DNA from: Polaromonas sp.
Lineage (GTDB): Bacteria; Pseudomonadota; Gammaproteobacteria; Burkholderiales; Burkholderiaceae_C
Length of the DNA: 64,000 bases
Direction: 5' to 3'
NCBI GenBank assembly: GCA_028291985.1
Contig: JAQGNE010000028.1
Location: 1-64,000 of the forward strand
A program made the position numbers and the translations under genes. This document shows positions 1-64,000 of the stretch, piece after piece. The notes beneath the pieces were generated by a model that worked only from the letters and a program-made list of their open reading frames with translations, ran no database searches and had not been told where the DNA came from. Every line of letters begins with the position of its first letter. Position 1 is the first letter of the stretch.

Positions 1-9
1 CACTTCGCT

Positions 10-663
10 TCACAGCGCAATACCGCTACGCTCCAGCATATCGCTCACCAGCTCAAGCCTGACCAGTGGATTGTCCAGCTGCATCAACCGTTGCTTCAGT
101 TCTATCGGCATGGGCAAAAGCTCGCACCAGCGGTTGGCTACCCACCCGCAATCGTCCAGCAGGTAGGGGGTAGGCAAAGGCATCTGCCCGGCTGGAAGGT
201 TTTGACCATGTAAGTTTCTGATGAGCTTACCCAGTGCATCGGCGCTGGACTGAAGGTCTTCAGGTACCTTGACCTTCATGTCATCTGCCAGTCGCGTCAC
301 GTCGGCCACCCAAAGCCCATGCTTGAGTTTTTCGCGTCTGAAAATCTCGAATCGCTGCATGCCTTCGCATCTGACGACGCTCAAGCCTGGCTGAGGCACA
401 GAATATTCTGCAATCGTGGCCAGCGTTCCAACCATGTTGAAGGCTTCAGGCGAAAAGCCATCAGAGCCGGTAGCGTCAGGCCTGCGTACTTCCAGGCCTT
501 GCGTCAGCGCAACAATGCCAAAAGGGGCACCGTTCTTGTGGCACTTGCCAATCATGTCGAGATAGCGGACCTCGAAAACCCGAAGAGGCAGTATTCCCCC
601 GGGGTACAGCACGGTATTCAAAGGAAATAGCGGGAGCGAAAAGAGTGTCAGGGGGGCAGACAT
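10..663 (-). CDS. LON peptidase substrate-binding domain protein
   Basis: This is a stand-alone protein of about 217 residues that resembles the N-terminal substrate-binding (PUA-like) domain of Lon protease, without the AAA+ or protease parts. The N-terminus LFSLPLFPLNTVLYPGG followed by LPLRVFEVRYLDM is the usual opening of this family. The molecular role of the single-domain proteins is not well established; they are cytoplasmic. I chose the ATG at 663 because an AGGA lies seven bases upstream, while the codon before it is only TTG. The gene lies downstream of accD on the same strand with a gap of about 245 bases, so it is probably transcribed separately. Family assignment is good; function is unknown. 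Confidence 0.85.
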   Translation of the reverse strand: MSAPLTLFSLPLFPLNTVLYPGGILPLRVFEVRYLDMIGKCHKNGAPFGIVALTQGLEVRRPDATGSDGFSPEAFNMVGTLATIAEYSVPQPGLSVVRCEGMQRFEIFRREKLKHGLWVADVTRLADDMKVKVPEDLQSSADALGKLIRNLHGQNLPAGQMPLPTPYLLDDCGWVANRWCELLPMPIELKQRLMQLDNPLVRLELVSDMLERSGIAL

Positions 664-770
664 CAAACCATCCTACTGGGGCAGGGCACTATCATCCCAC
701 GAGACGCAATATTCTGAATAGCCATTGAGACCGGCTTCACGGCTCAAGTGTGTATTTTTCTTGGATTTCC

Positions 771-828
771 GGTCAAATACAGGCCTAGCCCTTGCGAATA
801 AATGGTTTTCTGCTACACAATAAATAGC
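771..828 (-). repeat. Dispersed 17-base-hairpin element, copy 1
   Basis: Read on the minus strand it starts with GCTATTTATTGTGTAGC (a GCTAT/GTAGC stem), continues with CGCAAGGGCTAGGCC and ends with a TATTTGACC tail. It lies between accD and the LON-domain gene. It matches the other copies in stem length, total length (58) and tail. Confidence 0.75.
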
Positions 829-909
829 AAAAACATCAATCTTGGCAGGCTTGGTGCTCATACCAGGCATGCTATAGGCGCGCAGCCTGAGGCCGGGCGA
901 CGCGTGCGA

Positions 910-1782
910 TCAGCTCACCGCGTCTGCAGGCTGCTTGAGCAGCATCGCCAACGCGCTGGCGACGGTCTTGCGAAGTTCCCGGCGGTCGCAGATGAGGTCT
1001 ACCGCACCTTTTGACTGCAGAAACTCGGCCCGTTGAAAACCTGCCGGTAGCGTCACGCGTACGGTGGACTCAATCACGCGGGGCCCCGCAAAACCGATCA
1101 GTGCCTTGGGCTCCGCGACCACGATATCGCCTACAAAGGCAAAGCCTGCACTAACGCCGCCCATAGTGGGGTCAGTCAGCACGCTGATGTAAGGCAACCC
1201 TTTTTTTGCCAGTCGGGTCAAAGCAGCATTAGTTTTGGCCATTTGCATCAGACTGAGAAGACCTTCCTGCATGCGCGCACCACCGGTTGCTGTGAAGCAG
1301 ATGAAAGGTACCTTCTGTTCAATCGCAGCATGCACGCCTCGAACGAACCGTTCTCCCACCACGCTGCCCATGCTGCCACCCATGAAATCGAACTCGAAGC
1401 AGCAGGCCACGATGGCAATGCTCTGCACGGCGCCACCCATCACCACCAATGCGTCGGTTTCGCCGGTGTGCTCAAGCGCTTCCTTGAGCCTCTCTGGGTA
1501 CCGGCGGCTGTCCTTGAATTTCAGCGCATCAACTGGAAGCACTTCCTGTCCTACTTCGTAGCGGCCTTCAGCGTCCAGAAATGCGTTCAATCGAGCGCGA
1601 GCGCCAATCCTGTGGTGATGGCTGCACTGCGGGCAGACATTTTGGTTGTTTTCCAAATCCGATTTATAAAGGACAGCTTCACAACTGGGACATTTGATCC
1701 ACAGACCCTCGGGCACGCTGCGGCGCTCCGTAGGATCCGTCGGTGTAATTTTGGGAGGAAGGAGTTTTTCTAACCAAGACAT
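910..1782 (-). CDS. accD: Acetyl-CoA carboxylase carboxyltransferase subunit beta
   Basis: AccD is the beta half of the carboxyltransferase that moves a carboxyl group from biotin to acetyl-CoA, giving malonyl-CoA in the first step of fatty acid synthesis; it works with AccA in the cytoplasm. The protein has 290 residues, the normal length. An N-terminal zinc ribbon has cysteines at 31, 34, 50 and 53 (CPSC and CPQC), and the crotonase-like core has GGARMQEG and [13 protein letters not shown]. It is the last gene of truA-trpF-trpB-trpA-accD, 85 bases after trpA. In many relatives folC follows accD; here it does not. Confidence 0.97.
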
Positions 1783-1867
1783 GATTGAGTCCTTTGGGTA
1801 AAGCGGATGGCCTTTAAACGTCCATCAACAATATTTCGCGCGCTTTGCATCGAAAGCGATGCTCATA

Positions 1868-2686
1868 TCAGTCCAAGGCCGCACGGATATCCTTGAGAAA
1901 AGCATGAACGGCTGCGACGGCGGTATCCCTTGGCTGATTGTCGATCAGCTGGATGATCTTGCTGCCTATCACCACCGCGTCTGCAACCTGGCCGACGGTC
2001 TTGGCGGTTTCAGCATCGCGGATGCCGAATCCCACGCCTACCGGAATACTGACATGCTGGCGTATCCGCGGCAGCATCGCTGCCACGGCATCCGTATCAA
2101 GGTTTCCAGCACCGGTGACGCCTTTCAACGACACGTAGTAAACATAGCCGCTGGCGACACGCGCAACCTGAGCCATACGCTCGTCGGTGCTGGTGGGCGC
2201 CAGCAAAAATATCAGGTCCATCTTGTTGGACCGAAGCTGCGCTGCAAAGGCCTCGCATTCTTCCGGCGGATAGTCGACGATCAGGACGCCGTCAACGCCT
2301 GCACGCGCTGCGTGGCTGATGAAGCTGCCCGGCCCGTTTTTGATGTCATAGCGTTCCACCGGGTTGGCATAGCCCATCAGCACAACGGGGGTCACCGTGT
2401 CGCGCTGACGAAACACGCTGACCATCTCCAGCACTTTTGCCAAGCCAACGCCCAAGGCAAGCGCTTTCTCGCCAGCTCTCTGGATCACCAGCCCGTCCGC
2501 GCTCGGGTCGGAAAAGGGCACCCCAAGCTCGATCACGTCTGCGCCAGCATCCACCATGGCATGCATGAGTTCCGGCGTGATGTCCAGGAAAGGGAACCCG
2601 GCCATCACATAAGGAATCAGGGCGGTACGACTTTCGGATTTGAGCTTTGAAAAGGCGCTTTCGATCCGGGTTGATGGTCGGCTCAT
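1868..2686 (-). CDS. trpA: Tryptophan synthase alpha chain
   Basis: TrpA cleaves indole-3-glycerol phosphate to indole and glyceraldehyde 3-phosphate, and indole passes through a tunnel to TrpB. The 272-residue TIM barrel carries the catalytic pair Glu53 (VIELGVPF) and Asp64 (DPSADG), matching Glu49 and Asp60 of the E. coli enzyme. The start codon at 2686 overlaps the trpB stop by four bases (ATGA), which points to translational coupling and equal amounts of the two subunits. Order and spacing fit the usual trpFBA arrangement of Burkholderiales. No doubt about identity. Confidence 0.98.
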
Positions 2687-3951
2687 GGCGTCATCCGCAC
2701 AATTTGCTCGCCACCTTTTATCGATTGGCCTCTGCAGCTGGGCCGGCAGTAAAAGTCTGCATGGCTGAGGTCGGCAACGGTGCCGATATCCTTGTCACCC
2801 CGACCCGACAAGTTGACCAATATGCTTTGCTCGGGCTGCATGGTTTTGGCCAGTTTCAATGCGTAAGCCACGGCATGGCTGGATTCCAGTGCCGCAATAA
2901 TGCCTTCGGTACGGCACAGGTAATGGAAGGCGACGAGCGCTTCCTGGTCGGTTACGCCTACGTATTCAGCTCTGCCAATGTCCTTCAGAAAGGCGTGTTC
3001 CGGGCCTACACCCGGGTAATCCAGGCCAGCGCTGATGCTGTGCGTTTCCGTCACCTGCCCGTCCTCATCTTGAAGCACATAAGTGCGGTTGCCGTGCAGC
3101 ACGCCGGGCAGTCCGCGCTGCAGCGACGCCGAATGCTTGCCGCTGTCCATGCCTTCGCCAGCGGCTTCAACACCAATCAGGCGCGTTTTTTCATAGCCAA
3201 TATAGGGGTGAAATATGCCCATCGCGTTGCTTCCACCGCCAACACAGGCAATCACTGCATCAGGCTGGCGGCCGCCCGTCATGACAGGCATCTGCGTGAG
3301 GCATTCCTCGCCGATCACGCTTTGGAAATCCCGCACCATCATCGGGTAAGGATGCGGCCCTGCCACCGTACCGATGATGTAAAACGTGTTGTCAACATTG
3401 GCAACCCAGTCGCGCATGGCTTCGTTGAGCGCATCTTTGAGGGTCTTGCTGCCGCTTTCAACCGGCACGACGGTCGCGCCCAGCAGTTTCATGCGGTAGA
3501 CATTTGGGCTCTGACGTTTGACGTCTTCGCTGCCCATATAAACAACGCATTCCAGCCCGTAGCGGGCACAGATCGTTGCTGTGGCAACGCCGTGCTGGCC
3601 GGCGCCGGTTTCCGCAATCACGCGCGGCTTGCCCATGCGCCTGGCCAGCATTGCCTGACCGATGGTGTTGTTGATCTTATGCGCGCCCGTGTGGTTGAGG
3701 TCTTCACGCTTGAGGTAGATCTGCGCACCGCCTTGCTCGCGACTGGCACGCGCCGCGTGATAGACAGGGGAGGGGCGGCCTACAAAGTGGGCAAGCTCAT
3801 AGTGAAACTCAGCCAGAAAGTCGGCATCGTGCTGGTACCTTGCGTAGGCTGCCTTGAGTTCATTCAGGGCGTGGGTCAGGGTTTCAGAGACGAAACTGCC
3901 CCCGTAAACGCCAAAATGGCCAGAAACATCAGGCTGTTGGTAGTCGTACAT
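2683..3951 (-). CDS. trpB: Tryptophan synthase beta chain
   Basis: TrpB joins indole and serine to make tryptophan with pyridoxal phosphate. The PLP lysine is in HTGAHKINN (Lys92) and the phosphate loop is GGGSNAMG. I chose the ATG at 3951, which gives 422 residues starting [14 protein letters not shown], typical for the family. The open frame runs further upstream to a TTG at 4005, but those 18 residues are not conserved in TrpB. With the ATG start, the gene overlaps the end of trpF by 23 bases. It is followed by trpA with an ATGA overlap. Confidence 0.97.
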
Positions 3952-4714
3952 GATGGTGGGAATTCTTTGCAAGTTGACTGTCGGCAGCGCGAACGGCTGC
4001 GACAAACTGGTTGATTTTTTCGGCGCTTTTGATTCCCTTGGAAATCTCTACGCCTGAACTGACATCAACAGCCAGCGAAAGGCACCGCGGGCTGACCTGC
4101 AAAATGCCATCGGTCACATTTGCAGGCGTCAACCCACCAGACAAAACGAGGTGAGCGTTGACGCTTGGAGGCAGAAGTGACCAATTGAATGTTTTTCCGC
4201 CACCGCCATAACCTTCGACATGGGTGTCAAGAAGGATGGCCTGCGCAGCTTTGAAATCGTGGGCGTATTTTACGAGATCAAAATATCCCGCCTGGCCTGG
4301 CGCTGCGCCGACCTCCCAGGCTTGGGGGATTCGCGCCACACGCAAAAAGGGACGACCTGACGACTGGCATGTCAAAACCGTTTCATCACCATGAAATTGA
4401 AGCAAAGCCGTTGGCAGGCAAGCGCACGCTGCTATGATTTTAGTAGCGTCGGCGTTGACAAAGAGAAGGACCGGCGTCACGAACGGTGGAAGCCTGGCAG
4501 CGAGCTCGGCAGCCCTTTGCGGGCTGACGTACCGTGGACTGGACTCGTACAGTACAAAACCGACTGCATCTGCACCCGCCCGAACCGCTGCATCAACGTC
4601 TTCCTCGCGGGTCAAACCGCATATCTTGATGCGGGTCCTGTGCGGGCTGTCAGCAGGTGTCAGAGGGTTGGCAAAGGGTGCGGTTACGGAGCCGGACGAA
4701 AAGGATTCGTTCAT
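3929..4714 (-). CDS. trpF: Phosphoribosylanthranilate isomerase
   Basis: TrpF isomerises N-(5-phosphoribosyl)anthranilate to CdRP in tryptophan synthesis. The catalytic cysteine is in KICGLT (residue 32) and the aspartate in [10 protein letters not shown] near the C-terminus. The ATG at 4714 overlaps the truA stop (ATGA), which supports it over the TTG at 4723; the protein is 261 residues, with an N-terminal extension of about 25 residues before the barrel. The segment [14 protein letters not shown] (about residues 90-105) is encoded by a copy of the dispersed 17-base-hairpin element and uses codons such as ACT, AAA and ATA that are unlike the surrounding gene. The LLQFHGDE that follows is conserved, so the frame is intact. 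Confidence 0.96.
4391..4447 (-). repeat. Dispersed 17-base-hairpin element, copy inside trpF
   Basis: On the minus strand it begins GCTACTAAAATCATAGC, then CAGCGTGCGCTTGC, and ends in CTTCAATTTCAT. It lies in the sense direction of trpF and is read as Ala-Thr-Lys-Ile-Ile-Ala-Ala. It is 57 bases, a multiple of three. The tail is less like the consensus than in intergenic copies, as expected if it must also encode protein. Confidence 0.6.
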
Positions 4715-5505
4715 GGCAACCAATCATAAGCGGCAGTGCGATCCGGCAAACCCCATCGTTTGTCGTACACCGGACCCAGAAAATAAAGTCCACTAGGTGA
4801 AAAGGTGGGCGCTGCAGCATTTCTGCTTCGTGCAGCCAGCACCTCTGCCATCCATTGCGGCGACTGCTTGCCCTGCCCTACCGAAACAAGGCAACCCATG
4901 ATGTTGCGAATCATGTGGTGCAAAAAGGCGTCGGCTTCAAATTCGAAACGCCAGTATTTCGAATCCCTTCCCGAACGTGGCGATAGGCTGATGGTGGTCA
5001 GGGTTTTTACCGGCGATTTGGCCTGGCACTGCGCTGCACGGAAGGACGAAAAATCGTGCTTGCCGATCAGGTGGGATGCTGCTTCCCGCATGGCGGCTTC
5101 GCTCAGCGGTCTGTAAGTCCAGCCCACACGCCCGGCCTCGACACTTGGCCTGACTGGCGATTCAAGCAGCACATAGGCGTAGCGACGTGCGACAGCACCA
5201 GCTCTGCAGTGAAAGTCTTCTGGCACTTCGCGCACCCACTGCACGGCAATATCAGGCGGCAGGAACGCATTCACGCCGCGCAACCATGAGGACATATCGC
5301 GCTGCAACCCAGTGTCAAAGTGAACAACCTGCATGAGCGCATGGACGCCGGCATCCGTGCGGCCCGCGCACATCACGCGTACAGGTTGCGCCGCAAATCT
5401 TGCAAGCGCCGACTCAAGCTTGTCCTGCACGGTGTTCCCCGATAGCTGGCTTTGCCAGCCTTCGTAAGCAGTCCCGCTATACGCAACCCCGAACGCAATC
5501 CTCAC
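4711..5505 (-). CDS. truA: tRNA pseudouridine(38-40) synthase
   Basis: TruA converts uridines 38-40 in the tRNA anticodon stem to pseudouridine. The 264-residue protein has the catalytic aspartate at 51 in CAGRTDAGVHA and the family motif HHMIRNIMG. It lies between fimV and trpF; the trpF start codon overlaps its stop codon, so truA heads the truA-trpFBA-accD run. This neighbourhood is standard in Burkholderiales. The gap from fimV is 72 bases. Confidence 0.97.
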   Translation of the reverse strand: MRIAFGVAYSGTAYEGWQSQLSGNTVQDKLESALARFAAQPVRVMCAGRTDAGVHALMQVVHFDTGLQRDMSSWLRGVNAFLPPDIAVQWVREVPEDFHCRAGAVARRYAYVLLESPVRPSVEAGRVGWTYRPLSEAAMREAASHLIGKHDFSSFRAAQCQAKSPVKTLTTISLSPRSGRDSKYWRFEFEADAFLHHMIRNIMGCLVSVGQGKQSPQWMAEVLAARSRNAAAPTFSPSGLYFLGPVYDKRWGLPDRTAAYDWLP

Positions 5506-5577
5506 TGATGGCTCGCCGGGCTGCGTCCTGCAGTGTTAGTCAACCCAAAAACTGCGTGACGCTGCGAGCGTGCATGC

Positions 5578-8502
5578 TCACGGCAGCGCATTGATAAACG
5601 TCTGCGCCCTGGTTTTCAGGGCGCCGCTGGCTTCTGCCAATACCTCTTCGGCAAGCGACCGGGCGCCGTCCATGTCACCCAGTGCCCTGAATTCTTCCGC
5701 CAGAGAAAATTTCGTCTCCAGCGGGTCATCTGCCAATGTGCCGATAGCAACGTCAGCGCTTTTCGCGTCGGGTTTGACAGGAGCGTCCAGATCCAGCGAC
5801 AGCGAATCCATATCAAACTCAAGCATGCCTGCGTCCATGATTGCAGGGGCTTTCTGTGGCTCTGGCTCCCTGGCGATCGCTGTCAAGGGGCCCATATCAA
5901 ATTCCAGCACGTTGTCTGGCAATGGCATATGTGCGCCATCCGCGCGGCTCACCGGCGCAGCAGCGACGGCAGGCCGACGCCCTGGTTCGCGCTGCACCGT
6001 ATCAGTGTCGGTCGAAAAGTCCAGGTCCAAGCCGTCCAGGCCATCAAACGCCAGCGCCGTTTCAGGCATCGCAGCCAGTGCAGGTTCAGGTTTTCGGACA
6101 GGCGGCATGACAGGGCTGGTAGGTGCGGGAACTGGCGCCGATGCCGTTGGGGGCTCATCATCGAGGGAAAAGTCCAGGTCGAGGTCGAGGTCGAGGTCAA
6201 AGTCGACCGGCCCTGCAGGCTGCGCAGCCGGTGGCTGTACTTGTGGCAGCGTGCTGGAACCGAAAGCCGCCGCAGCATATGGCGCCTGCGAACCGGTTGT
6301 TGAATCGGGTACGGCTGGCTGCCCGCCGGGTTGATACAGCGGATTTCCTGGGTCCAGGTCGCGGCCCATTTCGCTCACATAGGCCCAGTCGGGACCCTCG
6401 CCGCGGGTCAGCGCGAAAGCCTGGGCGGCCACAACTTCAAACGCCTTGGCGTCCCTGCGCTTGGCGTAGATTTCCATCAACTTGGAGTGAATGGCCACGC
6501 GGCCGGGCGTGGTGCGCATGGCTTCTTTAAGAATCTCTTCCGCCTGCAGGTCACGGCCATAAGCCAGGTATACATCTGCCTCGGCCACGGGGTCCACATC
6601 ACCCGCTGCATCCAGCTGACTGGGGGAATAAACCAGCGAAGAGCCGCTGGCGGGGCCTTCGCTTGTATCGATACGCTGCCCTCCACTGGCACCAAAAAAC
6701 GAGTCCGGCTGGAGACGACTTTCCAGGAAAGAGCTGTCAACCTGAGCGGGGTTGTTACGCTGGCGGTAGCGGTAAAAACCAAAACCAGCCAGCAGTAAGA
6801 GCAGCGCTCCCAATCCAGGGAGCAGCAACGGGTTTTCCGTGAGTTCGTCCAGCAGGCTGGTTTCAGACGCGGGAACCGGGATGATAGGAACCACCCGGGC
6901 TGGCGCCGTAACTGCCGGTCCGCTGGTTACCGCCGCGGGAGCGGCCGAGACATTTGCACCGGTTGATGTACCGCTATTGATCGTCGTGGACGTAACCGCG
7001 GTTGCGGCGGAGGCGGGCGTAGCGGGCGCCGGCACACCGCTCGCCGCAACCGCTGGTGTCGGGGCTACTGCAGAGGCTTCAGCGGCAGGAGGTGCCGCTG
7101 AAGCAGCGCTTGCCGGCTGGTTTGCCGCAGCTGACGCGCCTGCCGCAGGCGTACCTGCCGCGCTTGCAACCACCGCCGGCGGTGCCGCAAACCCTGCTGG
7201 AGGATTGACACCCAAGGGAATGGACGGCGTTTTCGCTGCCTGACCAGACAGGCCAGCTGCCGACGTGCTTGCCGTTGCGGTTCCCGGTGCCGCCGGGGTG
7301 GTTGCGTTGGTTGGTGCGGGAAGACCCGCAATCTTGTTCAAGTCGGCGATGTTCTTGGACAACTCTGCGACACGGGTCGAGGTGTCGCTGGCCTGCCGCT
7401 CACGTGCGATTTTCTCTTCAGCGGCGGCATGACCCTGTACCGCGCCCTTCGACAGGGTCAGCTTGTCAGGCGTGACCGTTGCTGGCGCGCGGTCTTCCAC
7501 TTTTGCCTGCACCTGGCCTGCGGCCTGACGATTGGCTTCGCCAATTTGTGCTGCCGGCACGCTTTGCGCCAAGCTGCGCCTGAATTCGTTGAAGTTTTTA
7601 GCCTGAGCAACAATGGTTCTGCTCGCTTCCGCGGGAGCGACGGCACTGGCAGTGTCGGCACTTGGGATATCGAGGACTGCGCCCGACTTCAGGCGGTTGA
7701 TATTGCCACCGATAAATGCATCGGGATTGGAATTGAGCAATGCCAGCAGCATCTGATCAAGCGATACGCTAGCGGGCTTGCTTTGCGCAGCAATCCGCCC
7801 GGCCGTGTCGCCAGCTTTCACGGTTACCTGTCCGCTGGCTGGCGATCCGGACGGCCCTACTGGCGTGATGGGAGGCGCAGCTCTGGCAACCCCTACTGGA
7901 GCACTCGGCGCAACGCGAGGCACGGGCGCAGGGCGTGGCGCAGCGGCAACTGGACCTGTTACCGAAGCTGATGATGGAGCAGGTCGAGCGGTGGTGGACG
8001 GAACTGGAGCTGGCGATGCAGAGGGTGTGCCTGAAACGAGTGGCGCGGTCGGAGCCACAGAAGAGCCTGACACACCGGATCCGCGCAAGCTCGGTGGGTC
8101 AAAAAGCATGGTGTAGTCCCGGACGATACGACCGGAAGCCCAGTTCGCCTCGAGGATCAGGTCTACAAAAGGTTCGGTGACCGGACGTGTGGTGCTTAAA
8201 CGCAAATAGGCTCTGCCGTTCGCGCGACGTTGCAGGCTGACCTGCAACTCGGCCATGGCGCTGGTGTAGTCCAGACCGGCTGCTCGAAACGCTTCTGCGG
8301 ACGCTGGCCCTGCCCTCAGCGTGGCGGCTTCCTCCGCATTGATGTCCGCTATGTCGATTTCAGCGCGAAGTGGTTCGCCGAGCGCCGATTGGACCGTGAC
8401 ACGGCCCAGCGCCATGGCTTGGGCATCAAAACTTGAGAAACTGCCCAACACAGCGATAGCACCTGCAAGGGCACCAAGACGCCAGCGAAAAGGATTATTC
8501 AT
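5578..8502 (-). CDS. fimV: FimV/HubP-family cell-pole protein
   Basis: The 974-residue protein looks like FimV/HubP, which organise the cell pole and support type IV pili and twitching in other bacteria. In order it has a signal peptide (about 1-30, ending AQAMA), the FimV N-terminal domain (about 31-130), a Pro/Ala/Val-rich linker, a LysM-like peptidoglycan-binding region starting VKAGDTAGRIA (about 228-281), a second long low-complexity Ala/Pro region, one membrane segment (LLPGLGALLLLLAGFGFY, about 560-580), TPR-like helices, an acidic stretch with Asp-Leu repeats, and the conserved C-terminal cap (FRALGDMDGARSLAEEVL). Low-complexity parts explain the many long open frames on the other strand. 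Identity is good from architecture; the exact function here is inferred. Confidence 0.9.
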   Translation of the reverse strand: MNNPFRWRLGALAGAIAVLGSFSSFDAQAMALGRVTVQSALGEPLRAEIDIADINAEEAATLRAGPASAEAFRAAGLDYTSAMAELQVSLQRRANGRAYLRLSTTRPVTEPFVDLILEANWASGRIVRDYTMLFDPPSLRGSGVSGSSVAPTAPLVSGTPSASPAPVPSTTARPAPSSASVTGPVAAAPRPAPVPRVAPSAPVGVARAAPPITPVGPSGSPASGQVTVKAGDTAGRIAAQSKPASVSLDQMLLALLNSNPDAFIGGNINRLKSGAVLDIPSADTASAVAPAEASRTIVAQAKNFNEFRRSLAQSVPAAQIGEANRQAAGQVQAKVEDRAPATVTPDKLTLSKGAVQGHAAAEEKIARERQASDTSTRVAELSKNIADLNKIAGLPAPTNATTPAAPGTATASTSAAGLSGQAAKTPSIPLGVNPPAGFAAPPAVVASAAGTPAAGASAAANQPASAASAAPPAAEASAVAPTPAVAASGVPAPATPASAATAVTSTTINSGTSTGANVSAAPAAVTSGPAVTAPARVVPIIPVPASETSLLDELTENPLLLPGLGALLLLLAGFGFYRYRQRNNPAQVDSSFLESRLQPDSFFGASGGQRIDTSEGPASGSSLVYSPSQLDAAGDVDPVAEADVYLAYGRDLQAEEILKEAMRTTPGRVAIHSKLMEIYAKRRDAKAFEVVAAQAFALTRGEGPDWAYVSEMGRDLDPGNPLYQPGGQPAVPDSTTGSQAPYAAAAFGSSTLPQVQPPAAQPAGPVDFDLDLDLDLDFSLDDEPPTASAPVPAPTSPVMPPVRKPEPALAAMPETALAFDGLDGLDLDFSTDTDTVQREPGRRPAVAAAPVSRADGAHMPLPDNVLEFDMGPLTAIAREPEPQKAPAIMDAGMLEFDMDSLSLDLDAPVKPDAKSADVAIGTLADDPLETKFSLAEEFRALGDMDGARSLAEEVLAEASGALKTRAQTFINALP

Positions 8503-8720
8503 GGGATTTTGAGCCTCCGATGCTCGGGTCTACCTGTAACTTTTTCTGCTGAAGCGCACAAAAAACTTCGACGCGGAAATGCTTGAAAGGACCTTAACAT
8601 CAAGGCATTACACTGACAAGCTGAGACGACACTTTAGTGTGGAGCCCGTGTACCTGAAGAGCTTGAGGGTTTGGTTTGTTGTTACAAACCAACGTGATTT
8701 GACAATTGGTTACGGCTACA

Positions 8721-8746
8721 TCAGCAAGGGCAAGCGCCCTTGCTGA
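8721..8746. terminator. Hairpin downstream of asd
   Basis: A perfect inverted repeat, TCAGCAAGGGC paired with GCCCTTGCTGA, with a four-base loop, lies 12 bases after the asd stop. There is no run of T after it on either strand, so it may be a processing or stability hairpin rather than a full intrinsic terminator. Confidence 0.45.
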
Positions 8747-8757
8747 CAGAACGCCCA

Positions 8758-9927
8758 TCAGGATTCGGCCAGCAAAATCCGCAGCATCCGGCGCAGCGGC
8801 TCGGCTGCGCCCCACAGCAGTTGGTCACCCACGGTGAAAGCGCCAAGGTAGTCCTGTCCCATGGCCAGCTTGCGCAGGCGTCCGACGGGAATTTGCATGG
8901 TTCCTGTCACCGCGACAGGCGTCAGATCCTTGATGGACGCTTCACGGGTATTGGGTACCACTTTTACCCATTCATTGTCAGCAGCAATCAGCGCCTCGAT
9001 GTCTGCCAGCGGAACGTCTTTCTTGAGCTTAAAGGTCAACGCCTGGCTATGGCAGCGCATGGCACCAATGCGCACGCAAAACCCGTCGACAGGCGTAGCA
9101 GCCGTCCCAAAGCCGTCGCCCTGGCCCAGAATCTTGTTGGTTTCTGCGCCGCCTTTCCATTCTTCCTTGCTGACACCCCAGCCATCCTCGCCGTACGCCT
9201 TGCCGATGCCCAGGTCCTTGTCGATCCACGGAATCAGGCTGCCGCCTAAAGGCACGCCAAAGTTGGCGGTTTCGCTGGCGCTGAGGGATTGCTGCCTGGC
9301 CAGAATACGGCGATCGATTTCTAGGATGGCTGATTTGGGATCATCCAGCAACGCCCGTACTTCGCTGTTCAGCGTGCCGTACTGGGTGAGCAGTTCGCGC
9401 ATGTGCTGGGCGCCGCCGCCCGACGCCGCCTGATAGGTCATGCTGGTCATCCATTCCACCAGCCCGGCCTTGTACAGCGCGCCAACGCCCATCAGCATGC
9501 AACTGACGGTGCAATTGCCACCAATCCAGTTTTTGCCGCCCTCGCTCATGGCCTTTTGAATCACCGGTAGATTGACCGGGTCCAGCACGATCACGGCATC
9601 GCTGTTCATGCGCAGGGTCGAGGCGGCATCAATCCAGTGGCCTTTCCAGCCCGCTGCCCGCAATTTTGGAAAGACTTCCGAGGTGTAGTCGCCACCCTGG
9701 GCGGTCACGATGATGTCGCAGGCTTTGAGGGCCTCGATATCAAAGGCGTCCTTCAACACGGTTTCGTTTTTGGCCTGCGCCGGGGCTTTTCCGCCAGCAT
9801 TCGAGGTTGAAAAGAACACCGGCTCGATCAGGTCGAAGTCGCCTTCGGCCTGCATGCGCTCGATCAGCACAGAGCCGACCATTCCGCGCCAGCCTACAAG
9901 TCCGGTCAGGTTGCCTTTGAGTTTCAT
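8758..9927 (-). CDS. asd: Aspartate-semialdehyde dehydrogenase
   Basis: Asd reduces aspartyl phosphate to aspartate semialdehyde with NADPH, the branch point to lysine, threonine, methionine and diaminopimelate for the cell wall. The protein is 389 residues. The nucleotide-binding loop is [10 protein letters not shown], the catalytic cysteine is Cys139 in [10 protein letters not shown], and the active-site histidine is in [10 protein letters not shown]. It matches the longer gram-negative enzyme class. It lies between leuB and fimV on the same strand. The 290 bases before it contain a small hairpin near 9965-9981 but no clear gene. Confidence 0.97.
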
Positions 9928-10217
9928 GTCATGCCTTCAAAAAGTGCTGCATCAGGCTTTTTGACCCGGCTCATCGAGCCGGCAGGCGCGACGAACCCGG
10001 CTTGCTAGCCTTTATGGGTTGTCGTTGGGGTAATCTGCGTCACAACCGGAGCCACTGGCTGTGCCATCGCCAGCGGGCGATGCTCGAGATGTGGGTGGGT
10101 CGTGCGCATGGGTTGAGATTGTATCGAGGCCGAACTTTCAGCGGCTTCAAAACATAAAAATTCGCCGCCAAAACGCTGCTTTAGCCGAAAGTAGCGGCTA
10201 GCCGCAGCGAAAAAACA

Positions 10218-11288
10218 TCAACGGAGCGCCTTGACGACCGCATCGCCCATCTGCACCGTACCCACGCGAGTCGTGCCGTCGCTGTAGATATCGGGCGTCC
10301 GAAGGCCCTGGCTGAGTACGCTGTCGACGGCTTTTTCGATGCGAACAGCGGCTTCCGGCTGGTTCAGGCTGAAGCGCAGCATCATGGCTGCGCTCAATAT
10401 GGTGGCCAAGGGGTTGGCTACGCCCTTGCCCGCGATGTCAGGTGCGCTGCCATGGCTGGGTTCGTACAGGCCCTGGTTCCTGTCGTTCAGGCTTGCCGAG
10501 GGCAGCATGCCGATGCTGCCGGTCAACATCGCTGCGGCGTCCGACAGGATGTCGCCAAACATGTTGCCGGTAACCACCACGTCAAATTTCTTGGGCGCCT
10601 TCACCAGTTGCATGGCGGCATTGTCCACATACATGTGGTCGAGCTCAACATCCGGATACTGAAGGCCGATCTCCGTGACCACGTCTTTCCACAGCTGGAA
10701 GGTCTCCAGCACATTCGCCTTGTCCACGCTGGTTACACGCTTGTTGCGCTTGCGGGCAGCCTGAAAAGCCACATGCGCGATGCGCTCGACTTCGGGCCTT
10801 GAATAGCGCATGGTGTCGAAGGCTTCCTCAGCGCCCGGAAAATGACCGTCCGGCGAGACGCGGCGTCCGCGTGGCTGCCCGAAATAGATGTCGCCCGTCA
10901 ACTCGCGAATGATGAGGATGTCAAGGCCGGACACCAGTTCACGCTTCAGGCTTGAAGCGTCGACCAGTTGCGAATAGCAAATTGCAGGGCGGAAGTTGGC
11001 AAAAAGCCCCAGCTTTTTGCGCAGCCCCAGAATGGCCTGCTCGGGCCGCAGCGGGCGGTCGAGCTTGTCGTATTTCCAGTCGCCCACAGCGCCGAACAAG
11101 ATGGCGTCTGCCGACTTGGCAAGATTCAGTGTCGTATCCGGCAACGGATGGCCGTGCGCCTCAAATGCGGCGCCGCCGACGAGCGCGGTTTCGGTCTCGA
11201 AGCTGAGATCAAGCGCCTTGAGCACCTTGACAGCTTCGGCAACGATTTCAGTGCCGATGCCATCGCCTGGCAGAATTGCAATTTTCAT
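10218..11288 (-). CDS. leuB: 3-isopropylmalate dehydrogenase
   Basis: LeuB oxidatively decarboxylates 3-isopropylmalate with NAD to 2-oxoisocaproate, the last specific step before leucine. The 356-residue protein begins [12 protein letters not shown] and carries [13 protein letters not shown], the YVDNAAMQL metal and substrate region and the [11 protein letters not shown] nucleotide-binding loop. I chose the ATG at 11288; a GTG lies two codons upstream. It is the last gene of leuC-ecn-leuD-leuB; the 125-base gap before it holds a copy of the dispersed hairpin element. Confidence 0.97.
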
Positions 11289-11292
11289 TGTC

Positions 11293-11350
11293 ACTATGTT
11301 TTTAATAGCTACTAGCCGGCGTGTTTATTGGGCTAGTTGCCAATTTGATT
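11293..11350 (+). repeat. Dispersed 17-base-hairpin element between leuD and leuB
   Basis: It reads ACTATGTTTTTAATAGC, then AGCCGGCGTG, then TTGGGCTAGTTGCCAATTT. The AGCC/GGGCT pair can form the second stem. It is in the transcribed leader of leuB, opposite to the direction of transcription, and begins a few bases upstream of the leuB ATG. Confidence 0.75.
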
Positions 11351-11413
11351 AAAAAATCAGAAAGGACCGTCTTCACGGGCCATTTTCTGTTGAGCTGCAA
11401 AGCTGCCGGTTGC

Positions 11414-12070
11414 CTAGGCCGCCGGACCCGCCACGTGGTTGAGCCATGGTTTGCGTGCCAGGCGTTCAGCCTCAAACGCCTTGATCTTGTCGCTGTTGCG
11501 AAGCGTCAGGCCGATGTCGTCCAGGCCATTGATCAGGCAGTACTTGCGAAAAGCCTGCACATCAAAGGGCAGTTCCTCGCCCTGGGGCTGGATGATCACT
11601 TGGCGCTCAAGGTCGATGGTCAGTAGATAACCGGGGAACGCCAGTGCATCGTCAAACAACTGGTCTACCTGGCTTTCCGGCAGCACGATCGGCAGCAAGC
11701 CGTTCTTGAAGCTATTGTTGAAGAAGATATCGGCATAGCTGGGCGCAATGATGGCGCGGAAGCCGTATTGGTCAAGCGCCCACGGAGCATGCTCGCGCGA
11801 CGATCCACAGCCGAAATTCTTGCGTGCCAGCAAGATTGACGCACCCGCATAACGCGGCTGGTTCAATACGAAATCCGGATTTGGTTTGCGAGCGGCGGGG
11901 TCCTGACCAGGAAAACCGGCATCCAAGTAACGCCATTCGTCAAACAAATGAGGGCCGAAGCCCGTCTTGCGGATGGATTTCAGGAACTGCTTGGGAATGA
12001 TGGCGTCGGTGTCAACGTTCTCGCGGTCCATGGGGGCCACCAGGCCTTGATGTACGGTAAATTTTTTCAT
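11414..12070 (-). CDS. leuD: 3-isopropylmalate dehydratase small subunit
   Basis: LeuD is the small swivel subunit that, with LeuC, isomerises 2-isopropylmalate to 3-isopropylmalate. The ATG at 12070 gives 218 residues starting [24 protein letters not shown]. The conserved [14 protein letters not shown] loop is present. Its ATG shares a base with the stop codon of the entericidin gene (TAATG), so its translation is probably coupled to that small gene. An upstream start would run through the small gene in another frame and is not needed. Confidence 0.97.
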
Positions 12071-12210
12071 TATTTTTTGGCTGCGTTTTCGACCGCCGAA
12101 CCCGCGCGCTGGACGTCCTGTCCAATTCCGCGCATCGTGTTGCATCCGGTGAGCAAAGCCGATGCTACAAAACCCAGACTCAGCAACAGGCAGGTGGCGA
12201 TTCTTTTCAT
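12070..12210 (-). CDS. Entericidin-like small lipoprotein
   Basis: A 46-codon gene encodes a small lipoprotein of the entericidin A/B family. It has a basic N-terminus, a hydrophobic stretch and a lipobox SALLTGC with the lipid cysteine at residue 22, followed by [18 protein letters not shown], the typical mature sequence of EcnA/EcnB. In E. coli these are small membrane lipoproteins described as an antidote-toxin pair; their role elsewhere is unclear. It sits between leuC and leuD on the same strand and overlaps the leuD start (TAATG), so it is part of the leucine operon. GGACACC lies a few bases before the ATG. Confidence 0.88.
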
Positions 12211-12233
12211 AAAGGTGTCCTTGTGCGATTGGC

Positions 12234-13655
12234 TTAAACAAACTTGCGGATATCGACAAAATGACCATGCACCGCTGCAGCGGCAGCCATGGCGGGGCTT
12301 ACCAGGTGCGTGCGTCCTCCGGCGCCCTGGCGGCCTTCAAAATTGCGGTTGCTGGTCGAGGCGCAGCGCTCCCCAGGCTCCAGCCGGTCCGCGTTCATGG
12401 CCAGGCACATGGAGCAGCCTGGTTCGCGCCACTCAAAACCGGCAGCCACAAAAATCTTGTCCAGCCCTTCGCGCTCGGCCTGCTCCTTGACCAGTCCCGA
12501 ACCGGGAACGACCAGTGCCAGCTTCACGTTTTTGGCAACTTTCTGGCCGATTTTCTTGACCACCGCGGCGGCTTCGCGCATGTCCTCAATGCGGCTGTTG
12601 GTGCAGGAACCGATAAACACCTTGTCCACATACAAATCGTTCAAGGCCTTGCCCGGCGCCAAGCCCATGTAGGTCAGGGCACGCTCGATCGCGCCGCGCT
12701 TGTTGGCATCCTTTTCCTTGTCGGGATCAGGCACGCGGTCCTCAATGGACAGCACCATTTCAGGCGATGTTCCCCATGTGACCTGGGGAAGGATCTGACC
12801 GGCGTCCAGTTCCACCACGGCATCAAATTTGGCGTCGCCATCAGACTGCAGCGTATTCCAGTACTGCACAGCCATGTCCCACTCGACGCCGGTTGGCGAC
12901 AGCAAGCGGCCTTTGACATAGTCGATGGTTTTCTGGTCAACCGCCACCAGCCCAGCACGTGCGCCGCCTTCAATGGCCATGTTGCAGACCGTCATGCGGC
13001 CCTCCATGCTCAGCGCGCGAATGGCCGAGCCTGCAAATTCAATCGTGTATCCGGTACCGCCGGCGGTGCCGATTTTGCCGATGATAGCCAGCACGATGTC
13101 TTTGGCGGTCAGCCCGGGCACCAGTTTGCCCTCCACCTTGACCAGCATGTTCTTGGCTTTTTTGGCCAGCAGCGTTTGCGTCGCCATCACATGCTCGACC
13201 TCACTGGTGCCGATGCCATGCGCTAGTGCGCCGAAAGCGCCATGCGTCGAGGTGTGCGAGTCGCCGCAGACGACCGTCATGCCGGGCAGAGTGGCGCCGT
13301 TTTCAGGCCCGATCACATGCACGATGCCTTGGCGTTTGGAGAGAAACGGAAAGAACGCCGCAGCGCCAAATTCCTTGATGTTGGCATCAAGTGTGGTGAT
13401 CTGCTCCTTGCTCACCAGATCAGTGATGCCGTCGTAACCAAGCTCCCAACCGGTGGTCGGGGTGTTGTGGTCAGCGGTCGCAACGATGGAACTGATGCGC
13501 CAGACTTTCCGGCCGGTTTCACGCAAGCCTTCAAACGCCTGGGGACTGGTCACTTCATGCACCAGATGCCGGTCGATGTACAGGATGGAGGTGCCGTCTT
13601 CCTCGGTATGGACGACATGCTCGTCCCAGATCTTGTCGTAAAGCGTTCTGCCCAT
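12234..13655 (-). CDS. leuC: 3-isopropylmalate dehydratase large subunit
   Basis: LeuC is the large iron-sulfur subunit of isopropylmalate isomerase. I chose the ATG at 13655, giving 473 residues beginning [15 protein letters not shown]; the longer open frame upstream has no family similarity. The 4Fe-4S ligands are in [11 protein letters not shown] and [24 protein letters not shown] is the conserved substrate loop. It is the first gene of the leucine operon. No leuA lies in the window, and no leader peptide with leucine codons was evident upstream. Confidence 0.97.
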
Positions 13656-13965
13656 GATGTTCCTTTGTGGTCGCAAACCCGATTTTAAGCGCGCGGAGTG
13701 CTGTGCAACTGCCGGTTTGATGTCGCGCGTATCCGCCTTTGGCGGTTGACGCATGGACGCAATCGTCTGGCGCCGCCAACGCAGCCGTCTGAAAAACACT
13801 CCGGCATGACGCAGTGGCTGCAGCGGATCCGTTCATCGAATCAAGCTCCCCAACGTGCAGGCCGCTCAGGGCGGCACGTTCAATTTGCAAGCTGTGCCGT
13901 GCCGCCGTTCGAAAGCGTCGGGGGCGGGACGCGGGACAGACCCCAGCACCAATGATGTTGAATTC

Positions 13966-14023
13966 ACGAAAATCCGGCCCCGGCCCTTTGAATCCGTTAG
14001 GTTTTAGCTATGAATAGGGTAGC
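13966..14023 (-). repeat. Dispersed 17-base-hairpin element downstream of gltA
   Basis: On the minus strand it starts GCTACCCTATTCATAGC, continues CTAACGGATTCAAAGGGC and ends GGGGCCGGATTTTCGTG. It fits the family in hairpin length, total length (58) and GGCC-nATTTT tail. It lies directly after the gltA terminator. Confidence 0.75.
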
Positions 14024-14061
14024 AAATTAAAAAGCCCGGTAGCGTATCACTACCGGGCTTT
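14023..14061 (-). terminator. Intrinsic terminator of gltA
   Basis: An 11-base perfect stem (AAAGCCCGGTA / TACCGGGCTTT, 14031-14041 and 14051-14061) with a nine-base loop lies 21 bases after the gltA stop. On the minus strand it is followed by TTTTTAATTTG. It is a strong Rho-independent terminator for the sdh-gltA run. Confidence 0.9.
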
Positions 14062-14082
14062 AGCTGACTACCTAAAGGTGAT

Positions 14083-15393
14083 TTATCGCTGAGCCAGCGG
14101 TGGCACCTGCCGGTTTGTAGAGCCGGTAAACAGTTGCCGTGGGCGGCCGATTTTGTATTCCGGGTCGCCAATCATCTCGTTGAGTTGCGCGATCCAGCCA
14201 ACGGTGCGGGCAAGCGCAAATACCGCGGTGAACAGCGGAACCGGAATCCCGATGGCGCGCTGAACGATGCCCGAATAGAAATCCACGTTCGGATAAAGCT
14301 TGCGGGAGACAAAATAGTCGTCTTCCAGAGCGATTTTTTCGAGTGCCATGGCCAGCTTGAACAAGGGGTCGTTCTCAAGCCCCATTTCATGCAGCACTTC
14401 CTTGCAAGTTTCCTGCATCAGCTTGGCCCGCGGGTCGTAATTTTTATAGACGCGGTGGCCAAAGCCCATCAGCTTGACGCCGGAGTTTTTGTCCTTGACC
14501 TGTTTGATGAACTCACCGATTTTTTCGACGCCACCTTGCTTCTGGATGTCTCCCAGCATGTTGAGCGCGGCTTCATTGGCACCACCGTGAGCGGGGCCCC
14601 ACAGGCATGCAACGCCTGCTGCAATGGCTGCAAACGGATTGGTGCCAGACGAGCCGCACAGCCGCACTGTAGATGTCGAGGCATTTTGCTCATGGTCGGC
14701 ATGCAGGATGAAAATGCGGTCCAGCGCACGCTCGAGCACCGGGTTCACGATGTATTCCTCGCACGGCGTGGCAAACATCATGTGCAGAAAATTGCCGGCA
14801 TAACTGAGGTCGTTCTTGGGGTACATGTACGGCTGGCCGACCGTGTATTTGTATGCCATGGCAACCAGCGTCGGCATCTTGGCGATCAGGCGGATCGCAG
14901 AGATCTCGCGGTGCTGCGGGTTGTTGATGTCGGTGCTGTCATGGTAGAAGGCCGAGAGGGCGCCCACCAGGCCGGTCATGATGGCCATGGGATGTGCATC
15001 GCGGCGGAAACCGCGCAGGAAAAACTGCATCTGCTCGTTGACCATGGTGTGGTTGGTCACGAGTTTGGTGAAATCTCTTTTTTGCGTGGCGTTCGGCAAC
15101 TCCCCGTGCAGCAGCAGGTGGCACGTTTCCAGGTAGTCGCAGTTCGTGGCCAACTGCTCGATCGGGTATCCGCGGTATAGCAGTTCACCCTTGTCGCCAT
15201 CAATATAGGTAATGGATGACTGGCAGGCAGCCGTAGACATGAAGCCAGGGTCATAGGTAAACAAACCGGTTTGACCGTACAACTTGCGGATGTCCACTAC
15301 ATCCGGGCCCACATTGCCCTGATACACCGGCAGATCGATACTCGGGCTGCCGTTGCTGAAGGACAGGGTTGCTTTGTTGTCCGCTAACTTCAT
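14083..15393 (-). CDS. gltA: Citrate synthase
   Basis: GltA condenses oxaloacetate and acetyl-CoA to citrate, the entry step of the TCA cycle. The 436-residue protein is of the larger gram-negative type. The catalytic histidines lie in HADHEQNAS and in [15 protein letters not shown], and [12 protein letters not shown] is the conserved substrate region. It is the last gene of the sdhCDABE-gltA run, 39 bases after sdhE, and is closed by a strong terminator. Together with the GntR-mdh-acnB-acnA group it makes a TCA supercluster. Confidence 0.98.
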
Positions 15394-15432
15394 TTTGCTT
15401 CTTTCTAATCAGGGTCGGGGATGGGGAATCGG

Positions 15433-15753
15433 TCAGGCGGATGCCAGGCCACGGGGGCGCAGCAAGTCTAGAACTTCGAGGGCTTCAAAAGTAGAGGCGC
15501 TAGTTTGGGAATCGGCCTCGGACAGCTCGTCAGGCTGCTTGCGTTGTAGCAACAGGTCGAACAGGTCGTTGTCGGACAGCTCCATTAGATCATTCAAGCC
15601 TTTAGCCTGCCTGACGGTCAAGGCTGCCTGATACTGCACAAAAAATCGTTCGATGAGCAAATCGTTTTCAAGCAGTCCGCGCCGGCAGCGCCAACGCAGC
15701 TTGCTCATGGCGCGCTGATCCAGCAGCTCGCCGTCTGTTTGCGTCTCTGTCAT
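15433..15753 (-). CDS. sdhE: FAD assembly factor SdhE
   Basis: SdhE (DUF339 family) helps attach FAD covalently to SdhA. The ATG at 15753 gives 106 residues. The core has the family motif as RRGLLENDLLIERFF (RGxxE), and the C-terminal part is acidic and helical. It starts 16 bases after the sdhB stop and lies before gltA, a normal position in betaproteobacteria. The longer open frame upstream overlaps sdhB and is not used. Confidence 0.93.
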   Translation of the reverse strand: MTETQTDGELLDQRAMSKLRWRCRRGLLENDLLIERFFVQYQAALTVRQAKGLNDLMELSDNDLFDLLLQRKQPDELSEADSQTSASTFEALEVLDLLRPRGLASA

Positions 15754-15769
15754 GCCGCAAACCTGGCGG

Positions 15770-16474
15770 TCACACAGACCGCAAAACCAGCATTTCCCTG
15801 ATCTTGCCGATGGCTTTTGTCGGGTTGAGGCCTTTTGGACAAACATCCACGCAGTTCATGATGGTGTGGCACCGGAACAGGCGATACGGGTCTTCGAGGT
15901 TGTCGAGACGCGCGCCGGTGGCTTCGTCACGGCTGTCAGCGATGAAGCGATAAGCCTGGAGCAAGCCTGCAGGGCCTACGAACTTGTCAGGGTTCCACCA
16001 GAAGCTGGGGCAGGCGGTAGAGCAGCTGGCGCACAGGATGCATTCATAAAGGCCGTTGAGCTCATCGCGCTCCTCCGGACTCTGCAGGCGCTCTTTTTCA
16101 GGCGGTACGTTGTCATTGATCAGGTAAGGCTTGATCGAGTTGTACTGCTTGAAGAACTGCGTCATGTCGACGATCAGGTCACGCACCACAGGAAGCCCTG
16201 GTAAAGGCTTCAACACAATGGTGCCAGGAAGCGTGCGCATGTTGGTCAGGCAAGCAAGGCCGTTCTTGCCGTTGATGTTCATGGCGTCCGAGCCGCAAAC
16301 ACCTTCGCGGCAGGAGCGCCTGAAGCTGATGGTCGGGTCCATCGCCTTCAGCTTCATCAGGGCATCCAGCAGCATGCGTTCGCTTCCATCAAGCTCCACC
16401 TCGATGGTTTGCATGTAGGGCTTCGTGTCTACATCAGGGTCGTAGCGGTAAATCTGAAATTTGCGTAATGACAT
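15770..16474 (-). CDS. sdhB: Succinate dehydrogenase iron-sulfur subunit
   Basis: SdhB carries electrons from the flavin of SdhA to quinone in complex II, on the cytoplasmic side of the inner membrane. The 234-residue protein has all three cluster motifs: the 2Fe-2S CREGVCGSDAMNINGKNGLAC, the 4Fe-4S CILCASCSTACP, and the 3Fe-4S CHTIMNCVDVCPKGLNP. It begins MSLRKFQIYRYDPD. It lies 43 bases after sdhA and 16 before sdhE. Confidence 0.98.
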   Translation of the reverse strand: MSLRKFQIYRYDPDVDTKPYMQTIEVELDGSERMLLDALMKLKAMDPTISFRRSCREGVCGSDAMNINGKNGLACLTNMRTLPGTIVLKPLPGLPVVRDLIVDMTQFFKQYNSIKPYLINDNVPPEKERLQSPEERDELNGLYECILCASCSTACPSFWWNPDKFVGPAGLLQAYRFIADSRDEATGARLDNLEDPYRLFRCHTIMNCVDVCPKGLNPTKAIGKIREMLVLRSV

Positions 16475-16517
16475 GGAATGTTCTCGCTGGTTTCTAAAGC
16501 TGCGAAAGGGACGGCGA

Positions 16518-18311
16518 TTAGAAGCTGCGCACTTTTAACGGTACGGATTCGACAGTAAGCGGCTGCATCTGGACGGGTTTGTAACTCAAGCGGCTGCCCT
16601 GGCTATGCCACAGGGTGTGCTTGTGCCAGTCAGTGTCATTGCGTCCATTGGGGTGCTCGGGCGTGTCGCCATAGTCATCGACAGAATGTGCGCCACGGCT
16701 TTCACGGCGTGCAGCAGCCGATACGATGGTGGCCTCTGCAGCTTCTATCAAATTCTCGACCTCCAGCGCCTCGATGCGGGCGGTGTTGAAGATCTTGGAC
16801 TTGTCCTTTAAGCCGATGTTGTTGACGCGCTTGCGCAATTCGGCAATCTTGGTCACGCCTTCATCCATGATGGCCTGGGTTCTGAACACGCCGGCATGCT
16901 GCTGCATGGCCGCACGGATGTCGTTGGCCACATCCTGTGCGTATTCGCCGTCGGTGCTGGTATCCAGACGCGCGATACGGGCCAGCGTCAGGTCGACTGC
17001 GTCAGCGGGCAGGCCCTTGTGCGATGTGGTCTTGTTGAACTCGACGATGTGGTTGCCGGCAGCGCGGCCGAACACCAGCAGATCGAGCAGGGAGTTGGTG
17101 CCCAGGCGGTTCGCGCCGTGCACGCTGACGCAGGCGCATTCGCCCACCGCATACAGGCCGTTGACCACCACACTCTTGTTGTCGGCGTCCTGGGTCACAA
17201 CCTGGCCGTGGATATTGGTCGGTATGCCGCCCATCTGGTAATGAATGGTCGGCACCACGGGGATCGGCTCTTTGGTGATGTCGACGTTGGCGAAGTTGTG
17301 GCCGATCTCGAACACGGATGGCAGCCGTTTCATGATGGTGTCCGCCCCCAGGTGCGTCATGTCCAGATTGATGTAGTCCTTGTTCGGACCGCAGCCCCGG
17401 CCTTCCTTGATCTCCTGGTCCATGCAGCGGGACACATAGTCGCGCGGTGCCAGGTCCTTGTAGGCCGGTGCATAGCGCTCCATGAACCGTTCGCCGTTGC
17501 TGTTGCGCAAAATCGCGCCTTCGCCACGGCATCCTTCGGTCAGCAGCACGCCGGCGCCATGAACGCCCGTCGGATGGAATTGCCAGAACTCCATGTCTTC
17601 CAGCGGAATACCGGCGCGTGCCGCCATGCCGAGGCCGTCGCCGGTGTTGATGAAGGCATTGGTCGATGCCGCAAAGATGCGGCCAGCCCCGCCGGTGGCC
17701 AGCAGCGTGGTTTTGGCTTCAAAAATATGAACATCGCCGCTTTCCATTTCGATGGCGGTAACACCCACCACGTCGCCGTCAGCATCGCGAATCAGGTCCA
17801 TCGCAAGCCACTCGACGAAAAAACTGGTTTTTTCCTTGACGTTCTGCTGGTATAGGGTGTGCAGCATGGCGTGGCCGGTGCGGTCAGCGGCGGCACAGGC
17901 GCGCTGCACCGGCTTTTCGCCGTAATTGGCCGTGTGCCCGCCAAAAGGGCGCTGATAAATCGTGCCATCCGGGTTGCGGTCAAACGGCATGCCCATGTGC
18001 TCCAGGTCATACACCACCTTGGGTGCTTCGCGACACATGTATTCGATGGCGTCCTGGTCGCCCAGCCAGTCCGAGCCCTTGACCGTGTCATAGAAGTGGT
18101 AGTGCCAGTTGTCCTCGCTCATATTGCCCAATGACGCGCCGATACCGCCTTGAGCGGCCACGGTGTGTGAGCGGGTCGGGAAGACCTTGCTGAGCACGGC
18201 AACATTGAGACCGGCACGCGCCAGCTGAAGCGAGGCGCGCATGCCGGAACCGCCGGCGCCAACAATGACAACGTCAAATTTGCGGGTAGGAATTTTCGGT
18301 GTGGAGGTCAT
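16518..18311 (-). CDS. sdhA: Succinate dehydrogenase flavoprotein subunit
   Basis: SdhA oxidises succinate to fumarate using covalently bound FAD. The 597-residue protein has the Rossmann FAD motif VIVGAGGSGMRASLQLA near the N-terminus, the flavin-linking histidine in RSHTVAAQGG, and the active-site region HPTGVHGAGVLLTEGCRGEG. The C-terminal RESRGAHSVDDY motif is present. It follows sdhD by 60 bases and precedes sdhB. Full length with no defects seen. Confidence 0.98.
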   Translation of the reverse strand: MTSTPKIPTRKFDVVIVGAGGSGMRASLQLARAGLNVAVLSKVFPTRSHTVAAQGGIGASLGNMSEDNWHYHFYDTVKGSDWLGDQDAIEYMCREAPKVVYDLEHMGMPFDRNPDGTIYQRPFGGHTANYGEKPVQRACAAADRTGHAMLHTLYQQNVKEKTSFFVEWLAMDLIRDADGDVVGVTAIEMESGDVHIFEAKTTLLATGGAGRIFAASTNAFINTGDGLGMAARAGIPLEDMEFWQFHPTGVHGAGVLLTEGCRGEGAILRNSNGERFMERYAPAYKDLAPRDYVSRCMDQEIKEGRGCGPNKDYINLDMTHLGADTIMKRLPSVFEIGHNFANVDITKEPIPVVPTIHYQMGGIPTNIHGQVVTQDADNKSVVVNGLYAVGECACVSVHGANRLGTNSLLDLLVFGRAAGNHIVEFNKTTSHKGLPADAVDLTLARIARLDTSTDGEYAQDVANDIRAAMQQHAGVFRTQAIMDEGVTKIAELRKRVNNIGLKDKSKIFNTARIEALEVENLIEAAEATIVSAAARRESRGAHSVDDYGDTPEHPNGRNDTDWHKHTLWHSQGSRLSYKPVQMQPLTVESVPLKVRSF

Positions 18312-18371
18312 GTTTCTATGGTCTCGGTAAACAGTCGCAGCAAAATAGCTGATGTCGCAGGCCTGTCATGT

Positions 18372-18737
18372 CTACAGGCGCCAGAGAACCTGAATGGCCC
18401 AGCCCGCACAGGCCACGAGCCAGACGATGGTCGCAACTTCAAGTGGCAATTTGATCCAGACCGGCTTGATGTAGTCCATCCAGATGTCGCGCATGCCGAC
18501 CCACACGTGGTACAGCATGGCAAGAATGACCGTGAAGGTCAGCACCTTCATCCATTGCGATGAAAAAATGCCCGCCCACTGGTCATAGCCAATAGGTCCG
18601 CGTGTGAAGATCACCTGAGCCAGCACCAACAGGGTAAAAAGTGCAATCAGCGCGGCCGTCACGCGTTGGGCCAGCCAGTCACGTACCCCATAGTGGGCAC
18701 CGACAACAATCCGTTTTGAACCGTAATTCACTGACAT
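18372..18737 (-). CDS. sdhD: Succinate dehydrogenase membrane anchor subunit
   Basis: SdhD is one of two membrane anchors that hold SdhAB to the inner membrane and bind quinone and heme b. From the ATG at 18737 the protein has 121 residues with three predicted membrane helices (about 25-45, 60-82 and 95-115) and the conserved YHVWVGMRDIWMDYI. A TTG seven codons upstream would extend it, but the ATG is the better start. Sequence identity in this family is low, so the call also rests on position between sdhC and sdhA. Confidence 0.93.
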   Translation of the reverse strand: MSVNYGSKRIVVGAHYGVRDWLAQRVTAALIALFTLLVLAQVIFTRGPIGYDQWAGIFSSQWMKVLTFTVILAMLYHVWVGMRDIWMDYIKPVWIKLPLEVATIVWLVACAGWAIQVLWRL

Positions 18738-18843
18738 AAAAATCCTAGCTTGATTCAATTACAGGTGGAGCTGCGGCGCATCACGCCCGCAGTTCCTGGC
18801 TGGTCCTGCGCATGCTGCAACGCGGCACGGGCAAACATGCCGT

Positions 18844-19290
18844 TCAGTACAGGCCGAAGAGCTTGGCACCCAGTACCAGAGTCAGGAGGACACCCGCGGC
18901 CAGTGTGAAAAGCGCCGATGACTTGCCGAATTCCTTGCTCACTGCCGAATGGCTAACGTCCATGATCAGGTAGCGAATGCCTGCAATGAAATGATGCAGA
19001 TAGGCCCAGATCAATGCCAGGGCAACCAGCTTCCAGATCACACCGGGCAGGCCCAGCATGCCGAGGTTGAAGGCACCCTTGAAACGCTCGAAAGAAATTT
19101 CCGAAGAAATCGACGTGTCGAACATCCAGATAACGAAGGGCATCAGCAAAAACAGGATTGCCCCGCTGATGCGATGGAGGATGGACACCAGGCCGGCAGG
19201 CGGCAGCCGGTACGTGGTCAGGTCATGAAAAGCGTGAATGTTCCGGAATTCCGGCCGTTTTTTCGCTGTTGTTGTCGCTGATTCGGACAT
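18844..19290 (-). CDS. sdhC: Succinate dehydrogenase cytochrome b556 subunit
   Basis: SdhC is the cytochrome b subunit of complex II. From the ATG at 19290 the protein has 148 residues, starting MSESATTTAKK. The signature RPEFRNIHAFHDLTTYRLPPAG and SILHRISGAILF is typical, and a heme histidine is likely in LHHFIAGIRYLIMD. Three membrane helices are visible. It is the first gene of the sdhCDAB-sdhE-gltA run, with a 106-base gap before sdhD. The 185 bases upstream should hold the operon promoter. Confidence 0.95.
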   Translation of the reverse strand: MSESATTTAKKRPEFRNIHAFHDLTTYRLPPAGLVSILHRISGAILFLLMPFVIWMFDTSISSEISFERFKGAFNLGMLGLPGVIWKLVALALIWAYLHHFIAGIRYLIMDVSHSAVSKEFGKSSALFTLAAGVLLTLVLGAKLFGLY

Positions 19291-19475
19291 GCTTTGCTTT
19301 CTGTATTTTTGAGTAACTGCCTTGTAACTAGCAAACTTTCTCAACCTCGGGATTCTATTGCAATGCAACATCCAAACGAGGCCGCCACGAGGAAGGCTGA
19401 CGTTTTTATCAGGATAAACCCGGTATGCCAGCGCAACTGTGTATCAGCGGCCGTTACAGACGCGCCATCCGCCAG

Positions 19476-21054
19476 TTACAACGCGTCCAGATTACCCCGC
19501 ATTTCGATGGCGCGGCTGCGCACTGCGGCCCTTTGCTCCGGGCTCATGCGCTGCAGGTTCTTCACCCTCGGGGCGGTACGCGGATTGGCTCCAAACGTGG
19601 CTTCGTGCGCGTCCAGAAAGTTCCAGTACAGCGTGGTCAGCGGACATGCGCTGGGGCCGATGCGGATTTCGGTCTCATAGCTGCAGCCAGAGCAGTAGTT
19701 GCTCATGCCTTTGACGTACCCGCCGCTGGCCACATAAGGCTTTGACGTGAAACGGCCGCCATCGGAAAACAAGGCCATGCCGGCGGTGTTGGGCAGTTCG
19801 ACCCCTTCCACCGCGTCGACATACACCGCGAGATACCAGCCGCACACCTGCTGCGGGATGATCTGCGCGGTGATGCCAAACACGCCTGTCACCATCAGCC
19901 GCTGGATGTGGTGCGAATAGCCGTTGGCCAGCGTCTGGCCGATGGCCTGTCGCATGCGGTTCATGCGGGTATTGCCCGTCCAGTACCAGGCGGGCAAATC
20001 CCGGGTGTGTCCGTAATGACTGGCGGTTTTGAGTCCGGGCATGTCGATGAAATACATGCCGCCCATGAACTCCCGCCAGCCCAGGATTTGCCTGATAAAG
20101 CCCTCAACGCTGGCCAGCTCAAGACCGCGATTCCTGTACGCGGCTTCAGCGGCGACGATGACTTCCAGTGGGCTGAGCAGCCTCAGGTTCATCGAACTGG
20201 ACAGCAGCGCATGCCAGCCAAAATCCAGAGGCGTCCACATCGCGTCCTGGTGCGCACCAAAGTCGGCAAGGCGATGCGCGATAAAGTCATCCAGTGCCAG
20301 CAGCGCCTCCGCGCGCGTGACCGGCCAGTTGAAGCGGCTCAGGTCTCCGGGGTGGTCGGCAATCGCTGTTCGACCAGTTCCATCACCTCCCGCGTGATGG
20401 CATCGTGAAAGAACACGGGCGTTTGTGGCAGATTTTTCGGCCCGGCCCGGCCAAATCCTTTGCGGTTTTCGGTATCAAAATTCCACCGGCCGCCTTCGGG
20501 TTCGTCTCCGCTCATCAGCACGCGATGCTGCCGACGCATGGTGCGGTAGAAAAACCCCATCCGCAAGACGCCAGACGCGAGCGCCTATTTTCTGAATTGA
20601 GGCAGGCCGCACAGGAAGTGCTTGTCCTCGCGCCACTCCAGTGCAGATTTAAGCCTTTTTGGCCGCGAGCCCCCGTATTTGAAGGGGATGTAGCTACTGA
20701 TTCAATAGCGTTTTCAATCTGGTCGCGTACCCGCATGTCGCCAAGCTCTGCCGCGATCACGCGCTGCGGCCTGAATTGGCTTATGGCTGCGGTCAAACCG
20801 GCGGCCAGGCTGCTGTCGTTTTCGATATGCAGCGAGCGGTAGTGCACCTGCCAGCCGCTTGTGCGCAGGGCCACGTAAAAGTGCCGCATGGCCGATAGGA
20901 AGCGCGTGCATCGAATCTTGTGCGACCAGATGTGCGTGGATTCTTCGGCGGTTTCCACCATCAGTACCACGTCCTGAGCGGCATCGAAACCCTCAAACGC
21001 CGAAGACGCGTCATCCAGCTGGTCACTCAGAACAAAAATCAGATGGCGGCGTAA
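19476..21054 (-). pseudogene. Decayed photolyase/cryptochrome-related gene (FeS-BCP class)
   Basis: Pieces of one photolyase-related protein follow each other in different frames. The N-terminal part reads HLIFVLSDQLDDASSAFEGF but has no good start codon (TTA CGC CGC CAT). The frame is lost at a dispersed repeat copy (20649-20709). The gene continues in another frame as WREDKHFLCGLPQFRK, then an in-frame TAG (20585-20587), then LRMGFFYRTMRRQ and PEGGRWNFDTENRKG. A second shift near 20352-20366 leads to DHPGDLSRFNWPVT and the C-terminal half, which keeps the iron-sulfur cysteines (CGWYLAVYVDAVEG, YCSGCSYE, CPLTTLYW). Intact relatives are (6-4) photolyases or bacterial cryptochromes with a 4Fe-4S cluster. 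Several separate lesions make a sequencing error unlikely as the only cause. Confidence 0.88.
20649..20709 (-). repeat. Dispersed 17-base-hairpin element in the photolyase pseudogene
   Basis: On the minus strand it starts GCTATTGAATCAGTAGC, continues ACATCCCCTTCAAATACGGG (CCCC/GGGG second stem) and ends GCTCGCGGCCAAAAAGG then CTTAAA. Conserved photolyase sequence before it (GDMRVRDQIEN) and after it (LEWREDKHFLC) are in different frames, so the element coincides with the frameshift. Confidence 0.75.
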
Positions 21055-21070
21055 GGTGGCACGGCCGTGA

Positions 21071-21322
21071 TTATGGCGATGTAGTGGAAGGTGCCATCAA
21101 CTCGGGCGGACAAAACAAACCGTGCATCGAAGGCGCTCTGTCAGCTGCCGCCGGGCTGCGATGTCGATACAGGCGCAGCCTTGGATTTGCTGGCGCGGCA
21201 GGCGTTAGACCGTGCTTCACCGTCTCCCAGTTTTTCGCCCAGCTTTTACGCCAGCTCATCTCGCAGCCGGACACCCTGCAAGGCTTGCTGGAAAGTGCCG
21301 ATTTGTTTCCCTCAAAGGACAT
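21071..21322 (-). pseudogene. Decayed DUF2256 zinc-ribbon gene
   Basis: The first 45 codons resemble DUF2256, a small zinc-ribbon family. Intact members read roughly C-x2-C-x-x-x-WRKKWAKNWD-x-V-x-YCS-x-x-CR. Here the order is PCRVSGCEMSWRKSWAKNWETVKH: the second cysteine of the first pair is a serine codon (TCC). After KH the frame is wrong; in a neighbouring frame the DNA reads SNACRASKSKAA, the expected second half. So there is a small deletion plus a substitution where TGC-TCT would be expected. In my memory of other genomes DUF2256 genes often lie beside this photolyase class, which fits the decayed gene just downstream. Confidence 0.62.
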
Positions 21323-21347
21323 GGGATTCCTGCTGCAGGTCGGGGTG

Positions 21348-22130
21348 TCAGCTCAGCGTGTTGTGGTAGTGATGTGTATCGGTGCGGTAGTAGCCGCGGC
21401 GCAGTTCCATCGGGGTGTCACGGTAGGTGTAGGCAATGCGCTCGACGCTCAGCAAGGGCGTTCCGGGTGCGACCTTGAGCAGCGTTTCACGGCCGCCGGT
21501 TGCGGATTCGGCGCGGATTTTTTCCTCGGCCCTGACCATGCGCATGTTGAATTCGGTTTCAAACAGCGCATACATCGGACCGTGGTAGCTGGCCAGGCGT
21601 TCGGCCGTCAGCCCCTTGAAGGGCAGGGCGGGCAGCCAGAGGTCTTCCAGAATCGTCGGCACGCCCGCAAAGCTGAGCACGCGGCGGGCCTGCAGCACCG
21701 CGTCGCCGCTTCGCAAAGCCAGCGCCCGCGCGACTTCAGCGCTGGCGCGCGTGCGTCGGCAGTCGATGATCTCGCGCTGGGCGGGCCCTTCGCTGCCCGG
21801 CATGCCGCTGTCAGGCACCAGTTTCAGGAACCGGAACTGCACATGCTGCTCAGCATGGGTGGCCACGAAAGTGCCCTTGCCCTGCCGGCGCACCACCAGG
21901 TTGCCGGTTGCCAGTTCATCAATGGCCTTGCGCACAGTACCCTGGCTCACCCGGTAGCGCGCCGCCAGGTCCATCTCGGACGGTATGGCCTCGCCGGGCT
22001 TCCATTCACCGGATTGCAGGCTCTGCAGGATCAGCCCCTTGATCTGCTGGTACAGCGGGCTGAACGCAGGCGTTGCCAGCCCTGCCGCGTCATCTGGCAG
22101 AAGTGTTGTGGAGCTTGGAATGGCAGCCAT
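21348..22130 (-). CDS. GntR-family (HutC type) transcriptional regulator
   Basis: This 260-residue regulator has an N-terminal winged helix-turn-helix (about 25-95; PGEAIPSEMDLAARYRVSQG then TVRKAIDEL) and a C-terminal UTRA ligand domain (about 110-255), so it belongs to the HutC subfamily. It is divergent from mdh and lies next to sdh and gltA, so a role in controlling TCA genes is likely, but the ligand is unknown. A 12-base palindrome TCTTATATAAGA lies 52 bases before its start codon and is a good candidate for its own operator. The start at 22130 has a weak ribosome site; no better start is visible. Confidence 0.92.
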   Translation of the reverse strand: MAAIPSSTTLLPDDAAGLATPAFSPLYQQIKGLILQSLQSGEWKPGEAIPSEMDLAARYRVSQGTVRKAIDELATGNLVVRRQGKGTFVATHAEQHVQFRFLKLVPDSGMPGSEGPAQREIIDCRRTRASAEVARALALRSGDAVLQARRVLSFAGVPTILEDLWLPALPFKGLTAERLASYHGPMYALFETEFNMRMVRAEEKIRAESATGGRETLLKVAPGTPLLSVERIAYTYRDTPMELRRGYYRTDTHHYHNTLS

Positions 22131-22181
22131 GGGGAGCGATCACGGGTAAGGATAGGCGGAATGGAATGCTGCTGGATCATA

Positions 22182-22202
22182 TCTTATATAAGACATAAGA
22201 CA
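22182..22202. promoter_or_regulatory. Candidate operator TCTTATATAAGA, gntR/mdh region
   Basis: A perfect 12-base palindrome (22182-22193) is followed by CATAAGAC, a further half-site. The 14-base form on the minus strand, GTCTTATATAAGAT, occurs again on the plus strand at 44070-44083. It lies between the divergent gntR and mdh genes, nearer gntR. Its use by the adjacent GntR protein is inferred. Confidence 0.6.
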
Positions 22203-22377
22203 AATTGACCTCAGCCGTTTTTCCGGCGTAAAATCCCGCGCTGTAGCGGGGCAGTTAGCCGGCCCGGTGAGGGTGTTCTCGCCAACTGCTTTTTTGACGC
22301 TTTTGTGCTTTTTGTCGCGCTTTGTGCAGAACGCCAGCCCCTTGCAGCCACTTTTCAAACTACCAGAAAGCTCCATC

Positions 22378-23364
22378 ATGAGTAAGACCCCCGTTCGTGT
22401 AGCAGTCACCGGCGCAGCAGGCCAGATCGGTTACGCCCTGCTGTTTCGTATCGCCTCGGGAGAAATGCTGGGCAAGGACCAGCCTGTCATCCTGCAATTG
22501 CTTGAGATTCCCGACGAAAAGGCTCAGAAAGGCCTGAAGGGCGTGATGATGGAACTGGACGACTGCGCCTTCCCGCTGCTGGCTGGCATGCAGGCGCACA
22601 GCGACCCGATGACGGCTTTCAAGGATGCGGACTACGCACTGCTGGTTGGCTCGCGCCCACGCGGTCCCGGGATGGAGCGTGCTGAGTTGCTGGCCGTCAA
22701 CGGCGCCATTTTCACGGCGCAAGGCAAGGCGCTCAATGCCGTCGCCAGCCGCAATGTCAAGGTGCTGGTGGTCGGCAACCCGGCCAACACCAATGCCTAC
22801 ATCGCCATGAAAAGCGCGCCTGACCTGCCGCGCAAGAATTTCACCGCCATGCTGCGCCTGGACCACAACCGCGCGGCCAGCCAGATCGCCGCCAAGACCG
22901 GCAAGCCAGTGGCTGACATCGAAAAACTCGCGGTTTGGGGCAACCATTCGCCCACCATGTATGCCGACTACCGCTTCGCCACCATCAAGGGCGAGAGCGT
23001 TTCCAAGATGATCAACGACCAGGAATGGAACGCCAACACCTTCCTGCCAACCGTGGGCAAGCGCGGCGCCGCCATCATCGAGGCACGCGGCCTGTCGTCG
23101 GCGGCATCCGCAGCCAATGCGGCCATCGACCACATGCGCGACTGGGCGCTGGGCACCAACGGCAAGTGGGTCACCATGGGCATACCGTCGGACGGCCAGT
23201 ACGGCATTCCCAAAGACACGATGTTCGGCTTTCCCGTGACCTGTGAAGGTGGTGAGTACAAGCTGGTCGAAGGCCTTGAGATCGACGCCTTCAGCCAGCA
23301 ATGCATCGACAAGACCCTTGCCGAACTGCAGGGTGAACAAGACGGTGTCAAACACCTGCTGTGA
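22378..23364 (+). CDS. mdh: Malate dehydrogenase
   Basis: Mdh converts malate and NAD to oxaloacetate in the TCA cycle. From the ATG at 22378 the protein has 328 residues, the length of the cytosolic-type bacterial enzyme. The NAD loop is [13 protein letters not shown], the mobile-loop arginines are in [13 protein letters not shown], and the catalytic histidine is in [14 protein letters not shown]. The longer frame upstream has no similarity. It is divergent from the GntR regulator, with a 247-base intergenic region. Confidence 0.98.
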
Positions 23365-23500
23365 AAGCGTTACAAGCGTCGGGCGGTCTACCGGAGCAGC
23401 TTTTGGCTGAACCGACGCCTGCCACCGGTGGGCCGTGGTTCGGCCAGGCCATAACCGCTGCCGCTAGTCGCTTGTTTGTGTTTTACTGTCCTTGCCAGCC

Positions 23501-24493
23501 ATGAACCGCCACCCACGCGACGTGCTGCTGGGCGCGCAGGCCGCTGCGGCCGTGTTGCCCGTTTGCGACCACTACAGCGGCACCGAAACCCGCATGCGAA
23601 AAAGCCTCAAGCTGCAGGCCGACATGTGCGAAGAGTTTGGTGCCTGCGTGTTCGACGTCACTCTCGACTGCGAAGACGGCGCACCGGTTGGCGGCGAACA
23701 GGACCACGCGGCGATGGTGGTGGCGCTGGCCGCGCTGGCCGGCGAAAAATCCCGGGTCGCGGTGCGCGTGCATGCGGTAGACCACCCGGCTTTCCAGTCT
23801 GACATGGCGACCATCGCCGGCCAGCTCTCCCGCCGGCTTTGCCACATCATGGTGCCCAAGGTTGACACGCTGGACGATGTATTGACAGCCGAACGCGCCT
23901 TGCTCGCCGCCTCCGCGCCAGACCTGCCGCTGCATGTGCTGATCGAATCGCCGCTAGCCGTTCGCAACGTCTTTGAAATCGCCGCGCATCCCCGGGTGCA
24001 GTCCCTCAGTTTCGGGCTGATGGACTTTGTCTCCAGCCATGGCGGCGCAATTCCGGCGGATGCCATGACCAGCACCGGCCAGTTTTCGCATCCGCTGGTG
24101 GTGCGCGCCAAGCTCGAAATTGCCTCAGCCTGCCATGCCCACGGGAAGGTCCCTTCGCACTGCGTGGTGACGGAATTCAGTGACACCGCCGCGATGGACG
24201 CGGCCGCCCGGCATGCGGCGCGCCAGCTGGGATATAGCCGTATGTGGAGCATCCACCCGGACCAGATACGGGCCATTCTGCGGGCTTTCGCGCCAGATGC
24301 GCGCGAGATTGAAAACGCTACCAAAATAATAGCTGCAGGCGCTCATGTTGCCTGGGCTCCAACCAGTTTTGATGGTCATTTGCATGACCGTGCAAGTTAT
24401 CGCTATTTTTGGCAGGTTCTGGAGCGTGCGCACCAGACCGGCCGTGAGCTTCCTCCCGAAGCGCAGGCTTATTTTTCGCCTGCGCCCCACTGA
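23501..24493 (+). CDS. HpcH/HpaI-type CoA-ester lyase (CitE/malyl-CoA lyase family)
   Basis: A 330-residue TIM-barrel protein of the citrate lyase beta / malyl-CoA lyase superfamily. The metal-binding acidic motif is VTLDCEDGAP, and LHDRASYRYFWQVLERAH is a typical C-terminal stretch of this group. It lies between mdh and an exported protein in the TCA cluster, so it may act on a malate- or citrate-derived CoA ester, but the substrate cannot be read from the sequence. I chose the ATG at 23501 over a TTG three codons earlier. Near the C-terminus the segment ATKIIAAGAHVAWAPTSFDG is encoded by a copy of the dispersed hairpin element, and the conserved frame continues after it. Confidence 0.88.
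   Translation: MNRHPRDVLLGAQAAAAVLPVCDHYSGTETRMRKSLKLQADMCEEFGACVFDVTLDCEDGAPVGGEQDHAAMVVALAALAGEKSRVAVRVHAVDHPAFQSDMATIAGQLSRRLCHIMVPKVDTLDDVLTAERALLAASAPDLPLHVLIESPLAVRNVFEIAAHPRVQSLSFGLMDFVSSHGGAIPADAMTSTGQFSHPLVVRAKLEIASACHAHGKVPSHCVVTEFSDTAAMDAAARHAARQLGYSRMWSIHPDQIRAILRAFAPDAREIENATKIIAAGAHVAWAPTSFDGHLHDRASYRYFWQVLERAHQTGRELPPEAQAYFSPAPH
24317..24375 (+). repeat. Dispersed 17-base-hairpin element inside the CoA-ester lyase gene
   Basis: It starts GCTACCAAAATAATAGC, identical over 17 bases to the copy at 34720, then GCAGGCGCTCATGTTG and CTGGGCTCC, with the tail CCAGTTTTGATGG. It is in the sense direction of the gene and is read Ala-Thr-Lys-Ile-Ile-Ala-Ala. Confidence 0.75.
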
Positions 24494-24515
24494 CCCGCCC
24501 GTCTCAAGGACTTAT

Positions 24516-25154
24516 ATGAAGCTCGTACTTGCCGCCCTTATTCTGGCTGCTCCGGTGCTGGTGGTTGCGCAAAGCGCTCCTGCCGCAAAAACTGCCGACA
24601 AGGCAACCACCAAGCCCGCTGCCAGCGCCAAGCCCATCGTGACCAAGCCGGCCGCTACCAAGCCAGCCGCAACATCGAAGGCAGCGGTTCGCCGCTCTGC
24701 GCTCAAGGCCGTGGAAGAGGTGACGCCGATTGATGACGACCTGAACTTCAAACTCAGTGCGCTTGACCTTGAAACCGCTGGACGGGTGCATGTGGGCCAG
24801 ATTCCCTGCGAGCTTGGCGCTGCCGTGACCGTCACTGCCGATGCAAAACGCCCTGGCTTTTTCACCGTGTCAACCAAGGGCAACCGCTTTCGCATGCACC
24901 CCGTCGAAAGCCGCACCGGCGCCATCCGCCTGGAAGACCCCAAGGCCGGAGCGCTGTGGCTGCAGCTTGGTAATAAGTCCATGCTGATGAGTCAGAAGAT
25001 GGGCCAGCGCCTGGCCGACGAATGCATGAGCCCGGCCCAGCTGACGATGGCCGATGAGATCAAGAAGAACCCGCCGACCAGCATTCTTGAACCCCTGCCA
25101 GTACCGCCGGTTGGCCCGGCTGTCGCCACGCCACAGTCGCTTACCCAGAACTGA
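24516..25154 (+). CDS. Exported protein of unknown function
   Basis: I do not recognise this 212-residue protein. It begins with a clear Sec signal peptide (MKLVLAALILAAPVLVVAQS), then an Ala/Lys/Thr/Pro-rich low-complexity stretch (about 20-65), and then a folded-looking domain (about 75-185) with HVGQIPCELGAAVTV, FTVSTKGNRFRM and LWLQLGNKSMLMSQKMGQR, ending in a Pro-rich tail. Two cysteines (one in IPCELG, one in DECMSP) may form a disulfide. It probably acts in the periplasm. It sits between the CoA lyase and acnB, 22 bases after the former, so it may be co-transcribed. Confidence 0.8.
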   Translation: MKLVLAALILAAPVLVVAQSAPAAKTADKATTKPAASAKPIVTKPAATKPAATSKAAVRRSALKAVEEVTPIDDDLNFKLSALDLETAGRVHVGQIPCELGAAVTVTADAKRPGFFTVSTKGNRFRMHPVESRTGAIRLEDPKAGALWLQLGNKSMLMSQKMGQRLADECMSPAQLTMADEIKKNPPTSILEPLPVPPVGPAVATPQSLTQN

Positions 25155-25213
25155 TCTTCCCCGCGCGTTCAGTCGCGCTGTTTCCGAGCCCCTAGAACAA
25201 CAGGATGAAAACC

Positions 25214-27826
25214 ATGAGTGAATTTTTGCAGAGCTATCGCCAACATGTCGCCGAGCGTGCCGCGCTGGGTATTCCGCCGCTGCCGCTGTCGGTCGGTCAA
25301 ACCGCTGATGTGGTCGAGCTGCTGAAAAACCCGCCTGCCGGCGAAGCAGCGTTTCTGGTAGACCTGATCAGCCACCGCGTGCCGGCCGGCGTTGACGATG
25401 CCGCCAAGGTCAAGGCCAGCTATCTGGCTGCCGTGGCGCACGGTACCGAAACATGCGGTCTGATCTCCCGCGAAAAGGCTACGCATCTGCTGGGCACGAT
25501 GCTGGGCGGCTACAACATCAGCCCGATGATCGAGCTGCTTGACGATGCTGAGGACAGCGTTGCCACCCAGGCTGCCAGCGGACTTAAGAACACCTTGCTG
25601 ATGTTCGACCAGTTCCATGACGTCAAGGAAAAAGCCGACAAGGGCAACAAGTACGCCAAGGCTGTGCTGCAAAGCTGGGCTGATGCCGAGTGGTTCACCA
25701 GCCGCCCGGCGGTGCCTGAAAGCATCAAGCTGACTGTTTTCAAGGTGGCCGGCGAGATCAACACCGATGACCTCTCCCCAGCGCCGGATGCATGGAGCCG
25801 CCCTGATATTCCGCTGCATGCTATTGCGATGCACAAGAACGCACGCCCCGGGGTCACGCCTGAAGAAGACGGCAAGCGCGGCCCCGTCAAATTCATCGAA
25901 GAGCTGAAGTCAAAAGGTCACCTGGTTGCGTACGTGGGCGACGTGGTGGGTACCGGTTCTTCACGCAAGTCCGCGACCAACTCGGTGCTGTGGTGGACCG
26001 GCGAAGACATTCCCTATGTACCGAACAAGCGCTTTGGTGGCGTTTGCCTGGGCGGCAAGATCGCACCGATTTTCTACAACACCATGGAAGATTCGGGTGC
26101 GTTTCCGATCGAGCTGGATGTGAGCCAGATGGCGATGGGCGATGTGATCGAACTGCGCCCCTACGAGGGCAAGGCGTTGAAGAACGGCCAGGTGATTGCC
26201 GAGTTCGAGCTCAAAAGCGATGTGCTGTTTGATGAGGTACGCGCAGGCGGCCGTATTCCGCTGATCGTCGGCCGCGGGCTGACCGCCAAGGCTCGCTGGG
26301 CACTAGGCTTGCCTGCATCCACCGAGTTCCGCCTGCCGCAGGCGCCAGTTGCCAGCGAGCGCGGCTTTACCCTGGCGCAAAAAATGGTCGGCCGCGCGGT
26401 CGGCTTGCCAGAAGGTCAGGGCGTTCGCCCCGGCACTTACTGTGAGCCCAAGATGACCTCGGTCGGTTCGCAGGACACCACCGGCACCATGACCCGCGAC
26501 GAGCTGAAAGACCTGGCCTGCCTGGGCTTCAGCTCCGATCTTGTCATGCAGTCCTTCTGCCACACCGCGGCTTACCCCAAGCCGGTCGATGTGAAGATGC
26601 ACCATGAGCTGCCCGAGTTCATGCGCACCCGCGGCGGCATCAGCCTGCGCCCGGGCGACGGCATTATCCACAGCTGGCTCAACCGCATGCTGCTGCCGGA
26701 TACGGTGGGCACCGGCGGCGACAGCCACACCCGTTTCCCGATAGGCATCAGCTTTCCGGCAGGCTCTGGCCTGGTGGCGTTTGCCGCTGCCACCGGCGTC
26801 ATGCCGCTGGACATGCCCGAGAGCGTGCTGGTGCGTTTCAAGGGCGAGATGCAGCCCGGCGTCACCCTGCGCGACCTCGTCAATGCGATTCCGCTGTATG
26901 CCATCAAGCAGGGTCTGCTGACGGTTGCCAAGCAAGGCAAGATCAATGCTTTTTCGGGCCGCATCCTTGAAATTGAAGGTTTGCCCAACCTCAAGGTCGA
27001 GCAGGCGTTTGAGTTGTCAGATGCCTCTGCCGAGCGCTCGGCAGGCGGCTGCACCGTTCACCTGAACAAAGAGCCGATCATCGAGTACATCAACAGCAAC
27101 ATCACCATGCTGAAATGGATGATTGCAGAGGGGTACGGGGATGTGCGCAGCATTAAGCGCCGCATCGAGGCGATGCAAGCCTGGCTGGCCGACCCGCAGT
27201 TGCTGAAGGCTGATGCCGATGCGGAGTACGCTGAAATCATCGAGATCGACCTGGCCGACATTCACGAGCCTATCGTGGCATGCCCCAACGACCCGGATGA
27301 CGTCAAGATGCTGAGTGAGGTCGCTGGCAGCAAGATCGACGAAGTCTTCATCGGCAGCTGCATGACCAACATCGGGCACTTCCGCGCGGCCTCAAAGCTG
27401 CTGGAGAACAAGCGCGATATACCGGTCAAGCTCTGGATGGCGCCGCCGACCAAGAGGGATGCCACGCAACTGAGCGAAGAGGGCCACTACGGCGTGCTGG
27501 GCTCTGCCGGTGCGCGCATGGAGAGGCCCGGCTGCAGCTGGTGCATGGGCAACCAGGCGCAGGTGAAGGAAGGCGCTACGGTGTTCTCGACCAGCACGCG
27601 CAATTTCCCGAACCGCCTGGGCAAAAACACCTTCGTCTACCTGGGTTCGGCCGAGCTGGCAGCCATCTGCTCCAAGCTGGGCCGCATTCCGACCAAGGCC
27701 GAGTACATGGCCGACATGGGCGTGCTGACGGCTGCCAGCGCCGAGGTGTACCAGTACCTGAACTTCGACAAGGTCAAGGATTACACCGACATGGCCGATA
27801 CGGTTGCCGACTCCGTTCCTGCCTGA
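25214..27826 (+). CDS. acnB: Aconitate hydratase B
   Basis: AcnB isomerises citrate to isocitrate through cis-aconitate and is the main vegetative aconitase in many proteobacteria. The protein has about 870 residues. The iron-sulfur ligands are in [14 protein letters not shown] and [13 protein letters not shown], and [16 protein letters not shown] is the conserved domain-3 loop. The N-terminal HEAT-like domain and swivel domain typical of AcnB come first. An AGGA eight bases upstream favours the ATG at 25214; an in-frame ATG three codons earlier (25205) is possible. It is followed by a strong terminator. Confidence 0.97.
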
Positions 27827-27888
27827 TGGGGAGTGACGCGTCACTTTTGTAGCGATGCGGTAGCCAGTCAACGCCTGACATCGTGAAT

Positions 27889-27918
27889 AAAAAAGCCTTC
27901 GCATGCGAAGGCTTTTTT
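27889..27918. terminator. Bidirectional intrinsic terminator after acnB
   Basis: A perfect 30-base palindrome: A6, GCCTTCGC, then ATGC within the centre, mirrored to GCGAAGGC and T6. It can stop transcription of acnB (plus) and of the convergent FMN-binding protein gene (minus). Confidence 0.93.
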
Positions 27919-28021
27919 CATGTTCCGCGTGCAGGATGCTGCACGCTCCCGGTGGCGCAGTTACGGCTGGCGTGGCCCACGCGAGAGGGGCAGTCGCCGA
28001 CGTCACACCGCCGCTGGATGC

Positions 28022-28534
28022 TCAGGACATTTTCATTTCCTTGTGCTCACCCATGTCCTTGGGCACATTGCCGGTCACGGCTGCCTTGGCCATCTTAAAC
28101 AGCTGGGTGACCTTGCTGTCCTTCACGTTCCAGAATTCGGCATGCACGATCTTTACGGCCAGCAGCGCAACATCCGGGTCGTTCACGCCGCCGGGAAACC
28201 AGGCGGTTGCCATCGGTGACCACAGCCTTTCTCGGGTGGCCCGGTCATCGCTCAGCGTAGCGTTGCCGGCAATCGATACATAGGAGTCGGCTCCAGGGTC
28301 TGCATAAGCCACATTGACATTGCCATCCTGCTGCAGCCGGCCGGCCATTTCGCTTTTTTTGGAGATGAAGAAGTAGAGCAGGGAGCCTTCATCGATCGAC
28401 TTGTTCTGCGTTGTCAGCGGATGGCCCTGCAAGGTACCGTCAGGATGCCGATGGGTCAGCATGCCAAACTTCATGTCCTTGATCAGGTTCCACAAGGTGT
28501 CGTGATCGGATGAGGTAGAGGTGGAATTGGTCAT
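28022..28534 (-). CDS. Pyridoxamine 5'-phosphate oxidase-like FMN-binding protein
   Basis: A 170-residue split-barrel flavin-binding protein of the general stress protein 26 type (pyridoxamine phosphate oxidase-like fold). Typical parts are MKFGMLTHRHPDGTLQGHP, LYFFISKKSEMAGRLQQD and NVNVAYADPGADSYVSIAG. The family binds FMN or a related flavin; the reaction is not known, and it is not the true PdxH, which is elsewhere in the window. It is convergent with acnB and shares the terminator at 27889-27918. Confidence 0.87.
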   Translation of the reverse strand: MTNSTSTSSDHDTLWNLIKDMKFGMLTHRHPDGTLQGHPLTTQNKSIDEGSLLYFFISKKSEMAGRLQQDGNVNVAYADPGADSYVSIAGNATLSDDRATRERLWSPMATAWFPGGVNDPDVALLAVKIVHAEFWNVKDSKVTQLFKMAKAAVTGNVPKDMGEHKEMKMS

Positions 28535-28992
28535 GCAGGCTCCGACGCTGGTTGATAAGCACCCATGCTAGGCCGCGGATGCAGCGCGGGCCCTCATCCT
28601 CAAGCGCGGCAAGCTGTCAGCATCAGCTGACACCTCGAATCAAAAGCAGCACTGCTGGTGCCCCATCAGTGTGAGTGACTACGCAGCGATCTGGCTCACG
28701 ATCTGCCCGCCCGGAATTCGCTTTGCGCTGCGATCCGGGGCGTATATGGCAAGGCAATATCGAACCGCAAATTGGAAATTCAAGAAAATAGTGGCTGTAT
28801 GCCAATACATACCTTGCGTGATAGCTATCAATAAAGAAGCAAAAAAACGCTTCACCAGCGCTGGCCGGACGACTTGCGCCTACAGCCCGATGTGAAGTCA
28901 ACCGCTCACATGGCTCGCCGCGCCTGCGTACCGTCAGCGATGTCGTGCCCCTGCCAGAATAGGGGTTGCTGGCTAACCTGAAGGAATCTGTC
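28535..28992. other. Non-coding stretch upstream of acnA
   Basis: These 458 bases separate the divergent FMN-binding protein gene and acnA. They hold a dispersed hairpin element (28783-28840) and the acnA ribosome site (AAGGA near 28981). A short minus-strand open frame here has no ribosome site or known similarity. The region between 28740 and 28850 is clearly AT-richer than its surroundings. No operator was recognised. Confidence 0.55.
28783..28840 (-). repeat. Dispersed 17-base-hairpin element upstream of acnA
   Basis: On the minus strand it begins GCTTCTTTATTGATAGC, continues CACGCAAGGTATGTATTGG and ends CAGCCACTATTTTCT. The outer stem is slightly imperfect (GCT/AGC), but spacing and tail fit the family. 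Confidence 0.62.
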
Positions 28993-31900
28993 ATGGCGAA
29001 GTCCCCCAAGCTCTCTACATCCAAGGCGTCAACCGCCTCCCCCGCCGCGCCGACAGTAGCGCAGCCGTCATCCAGGCCGCCGGGCCTGGGTCAGGGCGCT
29101 GATGGCACATCGGCTGCTGCGCCGTCGGCCCATGCATTTGCGTCAACGATCAAGTCGTTTGACACGCAGTCGGGCAAACCCGTCAAGTATTTCTCGCTGC
29201 CCACGCTGGGCAAGCAGTTTCCATCGGTATCACGTCTGCCGGTATCGATGCGGATCGTGCTCGAGTCGGTGCTGCGCAACTGCGATGGCCAGAGGATTAC
29301 TGCGCGCCATGTTGAAGAGCTGGCCAATTGGCGCCCCAACGCGCCGCGCACCGAAGAGATTCCCTTCGTCGTGGCGCGGGTGTTGTTGCAGGACTTCACC
29401 GGCGTGCCGCTGCTGGCCGACCTGGCGGCCATGCGTAGCGTGGCCGTGAAGCTGGGCAAGGACCCCAAGCGCATCGAGCCCCTGGTGCCGGTTGACATGG
29501 TGGTCGACCACTCTGTCATGGTCGACCATTACGGCGCCAAGGATTCCATCGATCTGAACATGAAGCTGGAATTTCAGCGCAACAAGGAGCGCTACCAGTT
29601 TTTGAAATGGGGCATGCAGGCCTTTGACACCTTTGGCGTGGTGCCGCCCGGTTTTGGTATCGTGCACCAGGTCAATCTGGAGTACCTGGCGCGCGGCGTG
29701 CACAAGACGCCCGGCGATGTGTATTACCCCGATTCGCTGGTTGGCACCGACAGCCACACCACCATGATCAATGGCGTCGGAGTGGTGGCCTGGGGTGTTG
29801 GCGGCATTGAGGCCGAGGCAGCCATGCTGGGCCAGCCGGTGTACATGCTCACGCCTGATGTGGTGGGCTTCGAGATGACGGGCCGGCTGCGCGAAGGGGT
29901 TACCGCCACTGATCTGGTGCTGCGCGTCACGGAAGTGCTGCGCAAGGAAAAAGTCGTCGGCAAGTTCGTTGAGTTTTTCGGTGAAGGCACCCGGACGCTG
30001 GCGGTGCCGGACCGCGCAACCATTGCCAACATGGCGCCTGAATACGGCGCCACCATGGGCTTTTTCCCAGTCGACGAGAAAACCATCGACTACTTTCGCG
30101 GCACCGGTCGCAGCGATGACGAGATCGAGGCTTTTGAAGCCTACTTCAGGGCGCAGGGGCTGTTTGGCGTGCCGCTTGCCGGGCAGATCGACTTCACCCA
30201 CGTGGTGCGGCTGGACCTGAGCGAAGTAACCCCCAGCGTCTCGGGCCCCAAGCGTCCACAGGACCGCATCGAACTGGGAAACGTCAGCAAGCAGTTTGCC
30301 TCGCTGTTCAGCAAGCCGATTGCCGAAAACGGCTTCAACCAGCCGGCTGCGGTGCTGGGCACGCGCCATCTGGTTGGCAGCCGTGAACAGCTTCCTGCCG
30401 AGAAAACCCCAGAGTCGCCGCCTACCGCCGCCGGTTCGGCCCGCTTCGTGCTGGAAATGGATGCCAACCGGCCTACGCTGACGTCGGCAAAATCATTGGC
30501 ACCACCGCCAGACCTGCATAGCCCGGGCGGCCTCACCATCGGCAATGGGGATGTGCTGATCGCAGCGATCACCAGTTGCACCAACACCTCGAACCCGGGC
30601 GTATTGCTGGCGGCAGGCCTGCTGGCCAAAAAGGCGGTTGAGGCTGGCCTCAGCGTGCGTTCGCATGTCAAGACTTCGCTGGCTCCGGGCTCGCGCGTGG
30701 TTACCGACTACCTGACGCGCACCGGGCTGATGCCCTACCTGGAGCAGCTCGGTTTCTCGCTGGTGGGGTATGGCTGCACGACCTGCATCGGCAATTCCGG
30801 CGACCTGACACCCGAAATGAATGAAGTGATCACCAAGGGCGATCTGGTATGCGCAGCCGTGCTGTCCGGCAACCGTAATTTTGAAGCGCGTATCCACCCG
30901 AATATCAAGGCCAACTTTCTGGCCAGCCCACCGCTGGTCGTGGCTTATGCGATAGCGGGTACCGTGCTTCGTGACCTGATGACCGAGCCGGTGGGCAAGG
31001 GAACCGGCGGCAAGGATGTCTACCTGGGCGACATCTGGCCCAGCAGCGACGAGATCCATGGCTTGATGACATACGCGATGAATGGTGATGTGTTTCGGGA
31101 AAACTATGCCAAGGTCAAGACCGCGCCCGGCGAGTTGTGGGCAAAGATTCACGGCGTCGAAGGCAATGCCTACACCTGGCCTGCCAGCACCTACATCGCC
31201 GAGCCGCCGTTTTTCGAGGGCTTTGCCATGGCTGCCAATGCGCCTGCCGGCAAGACCAGCGCTGGCGCAGATGGCGCTGCCTCGGTAGCCGCGGCGACAG
31301 CAGGTGCTGCCAGTTCAGTCAAGGGTGCGCGTGTGATAGCGCTCTTCGGCGACTCGATCACCACTGACCATATTTCTCCTGCCGGCTCGATCAAAGCGTC
31401 ATCACCGGCCGGCCAATGGCTGATCGATCATGGCGTCGGCAAGAACGACTTCAACAGCTATGGTTCACGGCGCGGCAACCATGAAGTCATGATGCGCGGC
31501 ACCTTTGCCAATGTACGCATCAAGAACCTGATGATTCCGCCGGATGAGACCGGCTCGCGGGAGGAGGGCGGTGTCACGCTGTTCCAGCCGTCCACATCGG
31601 GCGCCAGCCCCGAAAAAATGTTTATTTACCACGCGGCGATGAAGTACATGGCGCAGGGCACGCCCACGGTCATTTTTGCGGGCGAGGAATACGGCACTGG
31701 GTCGTCACGCGACTGGGCGGCCAAGGGCACGCAACTGCTGGGCATCAAGGCCGTGATTGCCCGTAGCTTTGAGCGCATACACCGCAGCAACCTGGTCGGT
31801 ATGGGCGTGCTGCCACTGCAGTTCAAGCCAGGTGAGTCTTGGCAGACGCTGGGCCTGACCGGCTCCGAGGTCATCGATGTCATTGCGCACCCTGAGCTCA

Positions 31901-32055
31901 AGCCGCAAAGTGAAGCGCGGCTGGTGATCACCAGCGCTGACGGCTCACGCCGCGACGTGACGGTGATTCTGCGGGTCGATACGCCGATTGAGGTCGACTA
32001 CTACCGCAACGGCGGCATCCTGCCGTACGTGCTGCGGCAGCTGCTGGCGGCATGA
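28993..32055 (+). CDS. acnA: Aconitate hydratase A
   Basis: AcnA is the second aconitase, in other bacteria the stable, stress-linked form. The ATG at 28993 with AAGGA upstream gives 1020 residues, about 110-130 longer than usual. The excess is an Ala/Ser/Pro-rich N-terminus (about 1-50), a linker near 465-505 ([17 protein letters not shown]) and an Ala-rich stretch near 750-775. The iron-sulfur cysteines are in [11 protein letters not shown] and [12 protein letters not shown]; the swivel domain has [16 protein letters not shown]. Its last four bases overlap the start of the FAD monooxygenase gene. It is a typical AcnA rather than the methylcitrate enzyme AcnD, as no prp genes are near. Confidence 0.95.
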
Positions 32056-33248
32056 GCCTGCAGCTGCTGGTTGCAGGCGGCGGCATCGGCGGGCTGGCGG
32101 CGGCACTGGCAGCTTCACGGCAGGGTGCCGGCGTAAAGCTGATCGAGAAGGCTGAGGCTTTCAATGAAGTCGGCGCAGGCGTGCAGCTTGGGCCCAATGT
32201 GGTGAGGGTTCTGCAGGGCTGGGGACTGGATCACGCACTGCAGGAGGTTGCAGCGTTTCCGGAGCGGCTGACGGTACGCGATGCCCGCACTGGCCGCAGC
32301 TTGGGCCAACTGCAGCTGGGCTCGACGATGACCGCACGTTATGGGGCGCCCTATGCCGCCATACATCGTGCTGATCTGCACCGGTTGCTGCTGCAGGCGG
32401 TGCAACACACTGGAACCTCGCTGCAAGTGGGCGTACAGATGCAGGCCTTCGAGGAGACCGCGGACGCTGTGCACGCTCAAGCCAGCGACGGCCAGACCTT
32501 CGAGGCGCATGCCCTGGTCGGTGCAGACGGCCTGTGGAGTACGGTGCGCCAGCAGTTGTTGGGCGACGGCCTGCCGCACGGCACCGGGCATCTGGCCTAT
32601 CGCGCGCTGGCCCTGCAAAGCGATTTGCCCCAACGCCTGAGAACCCGCGACATCACCGTCTGGATGGGTCCGCGCATGCATGTGGTGCACTACCCGGTGC
32701 GGCGTGGCGAGCTGCTCAATGTCGTCGCTTTCGTGCATGGTGAACTGGGCGCAGGCGTCACTGCGGGCTGGGACCACAGCGCCCACGCGGCAGACCTGGC
32801 AGCTGCCTTGGCAGACACACACGCTGGCTTGCAGGATTTGATGAAGGCCGTGAGCCGCTGGCGCCTCTGGCCCATGCTGGACCGCCCGCCGATGCAGGGC
32901 CCACACCAGCATGCGCAAGGCCGCATCGCGCTGCTGGGCGACGCCGCCCATCCGATGCGGCCTTATCTGGCCCAGGGCGCCGGCATGGCGATTGAAGATG
33001 CCGGGACGCTGGGTGAGGTGCTGGCGCTGACGCAAGGGCAATCCGCAGCGGTGCCGGCCGCATTGCAGCGCTATGCCGCAACCCGTTGGCAGCGCAATGC
33101 CAGGGTCCAAGCGCGAGCCCTGCGCAATGGGCGTATCTTTCATGCCACCGGCCCGGTCCGTTGGGGCCGTGACGCCGCCATGAAGCTGTTCGGCGAGCGC
33201 TTGCTGGACGTGCCATGGCTCTACGGTTTGCGGCCGACCAGGGCCTGA
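32052..33248 (+). CDS. FAD-dependent aromatic-ring monooxygenase
   Basis: A 398-residue flavoprotein of the p-hydroxybenzoate hydroxylase superfamily, near salicylate and 3-hydroxybenzoate hydroxylases. It has the FAD dinucleotide motif [16 protein letters not shown] at the N-terminus, a DG motif ([12 protein letters not shown]) and the GD motif [21 protein letters not shown]. Members use NAD(P)H and oxygen to hydroxylate an aromatic substrate, which cannot be named here. Its ATG overlaps the acnA stop (ATGA), so it is translated from the acnA message. That pairing with a TCA enzyme is unexpected. Confidence 0.9.
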
Positions 33249-33318
33249 GAGGGGCTTCGCGGCACGCGCCTGCCTTGATCAGCTGGACGATCGAGCCTGT
33301 CGTGACGCTGCCCGCTGT

Positions 33319-34665
33319 TCAACGCGACAGGTAGACGAATAGCCCATCGATGGCACGCTGCTGGTCTTGCCGGATCGGATGGTTCAGCATGTCCAGCACT
33401 GTGAATGCGTGTTTTGCCGCCAGCGCCCGAAGGTAGCGCTCCGAATGGGCATAGCGCATGCCGCGTGTCAGTTTGAAGTCCACATCGTCGGGCGCTTTTT
33501 CAACCGAGAAGCAAAACATGCCGTCCGGCTCGAGGGCGCGTGCCATACCGGCAAAAACGCCGTCGAGTGCGCCAACATAGATGAAGACGTCGGCAGACAG
33601 TACCAGGGCGTGGTCTGCGGTGTTCTCGTTGAGATGCTCCAGCAGGTCCGCCTGCGCCAGTTCGTCGTAGGCACCGGTGAGGCGAGCTTTGGCCAGCATC
33701 TGCGCTGACAGATCAATGCCCAGCAGGCGGCGCGCGTGGGGTCTGATCAGGGGACCGCAAAGCCCCGTGCCACAACCCAGATCCAACGCTGTTGCGAACA
33801 CCCGGCCCTGTACCGCTGGCAGCGCCAGCAGATGCTCAACCAGCACCCGGTGCGCGCGGTAGCCCAGCTGGCCCACCAGATGTGCGTCAAAGTTGTCAGC
33901 ATAGTCATCAAAAAGCGATTCAACATAGGACCGGGGTGCCGTGTCGGGGGTTGGGCCTGTGGAATTGCCGTCATCGGCAAGCGACGCCAGGAAGTAGCGG
34001 TTGATGTCTGCATCTCCCCCGAGTGCCAGCGCCTGCGTGAAGGCGGCCTGCGCTTCAGAAGTGCGGCCCATGTCCTTCAGGATGCCGCCGCGCTGCGTCC
34101 ATGCGCGTGCCAACTGGGGGTTGATGCGCAGCAGCTGGTCATAGGCCTGCAAGGCCTCATCCAGCCTGTGCAGCCGATGCAGGATGTCGGCGCGCAGCCA
34201 CCAGGCCTGTTCGTTGCCAGGCTCCAGCTGGTGCAGGCGGTCAACTGCCTGCAGCGCCTGGGGGTAGCGCTGCAGCGTTGCCAGCCTCAGGCAGCGCTGG
34301 TACGCCGCCGGAGGGTTGGCGGGGCTTAGCTTCAGGACGCGCTCGAACGCCGCCAGGGCTTCTTCGTGCCGCTCAAGCGCCGTCTGTGCCAGGCCCAGCT
34401 GCAGCCACGGGTCGATGGCATCCGGCTCGCTGGCAATGGCCTCGTCAAGCAGCGGCAAGGCCAGCATGGGCGCGCCCAGCCGGATGTGCGTGGCCGCCAG
34501 GTTGCCCAGCGTCGAGACGCGCCCCGGCAGCAACTGCAGGGAAGCCTCGAATGCGGCCCTGGCCTCGGGCAACCGGTCTGATTCGAAGAGGGTCACGCCT
34601 TCCAGGAAGAGCTGTCTCGCCCGCTCAAAGGAGGGCATCGTAGAACCGGCATCAAGGCTTGTCAT
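33319..34665 (-). CDS. TPR-repeat SAM-dependent methyltransferase
   Basis: The 448-residue protein has about six tetratricopeptide repeats in its N-terminal half (roughly 10-215; for example LRINPQLARAWTQRGGILKD) and a class I methyltransferase domain in its C-terminal half. The SAM-binding loop is LDLGCGTGLCGPLI, followed by LGIDLSAQMLAKA, and motif II is ALVLSADVFIYVG. Target unknown; the TPRs suggest that it binds a protein partner or substrate. It lies alone between the convergent monooxygenase gene and the divergent patatin-like gene. Confidence 0.9.
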   Translation of the reverse strand: MTSLDAGSTMPSFERARQLFLEGVTLFESDRLPEARAAFEASLQLLPGRVSTLGNLAATHIRLGAPMLALPLLDEAIASEPDAIDPWLQLGLAQTALERHEEALAAFERVLKLSPANPPAAYQRCLRLATLQRYPQALQAVDRLHQLEPGNEQAWWLRADILHRLHRLDEALQAYDQLLRINPQLARAWTQRGGILKDMGRTSEAQAAFTQALALGGDADINRYFLASLADDGNSTGPTPDTAPRSYVESLFDDYADNFDAHLVGQLGYRAHRVLVEHLLALPAVQGRVFATALDLGCGTGLCGPLIRPHARRLLGIDLSAQMLAKARLTGAYDELAQADLLEHLNENTADHALVLSADVFIYVGALDGVFAGMARALEPDGMFCFSVEKAPDDVDFKLTRGMRYAHSERYLRALAAKHAFTVLDMLNHPIRQDQQRAIDGLFVYLSR

Positions 34666-34991
34666 GGAGGGTTTGAAGGTTGAAGAGGGCAGCGGGGCAG
34701 CATTGACGTACTTTCAGGCGCTACCAAAATAATAGCTATATCCGCCCGTAATACCTGGTCCAGAGCCTTATTTTTCCCATAATTTGCACGCCACCGGTAA
34801 AACCGTCTCTGCCGCATGCCTTGCCATGCAGCTTGACTGCCATGGCGCCAGCGCTGCCCATACTTCACAACATGCCTGTGTGGTCTGCGCCCGGGCCTGT
34901 AACGCCCGTTAACCTTAAAACCTTTCGTCGGCCGCAGCCGCAACTTCCATAATGGTGCGAAGCGGCGCGGATTCCATACAGGAGGCATTCA
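34666..34991. other. Non-coding stretch between methyltransferase and patatin-like genes
   Basis: This 326-base divergent intergenic region carries a dispersed hairpin element (34720-34778) and the GGAGG ribosome site of the patatin-like gene at 34980. No further gene or clear operator was seen. Confidence 0.55.
34720..34778 (+). repeat. Dispersed 17-base-hairpin element upstream of the methyltransferase gene
   Basis: It begins GCTACCAAAATAATAGC (identical to the copy in the CoA lyase gene), then CCGCCCGTAATACCTGGTCC and AGAGCCTTATTTTTCC. It is intergenic. Confidence 0.75.
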
Positions 34992-37829
34992 ATGCAAGCA
35001 CAGGAGCCTGGGAAGACCGAGAAGTTTGCACTGGCGCTGTCGGGCGGCGGCATCCGCAGCGCAACTTTTGCCTTGGGCTTTTTGCAGGCACTGGCACAGA
35101 AAAAGCTGCTGGCGCGCATCGGCCGCCTTTCAACCGTGTCTGGCGGGGGCTATATCGGCAGCTTTCTTTGCCGGCTGGCAGCCCAGGTCATGGCCGCCAA
35201 TACGCCCCCAGGGGCGTCGGCCAGCGGCGGACGGGCGCAAGCCACTGGCTCAAGCCCAACTTCGGAAGTCACCGCCTCGTCCGCCGCAGCCTGGGCACGG
35301 ACCGAGCAGATTTTGCTCACGCCCACACATGCCGATGTGCAGCTCAGCCCTGACGCTGCTGCAGTGTTTCACCCCTTGCAGTGGCTGCGTGAGAACAGCC
35401 GCTACCTCACGCCATCGGGCAGCAACGACCTGTTCAATGGCCTGGCGTATTACCTGCGCGGTTTGCTGGCACTGCATTTCAACCTGGCGGTCATGGCCAT
35501 CCTGCTGTGCCTTTTGAATGTGGGTCTTGGTGTGGTGGCCGACCACGCGTCTGGCAGGTTTGGCACTTCCAGCATGCCGCTGCGGGGATACCTGTCGCAG
35601 CTTTTGCCGGCGCCATGCCAGGCCTTGGCCACCGCTTGTGGATGGCAACTGATACCCAGCGGCTGGTGGCTGGGCGCCGGCATGGCATTTTGCATTTCGC
35701 TGGCGATTGGCGTGGCCTACTGGCTGGTGGGGCGAAGAAGTTTTTCGAAGGGAGAAAGGCGCGCAGCTGCGCGAGAAAGCTTAGAACTGCGGCTCAGCTA
35801 TGTCGCTGCTGTGGCCATGATCGTGATTTTTTCAGCATGGGGAAACAGCGCCCGCCATAGCTCGGTCGTGCAATCTGGAGCCGGCTTCACACTGGCTGCC
35901 ATTTGCCTGCTGGCCCTTGTGGTGGCGTGGGCGACGCGGCCTTCAAAAGGGGCTGCAACGGCCAGTATGGGCCGTATGGACCGTGTGAAGGACACGCCCG
36001 ACGAGCCTGTCAACCGCTACCGCACCGCCACCAGCGCGAATGCACATGCCGACGCCGACGCACCCCTGCCGAAGCCTGTACCGGAGGCAGTTGATGTGCA
36101 CAAAGCCCATCTTAAAATCGACCAGTTGCGCACGGACATTCAGCGCCGCCGCCTGACCTGGCTGCTGGCCGTCGCCATGAAATGCATGCTGGTCGCTGCG
36201 GCTGTTGCGCTGGTGGACACGCTCGCCATGTCGCTGGTGCAATTTCACGCCCGCAACGACAGCTGGCGGCCCTGGGCGCTGCCCGCTGCGGTATACGGCA
36301 CCGTGCTGGCTGCCGCCTGGCGCTGGCTGATGAGGGCCGAGCCGGTAGACAGGAAGCCGTCCCGGTTTGCAGGCATGGCGCAAACGGTACTTTTGCTGCT
36401 GGCGCTGGCAGTCGTGGCTGGCCTTGCCGTGGTCTATCAGGTGATTGCGTATGAGCTGGTCTTTGCTGCGGTTGACCTCAAGGCGCAGCCGCTCACAGGA
36501 CCGTGGCTGCCACCGCGTCAGCCGGGCCTCTTGATTGCGGCGGGACTTGCCATCACCGTTTTGTGCATTCACGGGACGCCCGGCTTTCTCAACCTGTCAT
36601 CGTTCCATAACCTGTACACGGCTCGCCTGAAGCGCGCGTATCTGGGCGCTGCCAACCCCGCACGCCTGCGCGCACTGGGCCGTAAAACCGGAGCGGGTGG
36701 GCGTGACCGAAGCGATGCTTTCGTAAGCGAAGTGGTTGCCGGTGACGAGCCGGCCTCTGTGGACGACTACCTGAGCGCCAACCGGTTGCTGGGTATCGAG
36801 CACATCATTAATGTCACGCTCAACCAGCGCGTCAGCCCGACTTCTCCGACCCTGGCAAAAGACCGCCAGGGCGTGCCCATGTGTCTTGCCGGCCAGGGCA
36901 TCTTCGTCAACTCGCCGCAGGGTCCCACCATCAAACCGTGGTTTGACCTGGAATTGATGAAGCGCTCGCCGCTCTCGCTGGGGCAATGGATCGCCATATC
37001 GGGCGCGGCATTTTCGGTGGGGGTCGGCAAGGAGACCAAGCCTGGCTATGCGCTGCTGGCCTTTCTGGCCAACGTGCGAACGGCCTACTGGTGGCGCACG
37101 CCCAGACTGGCGCAAGGCGATGTACCGTTTGGCGAGAGAGTTCCTGTGGCTCGAAAGCGGCCCGGCGAAGGCACCTGGACCTACCTCTACGAGGAAGCCC
37201 TGTGCCGGTTTGCCGGCATACCCGGCCGCTACTGGTATTTGTCAGACGGCGGGCACTTTGACAACACCGCGGTTTATGAGCTGATACGCCGCAAGGAAAA
37301 AATAATCTTCGCCAGCGATGACGGTGCCGACCCCTGCTATCTTTTCGACGACCTGACGAACCTGATACGCAGGGCGCGTATCGATTTTGGTGCCGAACTG
37401 GTCATCCGTAGCGCCGCCGATATCGAAAAGCTCGGTGAGGTTTGCGGCTTCGGAAGCCCGGAGGATTTTCGGCAAAGCAGAGCCCGCCGCGCGGCTATGC
37501 CCTATGCAGTGTGGGTGGAGGTTTATCACGACAACCCCGGCACCGGGAGCCCGCGCGATACCCTTGCCGAAAAGCCGGATGCGGTGGTGGTGTTTATCAA
37601 GCCTGCATTGCCAGACCAGTTGCCGGGCGATTTGTGCCACTACGCGCAAACCCACCCGGATTTTCCGCAGGAAACCACGGCAGACCAGTTCTTTGACGAA
37701 GCGCAGTGGGAAAGCTACCGCGCGTTGGGGCAGACGCTGGTGTCGCGGCTGCTGGCGCAGAACATTTTTTCGGCTATCGAAACCCGGCTTTGGCGTACCG
37801 GGCGTGACCTGGCCACAAACGGCGGCTAA
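34992..37829 (+). CDS. Membrane-embedded patatin-like phospholipase
   Basis: A 945-residue protein with a patatin-like lipase domain split around a large membrane region. Near the N-terminus are the oxyanion loop [16 protein letters not shown] and the nucleophile serine in [13 protein letters not shown]. The catalytic aspartate is probably in [16 protein letters not shown] (about residue 752). Between them are around eight hydrophobic segments (for example [20 protein letters not shown] and [17 protein letters not shown]). Such proteins hydrolyse lipid acyl chains; the substrate is unknown. The start has a strong GGAGG. Its stop codon overlaps that of the convergent kynA. Confidence 0.88.
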
Positions 37830-38677
37830 AGATCGGTGCGCAGCTTCCATATCTCCGGAAACAGCACCACATCCAGCATCTTGCGCAAGTAACTCACGCC
37901 CCCCGTGCCACCGGTGCCGCGTTTGAATCCGATGACACGCTCGACCGTGGTGACGTGGCGAAAGCGCCAGAGGCGAAAAGCGTCTTCCAGGTCGGTCAGT
38001 TCTTCGCCCAGCTGGTACAGGTCCCAATGCGTTTGGGGCTGGCGGTAGGCCACCAGCCAGGCTTGCTCGACTTCATCGCTCTCGACGTAGCCTTGCGTCC
38101 AGTCGCGGCTGGTATGACTGTCGGGAACCGGAAGACCGCGGCGAGCAAGCAGCCGCAAGGCCTCGTCGTAAAGCGATGGCGCCTCATAAGCCGCCTGCAC
38201 CTGCGCCAGCAGGCCGGGCCGGTGCGCATGGGGTTTGAGCATGGCGGCATTCTTGTTGCCCAGCGCAAACTCGATGCAACGGTACTGTGCGCTTTGAAAC
38301 CCGCTGGAATTGGCGAGATACGGACGGATCGCGCTGTATTCCGGCGGCGTCATGGTGGCCAGGACATCCCACCCGTGCACCAGCTGCTCCATGATGCGGC
38401 TGACGCGGGCAAGCTTCTTGAACGCGCTGCCCAGGTCATCCTCGGCGACGTTGGCAATGGCGGCGCGCAGCTCATGCAGCATCAGCTTCATCCAGAGTTC
38501 GCTGGTCTGGTGCTGGATGATGAAGAGCATCTCGTTGTGGTCAGGCGAGAGCGGTTTTTGCGCGCTGAGGATGGCATCGAGTTGCAGGTAGTCGCCATAG
38601 CTCATGGACTTGCTGAAGTCGAGTTGGGCTTTTTCTTCAGCCACGATGTCGGCGGGCTTCTTCACGGTGGGCTTCAT
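37826..38677 (-). CDS. kynA: Tryptophan 2,3-dioxygenase
   Basis: KynA is a heme enzyme that opens the indole ring of tryptophan with oxygen to give N-formylkynurenine, the first step of the kynurenine pathway. From the ATG at 38677 it has 283 residues. Typical parts are [46 protein letters not shown] and [10 protein letters not shown]. Its start codon shares a base with the kynU stop (TGATG), so translation is coupled. It is the last gene of kynB-kynU-kynA. The stop codon overlaps that of the patatin-like gene on the other strand. Confidence 0.97.
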
Positions 38678-39978
38678 CACGTCACCGCGTTCTTCTGGGC
38701 AAAAGCAGGCTGTCGCCATTCGCCGCTTTCCAGCACTTGCCTGAGGTGTTCGACCGCGGTCCAGACATCCTCAAAGCCGGTGTACAGCGGCGTGAAACCG
38801 AAACGCAGGATGTCCAGTTGGGATGCCAGCGGACCTGACGCATCGCCAGCACGGAAATCGCCAATGACGCCGCGCGCGACCAGTGCCTGCACGATGGCGT
38901 AGGCACCTTCGGCCCGGCTCAGGCTGACCTGAGAGCCGCGCTCGCCATGCGCCAGTGGCGTGGCAATCGCCAGACCATGACCGGCACAGCCCTGGTTCAC
39001 CAGGTCAATGAACACGTCGGTCAGCGCCAGCGATTTGTGGCGCAGCGCCGCCATGCCACCGAAAGGCGCGGCAGCCAGAATGGCATCGAGCCCGCAGTCG
39101 AGCGCCGTGAGGCTCAGCATCGGCTGCGTGCCGCACAGGTAGCGGTTAATGCCAGGGGCGGGTTGGTAGCCGGGCGTGAAGGCAAAGGGCGATGCATGAC
39201 CCCACCAGCCCGACAGCGGCTGCCAGAAGCGTTCGACATGGTGCGCATGGACCCAGACAAACGCTGGCGCGCCTGGGCCGCCGTTCAGGTATTTGTAGCC
39301 GCAACCCACGGCAAAGTCAGCCTTAACGCCGTTCAGGTCAACCGGCACTGCGCCAGCGCTGTGCGCAAGGTCCCACACCGTCAGGATGCCTGCGGCATGC
39401 GCGGCGGCCGTCATGGCCGCCATGTCGTGCATGGCACCCGTTCGGTAATTGACGTGCGTCAGCATCAGCACCGCTGCATCGGCTGTCATCGCCGCTGACA
39501 GGTCATCAGGCTCCACCAGCAACAGCTGCAGGCCGCGTGCCTTGCACAGGCCTTCTGCAATGTACAGGTCGGTTGGAAAATTGCTGCGCTCGCTGACTAC
39601 CACGCGGCGCCCGGGCCCATCGGCAGCGGCTAGGTTCAGGGCTGCGCTCAATACCTTGTACAGGTTGACCGATGTGCTGTCGGTGACCACCACCTCCCCG
39701 GGCTCGGCACCGATCAGCTGCGCGATTTTGTCGCCCACGCGTTGCGGCAGGTCAAACCAGCCGGCACTGTTCCAGGAACGAATCAGGCCCTGGCCCCACT
39801 CCGCAATGACGGCATGCGCAACCCGGTCCACGGCGGCCCTGGGAAGCACGCCCAGGGAATTGCCGTCCAGATAGATCAGCCCTTCCGGCAGCATGAATTG
39901 TTGGCGCAAATCGCGCAGCGGGTCTTGCGCATCGAGGGCGCGGCAGTCATCCAGTTTCAAGGTCATGGGATCGGTCAT
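38677..39978 (-). CDS. kynU: Kynureninase
   Basis: KynU is a PLP enzyme that splits kynurenine to anthranilate and alanine. The ATG at 39978, two bases after the kynB stop, gives 433 residues. [12 protein letters not shown] lies near the N-terminus and the PLP lysine is in [13 protein letters not shown]. Anthranilate made here could enter tryptophan synthesis (trpF, trpBA are in this window) or catabolism. Start codons at 39966 (ATG) and 39987 (TTG) are alternatives. Confidence 0.97.
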
Positions 39979-39979
39979 T

Positions 39980-40627
39980 TCATGCAAGCTCGCGCAGGAT
40001 GGCGCGTACCGGCGATGCGTCAGCGCGCATCAGTTTGAGGGGCAGGGCGATCAGCTCATAGTCGCCCTCGGGAACGTCATCAAGCACCAGGTTTTCCAGC
40101 ACCCGCAGGTCATGCGCCAGCAACTGCTGGTGGCTCGGCAGGTGCTGGCTGGTAGCGGGGTCAACGCTGGGGGTGTCAATGCCGACAAGTGCTATGCCTT
40201 TTGTAGCTAAAAGCCCGATTGTTTCGGGGGCTATGGCTATAAAAGACGCCCACGATTGACTTGCCGTGTTGCTGGTGCGCAGCAGCACGCGCCCCGGCAG
40301 GTCCGGCAGTGCATGCGCAATATGCAGGGGCAAGACCAGCGGGCCACAGTCGATGCAATGGATGACGCGACAAGGGCCGATATAGGTGGCCAGGTCAAGC
40401 TCGCCGGAACTGGCGCCGCCATTGGCATAGTGCATCGGTGCATCCGCATGGGCGCCGGTGTGGGGCGACAGCGTAATACTGTTGACGTTGACCGGGCATT
40501 CCGGCGAGCGTGAAAAATGCAGCCGCTGGCAATACGCGGTGTCTCCGGGGAACACGGGCGATTGCTCGTCCACCGGCGGCGATATGTCCCAGATGCGGGG
40601 TGTGCTTGCATGGGTTTGGCGGGTCAT
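39980..40627 (-). CDS. kynB: Kynurenine formamidase
   Basis: KynB hydrolyses N-formylkynurenine to kynurenine and formate. The 215-residue protein has the metal-binding motif [14 protein letters not shown] (H-x3-H-x-D) and the [10 protein letters not shown] and GIDTPSVDP regions. It is the first gene of the kyn operon. The segment [20 protein letters not shown] (about residues 130-150) is encoded by a dispersed hairpin element read on its antisense side, with AT-rich codons (ATA, TTA, AAA). Family members align there without a gap as far as I can recall, so the protein is probably functional. Confidence 0.96.
40191..40246 (+). repeat. Dispersed 17-base-hairpin element inside kynB
   Basis: It begins GCTATGCCTTTTGTAGC, then AAAAGCCCGATTGTTTCGGG (second stem CCC/GGG), then GGGCTATGGCTATAAAAG. 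It is antisense to kynB. The gene reads the hairpin as Ala-Thr-Lys-Gly-Ile-Ala. Confidence 0.7.
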
Positions 40628-40868
40628 GCCGCAAAGGTAGCACCGCTCGATTTTGCGTGGTGTCGGTTATTTCCAACAATGGACAAAGAGTTCATGACGG
40701 TACCGGTAGGGCCAACCTGAGGCGAGACCTTGACAGTTGCTAGCCATCCCGTTTTGAAAAGCCCTGAGAGTCCGTTGCAAAATTAGTGTTGACAATGTGA
40801 AGGCAGACTGTCGACGAGAAGCTCTACAGCATCTGCTATTTTTGACAAACCCAGAAAGAGACAAGCTC

Positions 40869-41642
40869 ATGAGCAGCCCATCAGACACAGACAAAAACAG
40901 CGGCAAGATTGCATTGGTTACCGGTGCCGGCACCGGCATTGGCAAAGAAGTGGCACTGGCCTTCTTGCGTGAAGGTTACAGCGTGGTGCTGGCAGGGCGC
41001 CGCATCGAGCCCTTGAATGAAGTGGTGAAGCTGTCGGGTTCTGATCGCGCGCTGGTAGTTGCCTGCGATGTCAGCCGGCCAGAGTCGGTGGACGCGCTGT
41101 TCGCTGCCATCCAGCAGACCTTTGGCCGTCTGGATGTGCTGGTCAATAACGCGGGTGTGAACGCACCGCGGGAAAATTTTGAGGACCTGACCTTTGACCA
41201 ATGGCAGAACGTCGTGAACATCAACCTCACCGGATCGTTTCTGTGCGCGCAAGGTGCCATGCGCCTGATGAAGAATCAGCTGCCGCAAGGCGGACGCATC
41301 ATCAATAACGGATCTATATCGGCCCACGCGCCGCGCCCCAACTCAGCGCCTTACACCGCCACCAAGCACGCCATCACCGGCCTGACGAAATCCATCTCGC
41401 TGGACGGCCGCAAATACAACATCGCCTGCGGTCAGATTGATATTGGCAATGCCATGACCGAGTTGGCTGCACGCATGGCCACCGGTGTGCCGCAGGCCAA
41501 CGGCGAGATCGCCATCGAGCCGATGATGGAAGCCCGTCAGGTGGCCGATGCTGTGCTGCACATGGCGTCGCTTCCGCTGTCGACCAATGTCCAGTTCATG
41601 ACCATCATGGCGACGAAGATGCCATTTGTAGGGCGTGGCTGA
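40869..41642 (+). CDS. Short-chain dehydrogenase/reductase
   Basis: A 257-residue SDR oxidoreductase. The NAD(P) loop is [12 protein letters not shown], the structural motif is NNAGVN, and the active site is [22 protein letters not shown] (Ser, then Tyr-x3-Lys). Substrate unknown. The ATG at 40869 (MSSPSDTDK) is the best start, with a purine-rich stretch just upstream; the open frame extends 24 codons further. It is divergent from the kyn operon and convergent with argF. Confidence 0.9.
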
Positions 41643-41732
41643 ACGCCAGCACTGATGGCCCCCACAAGCGGTGTTCACGGCGGCTTGAAGTCCGCCGCGC
41701 CGCTTTTATTGATCTTTGTCCGGATGTGCCTG

Positions 41733-42665
41733 TCAGGCCACGCGGCCCAGCAACAGGTATTCCATCAGTGCCTTCTGCACATGCATCCGGTTTTCAGCTT
41801 CGTCCCACACCACCGATTGCGGCCCGTCGATCACTTCTGCCTCGACCTCTTCGCCGCGGTGCGCAGGCAGGCAGTGCATGAAGAGCGCATCCGGCCTGGC
41901 CGCACGCATCATCTCGCGGTCCACGCACCAGTCGGCAAAGGCTTTCTGGCGTACTTCGTTCTCAGCCTCATAACCCATGCTGGTCCACACATCGGTGGTG
42001 ACCAGGTCGGCTCCGGCGCAAGCCTGCATCGGGTCTTTGAAGACCTGGTAGCTGTCCGCTGACCGGATGCCTGCAATCGACTGGTCGACCTCATAGCCGC
42101 CAGGCGTGCTCAGGTGTACCTTGAAGCCCAGGATCTCGCTGGCCTGCAGCCAGGTGTTGGCCATGTTGTTGCCGTCGCCCACCCAGGCAACCGTCTTGCC
42201 CCGGATGCTGCCGCGATGCTCGATATAGGTAAAGATGTCCGCCAGGATCTGGCACGGATGAAACTCATTCGTCAGGCCATTGATGACGGGCACCCGCGAG
42301 TTCTCGGCAAACGAAACAATCTTGGTCTGCTCATAGGTGCGAATCATCACCAGGTCGACCATGCGGCTGATGACTTTGGCGCTGTCTTCTATCGGCTCGG
42401 CCCTGCCCAGCTGGCTGCCTTCGGTGGTGAGGTTGACCACACTGCCGCCCAGCTGGTACATGCCGGCCTCAAAACTCACGCGGGTGCGGGTTGAAGCCTT
42501 CTCGAAGATCATGGCCAGCGTGCGGTCCGTCAGGGGCTGGTGCTTTTCATAGGCCTTGAATTTCTTTTTGATGAAGCTTGCGCGCTCGAAAAGATAGGCA
42601 TATTCGCTGGCGTTAAGGTCACTGAACTGCAGGTAGTGCCTGATCGTCTGCTCTGTGTGGCTCAT
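41733..42665 (-). CDS. argF: Ornithine carbamoyltransferase
   Basis: ArgF joins carbamoyl phosphate and ornithine to give citrulline in arginine synthesis. The 310-residue protein has the carbamoyl phosphate motif FEKASTRTRVSFE, then HPCQILAD and the ornithine loop HCLPAHRGEEV. Its ATG overlaps the argD stop (ATGA), so the two genes are coupled. Full length and normal. Confidence 0.97.
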   Translation of the reverse strand: MSHTEQTIRHYLQFSDLNASEYAYLFERASFIKKKFKAYEKHQPLTDRTLAMIFEKASTRTRVSFEAGMYQLGGSVVNLTTEGSQLGRAEPIEDSAKVISRMVDLVMIRTYEQTKIVSFAENSRVPVINGLTNEFHPCQILADIFTYIEHRGSIRGKTVAWVGDGNNMANTWLQASEILGFKVHLSTPGGYEVDQSIAGIRSADSYQVFKDPMQACAGADLVTTDVWTSMGYEAENEVRQKAFADWCVDREMMRAARPDALFMHCLPAHRGEEVEAEVIDGPQSVVWDEAENRMHVQKALMEYLLLGRVA

Positions 42666-43876
42666 GCTTTTTCTCTCAAGAGCTGCTTGATCAGCGGGGC
42701 CAGAATTGCAACGACTTCATCGGCTTCGGCAGGGGTCATGATGAGCGCCGGAACCATGCGGATCACCGTGTCGGCGGTGACGCTGATCAGCAGGCCCGCA
42801 TCGGCGGCATGTTTGAGCAATTCTCCACACGGCACGGTGAGCTCAATACCCAGCATCAGGCCGCGGCCGCGGATGTCCTTCACGCCGGCAAGGCCGGCCA
42901 GCTCGCGTGTGAACCCGGCCTTGAGTTGCTCGCCTGTCCTGACGGCGTTGGCAATCAGGTTGTCTTCTTCCATGATGCGAATGGTTTCCACACCAGCGCG
43001 CATCGCCAGCGGGTTTCCACCGAATGTGGTGCCGTGGTTGCCGGGCTGAAAAATATGGGCGGCTTTCGCCCCGGCGACCACAGCGCCGATCGGCACACCC
43101 GAGCCCAGCCCCTTGGCCAGCGGCATGACATCGGGCTTGATGCCCGACCACTGGTGTGCAAACCATTTGCCAGTGCGTCCCATGCCGCACTGCACCTCGT
43201 CGATCATCAGTAACCAGTCGCGTTCATCGCACAGTTGCCTGACTTGCCGCATGTAGTCGTCGCTCATGGGATGAACGCCACCTTCGCCCTGAATCGCTTC
43301 AAAGAACACGGCGACCACATTCGGGTTGTTGGCGGTTGCCTTTTTGATGGCGTCGATGTCGTTGAGCGGCACCCGGATGAACCCTTCGACCAGCGGGCCG
43401 AAACCGGCCTGTACTTTCGGGTTTCCCGTAGCGCTCAGGGTGGCAATGCTGCGGCCGTGAAAGGCTTTTTCATAGACCACTACCTCGGGCCGTGCGATGC
43501 CCTTGTCGTGGCCGAACTTGCGCGCCAGCTTGAGCGCGGCTTCATTGGCTTCCAGGCCTGTTGAGCAGAAGAAAACATTTTCCAGGCCTGACAGCTCCAC
43601 CAGTTTGGCCGCCAGGATTTCCTGCAGCGGCACATGGTAGTAGTTGGAGCAATGGATCATCTTGCCCAGCTGGTCTTGCAACGCCGGCACCAGTCTGGCG
43701 TGGTTGTGGCCGAGGGTATTGACCGCAATGCCGCCCAGCGCGTCGAGGTAGCTTTTGCCGTTCACGTCCCACACGCGGCATCCCTGGCCATGCGACAGGG
43801 CAATGGGCAAACGCCCGTAGGTGTTCATCACATGCGGGGAAGCGGCTTCGATAGTCGGGGGCAGGGCAGCGGTCAT
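42662..43876 (-). CDS. argD: Acetylornithine aminotransferase
   Basis: ArgD is a class III PLP aminotransferase that makes N-acetylornithine, and in many bacteria also acts in diaminopimelate synthesis. The ATG at 43876 gives 404 residues. MIDEVQCGMGRTG and the PLP lysine in PLAKGLGSGVPIG are clear. The longer upstream frame has no similarity. It heads argD-argF. Upstream, about 190-210 bases away, is the second TCTTATATAAGA palindrome. Confidence 0.96.
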   Translation of the reverse strand: MTAALPPTIEAASPHVMNTYGRLPIALSHGQGCRVWDVNGKSYLDALGGIAVNTLGHNHARLVPALQDQLGKMIHCSNYYHVPLQEILAAKLVELSGLENVFFCSTGLEANEAALKLARKFGHDKGIARPEVVVYEKAFHGRSIATLSATGNPKVQAGFGPLVEGFIRVPLNDIDAIKKATANNPNVVAVFFEAIQGEGGVHPMSDDYMRQVRQLCDERDWLLMIDEVQCGMGRTGKWFAHQWSGIKPDVMPLAKGLGSGVPIGAVVAGAKAAHIFQPGNHGTTFGGNPLAMRAGVETIRIMEEDNLIANAVRTGEQLKAGFTRELAGLAGVKDIRGRGLMLGIELTVPCGELLKHAADAGLLISVTADTVIRMVPALIMTPAEADEVVAILAPLIKQLLREKA

Positions 43877-44069
43877 GGGAACTCCGGGCTGGTACAGCAA
43901 CAGGTTAGGGACGCCAAACAAAAAGGTCGTCCCTGCAAGGCGACGACGTTGATACGATTTTAGGGCCACCGCATCACGCCATACATGAGGATCGTGCATT
44001 ACACCAATGCATGCCCCCTGCGCCACCGTCGCTCACAGGGCCACTGGAAAGCCGCCTGGAAAGTCGTTA

Positions 44070-44090
44070 GTCTTATATAAGATAGAATTC
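44070..44090. promoter_or_regulatory. Candidate operator TCTTATATAAGA, argD/DUF3579 region
   Basis: A perfect 12-base palindrome (44071-44082) inside GTCTTATATAAGATAGAATTC, 72 bases before the DUF3579 start. TATAAG or TAGAAT in it could also serve as a -10 box. The 14-base core is the exact reverse complement of the sequence between gntR and mdh. Confidence 0.55.
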
Positions 44091-44153
44091 TTGTGCGCTG
44101 CAACAACGCAAGCTGCCAACACCTGGCACGCCTTTTTACCCTCCAGTTTTCCG

Positions 44154-44465
44154 ATGGTTTCCAACTCCGCCAAAGAAGTTTTTATTCAGGGTGTCACCCG
44201 TGATGGCAAGACCTTCAGGCCGAGCGATTGGGCAGACCGGCTGTGCGGCGTGATGAGCCAGTTCCGCCCTGGCGGACCGCAGCCCGGGAGCCATCTGACC
44301 TATTCACCCTGGTGCGTACCCACCGTCGTCAATGGCGTGAAGTGCGTGGTCGTCAACGCGCAGCTGCGCGAACTGGAACCCATGGCCTGGGATTTCGCCA
44401 TCAACTTTGCTCGCGATAACGATTTGCAAATTGCCGAAGCCTGTCTGGTGCCTGATCGCCCCTGA
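44154..44465 (+). CDS. DUF3579 family protein
   Basis: A 103-residue protein of the DUF3579 family, common in betaproteobacteria and often beside argD. It has no signal peptide or membrane segment. Typical parts are VFIQGVTRDGKTFRPSDWADRL, SHLTYSPWCVPTVVNGVKCV and LEPMAWDFAINFARDNDLQ. No function is established to my knowledge. The ATG at 44154 begins MVSNSAKEV. It is divergent from argD and ends before a shared terminator. Confidence 0.88.
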   Translation: MVSNSAKEVFIQGVTRDGKTFRPSDWADRLCGVMSQFRPGGPQPGSHLTYSPWCVPTVVNGVKCVVVNAQLRELEPMAWDFAINFARDNDLQIAEACLVPDRP

Positions 44466-44515
44466 CGAGCCGACGCTTGCGCTGCGTCATTCAGCTACCT
44501 GAATATGTCAGGCAC

Positions 44516-44543
44516 AAAAAAGCCGTCTTGCGACGGCTTTTTT
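44516..44543. terminator. Bidirectional intrinsic terminator between DUF3579 and rpsT
   Basis: The stem AAAGCCGTC / GACGGCTTT has a four-base loop (TTGC) and is flanked by A and T runs on both sides. It can serve both convergent genes. Confidence 0.92.
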
Positions 44544-44623
44544 GTCTTCACTTGCAGCGCACCCTGCAAAACGGCAGACTGGCTGGTTCAGGCAGTCAGT
44601 CCGGGCGATGCCCGATCAGTTGA

Positions 44624-44944
44624 TCAGGCGGTTTTTGCGGCAGCAGGTGCTGCCAGCGCGAGGGCTTTCACCTTGCTCGACAGGCGGGACTTGTCACGCG
44701 CTGCCTTGTTCTTGTGGAAGATGCCCTTGTCGGCAACGCTGTCGACAATGCTTTGCGCCTTGGCGAACATGTCTTTGGCTTTGTCCCTGTCACCGGCCGC
44801 CACGGCTTTTTCAACGTTTTTGACAGCGGTACGGTACTGGGAACGCAGCGAGGTGTTCGCGGCATTGAGTTTGACGTCCTGGCGGACGCGTTTACGGCCT
44901 GATGCCAGGCGCGGGTTCTTTTTCTTGGGTTTGGCGGTTGCCAT
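44624..44944 (-). CDS. rpsT: 30S ribosomal protein S20
   Basis: S20 binds 16S rRNA in the small ribosomal subunit. The 106-residue protein starts [20 protein letters not shown], and the helices [15 protein letters not shown] and [19 protein letters not shown] are typical. It is about 18 residues longer than the E. coli protein, with an Ala-rich C-terminal tail ([12 protein letters not shown]), common in this order. It is divergent from murJ, as in many Burkholderiales. Confidence 0.97.
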
Positions 44945-45073
44945 AAATGAATTCCTTTAAGACCTGGAAGACCAGGCGGTGGTCTGCGGATGTTGCAAGC
45001 GAAGCCCCTGATTATATCTTGCCGCCACATTCGCTCGCTGGGTGCGCAAGCGTGGTCGCTATAAACTCCCCGA

Positions 45074-46639
45074 GTGTCACTTTTCAAAGCCGCCTCTACC
45101 GTATCCGTGCTGACGCTTGTTTCCCGCATTACCGGCCTGGTGCGCGAGCTGTTGATGGCTTCCACCTTCGGCGCCAGTGCCATGACGGATGCGTTCAATG
45201 TGGCGTTTCGCATTCCAAACCTGTTTCGCCGCATGTTTGCCGAAGGCGCTTTCAGCCAGGCTTTTGTGCCGGTTCTGGCTGCCAGCAAGGCCCGGCACGG
45301 TGAGGCTGAAACCAAGCTGCTGATCGACAAGGTTGCGACACTGCTGACCTGGGCGCTGCTGCTGACCTGCTTTGTGGGTGTGGCCGCAGCACCGCTGCTG
45401 GTATGGGCGATGGCAAGCGGCCTCAAGCAGGAGCCTCAAGGCTATTCGTCGGCAGTTTTCATGACCCGCTGGATGTTTCCCTACATCGGCTTCATGTCGC
45501 TGGTGGCGCTGTCGTCGGGCGTGCTGAACACCTGGCGCAGGTTTGCGGTTCCGGCGGCCACGCCGGTCTTGCTGAACGTGGCGATGATTGCAGCCGCCTG
45601 GCAGGGCGCGCCGTGGTTCGCATCACGCGGCATCGAGCCGATCTACGCGATGGCGGTGGGCGTCATGGTGGGCGGTGCGCTCCAGCTGGCTGTACAGGTT
45701 CCGGCGCTGCTGCGCCTCGGATTGCTGCCGAAAATATCATTGAATTTGGCGCTAGCCCGTGAAGCTTGGGCGGACCCAGCTACAAAAAACATAGTTAAGT
45801 TGATGCTGCCTGCGCTGCTGGGTGTCAGCGTCGCGCAGATCTCGCTGCTCATCAACACTCAGATTGCGTCCTACCTGACGCCCGGCAGTGTGAGCTGGCT
45901 CACCTACGCTGACCGCCTGATGGAGTTTCCGACGGCGCTGCTGGGCGTGGCGATCGGTGTCGTGCTGACGCCTCAGCTGGCAGCGGCCAAGGCGGCCAAC
46001 GATCCGGAAAAGTATTCAGCCATGCTCGACTGGGGCTTGCGTATCGTGGTGCTGCTGGCCGTGCCATGCGGCGTCGCCTTGCTCACCTTTGCCCAGCCGC
46101 TGGTCGCCACGCTATACCACTATGGCGCGTTTTCAGCGCGTGATGTGCAGCAGACCACCACGGCGCTGATGGGCTACGGCGCCGGGCTGCTCGGACTGGT
46201 GGCAATCAAGGTGTTGGCGCCTGGCTTTTACGCCAGCCAGAATATCAAGACCCCGGTACGTATCGCGCTGGTGGTCTTGGTTATCACCCAATTGCTGAAC
46301 ATGGCGCTGGTGCCAGCGTTCCAGCATGCCGGTCTTGCGCTGGCGATCGGGTTTGGCGCGCTGATCAACGCCCTGTTGCTGTTGATCGGCCTGATCCGCC
46401 GGGGCAGCTACCGGCCTGCGGCAGGCTGGTTGATCTTTTCCGCCCAGGTGGTGGGAGCGAGCGCGTTGCTGGCGGCGTTTCTGTTGTGGTCGGCCGAGCA
46501 TGTTGACTGGATCGGCCTGAAGTCGGCATATTTGCAACGGATTGGCCTTCTTGCTTCCGTCCTGCTTGCATCGGCTGCGCTGTACTTTGCGGCACTTTGG
46601 GCGTCTGGCCTCAAGCTGCGCCAGCTGATTCGCCGTTAA
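45074..46639 (+). CDS. murJ: Lipid II flippase MurJ
   Basis: MurJ moves lipid II across the inner membrane for cell-wall synthesis. The 521-residue protein starts at a GTG (MSLFKAASTVSVLTLVSRITG) and has about 14 membrane helices; TFGASAMTDAFNVAFRIPN and LLGVSVAQISLLINTQIAS are typical. The segment LNLALAREAWADPATKNIVK, in a cytoplasmic loop, is encoded by a dispersed hairpin element on the antisense side. The conserved KLMLPALLGVSV follows directly, so the frame is kept. It is divergent from rpsT with 129 bases between them. Confidence 0.96.
   Translation: MSLFKAASTVSVLTLVSRITGLVRELLMASTFGASAMTDAFNVAFRIPNLFRRMFAEGAFSQAFVPVLAASKARHGEAETKLLIDKVATLLTWALLLTCFVGVAAAPLLVWAMASGLKQEPQGYSSAVFMTRWMFPYIGFMSLVALSSGVLNTWRRFAVPAATPVLLNVAMIAAAWQGAPWFASRGIEPIYAMAVGVMVGGALQLAVQVPALLRLGLLPKISLNLALAREAWADPATKNIVKLMLPALLGVSVAQISLLINTQIASYLTPGSVSWLTYADRLMEFPTALLGVAIGVVLTPQLAAAKAANDPEKYSAMLDWGLRIVVLLAVPCGVALLTFAQPLVATLYHYGAFSARDVQQTTTALMGYGAGLLGLVAIKVLAPGFYASQNIKTPVRIALVVLVITQLLNMALVPAFQHAGLALAIGFGALINALLLLIGLIRRGSYRPAAGWLIFSAQVVGASALLAAFLLWSAEHVDWIGLKSAYLQRIGLLASVLLASAALYFAALWASGLKLRQLIRR
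45738..45795 (-). repeat. Dispersed 17-base-hairpin element inside murJ
   Basis: On the minus strand it begins ACTATGTTTTTTGTAGC, continues GTCCGCCCAAGCTTCACGGG (second stem CCC/GGG) and ends GGGCTAGCGCCAAATTCAAT. It is one of the copies closest to the consensus, although it lies within a coding region (antisense). The gene reads the stem Ala-Thr-Lys-Asn-Ile-Val. Confidence 0.78.
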
Positions 46640-46733
46640 GGCAGGGGCAACGGCGATTGCATGGGCGGCAGGGCGGGTTTGTGCGCACCGGGCAGTGCGT
46701 GCTGTAGCAGGCAATCTGTGAGAAAGTAGGGCC

Positions 46734-47585
46734 ATGCAATTAAATCTGGCTGTACCGTCTCCGTTGCAATATTTCGCCAGCCTGGTCGAGAGCGACGAGC
46801 ATTTCCCTTTGCTGGAAGCGGCCGTCAGCCTGGCACAGGATGAATACCCCGATCTTGACGTGCAGCAGGTGCTGGGCGATGTCGACCAGTTGCTGGCCCG
46901 CCTCAAGCGCCGCGTTCCCGGAGATTCCCCAGCACTGCACAAGCTGCGGGCACTCAACCAGTTCTTCTTTCGCGACTTGAACTTTGGCGGCAACATCAAC
47001 GACTACTACGACCCTGACAACAGTTATGTGAATGCGGTGCTGAAAACCCGGCGCGGCATTCCCATCACGCTGGCGGTGCTGTGGCTTGAGCTGGCCAGCG
47101 GAATTGGGCTGAATGCACGCGGTGTGGCTTTTCCCGGGCATTTCATGGTCAAGGTCAACCTGCCAAAAGGGCAGGTGGTGATCGATCCCTTCAGCGGACA
47201 GTCGCTCAGCCGCGAAGACCTGTCGGAGCGCCTGGAGCCGTTCCGGCAGCGAGACAACCTGGACGCCGAATTTGAAATGCCGATGGGGCTTTACCTGCAG
47301 TCAGCGCCGCCGCGCGACATCATCAACCGCATGCTGCGCAACCTGAAGGATATTCATAAAACCCAGGAAGACTGGCTGCGCCTGATTGCAGTGGAAGACC
47401 GCCTGATCGTGCTGCAGCCCGACGCCTGGCCTGAATACCGGGACCGTGGCCTGGCATGGGCCGCCCAAGGCCAAGCAGACCGCGCCGTGCCCGACCTGGA
47501 AACCTATCTGGAACATGTCGAGGACGCCATGGATGCCGGTGCCGTCAATGAACGGCTGGCCGAACTGCGGCATCAGAACATCTGA
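46734..47585 (+). CDS. SirB1 family (transglutaminase-like and TPR) protein
   Basis: A 283-residue protein of the SirB1/YchA family, with an N-terminal transglutaminase-like domain (about 30-180) and C-terminal TPR-like helices. Family stretches are LRALNQFFFRDLNFGGN, YVNAVLKTRRGIPITLAVLW and GVAFPGHFMVKV. No enzymatic activity has been firmly assigned to the family as far as I know. It lies 94 bases after murJ on the same strand. Confidence 0.88.
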   Translation: MQLNLAVPSPLQYFASLVESDEHFPLLEAAVSLAQDEYPDLDVQQVLGDVDQLLARLKRRVPGDSPALHKLRALNQFFFRDLNFGGNINDYYDPDNSYVNAVLKTRRGIPITLAVLWLELASGIGLNARGVAFPGHFMVKVNLPKGQVVIDPFSGQSLSREDLSERLEPFRQRDNLDAEFEMPMGLYLQSAPPRDIINRMLRNLKDIHKTQEDWLRLIAVEDRLIVLQPDAWPEYRDRGLAWAAQGQADRAVPDLETYLEHVEDAMDAGAVNERLAELRHQNI

Positions 47586-47670
47586 GCTGGCACTGGAACT
47601 GGAGCTGGAGAAGTAGCAGGGCCAAGACCTGCATGGCGCCTCACCGTATCCGGATTTGCCGAAAATAGGG

Positions 47671-47726
47671 TGAAATCGGCCTCTGGCCCAGTATTTACGC
47701 CGGCTGCTAGCTATTTAATTAGTAGC
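47671..47726 (-). repeat. Dispersed 17-base-hairpin element between sirB1-like gene and purM
   Basis: On the minus strand it starts GCTACTAATTAAATAGC, continues AGCAGCCGGCGTAAATACTG and ends GGCCAGAGGCCGATTTCA. It lies in the short convergent gap, 48 bases past the purM stop. Confidence 0.75.
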
Positions 47727-47774
47727 AGATAGGTGATCAAACCCGATGGCAAATCGGGCTGGACGCTTTGGCCC

Positions 47775-48806
47775 TCAGGAAACCGTCACGCGCGCTCCAG
47801 AGCCCATGTCCGCAATCAGGCCAATCTGGTGCACCTGCTCGCCCGCCGCGCGCAACGTTTCCGCAGTTGCCTGCGCGTTCGCTGCACCCACCACCACCAC
47901 CATGCCGATACCGTTGTTAAAGGTGCGGTTCATTTCGTGGTCGGATATCGCGGCGGTCTTTTGCAGCCATGCAAACAGCTCCGTCTGCGGCCAGCTGCCG
48001 GCCTTCAGGTGCGCGGCCATGCCCTCGGGCAACACGCGCGGAATGTTCTCTAGCAGACCGCCACCGGTGATGTGGGCCAATGCCTTGATGGGATGCGCCG
48101 CCAGCGCCGCCAGAACGTTTTTGACGTAAAGCCGGGTGGGCTCCATCAGCGCCTGCCTGAAGGGCTTGCCGTCCAGCGTGGCGGGCAGGCTGCCGGCTGC
48201 ACGCTCGATGCATTTGCGCACCAGGCTAAAACCATTGGAATGCACCCCGCTGCTGGCAAGGCCCAGCACAACATCGCCAGGGGCAACCTCGCGGCCGGTC
48301 AGAATTTTGGACTTTTCAACCGCACCCACCGCAAAGCCTGCCAGGTCGTATTCGCCCTCCGGGTACATGCCCGGCATTTCTGCGGTTTCTCCGCCGATGA
48401 GTGCGCAGCCGCTCAGCTCGCACCCTTTGGCAATGCCGCCGACGACAGCAGCGGCGGTGTCCACGTCCAGCTTGCCGCAGGCGAAATAGTCCAGAAAAAA
48501 GAGCGGTTCGGCGCCTTGCACCAGCACGTCGTTCACGCTCATCGCCACCAGGTCGATGCCCACCGTGTCATGCATGCCCCACTCAAATGCCAGCCGAAGC
48601 TTGGTGCCCACACCATCGGTGCCGCTCACCAGAACCGGCTCCTTGTAGCGCTTGGGTACCTCAAACAGCGCGCCAAAGCCGCCTATGCCGGCCAGAACAC
48701 CTTCACGCATGGTTTTTTTGGCCAGTGGCTTGATGCGTTCGACCAGCGCGTCACCTGCGTCAATGTCAACGCCGGCGTCTTTGTAGGAGAGGGGTGAATG
48801 CGTCAT
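47775..48806 (-). CDS. purM: Phosphoribosylformylglycinamidine cyclo-ligase (AIR synthetase)
   Basis: PurM closes the imidazole ring using ATP to form aminoimidazole ribotide in purine synthesis. The ATG at 48806 gives 343 residues beginning [42 protein letters not shown] and [16 protein letters not shown] are the standard motifs. It is divergent from hda, a usual arrangement in betaproteobacteria. Confidence 0.97.
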
Positions 48807-49101
48807 GAGGGAGTTGAAAGAGGCCAGTAAGTGATGGGGCAGCCGGGCCTTCACGCTGGGTGGCGCTGGCAGCAAGCCCGATAGAATGAAGGACTGATTC
48901 TAAAGGCTCTGCAGACCTTGGCCGGCGTGGCTTGCCCGGCCTTCAAAGGCAAACCGGGCCAGTTCTATTCATGGCTTTATGCAACCTGGCTGCGATACAG
49001 CGTGCTCAATTTTTTGCTGACCCATCTTCCACCGACATTTGCCAGCAGTGCTCATCGCCTGTCGTTTGCGCGATGGGCAGGCCTGTGAGGGTGTACCAGG
49101 C

Positions 49102-49788
49102 ATGAAACAGATTGCACTCGATATCGGCCTTGCATCGGTGCCATCTTTCGCCAATTTCTTTGCCGGTCCCAATGAGGCTGCACTAAGGCATCTGGAGGTC
49201 TGGGCGGACAGCCCTGTGCGTTCTCCGGTGCCGGTGTACCTGTGGGGTGAGCCCGGCAGTGGCAAGACCCATCTGCTCAAGGCGGTTGCCGAAACCTTGC
49301 GCTCACATGGTGGCAGCTTCGGCTGGATGGACTCTACGCTGACAGAGCCGGCGGCGTTTGACGACAACTGGACCGCCGTGATTCTGGATGAATGCCATCT
49401 GTATACCGCCGTACAACAACAGGCGGCCTTCAATTGGTTCGTCAATGCCATCAGCGGGGGCGATGGCCAGCCGCGCCGTGTGCTGGCCGCGGGTACATTG
49501 CCGCCGGCTGATCTGGCCTTGCGAGAGGATTTGCGGACACGACTGGGATGGGGGCATGTGTTTGAGATGCGCGCCCTGAGCGAGCCGGAGCGGCGCGCTG
49601 TGCTCCGCCGTGAGGCTGACGAGCGCGGTGTGTTTCTGGGAGACGAAGCGATTGACTTCATGCTCACCCGCTTTTCAAGAGATCTCAGCAGCCTGATGCA
49701 GTTGCTGGACCAGCTGGATGGCTATGCCTTGCGCACGCAGCGCGCCATCACGGTTCCGCTGATCAGGGCTATGCTTGAAAACGAATAA
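49102..49788 (+). CDS. hda: DnaA regulatory inactivator Hda
   Basis: Hda is a DnaA-related AAA+ protein that, with the DNA-loaded sliding clamp, promotes ATP hydrolysis by DnaA and so limits re-initiation of replication. From the ATG at 49102 it has 228 residues. MKQIALDIGL resembles the clamp-binding N-terminus; Walker A is GEPGSGKTHLLKA and Walker B is VILDECHLY; sensor residues lie in LRTRLGWGHVFEM. The stop is directly followed by the ATG of the HAD gene, so it is the first gene of hda-HAD-pcnB-folK. Confidence 0.95.
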   Translation: MKQIALDIGLASVPSFANFFAGPNEAALRHLEVWADSPVRSPVPVYLWGEPGSGKTHLLKAVAETLRSHGGSFGWMDSTLTEPAAFDDNWTAVILDECHLYTAVQQQAAFNWFVNAISGGDGQPRRVLAAGTLPPADLALREDLRTRLGWGHVFEMRALSEPERRAVLRREADERGVFLGDEAIDFMLTRFSRDLSSLMQLLDQLDGYALRTQRAITVPLIRAMLENE

Positions 49789-50478
49789 ATGGACACCATG
49801 ACCCAGCCGCCCCCGCGAAAAATTGCGCTTTTTGACCTGGATCACACCCTGATTCCGATGGACTCCGACTATGCCTGGGGCGAGTACACGATGGCGCTGG
49901 GCTGGTGCGACAGCGCGCAGTTTGCGAGGACGAACGCCGTTTTTTTTGAGCAGTACAAAACCGGCACGCTGGATATTCATGCCTATGTACGTTTCGCCAC
50001 GCAGGCGATAAGAGAGCAGGGCGCTATAAGATCGATAGCTGCACGCCAGGACTTCATGCGGGATGTGATCGGAAAATGCTTGAAACCCAGCGCTCTTGCG
50101 CTGGTCCGTCACCACCAGGATGCCGGCGATGAGGTCGTGATCGTCACTGCCACCAATGAATTCGTGACCCGTCCGATTGCTGACGCTTTCGGCGTTGATG
50201 AACTGATAGCCGTCGAACTTGAGCGCAATGCCAGCGAATGGTTCACCGGAGAGATCAGGGGCACGCCGTCTTTCAGAGGCGGCAAGGTGGCGCGCGTACA
50301 GGCGTGGCTGGATGCACGCCAGCTGGACTGGAAAGATGTCGAGACGACGTTTTACTCGGACTCCATGAACGATCTGCCACTGCTTGAAAGGGTAAATCAA
50401 CCGGTTGCCACCAACCCGGACGACCGGTTGCGCGCACTTGCCTTGACGCGTGGGTGGCGCATACTTGAGCTGTTTTAG
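49789..50478 (+). CDS. HAD-superfamily (IB) phosphatase
   Basis: A 229-residue HAD hydrolase of subfamily IB, related to phosphoserine phosphatase. The nucleophile motif is LFDLDHTLIPMDSD, motif II is VIVTATNEFV, the lysine is in FRGGKVARVQ and the acidic motif is YSDSMNDLPLLE. Substrate unknown. Its ATG directly abuts the hda stop codon. Within it, GAIRSIAARQ is encoded by a hairpin that matches the 5' part of the dispersed element (50023-50039). Confidence 0.9.
   Translation: MDTMTQPPPRKIALFDLDHTLIPMDSDYAWGEYTMALGWCDSAQFARTNAVFFEQYKTGTLDIHAYVRFATQAIREQGAIRSIAARQDFMRDVIGKCLKPSALALVRHHQDAGDEVVIVTATNEFVTRPIADAFGVDELIAVELERNASEWFTGEIRGTPSFRGGKVARVQAWLDARQLDWKDVETTFYSDSMNDLPLLERVNQPVATNPDDRLRALALTRGWRILELF
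50023..50039 (+). repeat. Partial dispersed element (hairpin only) inside the HAD gene
   Basis: The sequence GCTATAAGATCGATAGC matches the 17-base GCTAY-N7-RTAGC hairpin, but the rest of the element is not clear. It is in phase to be read Ala-Ile-Arg-Ser-Ile-Ala. Confidence 0.4.
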
Positions 50479-50537
50479 CGGTGTGCACCGGCGCTTCCGG
50501 CACGCCAGCGGCCGGCCCGCATAGCATTCAGATAACC

Positions 50538-52238
50538 ATGATCAAAACATTTATAGACAAGTTGTTCGGCAAATCGCCCGCCGATCAAAAAGGCGCCAAA
50601 CGCGTCAGCAAATCGCCCTTCGGCAAGCGCGAAGACATCGCAGTCAAAGACCACGGCATTGACCCCAAACTGGTAGACGAGCGCGCGATGGATGTGGTGC
50701 ACACACTCAAGCGCGGCGGCTTTGAGGCTTTCATCGTCGGGGGTGCAGTGCGCGACCTGCTGGTGGGCCTGCGCCCAAAAGATTTCGACGTTGCAACCGA
50801 CGCAACGCCTGAGCAGGTCAAGGCGCTGTTCCGCCGGGCGTTCATCATTGGCAGGCGCTTTCGCATCGTTCATGTGATTTACGGCAGGGGTCGTGAGAAT
50901 GAAGTCATTGAAGTGTCGACTTTCAGGGCGCACCTGGACAGCAGCCTGGCCGAGCAGGTGGGCGGCAATGAGCGCACCAGCAAGACTGAACTGGCCGGCA
51001 TGAAACACGCCGTTGACGCGTCGGGCCGCGTCCTGCGCGACAACGTCTGGGGCCCGATGGAGCAGGACGCTGCCCGGCGCGACTTCACCATCAATGCGAT
51101 GTACTACGACCCAGAGTCCCAGGTGGTTGTCGACTACCACCAGGGCATCAAGGACGCGCGTAAAAAAATCATCCGCATGATTGGCGACCCGGCGTCCCGC
51201 TACCGCGAGGATCCTGTGCGCATCATCCGCGCGGTACGTTTTTCCGCTAAGCTCCATGCGCTCGGGTTCACCTTTGAAGCGAAGACCGCGGCGCCACTGA
51301 GCGAGATGAGAGGCTTGCTGGCTGATGTGCCGCAATCCAGGCTGTTCGATGAAATGCTCAAGCTGCTGCAGACGGGGCATTCGCTGGCCAGCATCGAACA
51401 GTTGAAAAAGCTCGGCATGGGTGCTGGCATCTATCCCTTGCTCGATGTCGTGGTCGAGGCTGCCAACGAGCCTTTTCTCAACCTGGCGCTGCAGGACACC
51501 GACCGCCGCGTGGGCGAAGGCAAGCCGGTTGCGCCCAGCTTTCTGCTCGCGTGCGTGCTGTGGTCGGACGTTCGTGACGGCTGGGCAAAACGCCTCAAGC
51601 GAGGCGAGCACAACACGCCGGCTTTGTTGGATGCGATTGATGACGCTTTCAATGCGAGGATCGGCGATGTGTCGGGCCGGGGCAAACTTGGTGGCGACAT
51701 GCGTGACATCTGGATGATGCAGCCACGGTTTGAAAAACGCGTGGGCTCCTCGCCGTACTCCCTGCTTGACCAGCCCCGCTTCAGGGCCGGTTTTGACTTT
51801 TTGCGGCTGCGCGCACAAACCGGTGAGGTTGATGCCGAACTTGCCGAGTGGTGGGAAAAATTCAGCACCGCCTATGACGATGAGCGCCATGTCATGGTCG
51901 AAGACATACGCATGGCGCAAATGCAAAAGCCGCAGGCCCCTCGGGTAAGGGTCAAACGCGCGGCAAGCACTTCGCCAGGCCCGATAGCTTTGGCACGCGC
52001 GGCCGATACCCTGGGCGAAGCTGGTGAACCTACCGATGCGGAGGCGCCGGCCGGATTCACGCTGGAGGCGGGCGAGTTTGCGCCGGCCAAAAAGCGCCGC
52101 CGTCGCCGCAAGCCGGCAGGCCGGGGTGATGGCGGTCTGAACACTGGCGCTGACCAGGACGCTACGGACAACAACGCCGCTATGCGTACCGGCGACGATT
52201 CGACCTTTGGCCAGCCTTCAGGCCCTGCCTCGCAGTAA
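50538..52238 (+). CDS. pcnB: Poly(A) polymerase I
   Basis: PcnB adds poly(A) tails to RNA 3' ends and so marks RNAs for decay. The ATG at 50538 gives 566 residues. The nucleotidyltransferase signature is FIVGGAVRDLLVGLRPKDFD, with the D-x-D catalytic pair in DFDVAT, and the RNA-binding region has MGDPASRYREDPVRIIRA-like sequence (IGDPASRYREDP). The C-terminus is long and disordered with a basic KKRRRRRKP patch, typical of bacterial PcnB in this order. It precedes folK by 42 bases, a conserved pairing. Confidence 0.95.
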   Translation: MIKTFIDKLFGKSPADQKGAKRVSKSPFGKREDIAVKDHGIDPKLVDERAMDVVHTLKRGGFEAFIVGGAVRDLLVGLRPKDFDVATDATPEQVKALFRRAFIIGRRFRIVHVIYGRGRENEVIEVSTFRAHLDSSLAEQVGGNERTSKTELAGMKHAVDASGRVLRDNVWGPMEQDAARRDFTINAMYYDPESQVVVDYHQGIKDARKKIIRMIGDPASRYREDPVRIIRAVRFSAKLHALGFTFEAKTAAPLSEMRGLLADVPQSRLFDEMLKLLQTGHSLASIEQLKKLGMGAGIYPLLDVVVEAANEPFLNLALQDTDRRVGEGKPVAPSFLLACVLWSDVRDGWAKRLKRGEHNTPALLDAIDDAFNARIGDVSGRGKLGGDMRDIWMMQPRFEKRVGSSPYSLLDQPRFRAGFDFLRLRAQTGEVDAELAEWWEKFSTAYDDERHVMVEDIRMAQMQKPQAPRVRVKRAASTSPGPIALARAADTLGEAGEPTDAEAPAGFTLEAGEFAPAKKRRRRRKPAGRGDGGLNTGADQDATDNNAAMRTGDDSTFGQPSGPASQ

Positions 52239-52280
52239 CGCGGTCAGGCAGCAACCCAGCGGTCGCGTCGCAAGCCGGCT

Positions 52281-52799
52281 TTGTCCAAGGTGTTGGTCTA
52301 TATCGCGCTGGGCGCAAATCTGGGCGATGCGGCGCTGGCCTTGGGCGATGCCGAAAAAGCACTTGCCGGCCTGCCTGGCACGAGTCTGCTCGACCGGTCG
52401 AGCGTCTACAAAACGGCACCTCTTGGCATCGAAATGCCGGCCAGCGAGCGGGCCTGCCTGCCGGCTGATAGCGTTGCTTTTCATCCCGACTACTTCAATG
52501 CCGTGGTGTCACTAACCACCAGCCTGACTGCGCCTGAGTTGCTGAAGCATTTGCAGCGGATCGAAACCGACGCGGGCCGCCAGCGACCCTTTCCCAACGC
52601 GCCGCGTACGCTGGACCTTGATCTGCTGCTGTATGGCAGCGCGACCATCGACTCCACAAGCTTAACAGTGCCACATCCGCGCATGTGGCAGCGGGCTTTT
52701 GTGCTGGTGCCGCTGGCTGAAATTGCCCCGGAGCGGGTCAGCATCGAACAGCTTGAGGCGGTAGCGCATCAGGCGATCTGGCGAGTTGGTGCGTTGTGA
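52281..52799 (+). CDS. folK: 2-amino-4-hydroxy-6-hydroxymethyldihydropteridine pyrophosphokinase
   Basis: FolK transfers pyrophosphate from ATP to the pterin in folate synthesis. The 172-residue protein has YIALGANLGD near the N-terminus and the metal-binding motif RTLDLDLLLYG, followed by VPHPRMWQRAFVLVPL. The likely start is the TTG at 52281; a GTG three codons on is an alternative, and no strong ribosome site is visible. Coupled to pcnB in many betaproteobacteria. Confidence 0.94.
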   Translation: MSKVLVYIALGANLGDAALALGDAEKALAGLPGTSLLDRSSVYKTAPLGIEMPASERACLPADSVAFHPDYFNAVVSLTTSLTAPELLKHLQRIETDAGRQRPFPNAPRTLDLDLLLYGSATIDSTSLTVPHPRMWQRAFVLVPLAEIAPERVSIEQLEAVAHQAIWRVGAL

Positions 52800-52868
52800 A
52801 CTTCGCCATGAACGCGCGCCAGCTACCGCTGCAGTTCGGATGAAATTCCCTGACCTGTTGCGGTGGCA

Positions 52869-53531
52869 TCAGGGAGCCAGTCTTTCGCGCAACCAGTTCA
52901 TGTCGTCCTGCAGGGTGTAGCGCAGGCGGTCATGCAGGCGGCTTCGGCGCCCCTGCCAAAACTGCCAGTTGTCCGGTTTGAGGCGATAGCCGCCCCAGTG
53001 TGGCGGTCGCGGCGGCTGCAATAAAAATTTGGCACCATACTTTGCCGCGTTCGCAACCAGAACGCCCCGTCCCGAGATTACCTCGCTTTGCGGGCTGGCC
53101 CAGGCGCCGATTCGCGAATCCAGCGGGCGGCTGTGAAAGTAAGCATCGCTTTCCTCGTCCGATATCCTGTCCACCACGCCCTCGATTCGCACCGTGCGCT
53201 CCAGCTCCACCCAATGAAACTGCAGGGCTGCATAGGGATTGCCAGCCAGTTCCAGCCCCTTGCGGCTCTGGTAGTTGGTGTACCAGACGATCCCGCGCTC
53301 ATCAAAGCCCTTGATCAGCACGACCCGTGTGGAGGGCCTCAAGTCGCCGCCGACAGTTGCCAGTGTCATGGCATTGGGCTCGGGCACCTTGGCGGCAATG
53401 GCCTCCTTGAACCACTGGTCAAACTGCAGGAAGGGATTCGCGTTCGATGCGGTTTCGTCGAGCTCGGCCCGCTCATAACTTTTACGGAGATCGGTTATCG
53501 ACGCGTTTGCGGTGGCGTTGGGGTCAGTCAT
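52869..53531 (-). CDS. pdxH: Pyridoxamine 5'-phosphate oxidase
   Basis: PdxH is the FMN enzyme that makes pyridoxal 5'-phosphate from the pyridoxine or pyridoxamine phosphate. The ATG at 53531 gives 220 residues. [41 protein letters not shown] and the C-terminal RLHDRLRY with WLRERLAP are the family markers. It is convergent with folK. Confidence 0.96.
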
Positions 53532-53680
53532 CGGCTGAGTATAGGTAGCGCGGGCGTTCCTGCTTACAGGGGGGTTATGGCGCTTGCCCAGCATCGCGAC
53601 CTTATGTCGGCAGGGCACGGACCTGCCTGGAGGGCGCATCAGGCAGGGCGTGCTGCAGCCCCGCGCCGCACACCGCCTGG

Positions 53681-54199
53681 TCAGCTGCGGGCAATAACGG
53701 CGCAGGCAACGCGCGCGCCGGAATTTCCGGTCGGCTGGGTTTTGTAATCATCCGGGTCCAGATGCACGATCAGTCCCCGGCCAATGATGTCGGTGGCGCC
53801 GGGCCCGACGGCGATTGCCCGGGATTCAAAGTCGAAGGTAGCCACGCCGGCTGCGTCGGCTTTCAAACCTTGCAAATCACCTGCGTGGTGTTCGCCTGCA
53901 CCGTGCCTGCCATGCGGGCGTCCTGCCGGGTTGAAATGGCCTCCCGCGCTCATGCCATCGCCGCTGGAGCAGTCACCTTTTTCATGCACATGAAAGCCAT
54001 GCTCGGCGTTGGGTTTCAGTCCACGCACCGTGCCTGACACCCTCACGCCATTGCGCTGCGGGGTGAAGGTCACCACGCCGGCGGCCTGGCTGCCCTTTGT
54101 GCTTTGCAATTGCGCCGTAGCAGCAGGGCTGGTGTTGTTACTCATGGCGCAGGCCGTCAAAAAGAGCGCGCTGCTCAGCAGTATCAAATGAGGTTGCAT
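53681..54199 (-). CDS. sodC: Copper/zinc superoxide dismutase, lipoprotein
   Basis: SodC removes superoxide in the periplasm. The 172-residue protein has a lipoprotein signal ([12 protein letters not shown], lipid Cys at about 17), so it is probably anchored to a membrane. Metal ligands are visible in [23 protein letters not shown] and [10 protein letters not shown], and the conserved disulfide cysteine is in GARVACAVI. The histidine-rich stretch around [14 protein letters not shown] is typical of bacterial members. Confidence 0.94.
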
Positions 54200-54311
54200 G
54201 AAGAAGGCCTTTCGTGGCCCGGCCGGGTTGGCGGGCTATGTCCACTCTAGGCTTATCCGCCGCGGCCGGCAAGTGGATGGGCTTACGGGTTTGCCCGCCC
54301 AGATGCTCTGC

Positions 54312-54920
54312 TCATGAACGGGCAAGACGCAGCAGTTTGCCCAGGGCGTGATCGTCGATACCCAGTTCCTGCAGCTTGCTGTGCGTCAGCTGCGCATAGT
54401 CGAGCGTGGTGCCGAAGCGCCCGCATGAGCTGCTGAAGATCTGCCGGTAGACGTCTTCGTGCAGCACACCGGTATGGTTGGGGCTGCGCTTTGACAGGGT
54501 GAAGGCCAGGGCCCTGACCTCGCCCAGCGGCGTCTGGCAGCGCAGCCATCTGGGGTCATACACGCCGTTTGGCATCTCCCGGTCCCACAGGGCAGGCAGG
54601 CTGGCGGCCACCTGCGCCTTCGCGATTCGAAACACCATGCCCTTGCAGCTTCCGCCCGACAACAGGCCGAATACCAGGCCCGGGTTTTCAGGCGTGCCGC
54701 GGTTGACGCGGCTCCACATCTTGAGTGCGCGATGATAGCCATGGACGATCGCCAGCCGCTCCTCGGCGAACTCGAACTCGGGCCGCCAGATCAGGGACGC
54801 ATAGCCAAAAATCCACAGGTCCGAGTGACCACCCCATTCGCGGGTGACCGTATCGAGCATGCGGGCGGGATCGCGGGTTGGCTGGTTGCTCGCAGCGGTT
54901 TTGAAAGCCGGGTTCTTCAC
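54312..54920 (-). CDS. chaC: ChaC-like glutathione-specific gamma-glutamylcyclotransferase
   Basis: A 202-residue protein of the ChaC family, which degrades glutathione to 5-oxoproline and Cys-Gly. The N-terminal loop is WIFGYASLIWRPEFEF, followed by VHGYHRALKMWSRVNRGTP and GLLSGGSCKGMVFRI. The C-terminal part has LEELGIDD-like sequence (LQELGIDDHALGKLL). It is divergent from the OmpA-like gene, whose start is 43 bases from its own. Confidence 0.9.
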   Translation of the reverse strand: MKNPAFKTAASNQPTRDPARMLDTVTREWGGHSDLWIFGYASLIWRPEFEFAEERLAIVHGYHRALKMWSRVNRGTPENPGLVFGLLSGGSCKGMVFRIAKAQVAASLPALWDREMPNGVYDPRWLRCQTPLGEVRALAFTLSKRSPNHTGVLHEDVYRQIFSSSCGRFGTTLDYAQLTHSKLQELGIDDHALGKLLRLARS

Positions 54921-54962
54921 ACCCCGACTTTACAATGCGGCGATTTTCCAGGCAGGGCAATC

Positions 54963-55523
54963 ATGGGTATTGAAGACAGCGACAGCCAACCCGGCATCGT
55001 CACCGCCATCGTGGGCACGCTGGTGGCGCTGGTGGTCGGCATCACGGTGGGCGTCGGCATATCCAGCAGCAACCGACCCAAAACAGCGCCAGCGGTTTTG
55101 CCGGGCCAGGCCGTGCCCGGCAGCAGCGCGCAGGTCGCGCTTCCGGCCGCGGTTGATACGCCTGGCGAGCAGCTGGCGTCACCGCATGCATCGGATGCCG
55201 CCAGTGTGCAGGTCGACAGTGGCGTGGTGCGATTTTATTTTGCGTCGGGCAGCGCCCAGCTGGCGCCGGGTTCGGCAGAGGCATTGAAAAGTCTGATCAC
55301 GGCGGCGCAACTGGGCGGCAAGCTGGCTATTTCGGGCTTTCATGATAGGACCGGCGATCAGGCGCAAAACCGGGAACTTGCCTTACAGCGCGCGCTGGCA
55401 GTCAGTGACATTCTCAAAGCTGAGGGGGTGCCGGGCTTCAGAATCGTGTTGAACAACCCGGTAGAGATGCAGGGCAGCGGCAGCATGGCTGATGCGAGGC
55501 GGGTCGAAGTTACGCTTCAGTAG
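54963..55523 (+). CDS. OmpA-family protein with N-terminal membrane anchor
   Basis: A 186-residue protein with one N-terminal membrane segment (IVTAIVGTLVALVVGITVGV, about 12-33), a Pro/Ala linker and a C-terminal OmpA-like domain (about 80-186). VVRFYFASGSAQLAPGSAEAL and ISGFHDRTGDQAQNRELALQ fit the peptidoglycan-binding OmpA_C motif, and ADARRVEVTLQ closes it. It is likely held in the inner membrane with the domain in the periplasm. Partners unknown. Confidence 0.87.
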   Translation: MGIEDSDSQPGIVTAIVGTLVALVVGITVGVGISSSNRPKTAPAVLPGQAVPGSSAQVALPAAVDTPGEQLASPHASDAASVQVDSGVVRFYFASGSAQLAPGSAEALKSLITAAQLGGKLAISGFHDRTGDQAQNRELALQRALAVSDILKAEGVPGFRIVLNNPVEMQGSGSMADARRVEVTLQ

Positions 55524-55954
55524 CAGGCAGCTGCGCCGCTCGGGCGCACTGGTTATGGCTTTCGCCCGATGAAGATTGACCTTTGCGCGCGGTAGTGTCG
55601 AAGGGTTCTTCTCCAGTGCTGACCCTTCGATACCCCGGGATGAACGGAGAGTAACTGATGCTTACCGGGAGGGTTGATAGCAGCCGGTCCGCTGTTCAAT
55701 TTTTTGGTAACCCATTGGAAACCTAGTGGGCGTTCAAAAGCTCGTAACCGGGTTACCATGGGTTATGGTAATAAAGTTACCTTTTGCGCGATCGAGGACT
55801 TCTACCTTTCAACACACCTCACCTGGCCCAGAAGCGTCTGGCATCCGTCAAACGCCAGGCCTGCAGCCAGAGCAGCTCGCCCTGCCCGTGTTCAAAATGA
55901 TCAATCACCACTGCACGTTCGTGGAGTTATCAACCATTGAAAGACCGTCAACAC
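55524..55954. other. Non-coding stretch upstream of edd
   Basis: This 431-base region has no convincing gene. It holds the edd promoter region with clustered GGTAAC half-sites (see 55704-55782). Short open frames on both strands lack ribosome sites and family similarity. Confidence 0.55.
55704..55782. promoter_or_regulatory. Clustered GGTAAC-type half-sites upstream of edd-eda
   Basis: Within 79 bases there are GGTAACCC (55706), an inverted repeat GTAACC-G-GGTTAC (55744-55756), GGTTATGGTAAT (about 55761-55772) and GTTACC (about 55776-55781). Such GTAACC/GGTTAC palindromes resemble operators of LacI-family sugar regulators (gluconate GntR of E. coli binds a TTACCGGTAA-type site). No such regulator is encoded in the window. 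The region ends about 173 bases before edd. Confidence 0.55.
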
Positions 55955-57859
55955 ATGGCTTCAAGCAATATTTCCGTTCACCCCGTCGTTGCCGACGTGA
56001 CCGCGCGAGTCACCGAGCGCAGCCATCAGCGCCGCAGCGAGTATCTGGCCCGCCTGCAGGCGGCTTCGCGCCGAGACCGGGGCACCGACCGCATGGGTTG
56101 CGCTAACTTGGCGCATGCAGTGGCCGGCATTCCGCTGGATGACCGGTTCAAGGTCGTCACGCAAAAAGCGCCCAATATCGGCATCGTGACGGCCTACAAC
56201 GACATGCTGTCAGCCCATGCGCCGCTGCAGGGTTACCCGCAGCTGATCAAGGAAGAGGCGCGCAAGCTGGGCGCAACGGCCCAGGTAGCTGGCGGCGTGC
56301 CGGCCATGTGCGATGGCGTGACGCAGGGCACCGAGGCGATGGAGCTCAGTCTTTTCAGCCGCGATGTGATCGCCATGGCCACTGCAGTTGCGCTCTCGCA
56401 CGACATGTTTGATTCGGCGCTGATGCTGGGAGTGTGCGACAAGATCGTGCCGGGCCTGCTCATCGGGGCGCTGCACTTCGGCCATCTGCCGACTGTCTTT
56501 GTGCCGGCCGGGCCAATGACATCCGGCATTTCCAACAGCGAAAAATCCCATGTTCGGGAGCAGGCTGCGCAAGGCCTGGTCGGTCGGGCGGGCCTGCTGG
56601 AATCTGAAATCAAAAGCTACCACAGCCCTGGCACCTGCACCTTTTACGGCACCGCCAACAGCAACCAGATGCTGCTGGAAGCCATGGGCCTGCATGTACC
56701 CGGCAATGCCTTTGTGAACCCCGGCAATGCCTTGCGGCAGGAGCTCACCCGCGAAGCAGCGCGTACCGTGCTGGGCAGGCCAACGCCCTTGGGCGTGGAG
56801 CCTGCAGACACCGTCATGCCGGCATCAGATGCCAGTGATTCGACCACGCCATTTGCCTGCCCACCCATCGGTCTGGTCGTCAATGAGAAAGCCATCGTCA
56901 ATGCCATGGTGGCGCTGCTGGCCACCGGCGGCTCTACGAACCACCTGATTCATTGGGTAGCGGTAGCGCAATCGGCCGGCATCACCATCGACTGGGATGA
57001 TTTTTCTGCGCTGTCCGATGTCGTGCCGACCCTGGCCCATGTGTATCCGAGCGGCAGCGCTGACGTCAACCAGTTTCAGGCGGCAGGCGGGCCGGGCTAT
57101 GTGATCCGCGAACTGCTCGATGCCGGCTTCATGCATGCCGATGTGCTCACCGTGCGCCCCGGGGGCATTCGCGACTACACCTGCGAGCCTGCACTTGGCA
57201 GCACGCCGGCGGCGCCGCTTGCCTGGCATGAGATGGGGGCGTCGAAGGACGACGGCATTGTTCGACCTGCCAGCGCGCCCTTCAGCGCCACTGGCGGGCT
57301 CAAGCTGTTGCGCGGCAATCTCGGCCGCAGTGTGATCAAGGTGTCGGCCGTGCCAAAAGACCGGCATGTGATCGAGGCGCCAGCCCGGGTGTTTGATTCG
57401 CAAGAGGCCCTGCATGCAGCCTTTAAGTCGGGCGAGCTGGACCGCGATGTGATTTGCGTGGTGCGCTGGCAGGGGCCCCAGGCCAACGGCATGCCGGAGC
57501 TGCACAAGCTCACGCCGCCGCTGGCCGTGTTGCAGGGCAAGGGGTTCAAGGTTGCGCTGGTGACCGATGGGCGCATGAGCGGGGCCTCTGGCAAGGTGCC
57601 AGCCGCCATCCATGTGTCACCTGAAGCTGCCGCCGGCGGGCCGCTTGCGCGGGTACTGGACGGCGACATCATCCGGCTGGACGCTGACAGCGGTGAGCTG
57701 CAGGTGATGCTGCCAGACGTCGACTGGCAGGCACGGCCACTGGCAAAAATGCCACCGGCACTGCGCCAGGCCAACAGCCTGGGAATGGGCCGTGAACTTT
57801 TCACGGGTATGCGCCGCAGTTCGCTGACGGCCGAAGAAGGAGCTTTGTCATGGCTGTAA
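55955..57859 (+). CDS. edd: Phosphogluconate dehydratase
   Basis: Edd dehydrates 6-phosphogluconate to 2-keto-3-deoxy-6-phosphogluconate in the Entner-Doudoroff pathway. The ATG at 55955 gives 634 residues; a TTG six codons upstream is less likely. Iron-sulfur and substrate motifs are visible in [29 protein letters not shown] and [17 protein letters not shown], and [18 protein letters not shown] lies near the C-terminus. Its last ten bases overlap the eda start, so the pair is coupled. Confidence 0.96.
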
Positions 57860-58578
57860 CCCCACCTGCAACTGACGCGGACCGTAGCGACGCTGGTGGT
57901 AGGCAAGCGTGGATGGACGCCCGGGCCGCGGTCGATAAACAGCTCACCGCCCGGCAGGTCATGCAGGACGCCCCTGTCATTCCCGTCATCGTGCTCAGCG
58001 ACACCACGCAGGCGGTGCTGCTGGCCAAAGCCCTGGTAGCAGGCGGCATCCGCATGCTGGAAGTAACGCTGCGCACCCCGCAGGCGCTGGCCTGCATCGA
58101 GGCGATCGCCCGGCAGGTGCCGGACGCGGTGGTTGGCGCAGGAACCTTGCGCAGCGCAGCAGATGCGCAGGCCTGCAGCATGGCTGGTGCGCGGTTTGCC
58201 GTGAGTCCCGGTTATACCCAGGCGCTGGGCCAGGCCTGCAGCGACCTCGGTCTGCCCCTGTTGCCAGGCGTGGCCACTGGCAGCGAAATCATGATGGCGC
58301 AGGAGGCGGGCCTCTCCGAGCTCAAGTTTTTTCCGGCGATGCAGGCCGGTGGCCCGGCGATGTTGAAGGCCTGGAGCGGCCCCTTTGGTGATGTGCGCTT
58401 CTGCCCGACGGGCGGCGTGTCGGCTGCCAACGCAGCCGATTTTCTGGCCCTGCCCAATGTGGTCTGTGTGGGCGGCTCATGGCTGACCCCTGCTGATGCG
58501 GTGGAGCAGGGCGACTGGAGCCGGATCACGGCGCTGGCCCTGGATGCCTGCAAACTGGTGCGGCGAGCAGTGCGCTAA
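57850..58578 (+). CDS. eda: KDPG aldolase (2-dehydro-3-deoxy-phosphogluconate aldolase)
   Basis: Eda splits KDPG into pyruvate and glyceraldehyde 3-phosphate. The 242-residue protein has the class I aldolase residues: glutamate in [10 protein letters not shown] and the Schiff-base lysine in [22 protein letters not shown] is the phosphate-binding region. The N-terminus is about 30 residues longer than in E. coli; a later start (for example Met22 or Met38) cannot be excluded. It overlaps edd by ten bases. Confidence 0.95.
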
Positions 58579-58664
58579 GTGCTTCAGCCAGCATGCGCAT
58601 TTGTGCGGCGTGGAGAGCAGCAGCCTCCGGCTGCCAGCCCGAACCGCGCTATTTTCAGAAATTT

Positions 58665-58726
58665 AAGTAAATAATGGCTGGAGCCCAGGTATTATAAGGG
58701 CCTCTAGCTATTAAAATTATAGTAAC
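58665..58726 (-). repeat. Dispersed 17-base-hairpin element between eda and gloA
   Basis: On the minus strand it begins with ACTATAATTTTAATAGC, continues AGAGGCCCTTATAATACCTG (GGCCC / TGGGC second stem) and ends GCTCCAGCCATTATTTAC. It lies in the 185-base convergent gap. Confidence 0.7.
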
Positions 58727-58763
58727 CGGCTTCTGCCTCATCACGCCCTGGCAGTGCGGTGCT

Positions 58764-59174
58764 TTAGCGCAAACCGGCTCCGGCCCCCTGTTCGGCACGC
58801 TGGATCAACTCAATCTTGTAGCCATCCGGGTCGGTGACAAACGCGATCACGGTACTGCCGCCTTTGACCGGGCCAGCTTCGCGCGTTACGTTGCCGCCTG
58901 CTCCCTTGATCTTTTCACAGGCGGCGTACGCGTCTGGCACGCCCAGCGCAATGTGGCCGTAGGCGTTGCCCATGTCGTAGCTCTCCACGCCCCAGTTGTA
59001 GGTCAGCTCGATTTCTGCTTGCGCCGGGTTGCCCTCATAGCCCACAAAGGCCAGGCTGTACTTGTAGTCGGGGTTTTCAGACTGGCGCAGCAGCTTCATG
59101 CCGAGCACCTGGGTATAAAAATCAATCGAGCGCTGGAGGTTGCCAACGCGCAGCATGGTATGAAGCAGTCGCAT
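58764..59174 (-). CDS. gloA: Lactoylglutathione lyase (glyoxalase I)
   Basis: GloA converts the methylglyoxal-glutathione adduct to S-lactoylglutathione. The ATG at 59174 gives 136 residues. Metal ligands fit His5 ([10 protein letters not shown]), Glu in [10 protein letters not shown], His in YGHIALGV and Glu in [10 protein letters not shown]. The C-terminal tail is short and Gly/Ala-rich. Convergent with eda. Confidence 0.95.
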
Positions 59175-59494
59175 AAGGTCGCACTTTCTCGTAGACAAAG
59201 CAGGCGATTGTCCGGCAATGACGCCGGCCGTGCTGGCCGGTGCCAACAGCCTGACAGCTCAGCCCGGTTTGCCGTCACGCCTGTGCCTGTATTGGACGGA
59301 CGTCCGGTTATTCCGGAAACCGTTTTTATCGCCCGGCTATCGGGTTGTAGAACGGAAGGAAGCCTGGCTGAACGCGCATTGGCAGTCGGTGCAAACGCGC
59401 GTGCCGTGCACCGCAGGCGGTTGATGGCTTCAACCTGTTTGGTCTGGTACAGCCAGGGTCGCGGCAGGAACAGAGCCCGCCGCGGGCGATGCCT

Positions 59495-59877
59495 CTACTT
59501 CTCGCCACCACTGGCCTTTGCCACATAACGCGCCAGTGCCGCGATCTCTTCCTCTGACAGGATGGCCGTGTAGGACGGCATATTGCCCAGGCCATTGCGC
59601 AGGGCCTTGCCGACGCGTGCCATGTCGGGTTTGAGCTCATCCAGCACCGGGCCTACCGCGCCTTCGGTGCCGGCTTGAGGGTGTGGCACACGGCGCATGC
59701 CCGCACCGCATTCACGAACAGTTTTTTGCCCAGCGCCATTTGCGCCGCCTCATCAGCGGCCATGGCTGGCATGCCGACCGCGCCTGCAAGCAGCAGCTGC
59801 ATCAAGCGCTGAAAGCCCGCGCGAGGCAGGCACGGCGCCGGGGGGATGCAAGGCCGGCTCATGCGCGGCGGATTCAT
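59495..59877 (-). pseudogene. Decayed c-type cytochrome, sulfite dehydrogenase subunit B
   Basis: The first frame gives a signal peptide (LMQLLLAGAVGMPAMA) and a heme motif CAVCH (in NAVRACAVCHTLK), then ends at a TAG. The next frame carries on with the expected second half, AGTEGAVGPVLDELKPDM and NMPSYTAILSEEEI with the axial methionine, to the end at 59495. One missing base near 59672-59682 explains this. Its start overlaps the end of the sulfite dehydrogenase pseudogene (ATGA), as in a normal sorAB pair. A single frameshift could be a sequencing error, but the partner gene is also broken. Confidence 0.82.
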
Positions 59878-60973
59878 GCGACCGTGATCTTCACGGCATG
59901 GTCAGGCCAGCTGGTGTTGGTGTAACCGCTATGGTTTTCACAGCGTGCCTCGGGCTGCACGTTGCCAGCGGTATCGGTGGCGCGGCTGCTCAGGGTGTAG
60001 CTGCCTTCGGCCAGCCGTGCCTGCAGCACAATCGGGCGCACCATGCCGGGCTTGAGCTTGCCGCTGGCCGGGCCGTCCTCGGCGCTCGGCGAGTTGATCC
60101 ATGACTTGACGGTCATCTCCTGAACCGACGGCTGGCTGGGGTCGCTCTTGCCGCCGGCGGGCGTCATGCGGTAGCTGTGCGACATGATCCTGGCATCGCT
60201 TTCCTGTGCAGTAAAAGCCAGCTGCTTGACCTACTTGATGTTGTTGACGCCGGTGTAGCCTGGCACGATCAGCCGGAGCGGGCCGCCATGCGCCAGCGAT
60301 ACCGGCGCGCCGTTCAGCTCCCAGGCCAGCAGCGCGTCTGCCATGGCTGCAACTGGCAACGAACGTTCGACCATGATGGTTTTGGGGTCGATCCCGGCGG
60401 GCAGGGTCTGGCCGCCGGTGCCTGTCATGTAGGCCCGGCCGGTTGCCAGCCCGCCAAGCGCTTCAACCACCGCGCGAACCGGCACGCCGCTCCACACCAC
60501 GCAGCCGGCGGCGCCCACTGTCCAGGGCGTTCCGCTTGGCTTGCTCGGAAAGAAACTACGGCCATTGCCCGAGCACTGCAGCACCATCGCCACGGTTTCG
60601 ATGCCCATGGATTTCAGGTCGCGCACCGTCAGCTTGCGCGGGTTTTTCAGGCGTCGATCATGATTTCCCAGCTGTCACGGTCGGCCACGATGGAAGCGTC
60701 GGGCGCCGGCAGGTTGTTGCGAATGTAGAGCTGCTCGGAAGGGGTGATGACACTGGTGCCAAATGCGCTGCGCTTGGTCTCGATGGTGGTGGCGCTGTGA
60801 ACGATGACGCTGGCCGGTTCTTTGAAAGCCGCGTAGGCGGGCAGGGGCCTGGCGGCCGCCGGTGTTTGAGCCACGGCTCCCGTGGACCAGCTTGCCATGC
60901 CCAGGATGGCCAGGGCGTTGGTGCTTCCGGCAAGGACATGGCGGCGGGTAAGGGCGCTGTCGGGTGTTGTCAT
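59874..60973 (-). pseudogene. Decayed sulfite dehydrogenase (SorA-like) molybdenum subunit
   Basis: The protein is in three pieces. The N-terminal part (from the ATG at 60973) has a twin-arginine signal (LTRRHVLAGS) and runs to SWEIMIDA, where a missing base near 60648-60655 shifts the frame. The second frame, KNPRKLTVRDLKSMGIE, holds the molybdenum cysteine in VLQCSGNGRSFF and VWSGVPVRAVVEAL, and stops at a TAG (60231-60233) in NNIK-stop-VKQLAF, where a Trp codon TGG is likely. The same frame continues to DHAVKITVA. Intact SorAB oxidises sulfite to sulfate in the periplasm. Confidence 0.85.
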
Positions 60974-61108
60974 GCGGGTCTCCATCAGGGTTATGAGCTC
61001 CGAAGGCAAGCCGTTTGACCCGGCCAACACCGCCAATTTTCTAGATACTTACCCGTCGAGTCATCGGCAATCGTGGCGACGCTGCATCGCTGACGCAGGC
61101 GATTGGGG

Positions 61109-61933
61109 TTACACCGCTACCGTGTAGTTCAGCGCCATCCGCCCGCCGTCCACCACGACGATCTCGCCAGTGATATAGCTGGCCGCGTCGCTGGCGAGAT
61201 AGGCCACCGTGTCGGCTATTTCCGAAGGCTCGCCAAGCCGCTTCATGGGTGTGCGGCTCAGGATCCTGTTTGTGGCATCGTGGCTGGTCAGGACGGCCTT
61301 GGCCGCCAGTTCGGTGGCTATCGTGCCTGGGGCGACCGCATTCACGCGGATGCCCCTGTCCGCCAGCGACAGCGCCATCACCCGGGTCAGCTGGTTGATG
61401 CCGCCCTTGCTCACGTTGTAGCTGGCAATCGAAGGAATCGCCAGGGTGGCGTTGACCGAACTCATGTTGATGATGCTGCCGCGTGAGGCGAAGCCGCCTT
61501 CGCCCGCGCGCGCCTCGGCGCCTGCCATGACGCGTGCCACGGCCTGGCCGACCAGAAAGGCGCCGATCAGGTTGACGCGCAGCACGGCTTCAAAGTCTGC
61601 TGGTGTGATGTCCAGAAAGTCGCTTGCCTTGAAGATGCCCGCGTTGTTGACCAGTACGTCAATACGGCCGTGCTCAGCCACCACGCTGGCTACCAGCGCA
61701 TCAACCTGTGCCTTGTTGCCCACATCGCAATGCACATAGCTGGCGCCAAGCTCGGCTGCCAGTGCCTGGCCACGGCTGTCGTCGATATCGGCCATGACAA
61801 CGCTTGCGCCCTCGCGGGCAAAACGCCGCGCACAGGCCTCACCGATGCCTTGTGCGCCGCCGGTCACGATGCAGACGCGGCCCTGCAGGCCAAACGATAC
61901 GGCGCTGCTCTTTAATGATGTTTTAATGCTCAT
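61109..61933 (-). CDS. SDR oxidoreductase, likely sugar dehydrogenase
   Basis: A 274-residue SDR with the NAD(P) loop [12 protein letters not shown], the motif NNAGIF, and active site [21 protein letters not shown] (Ser, Tyr-x3-Lys). [14 protein letters not shown] closes the protein. Its ATG overlaps the dgoA stop (ATGA), so it is part of the sugar-acid operon. By context it may be a galactose, arabinose or fucose 1-dehydrogenase that feeds the pathway, but the substrate is not shown by the sequence. Confidence 0.9.
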
Positions 61934-62580
61934 GTTCTTATCCTGCCTCCGCATGAAGCTATGAAAATCATAGCATTTTCGCCCGCCTCGCCAGCAGTGG
62001 TTCCGGGCTTGTACAGGGCCGAACCGATGCCGAAGCCGTTGGCGCCGGCGTCAAAGTAAGCGCGCATGTTGCTCGGCGTGATGCCACCCACCGGCATGAT
62101 GATGGTGGATGCGGGCAAAACCGCGCGCAAGGCCTTGACCACGGCAGGCGTTGCCATCTCGGCCGGAAAGAGCTTGAGCCCGGTGGCGCCAGCGTCCAGC
62201 GCGGCGAATGCCTCGCTGGCGGTCATCACCCCGGGCAGGCAGACCAGGTGCAGGCGAGCAGCTTCACGCACCACCACGGGGTTGAAGTTGGGCGACACAA
62301 TCAGTTGGCCACCGGCTGCGTGAACCTGGCGCACATCTTCGGCGGTAAGTACCGTTCCGGCCCCGATCAACGCCTTGGGGAAAGCGCAGGCCATCGCTGC
62401 AATGCTTTCCAGCGGCTGCGGCGAGTTGAGCGGCACCTCGATCAGCGACCAGCCGGTTGCTGTCAGCGCCTCGCCTACCGGCAGGGCCTCGGCCGGACGG
62501 ATGCCGCGCAAGATCGCCACCAGCGGAGTCGTCAGCAGTGCATGGGCAAATTTTTGGTGTGGATTCAGGGTGGGGCTCAT
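61930..62580 (-). CDS. dgoA: 2-dehydro-3-deoxy-6-phosphogalactonate aldolase
   Basis: This 216-residue KDPG/KDPGal-type aldolase cleaves the phosphorylated keto-deoxy sugar acid to pyruvate and glyceraldehyde 3-phosphate. It has Glu in [10 protein letters not shown] and the Schiff-base lysine in TGLKLFPAE, and [11 protein letters not shown] at the C-terminal side. [13 protein letters not shown] favours the KDPGal group, and its neighbour dgoK agrees. The C-terminal [15 protein letters not shown] contains a hairpin of the dispersed element. The ATG at 62580 is chosen; the upstream frame overlaps dgoK. Confidence 0.92.
61958..61974 (+). repeat. Partial dispersed element (hairpin) at the 3' end of dgoA
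   Basis: GCTATGAAAATCATAGC is a perfect GCTATGA/TCATAGC inverted repeat with an AAA loop, of family length 17. The rest of the element is not clear. The dgoA frame reads it Ala-Met-Ile-Phe-Ile-Ala. Confidence 0.5.
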
Positions 62581-62602
62581 GGATGTGTCCGTTTGGAAGG
62601 GT

Positions 62603-63493
62603 TCAGCGCAGGGTGTTGGCGATGGCGCGTATCCCGCGCCAGGTAACGCCAGCGCTGACCTGCTGCACAGTGGCACCAACGATATCCAGCGCCTGCGCAT
62701 ACCGCGCCGCCAGTGCATCCGCACCGAGCACCAGCACGGTCTGGCGGGGTTGCAGGGCTTGTGATTTCAGCTCTTCCCCAATCACCAGGCCAGACAGATA
62801 ACTCGGCAGGGCGACGCTTTCCAGACGTTTGAACAGTGCCAGGGTGCGGGTGCTGAAGGCTGTGTTCAGAAGCCCTGGACCGCCAAGCGCGTGGCGCACG
62901 CCCTGGCCGAAGGCCGCGTGCTCCATCGGCGGCTCTGCTTCGGGCAGGGTCCGCGCCAGTATGGAATGCCTGCGTAAAAGGGCGTAGAACTCCCCGGTCA
63001 TGAAGGTTGAAAAGTCGACCACGCGGCCGCCTTCAACGCTGGCCCATTTGCTGTGCGTTCCAGGCAGCACCAGCCGAGCATCGGCAAGCGACAGTAGTTC
63101 CAGCGCACCGAGAATCTGTGTTTCCTCACCACGCATCACGTCCGGCACGCCCGCGTGTTCAATGCTGAGTCCGGGCACGATGCCGACCCTGCCCGGCCCA
63201 TTCCAGTCAACCCACATCAGCTGGCTGGCGATGTCGTGAAAACCAGCCGGGCAGGCGCAATAAGGCGCTTCAACCCAGCCCTGCTGGCTACCCGCCATGC
63301 CCGCAATCAGGCACAGATCGGCGTGCGCCATCCAGTCACCAAAGCAGGTTCTGAACACTGCAGGAAACTCCCCAGCCGCCACCGTCAGGATGCCGCGTGG
63401 AAAAGAGCGTTCTTCCAGCACATTGCCGCCGTCGTCCAGCATGGCACCCCTCAACGCAGAACTGCCCCAGTCGAGCGCCAGCAAGCGGTTCAT
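62603..63493 (-). CDS. dgoK: 2-dehydro-3-deoxygalactonokinase
   Basis: DgoK phosphorylates 2-keto-3-deoxygalactonate with ATP. The 296-residue protein starts [19 protein letters not shown], the phosphate-binding start of the family, and has [14 protein letters not shown] and [19 protein letters not shown], which are typical. It lies 22 bases before dgoA and 40 after the dehydratase gene, all on the same strand. Confidence 0.94.
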
Positions 63494-63533
63494 GTGGCAG
63501 CCCTCGACACCGGCGGCGTGCTGGTAAGGCTAC

Positions 63534-64000
63534 TCAATGGTTGTCGCGAGGGACGAAAGCGCCCCGCTTGCCGACCAGGAAATCCAGGTCAACGCCTTCA
63601 TCGGCCTGCAGTACATGGTCGGTGTAGAGCTTCCAGTAACCCGATGACAGCGGCGGCGCAGGCGGCGCCCAGCCGGCCATGCGCCGGGCCAGTTCCTCGT
63701 CGCTCACATGCAAATGGAGCCGGCGGTTGGGAACGTCGAGCTCGATCAGGTCACCGTTCTGCACCAACGCGAGCGGACCGCCGGCCGCAGCTTCTGGCGC
63801 GGTATGCAGGATGACGGTGCCGTACGCGGTGCCGCTCATGCGCGCATCGCTGATACGAACCATGTCGGTGATGCCTTTGCGCAAGACCTTGGGTGGCAGC
63901 GGCATGTTGCCGACTTCCGCCATGCCGGGGTAGCCCTTGGGGCCGCAGTTTTTCAGGACCATGACGCAGTTTTCATCAACGTCGAGGTTTTCGTCGTCAA
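63534..64000 (-). CDS. IlvD/Edd-family sugar-acid dehydratase (partial, N-terminus outside window)
   Basis: The C-terminal part of a dehydratase of the IlvD/Edd family; the frame stays open to the window end at 64000, so the start is missing. It shows NCVMVLKNCGPKGYPGM, VRISDARMSGTAYG and the [17 protein letters not shown] motif, then a family-specific tail. It most resembles sugar-acid dehydratases such as arabonate or galactonate dehydratase rather than dihydroxyacid dehydratase. With dgoK and dgoA downstream, it probably supplies the 2-keto-3-deoxy acid that they use. Confidence 0.92.
   Translation of the reverse strand, partial: DDENLDVDENCVMVLKNCGPKGYPGMAEVGNMPLPPKVLRKGITDMVRISDARMSGTAYGTVILHTAPEAAAGGPLALVQNGDLIELDVPNRRLHLHVSDEELARRMAGWAPPAPPLSSGYWKLYTDHVLQADEGVDLDFLVGKRGAFVPRDNH

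Follow-up and report, generated by a model that had tools for sequence, protein, structure and literature searches.

Copies of a dispersed DNA element inside Polaromonas genes keep to one codon phase and mostly leave protein length unaltered, which could be confirmed both in the 64,000-nucleotide stretch analyzed here (contig JAQGNE010000028.1, hereafter the window) and in related genomes. We consider it reasonably probable that these copies represent a recognition element in double-stranded DNA, about 65 bp long and read by a putative lineage-specific protein, and that they arose by in-place substitution and were then retained by selection or drive.

The core of the element, GCTAYN7RTAGC, is a 17-bp dyad and is accompanied by an outer part near TGCTTGCGCCCGT-n6-TGGGCTAGAGGCCTATTT, the whole amounting to about 65 bp and about 54 bits. 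Its copies are asymmetric and dispersed, number hundreds in many Polaromonas genomes and comprise two inverted-repeat parts. The window's genome holds 404 cores versus 42 for the control, and the window itself contains 10 perfect GCTAN9TAGC cores, with a shuffle mean of 0.28 and no shuffle reaching 10. Copies in genes match the outer part as well as the 17-bp core, and in 50 of 51 coding copies the outer-part score exceeds the 99th percentile of random coding positions. Across Polaromonas, core counts run from 0 to 34 in 24 genomes and from 74 to 650 in 37; the latter are termed carriers, following a threshold of 70 copies chosen after the counts were known. Family-wide counts form no clean two groups, because 13 of 150 genomes fall at 21–99 copies, next to 99 with at most 20 and 38 with at least 100.

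The genes of the window that contain copies bear names (trpF, CoA lyase, kynB, murJ, HAD, dgoA) that are plausible from the translations alone. Copies on the minus strand lie in trpF (gene 3932–4714, minus) at 4383–4450 (core 4431–4447, flank score 10.2), in a putative photolyase-remnant open frame (20515–20970, minus) at 20645–20712 (core 20693–20709, flank 15.2), and at the 3′ end of a dgoA-like gene (61930–62580, minus) at 61910–61977 (core 61958–61974, flank 9.7). On the plus strand, copies are found in a CoA-lyase-like gene (23492–24493, plus) at 24314–24381 (core 24317–24333, flank 19.6) and in a HAD-family gene (49789–50478, plus) at 50020–50087 (core 50023–50039), the outer part of the latter being weak in the window's genome (flank 1.5). 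Genic copies thus occur in both orientations, those in kynB (39980–40627, minus; element 40188–40255, plus; core 40191–40207) and murJ (45074–46639, plus; element 45731–45798, minus; core 45779–45795, flank 15.4) being antisense. The murJ core carries one mismatch (ATAGT). Intergenic copies sit at 764–831 (minus, core 812–828, flank 15.4), 13959–14026 (minus, core 14007–14023, flank 10.0) and 47662–47729 (minus, core 47710–47726, flank 18.3), and the copy at 34717–34784 (plus, core 34720–34736, flank 25.1) was taken as intergenic; a 109-codon open frame absent from the gene calls runs across this copy. Further one-mismatch copies are located at the 5′ edge of a leuB-like gene (11290–11357, plus, core 11293–11309, flank 25.8), at 28776–28843 (minus, core 28824–28840, flank 11.5) and at 58659–58726 (minus, core 58707–58723, flank 23.2).

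The original prediction held that the genic copies share one codon phase and that a second phase contains TAG, and both points stand: the copies in trpF, the photolyase remnant, the CoA lyase, kynB, HAD, dgoA and murJ are all read GCT-first (phase 0). No stop closes the third phase (xGC-TAY-...-AGC), which codon usage would favor about 4.7-fold (3.76e-6 vs 8.07e-7), yet just one orthologous site among the called genes of the carrier Polaromonas DNA compared uses it. Of the 57 copies that fall within gene calls there, 54 are in phase 0, as are 18 of 19 site clusters, two of the clusters lying in murJ; these counts are rough, because in the window neither trpF nor the photolyase remnant was picked up by the crude gene finder, and a few of its calls are possibly false. 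The remaining three copies, in the Tyr phase, all belong to one MerR-type gene (residues SYRLYS), are close in number to the roughly 2 expected by chance and were set aside.

It had further been proposed that the element overwrote coding sequence rather than lengthening it. This holds at the lyase, HAD, trpF, kynB and murJ sites, where core-free orthologs have the same local length, but not at every copy. Ortholog alignment places no gap between core-bearing and core-free sequences at the lyase, trpF, HAD and murJ sites, and local length is identical in 30 of 30 loci for murJ and HAD (each the best 30 of 59), for trpF (best 30 of 55) and for the CoA lyase (best 30). For kynB it is equal in 78 of 81 sequences, the exceptions being two Polaromonas sequences with the core and four additional codons directly after it (L036, L045) and one without the core and with two additional codons (L091). 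The site at the 3′ end of the dgoA-like gene has the element at the equivalent place in G175, G182, G198 and G205, with no gap. Length does differ for some of the copies located in loops, linkers and signal peptides. Small gaps separate carriers at signal-peptide and linker copies, and gaps are needed to align two G000 copies to G207. Apart from these exceptions, the genic copies behave as in-place substitutions, as uptake sequences do, and not as in-frame insertions that lengthen the host gene, as Rickettsia palindromic elements are.

The unusual AT-rich codons noted at the outset are borne out, with third-position AT at the site versus the whole gene of.91 versus.28 in the lyase,.77 versus.26 in HAD,.70 versus.23 in kynB,.64 versus.38 in trpF and.37 versus.20 in murJ. 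Codon conservation ranks the site 1st of 325 windows in the lyase, 4th of 208 in kynB and 11th of 220 in HAD, and none is seen for murJ (436 of 514) or trpF (124 of 237). A mismatch census over 14 sets (1.295 Mb, without G175 and G182 and with non-carrier G181) gave 133 perfect cores against about 2 expected, 129 one-mismatch cores against about 70 and 1117 two-mismatch cores against about 1137, orthologous regions being counted more than once and each set contributing a single order-2 Markov run to the expectation. The excess thus falls from about 131 through about 59 to none as mismatches accumulate, as with uptake sequences. By simple count, one-mismatch and perfect cores are about equally numerous. 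Their mismatches fall foremost at positions 3 and 13 in carriers (35 and 32 of 129), a pattern dropped as evidence since the same positions are frequent in non-carrier G207 (11 and 7 of 43).

Genic sites follow the copy number of the genome as a whole. A core matching at least 7 of 8 positions is found in the lyase of 32 of 35 carriers and 0 of 18 non-carriers (53 of the 60 matching genomes compared), in trpF of 18 of 22 and 0 of 8 (best 30 of 55 loci), and in HAD of 20 of 25 and 0 of 5 (best 30 of 59 loci), and the outer flank shows the same split in all three genes; the murJ core is present in only 7 of 28 carriers (best 30 of 59 loci). The lyase association does not amount to 18 independent events, because 16 of the 18 non-carrier lyases form one deep group (weakly supported with G207); on the lyase tree computed with the site masked, 3 changes are required, and G152 and G181 are placed among carriers. 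Two competence or pilus genes give no contrast in presence that would explain the split: ComEC is found in 33 of 37 carriers and 20 of 24 non-carriers, and GspH-type minor pilins, which might include a cognate receptor, in 35 of 37 and 22 of 24. One 101-base copy-bearing stretch searched against plasmids gave no match, a result from a single query that carries little weight.

Contrary to the original prediction, no templated or gene-conversion-like process is needed to explain these sites. Incomplete matches of 7/8 and 6/8 occur widely at these sites, murJ carries the core via synonymous codons in a conserved PATxNIAKLM stretch, and the non-carrier lyase flank is already element-like (mean −2.4 vs −20.4 at random coding positions), so gradual substitution, whether selected or driven, suffices, a course also argued for in the case of uptake sequences (PMC1939737); a templated origin of single copies is possible. 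That the element was laid over native sequence in one step, by ectopic gene conversion or microhomology-bounded replacement, appears unlikely to us. Such an event could be read from an aconitase-like gene, in which G175 and G200 have the full element while the corresponding stretch in G153, G182 and G198 is 24 bp shorter and looks like both ends of the element, but partial matches at other sites suggest steps, and we rejected this copy as a one-step copy-in of 24 extra bp on the grounds that wider orthologs reveal a length-variable loop, the long form being matched also by G173, G186 and G207. Because the loop varies in length anyway, the copy is unusable as proof.

Placement in the genome bears on the other explanations. 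Intergenic copies number 56 on each strand in the stretches compared, lie at a median distance of 59 bp from gene 3′ ends and are enriched between convergent gene pairs (49 of 100 copies vs 17.4 expected by length). These features, together with the dyad core, favor a chromosomal DNA-binding protein whose site, serving nucleoid, segregation, topology or transcription-end functions, would be selected at each locus and have no role in uptake. We regard this as a real possibility, though short of probable: non-carriers retain the genes as open frames devoid of sites, copy number differs widely among genomes, and even spacing was looked for and is absent, with near-random CVs of 1.16 and 0.91 over 65 and 61 listed sites. 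The inverted repeats near gene 3′ ends also recall an RNA hairpin or Rho-independent terminator, which we judge very improbable. The arms do not pair and covary as such a structure requires: core positions 4 and 12 combine as TA 57, CA 26, TG 19 and CG 10, so that C-A mismatches are as common as independence predicts, and no clear pair excess was seen in the outer arms, the column pair 26/38 reaching z 3.9 with only 70 paired versus 66.4 expected. Genic copies moreover occur in both orientations. Since the stem columns lack covariation, the element resembles a site on double-stranded DNA. A REP- or MITE-like transposing element, with genic copies surviving only in frame, would account for the scattering of hundreds of asymmetric copies, each comprising two inverted-repeat parts, for an intergenic copy in G187 that sits within a 102-bp length difference, and for a RAYT model scoring above its curated cut-off in 21 of 37 carriers versus 5 of 24 non-carriers (Fisher p 0.008, kinship ignored). 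Against it, the main genic sites show no gap where lengthening insertions would leave one, one- and two-mismatch relics are too few for decaying copies, many copies are common to orthologous places across genomes, and a RAYT-like gene is matched in 60 of 61 genomes (24 of 24 non-carriers, 36 of 37 carriers) with scores near the cut-off on both sides; we hold transposition to be doubtful at best.

That the signal sits in genes mostly without lengthening them, and is missing there in low-copy relatives, points to a putative reader protein. In the recognition-element reading, a putative trans-acting protein would read the 65-bp element, and copies would arise by substitution where the sequence already resembles it: within genes where the protein can accommodate the residues of the GCT-first reading (Ala-Thr/Ile-x-x-Ile/Val-Ala-Ala...), and between genes mostly near 3′ ends. 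They would then be held by selection on the site or by drive, for example through biased DNA uptake, and a lineage losing the reader would see its copies decay genome-wide. DNA uptake is one likely concrete form of this, which we nevertheless treat as a minority prospect. At a little less than even likelihood, we put forward the broader proposal that Polaromonas and related Comamonadaceae share a previously undescribed genome-wide self-DNA signal, a protein-read, dyad-cored 65-bp element serving uptake of kin DNA or chromosome handling, which would have rewritten, in place, short segments of numerous proteins and been lost genome-wide with its reader. If this is right, DNA-signal selection or drive has altered amino acids in enzymes including KynB and TrpF, and in murJ mainly codons, and low-copy relatives lack both the signal and the altered residues; the 37 carriers and 24 non-carriers of the sampled genus would then constitute a natural experiment toward the reader. 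We know of no uptake-sequence-like case in this bacterial family.

Part of the element has probably been reported before. Two motif pairs, ATAGCT(N)22CAAAAG in Polaromonas naphthalenivorans CJ2 and GCTTAT(N)5AAGCG in Acidovorax ebreus, were reported in 2017, only as potential novel motifs (PMC5217627); the CJ2 pair has 125 copies, 101 intergenic, 18 in genes and 6 overlapping, with 34 between convergent genes, and the section presenting it describes neither a full element nor its phase, its orthology or its distribution among carriers. The CJ2 pair occurs four times in the carrier DNA compared (G173, G195), in two of the four with its ATAGC as the right half of the core, and, judged from the DNA of these carriers, it is probably part of the Polaromonas element, of which the Acidovorax pair may be a dialect. 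The top-ranked results of our literature search showed no function for the element. Rickettsia palindromic elements are likewise palindromic repeats read in frame in unrelated genes, but are about 150 bp long and integrated into the gene (PMC10969869), whereas the Polaromonas element mostly keeps gene length and is conserved at the DNA level at some sites. The same paper cites Mattes et al. 2008, on the Polaromonas JS666 genome, for a MITE. BRE of Bordetella and Comamonadaceae (PMC3110155) is also a dispersed repeat with some copies in coding sequence; by its description it is set apart, being about 90 bp long and having far fewer copies (29 in Polaromonas JS666, 4 in CJ2). The DNA uptake sequences of Neisseriaceae (DUS) and Pasteurellaceae (USS) resemble the Polaromonas element in their many copies within and outside genes and graded over-representation, and share with it in-place point substitution (PMC1939737), a reading-frame bias (PMC2346458), and lineage dialects with one stop-bearing frame (PMC3630211). 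They are described as short and non-palindromic (PMC1939737), unlike the 17-bp dyad core, 65-bp length, 54 bits and strong 3′-end and convergent bias found here, and the competence genes tested in Polaromonas do not track carriers. Should the recognition-element reading be right, uptake-sequence-like behavior would extend to a long dyad element.

The window belongs to a Polaromonas genome, judging by its kynB, whose best named relatives are Polaromonas. The core of the element, the 17-bp dyad GCTAYN7RTAGC, occurs 404 times in the window's genome against 42 matches for a reversed control. Among 150 family genomes (the window's genome counted in), 132 hold at least one match, with at most 20 copies in 99 genomes, 21–99 in 13 and at least 100 in 38. 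In many low-copy genomes the motif lies far below the reversed control (1 versus 83 in G066), and is thus compositionally rare or avoided there. The genus set of 61 genomes was divided, at a line chosen post hoc, into 24 non-carriers (0–34 copies) and 37 carriers (74–650 copies). The carrier DNA analysed, in which orthologous regions enter repeatedly, spans 521,702 codons in 1603 called genes. These genes contain 57 copies, of which 54 are read GCT-Ann-nnn-nnn-RTA-GCn and three in the open alternative phase (xGC-TAY-...-AGC), where chance would give 0.42 and 1.96, respectively. Counted as site clusters the ratio is 18 to 1, and the lone Tyr-phase cluster, in a MerR-type gene (residues SYRLYS), is best read as chance. 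The shared codon phase of the original prediction is therefore real; it arises because the remaining phase carries TAG and, we infer, because a Tyr/Ser reading of the other is costly.

The element extends past its core. The consensus of 112 aligned intergenic copies (attTGCTATtaATTTaATAGCTGcTTgCGCccGT...tcaTGGGCTA.aGgcctATTT) gives the full element an information content of ~54 bits. Scoring the 48 bases outside the core in 51 coding copies (the three Tyr-phase ones counted in) and at 4955 random coding positions yielded means of 10.8 and −20.4, with 50 of the 51 copies above the random 99th percentile (−5.1). Scored at matching codons, carriers reach 12.2 against −2.4 for non-carriers in the CoA-lyase-like gene, 12.1 against −10.3 in trpF and 2.9 against −18.1 in the HAD-family gene; the lyase site, already high in non-carriers, thus sits where core-less sequence resembles the element. 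Three related stretches near CGCCNGGCTTTTACGCCAGC (21236–21255, 46218–46237 and 47685–47704, the last overlapping the intergenic copy at 47662–47729) may represent outer pieces of the element. We considered an RNA structure and rejected it in favour of a DNA site: core columns 4 and 12 vary independently (TA 57, CA 26, TG 19, CG 10), the outer arms show no clear pair excess (a weak exception being columns 26/38, 70 paired versus 66.4 expected), and genic copies occur in both orientations. A candidate dimeric protein on a dyad would yield both the independent columns and the two orientations.

That genic copies keep protein length holds for the lyase, HAD, trpF, murJ and most kynB sites. The murJ site is gap-free in all 30 aligned loci (best 30 of 59), and site length is the same in 30 HAD (best 30 of 59), 30 trpF (best 30 of 55) and 30 lyase loci. 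For kynB, local length is identical in 78 of 81 sequences (80 named loci plus the window), the exceptions being the Polaromonas loci L036 and L045, with core and, immediately after the element, four additional codons, and L091, without core and with two; Achromobacter, Hydrogenophaga and others lack the motif at unchanged spacing. A wider ortholog table shows no site gaps in lyase, HAD, both murJ sites and trpF, nor in dgoA, MobA-like and YbgI-like genes, these last three compared among carriers only. The claim fails for an aconitase-like loop, for two G000 genes when aligned to G207, and for signal-peptide and linker copies, so length may change for copies in loose stretches. At 126923 in a joined stretch of G182, and in the orthologs, the core lies within an apparent signal peptide, FRPLALAACAL-ATNYVAAQ, and species differ by one core base. 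The trpF of G200 (L276/L277) carries a GC-rich insert of ~81 bp that includes a CCCCCTCGGGGGG palindrome and is missing from four aligned relatives. It looks like a true insertion by another repeat, in contrast to the present element; G193 trpF has a similarly split match.

Genic sites follow genome copy number. Cores graded at least 7/8 occur, kinship being ignored throughout, at the lyase site in 32/35 carriers and 0/18 non-carriers (Fisher p 2e-11), in trpF in 18/22 and 0/8 (best 30 of 55 loci), in HAD in 20/25 and 0/5 and in murJ in 7/28 and 0/2 (both best 30 of 59 loci). When the site is masked, the lyase tree places 16 non-carriers on one side (weakly supported with G207, better for the remaining 15), while G152 and G181 are nested among carriers; three changes are needed, two of them forced by well-supported branches. 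In G181 three sites are degraded (lyase 6/8, HAD 4/8, trpF 3/8), and in G152 two (lyase 4/8, trpF 3/8). Such simultaneous loss, seen here in two nested lineages on a single gene tree, is the pattern that loss of a candidate protein recognising the element would produce.

Across 14 sets, perfect cores number 133 against about 2 expected (excess about 131), one-mismatch cores 129 against about 70 (excess about 59) and two-mismatch cores 1117 against about 1137 (no excess), a profile unlike that of decaying inserts, which predict many more near-misses. Identical synonymous codons, ATA among them, recur at the lyase site. By codon conservation the site ranks 1/325 windows in lyase, 4/208 in kynB and 11/220 in HAD, and 124/237 in trpF and 436/514 in murJ, so conservation is uneven among genes. 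The templated overwriting originally thought necessary is possible yet unneeded. Its sole candidate, the aconitase-like gene as a one-step event, turned ambiguous, the long loop form also occurring in G173, G186 and G207. Sites with partial matches, and routes through synonymous codons, speak for substitution in steps.

As to function, our analysis would assign about one third of the probability to a role in DNA uptake. A chromosomal role via a candidate binding protein, which would leave marks identical to those of uptake sequences, takes a like share, and other causes the rest. ComEC does not track carriers (33/37 versus 20/24 non-carriers), nor do GspH-type pilins (35/37 versus 22/24). A RAYT-like gene (NF047646) is matched in 60/61 genus genomes, including 24/24 non-carriers; above the curated cut-off it is found in 21/37 carriers and 5/24 non-carriers, a skew for which kinship is the only explanation at hand. 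In G163, G187 and G164 the ComEC domain match falls in two pieces within a single open frame, which suggests an in-frame insert.

The gene context is clear for 100 intergenic copies: convergent genes flank 49 of them (length alone predicts 17.4), tandem genes 40 (65.2) and divergent genes 11 (17.5), and the median distance to a 3′ end is 59 bp. Intergenic copies number 56 in each orientation, and spacing is near random. A like convergent lean is described in PMC5217627 for motif pairs in Acidovorax (44 convergent, 4 divergent, 59 co-oriented) and Polaromonas naphthalenivorans CJ2 (34/125 between convergent genes); the CJ2 pair occurs four times in the carrier DNA examined, twice joined to a core. 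The nearest known parallel is the behaviour of DNA uptake sequences, which in PMC1939737 are argued to build up by point mutation of existing sequence and to occupy places of low coding constraint.
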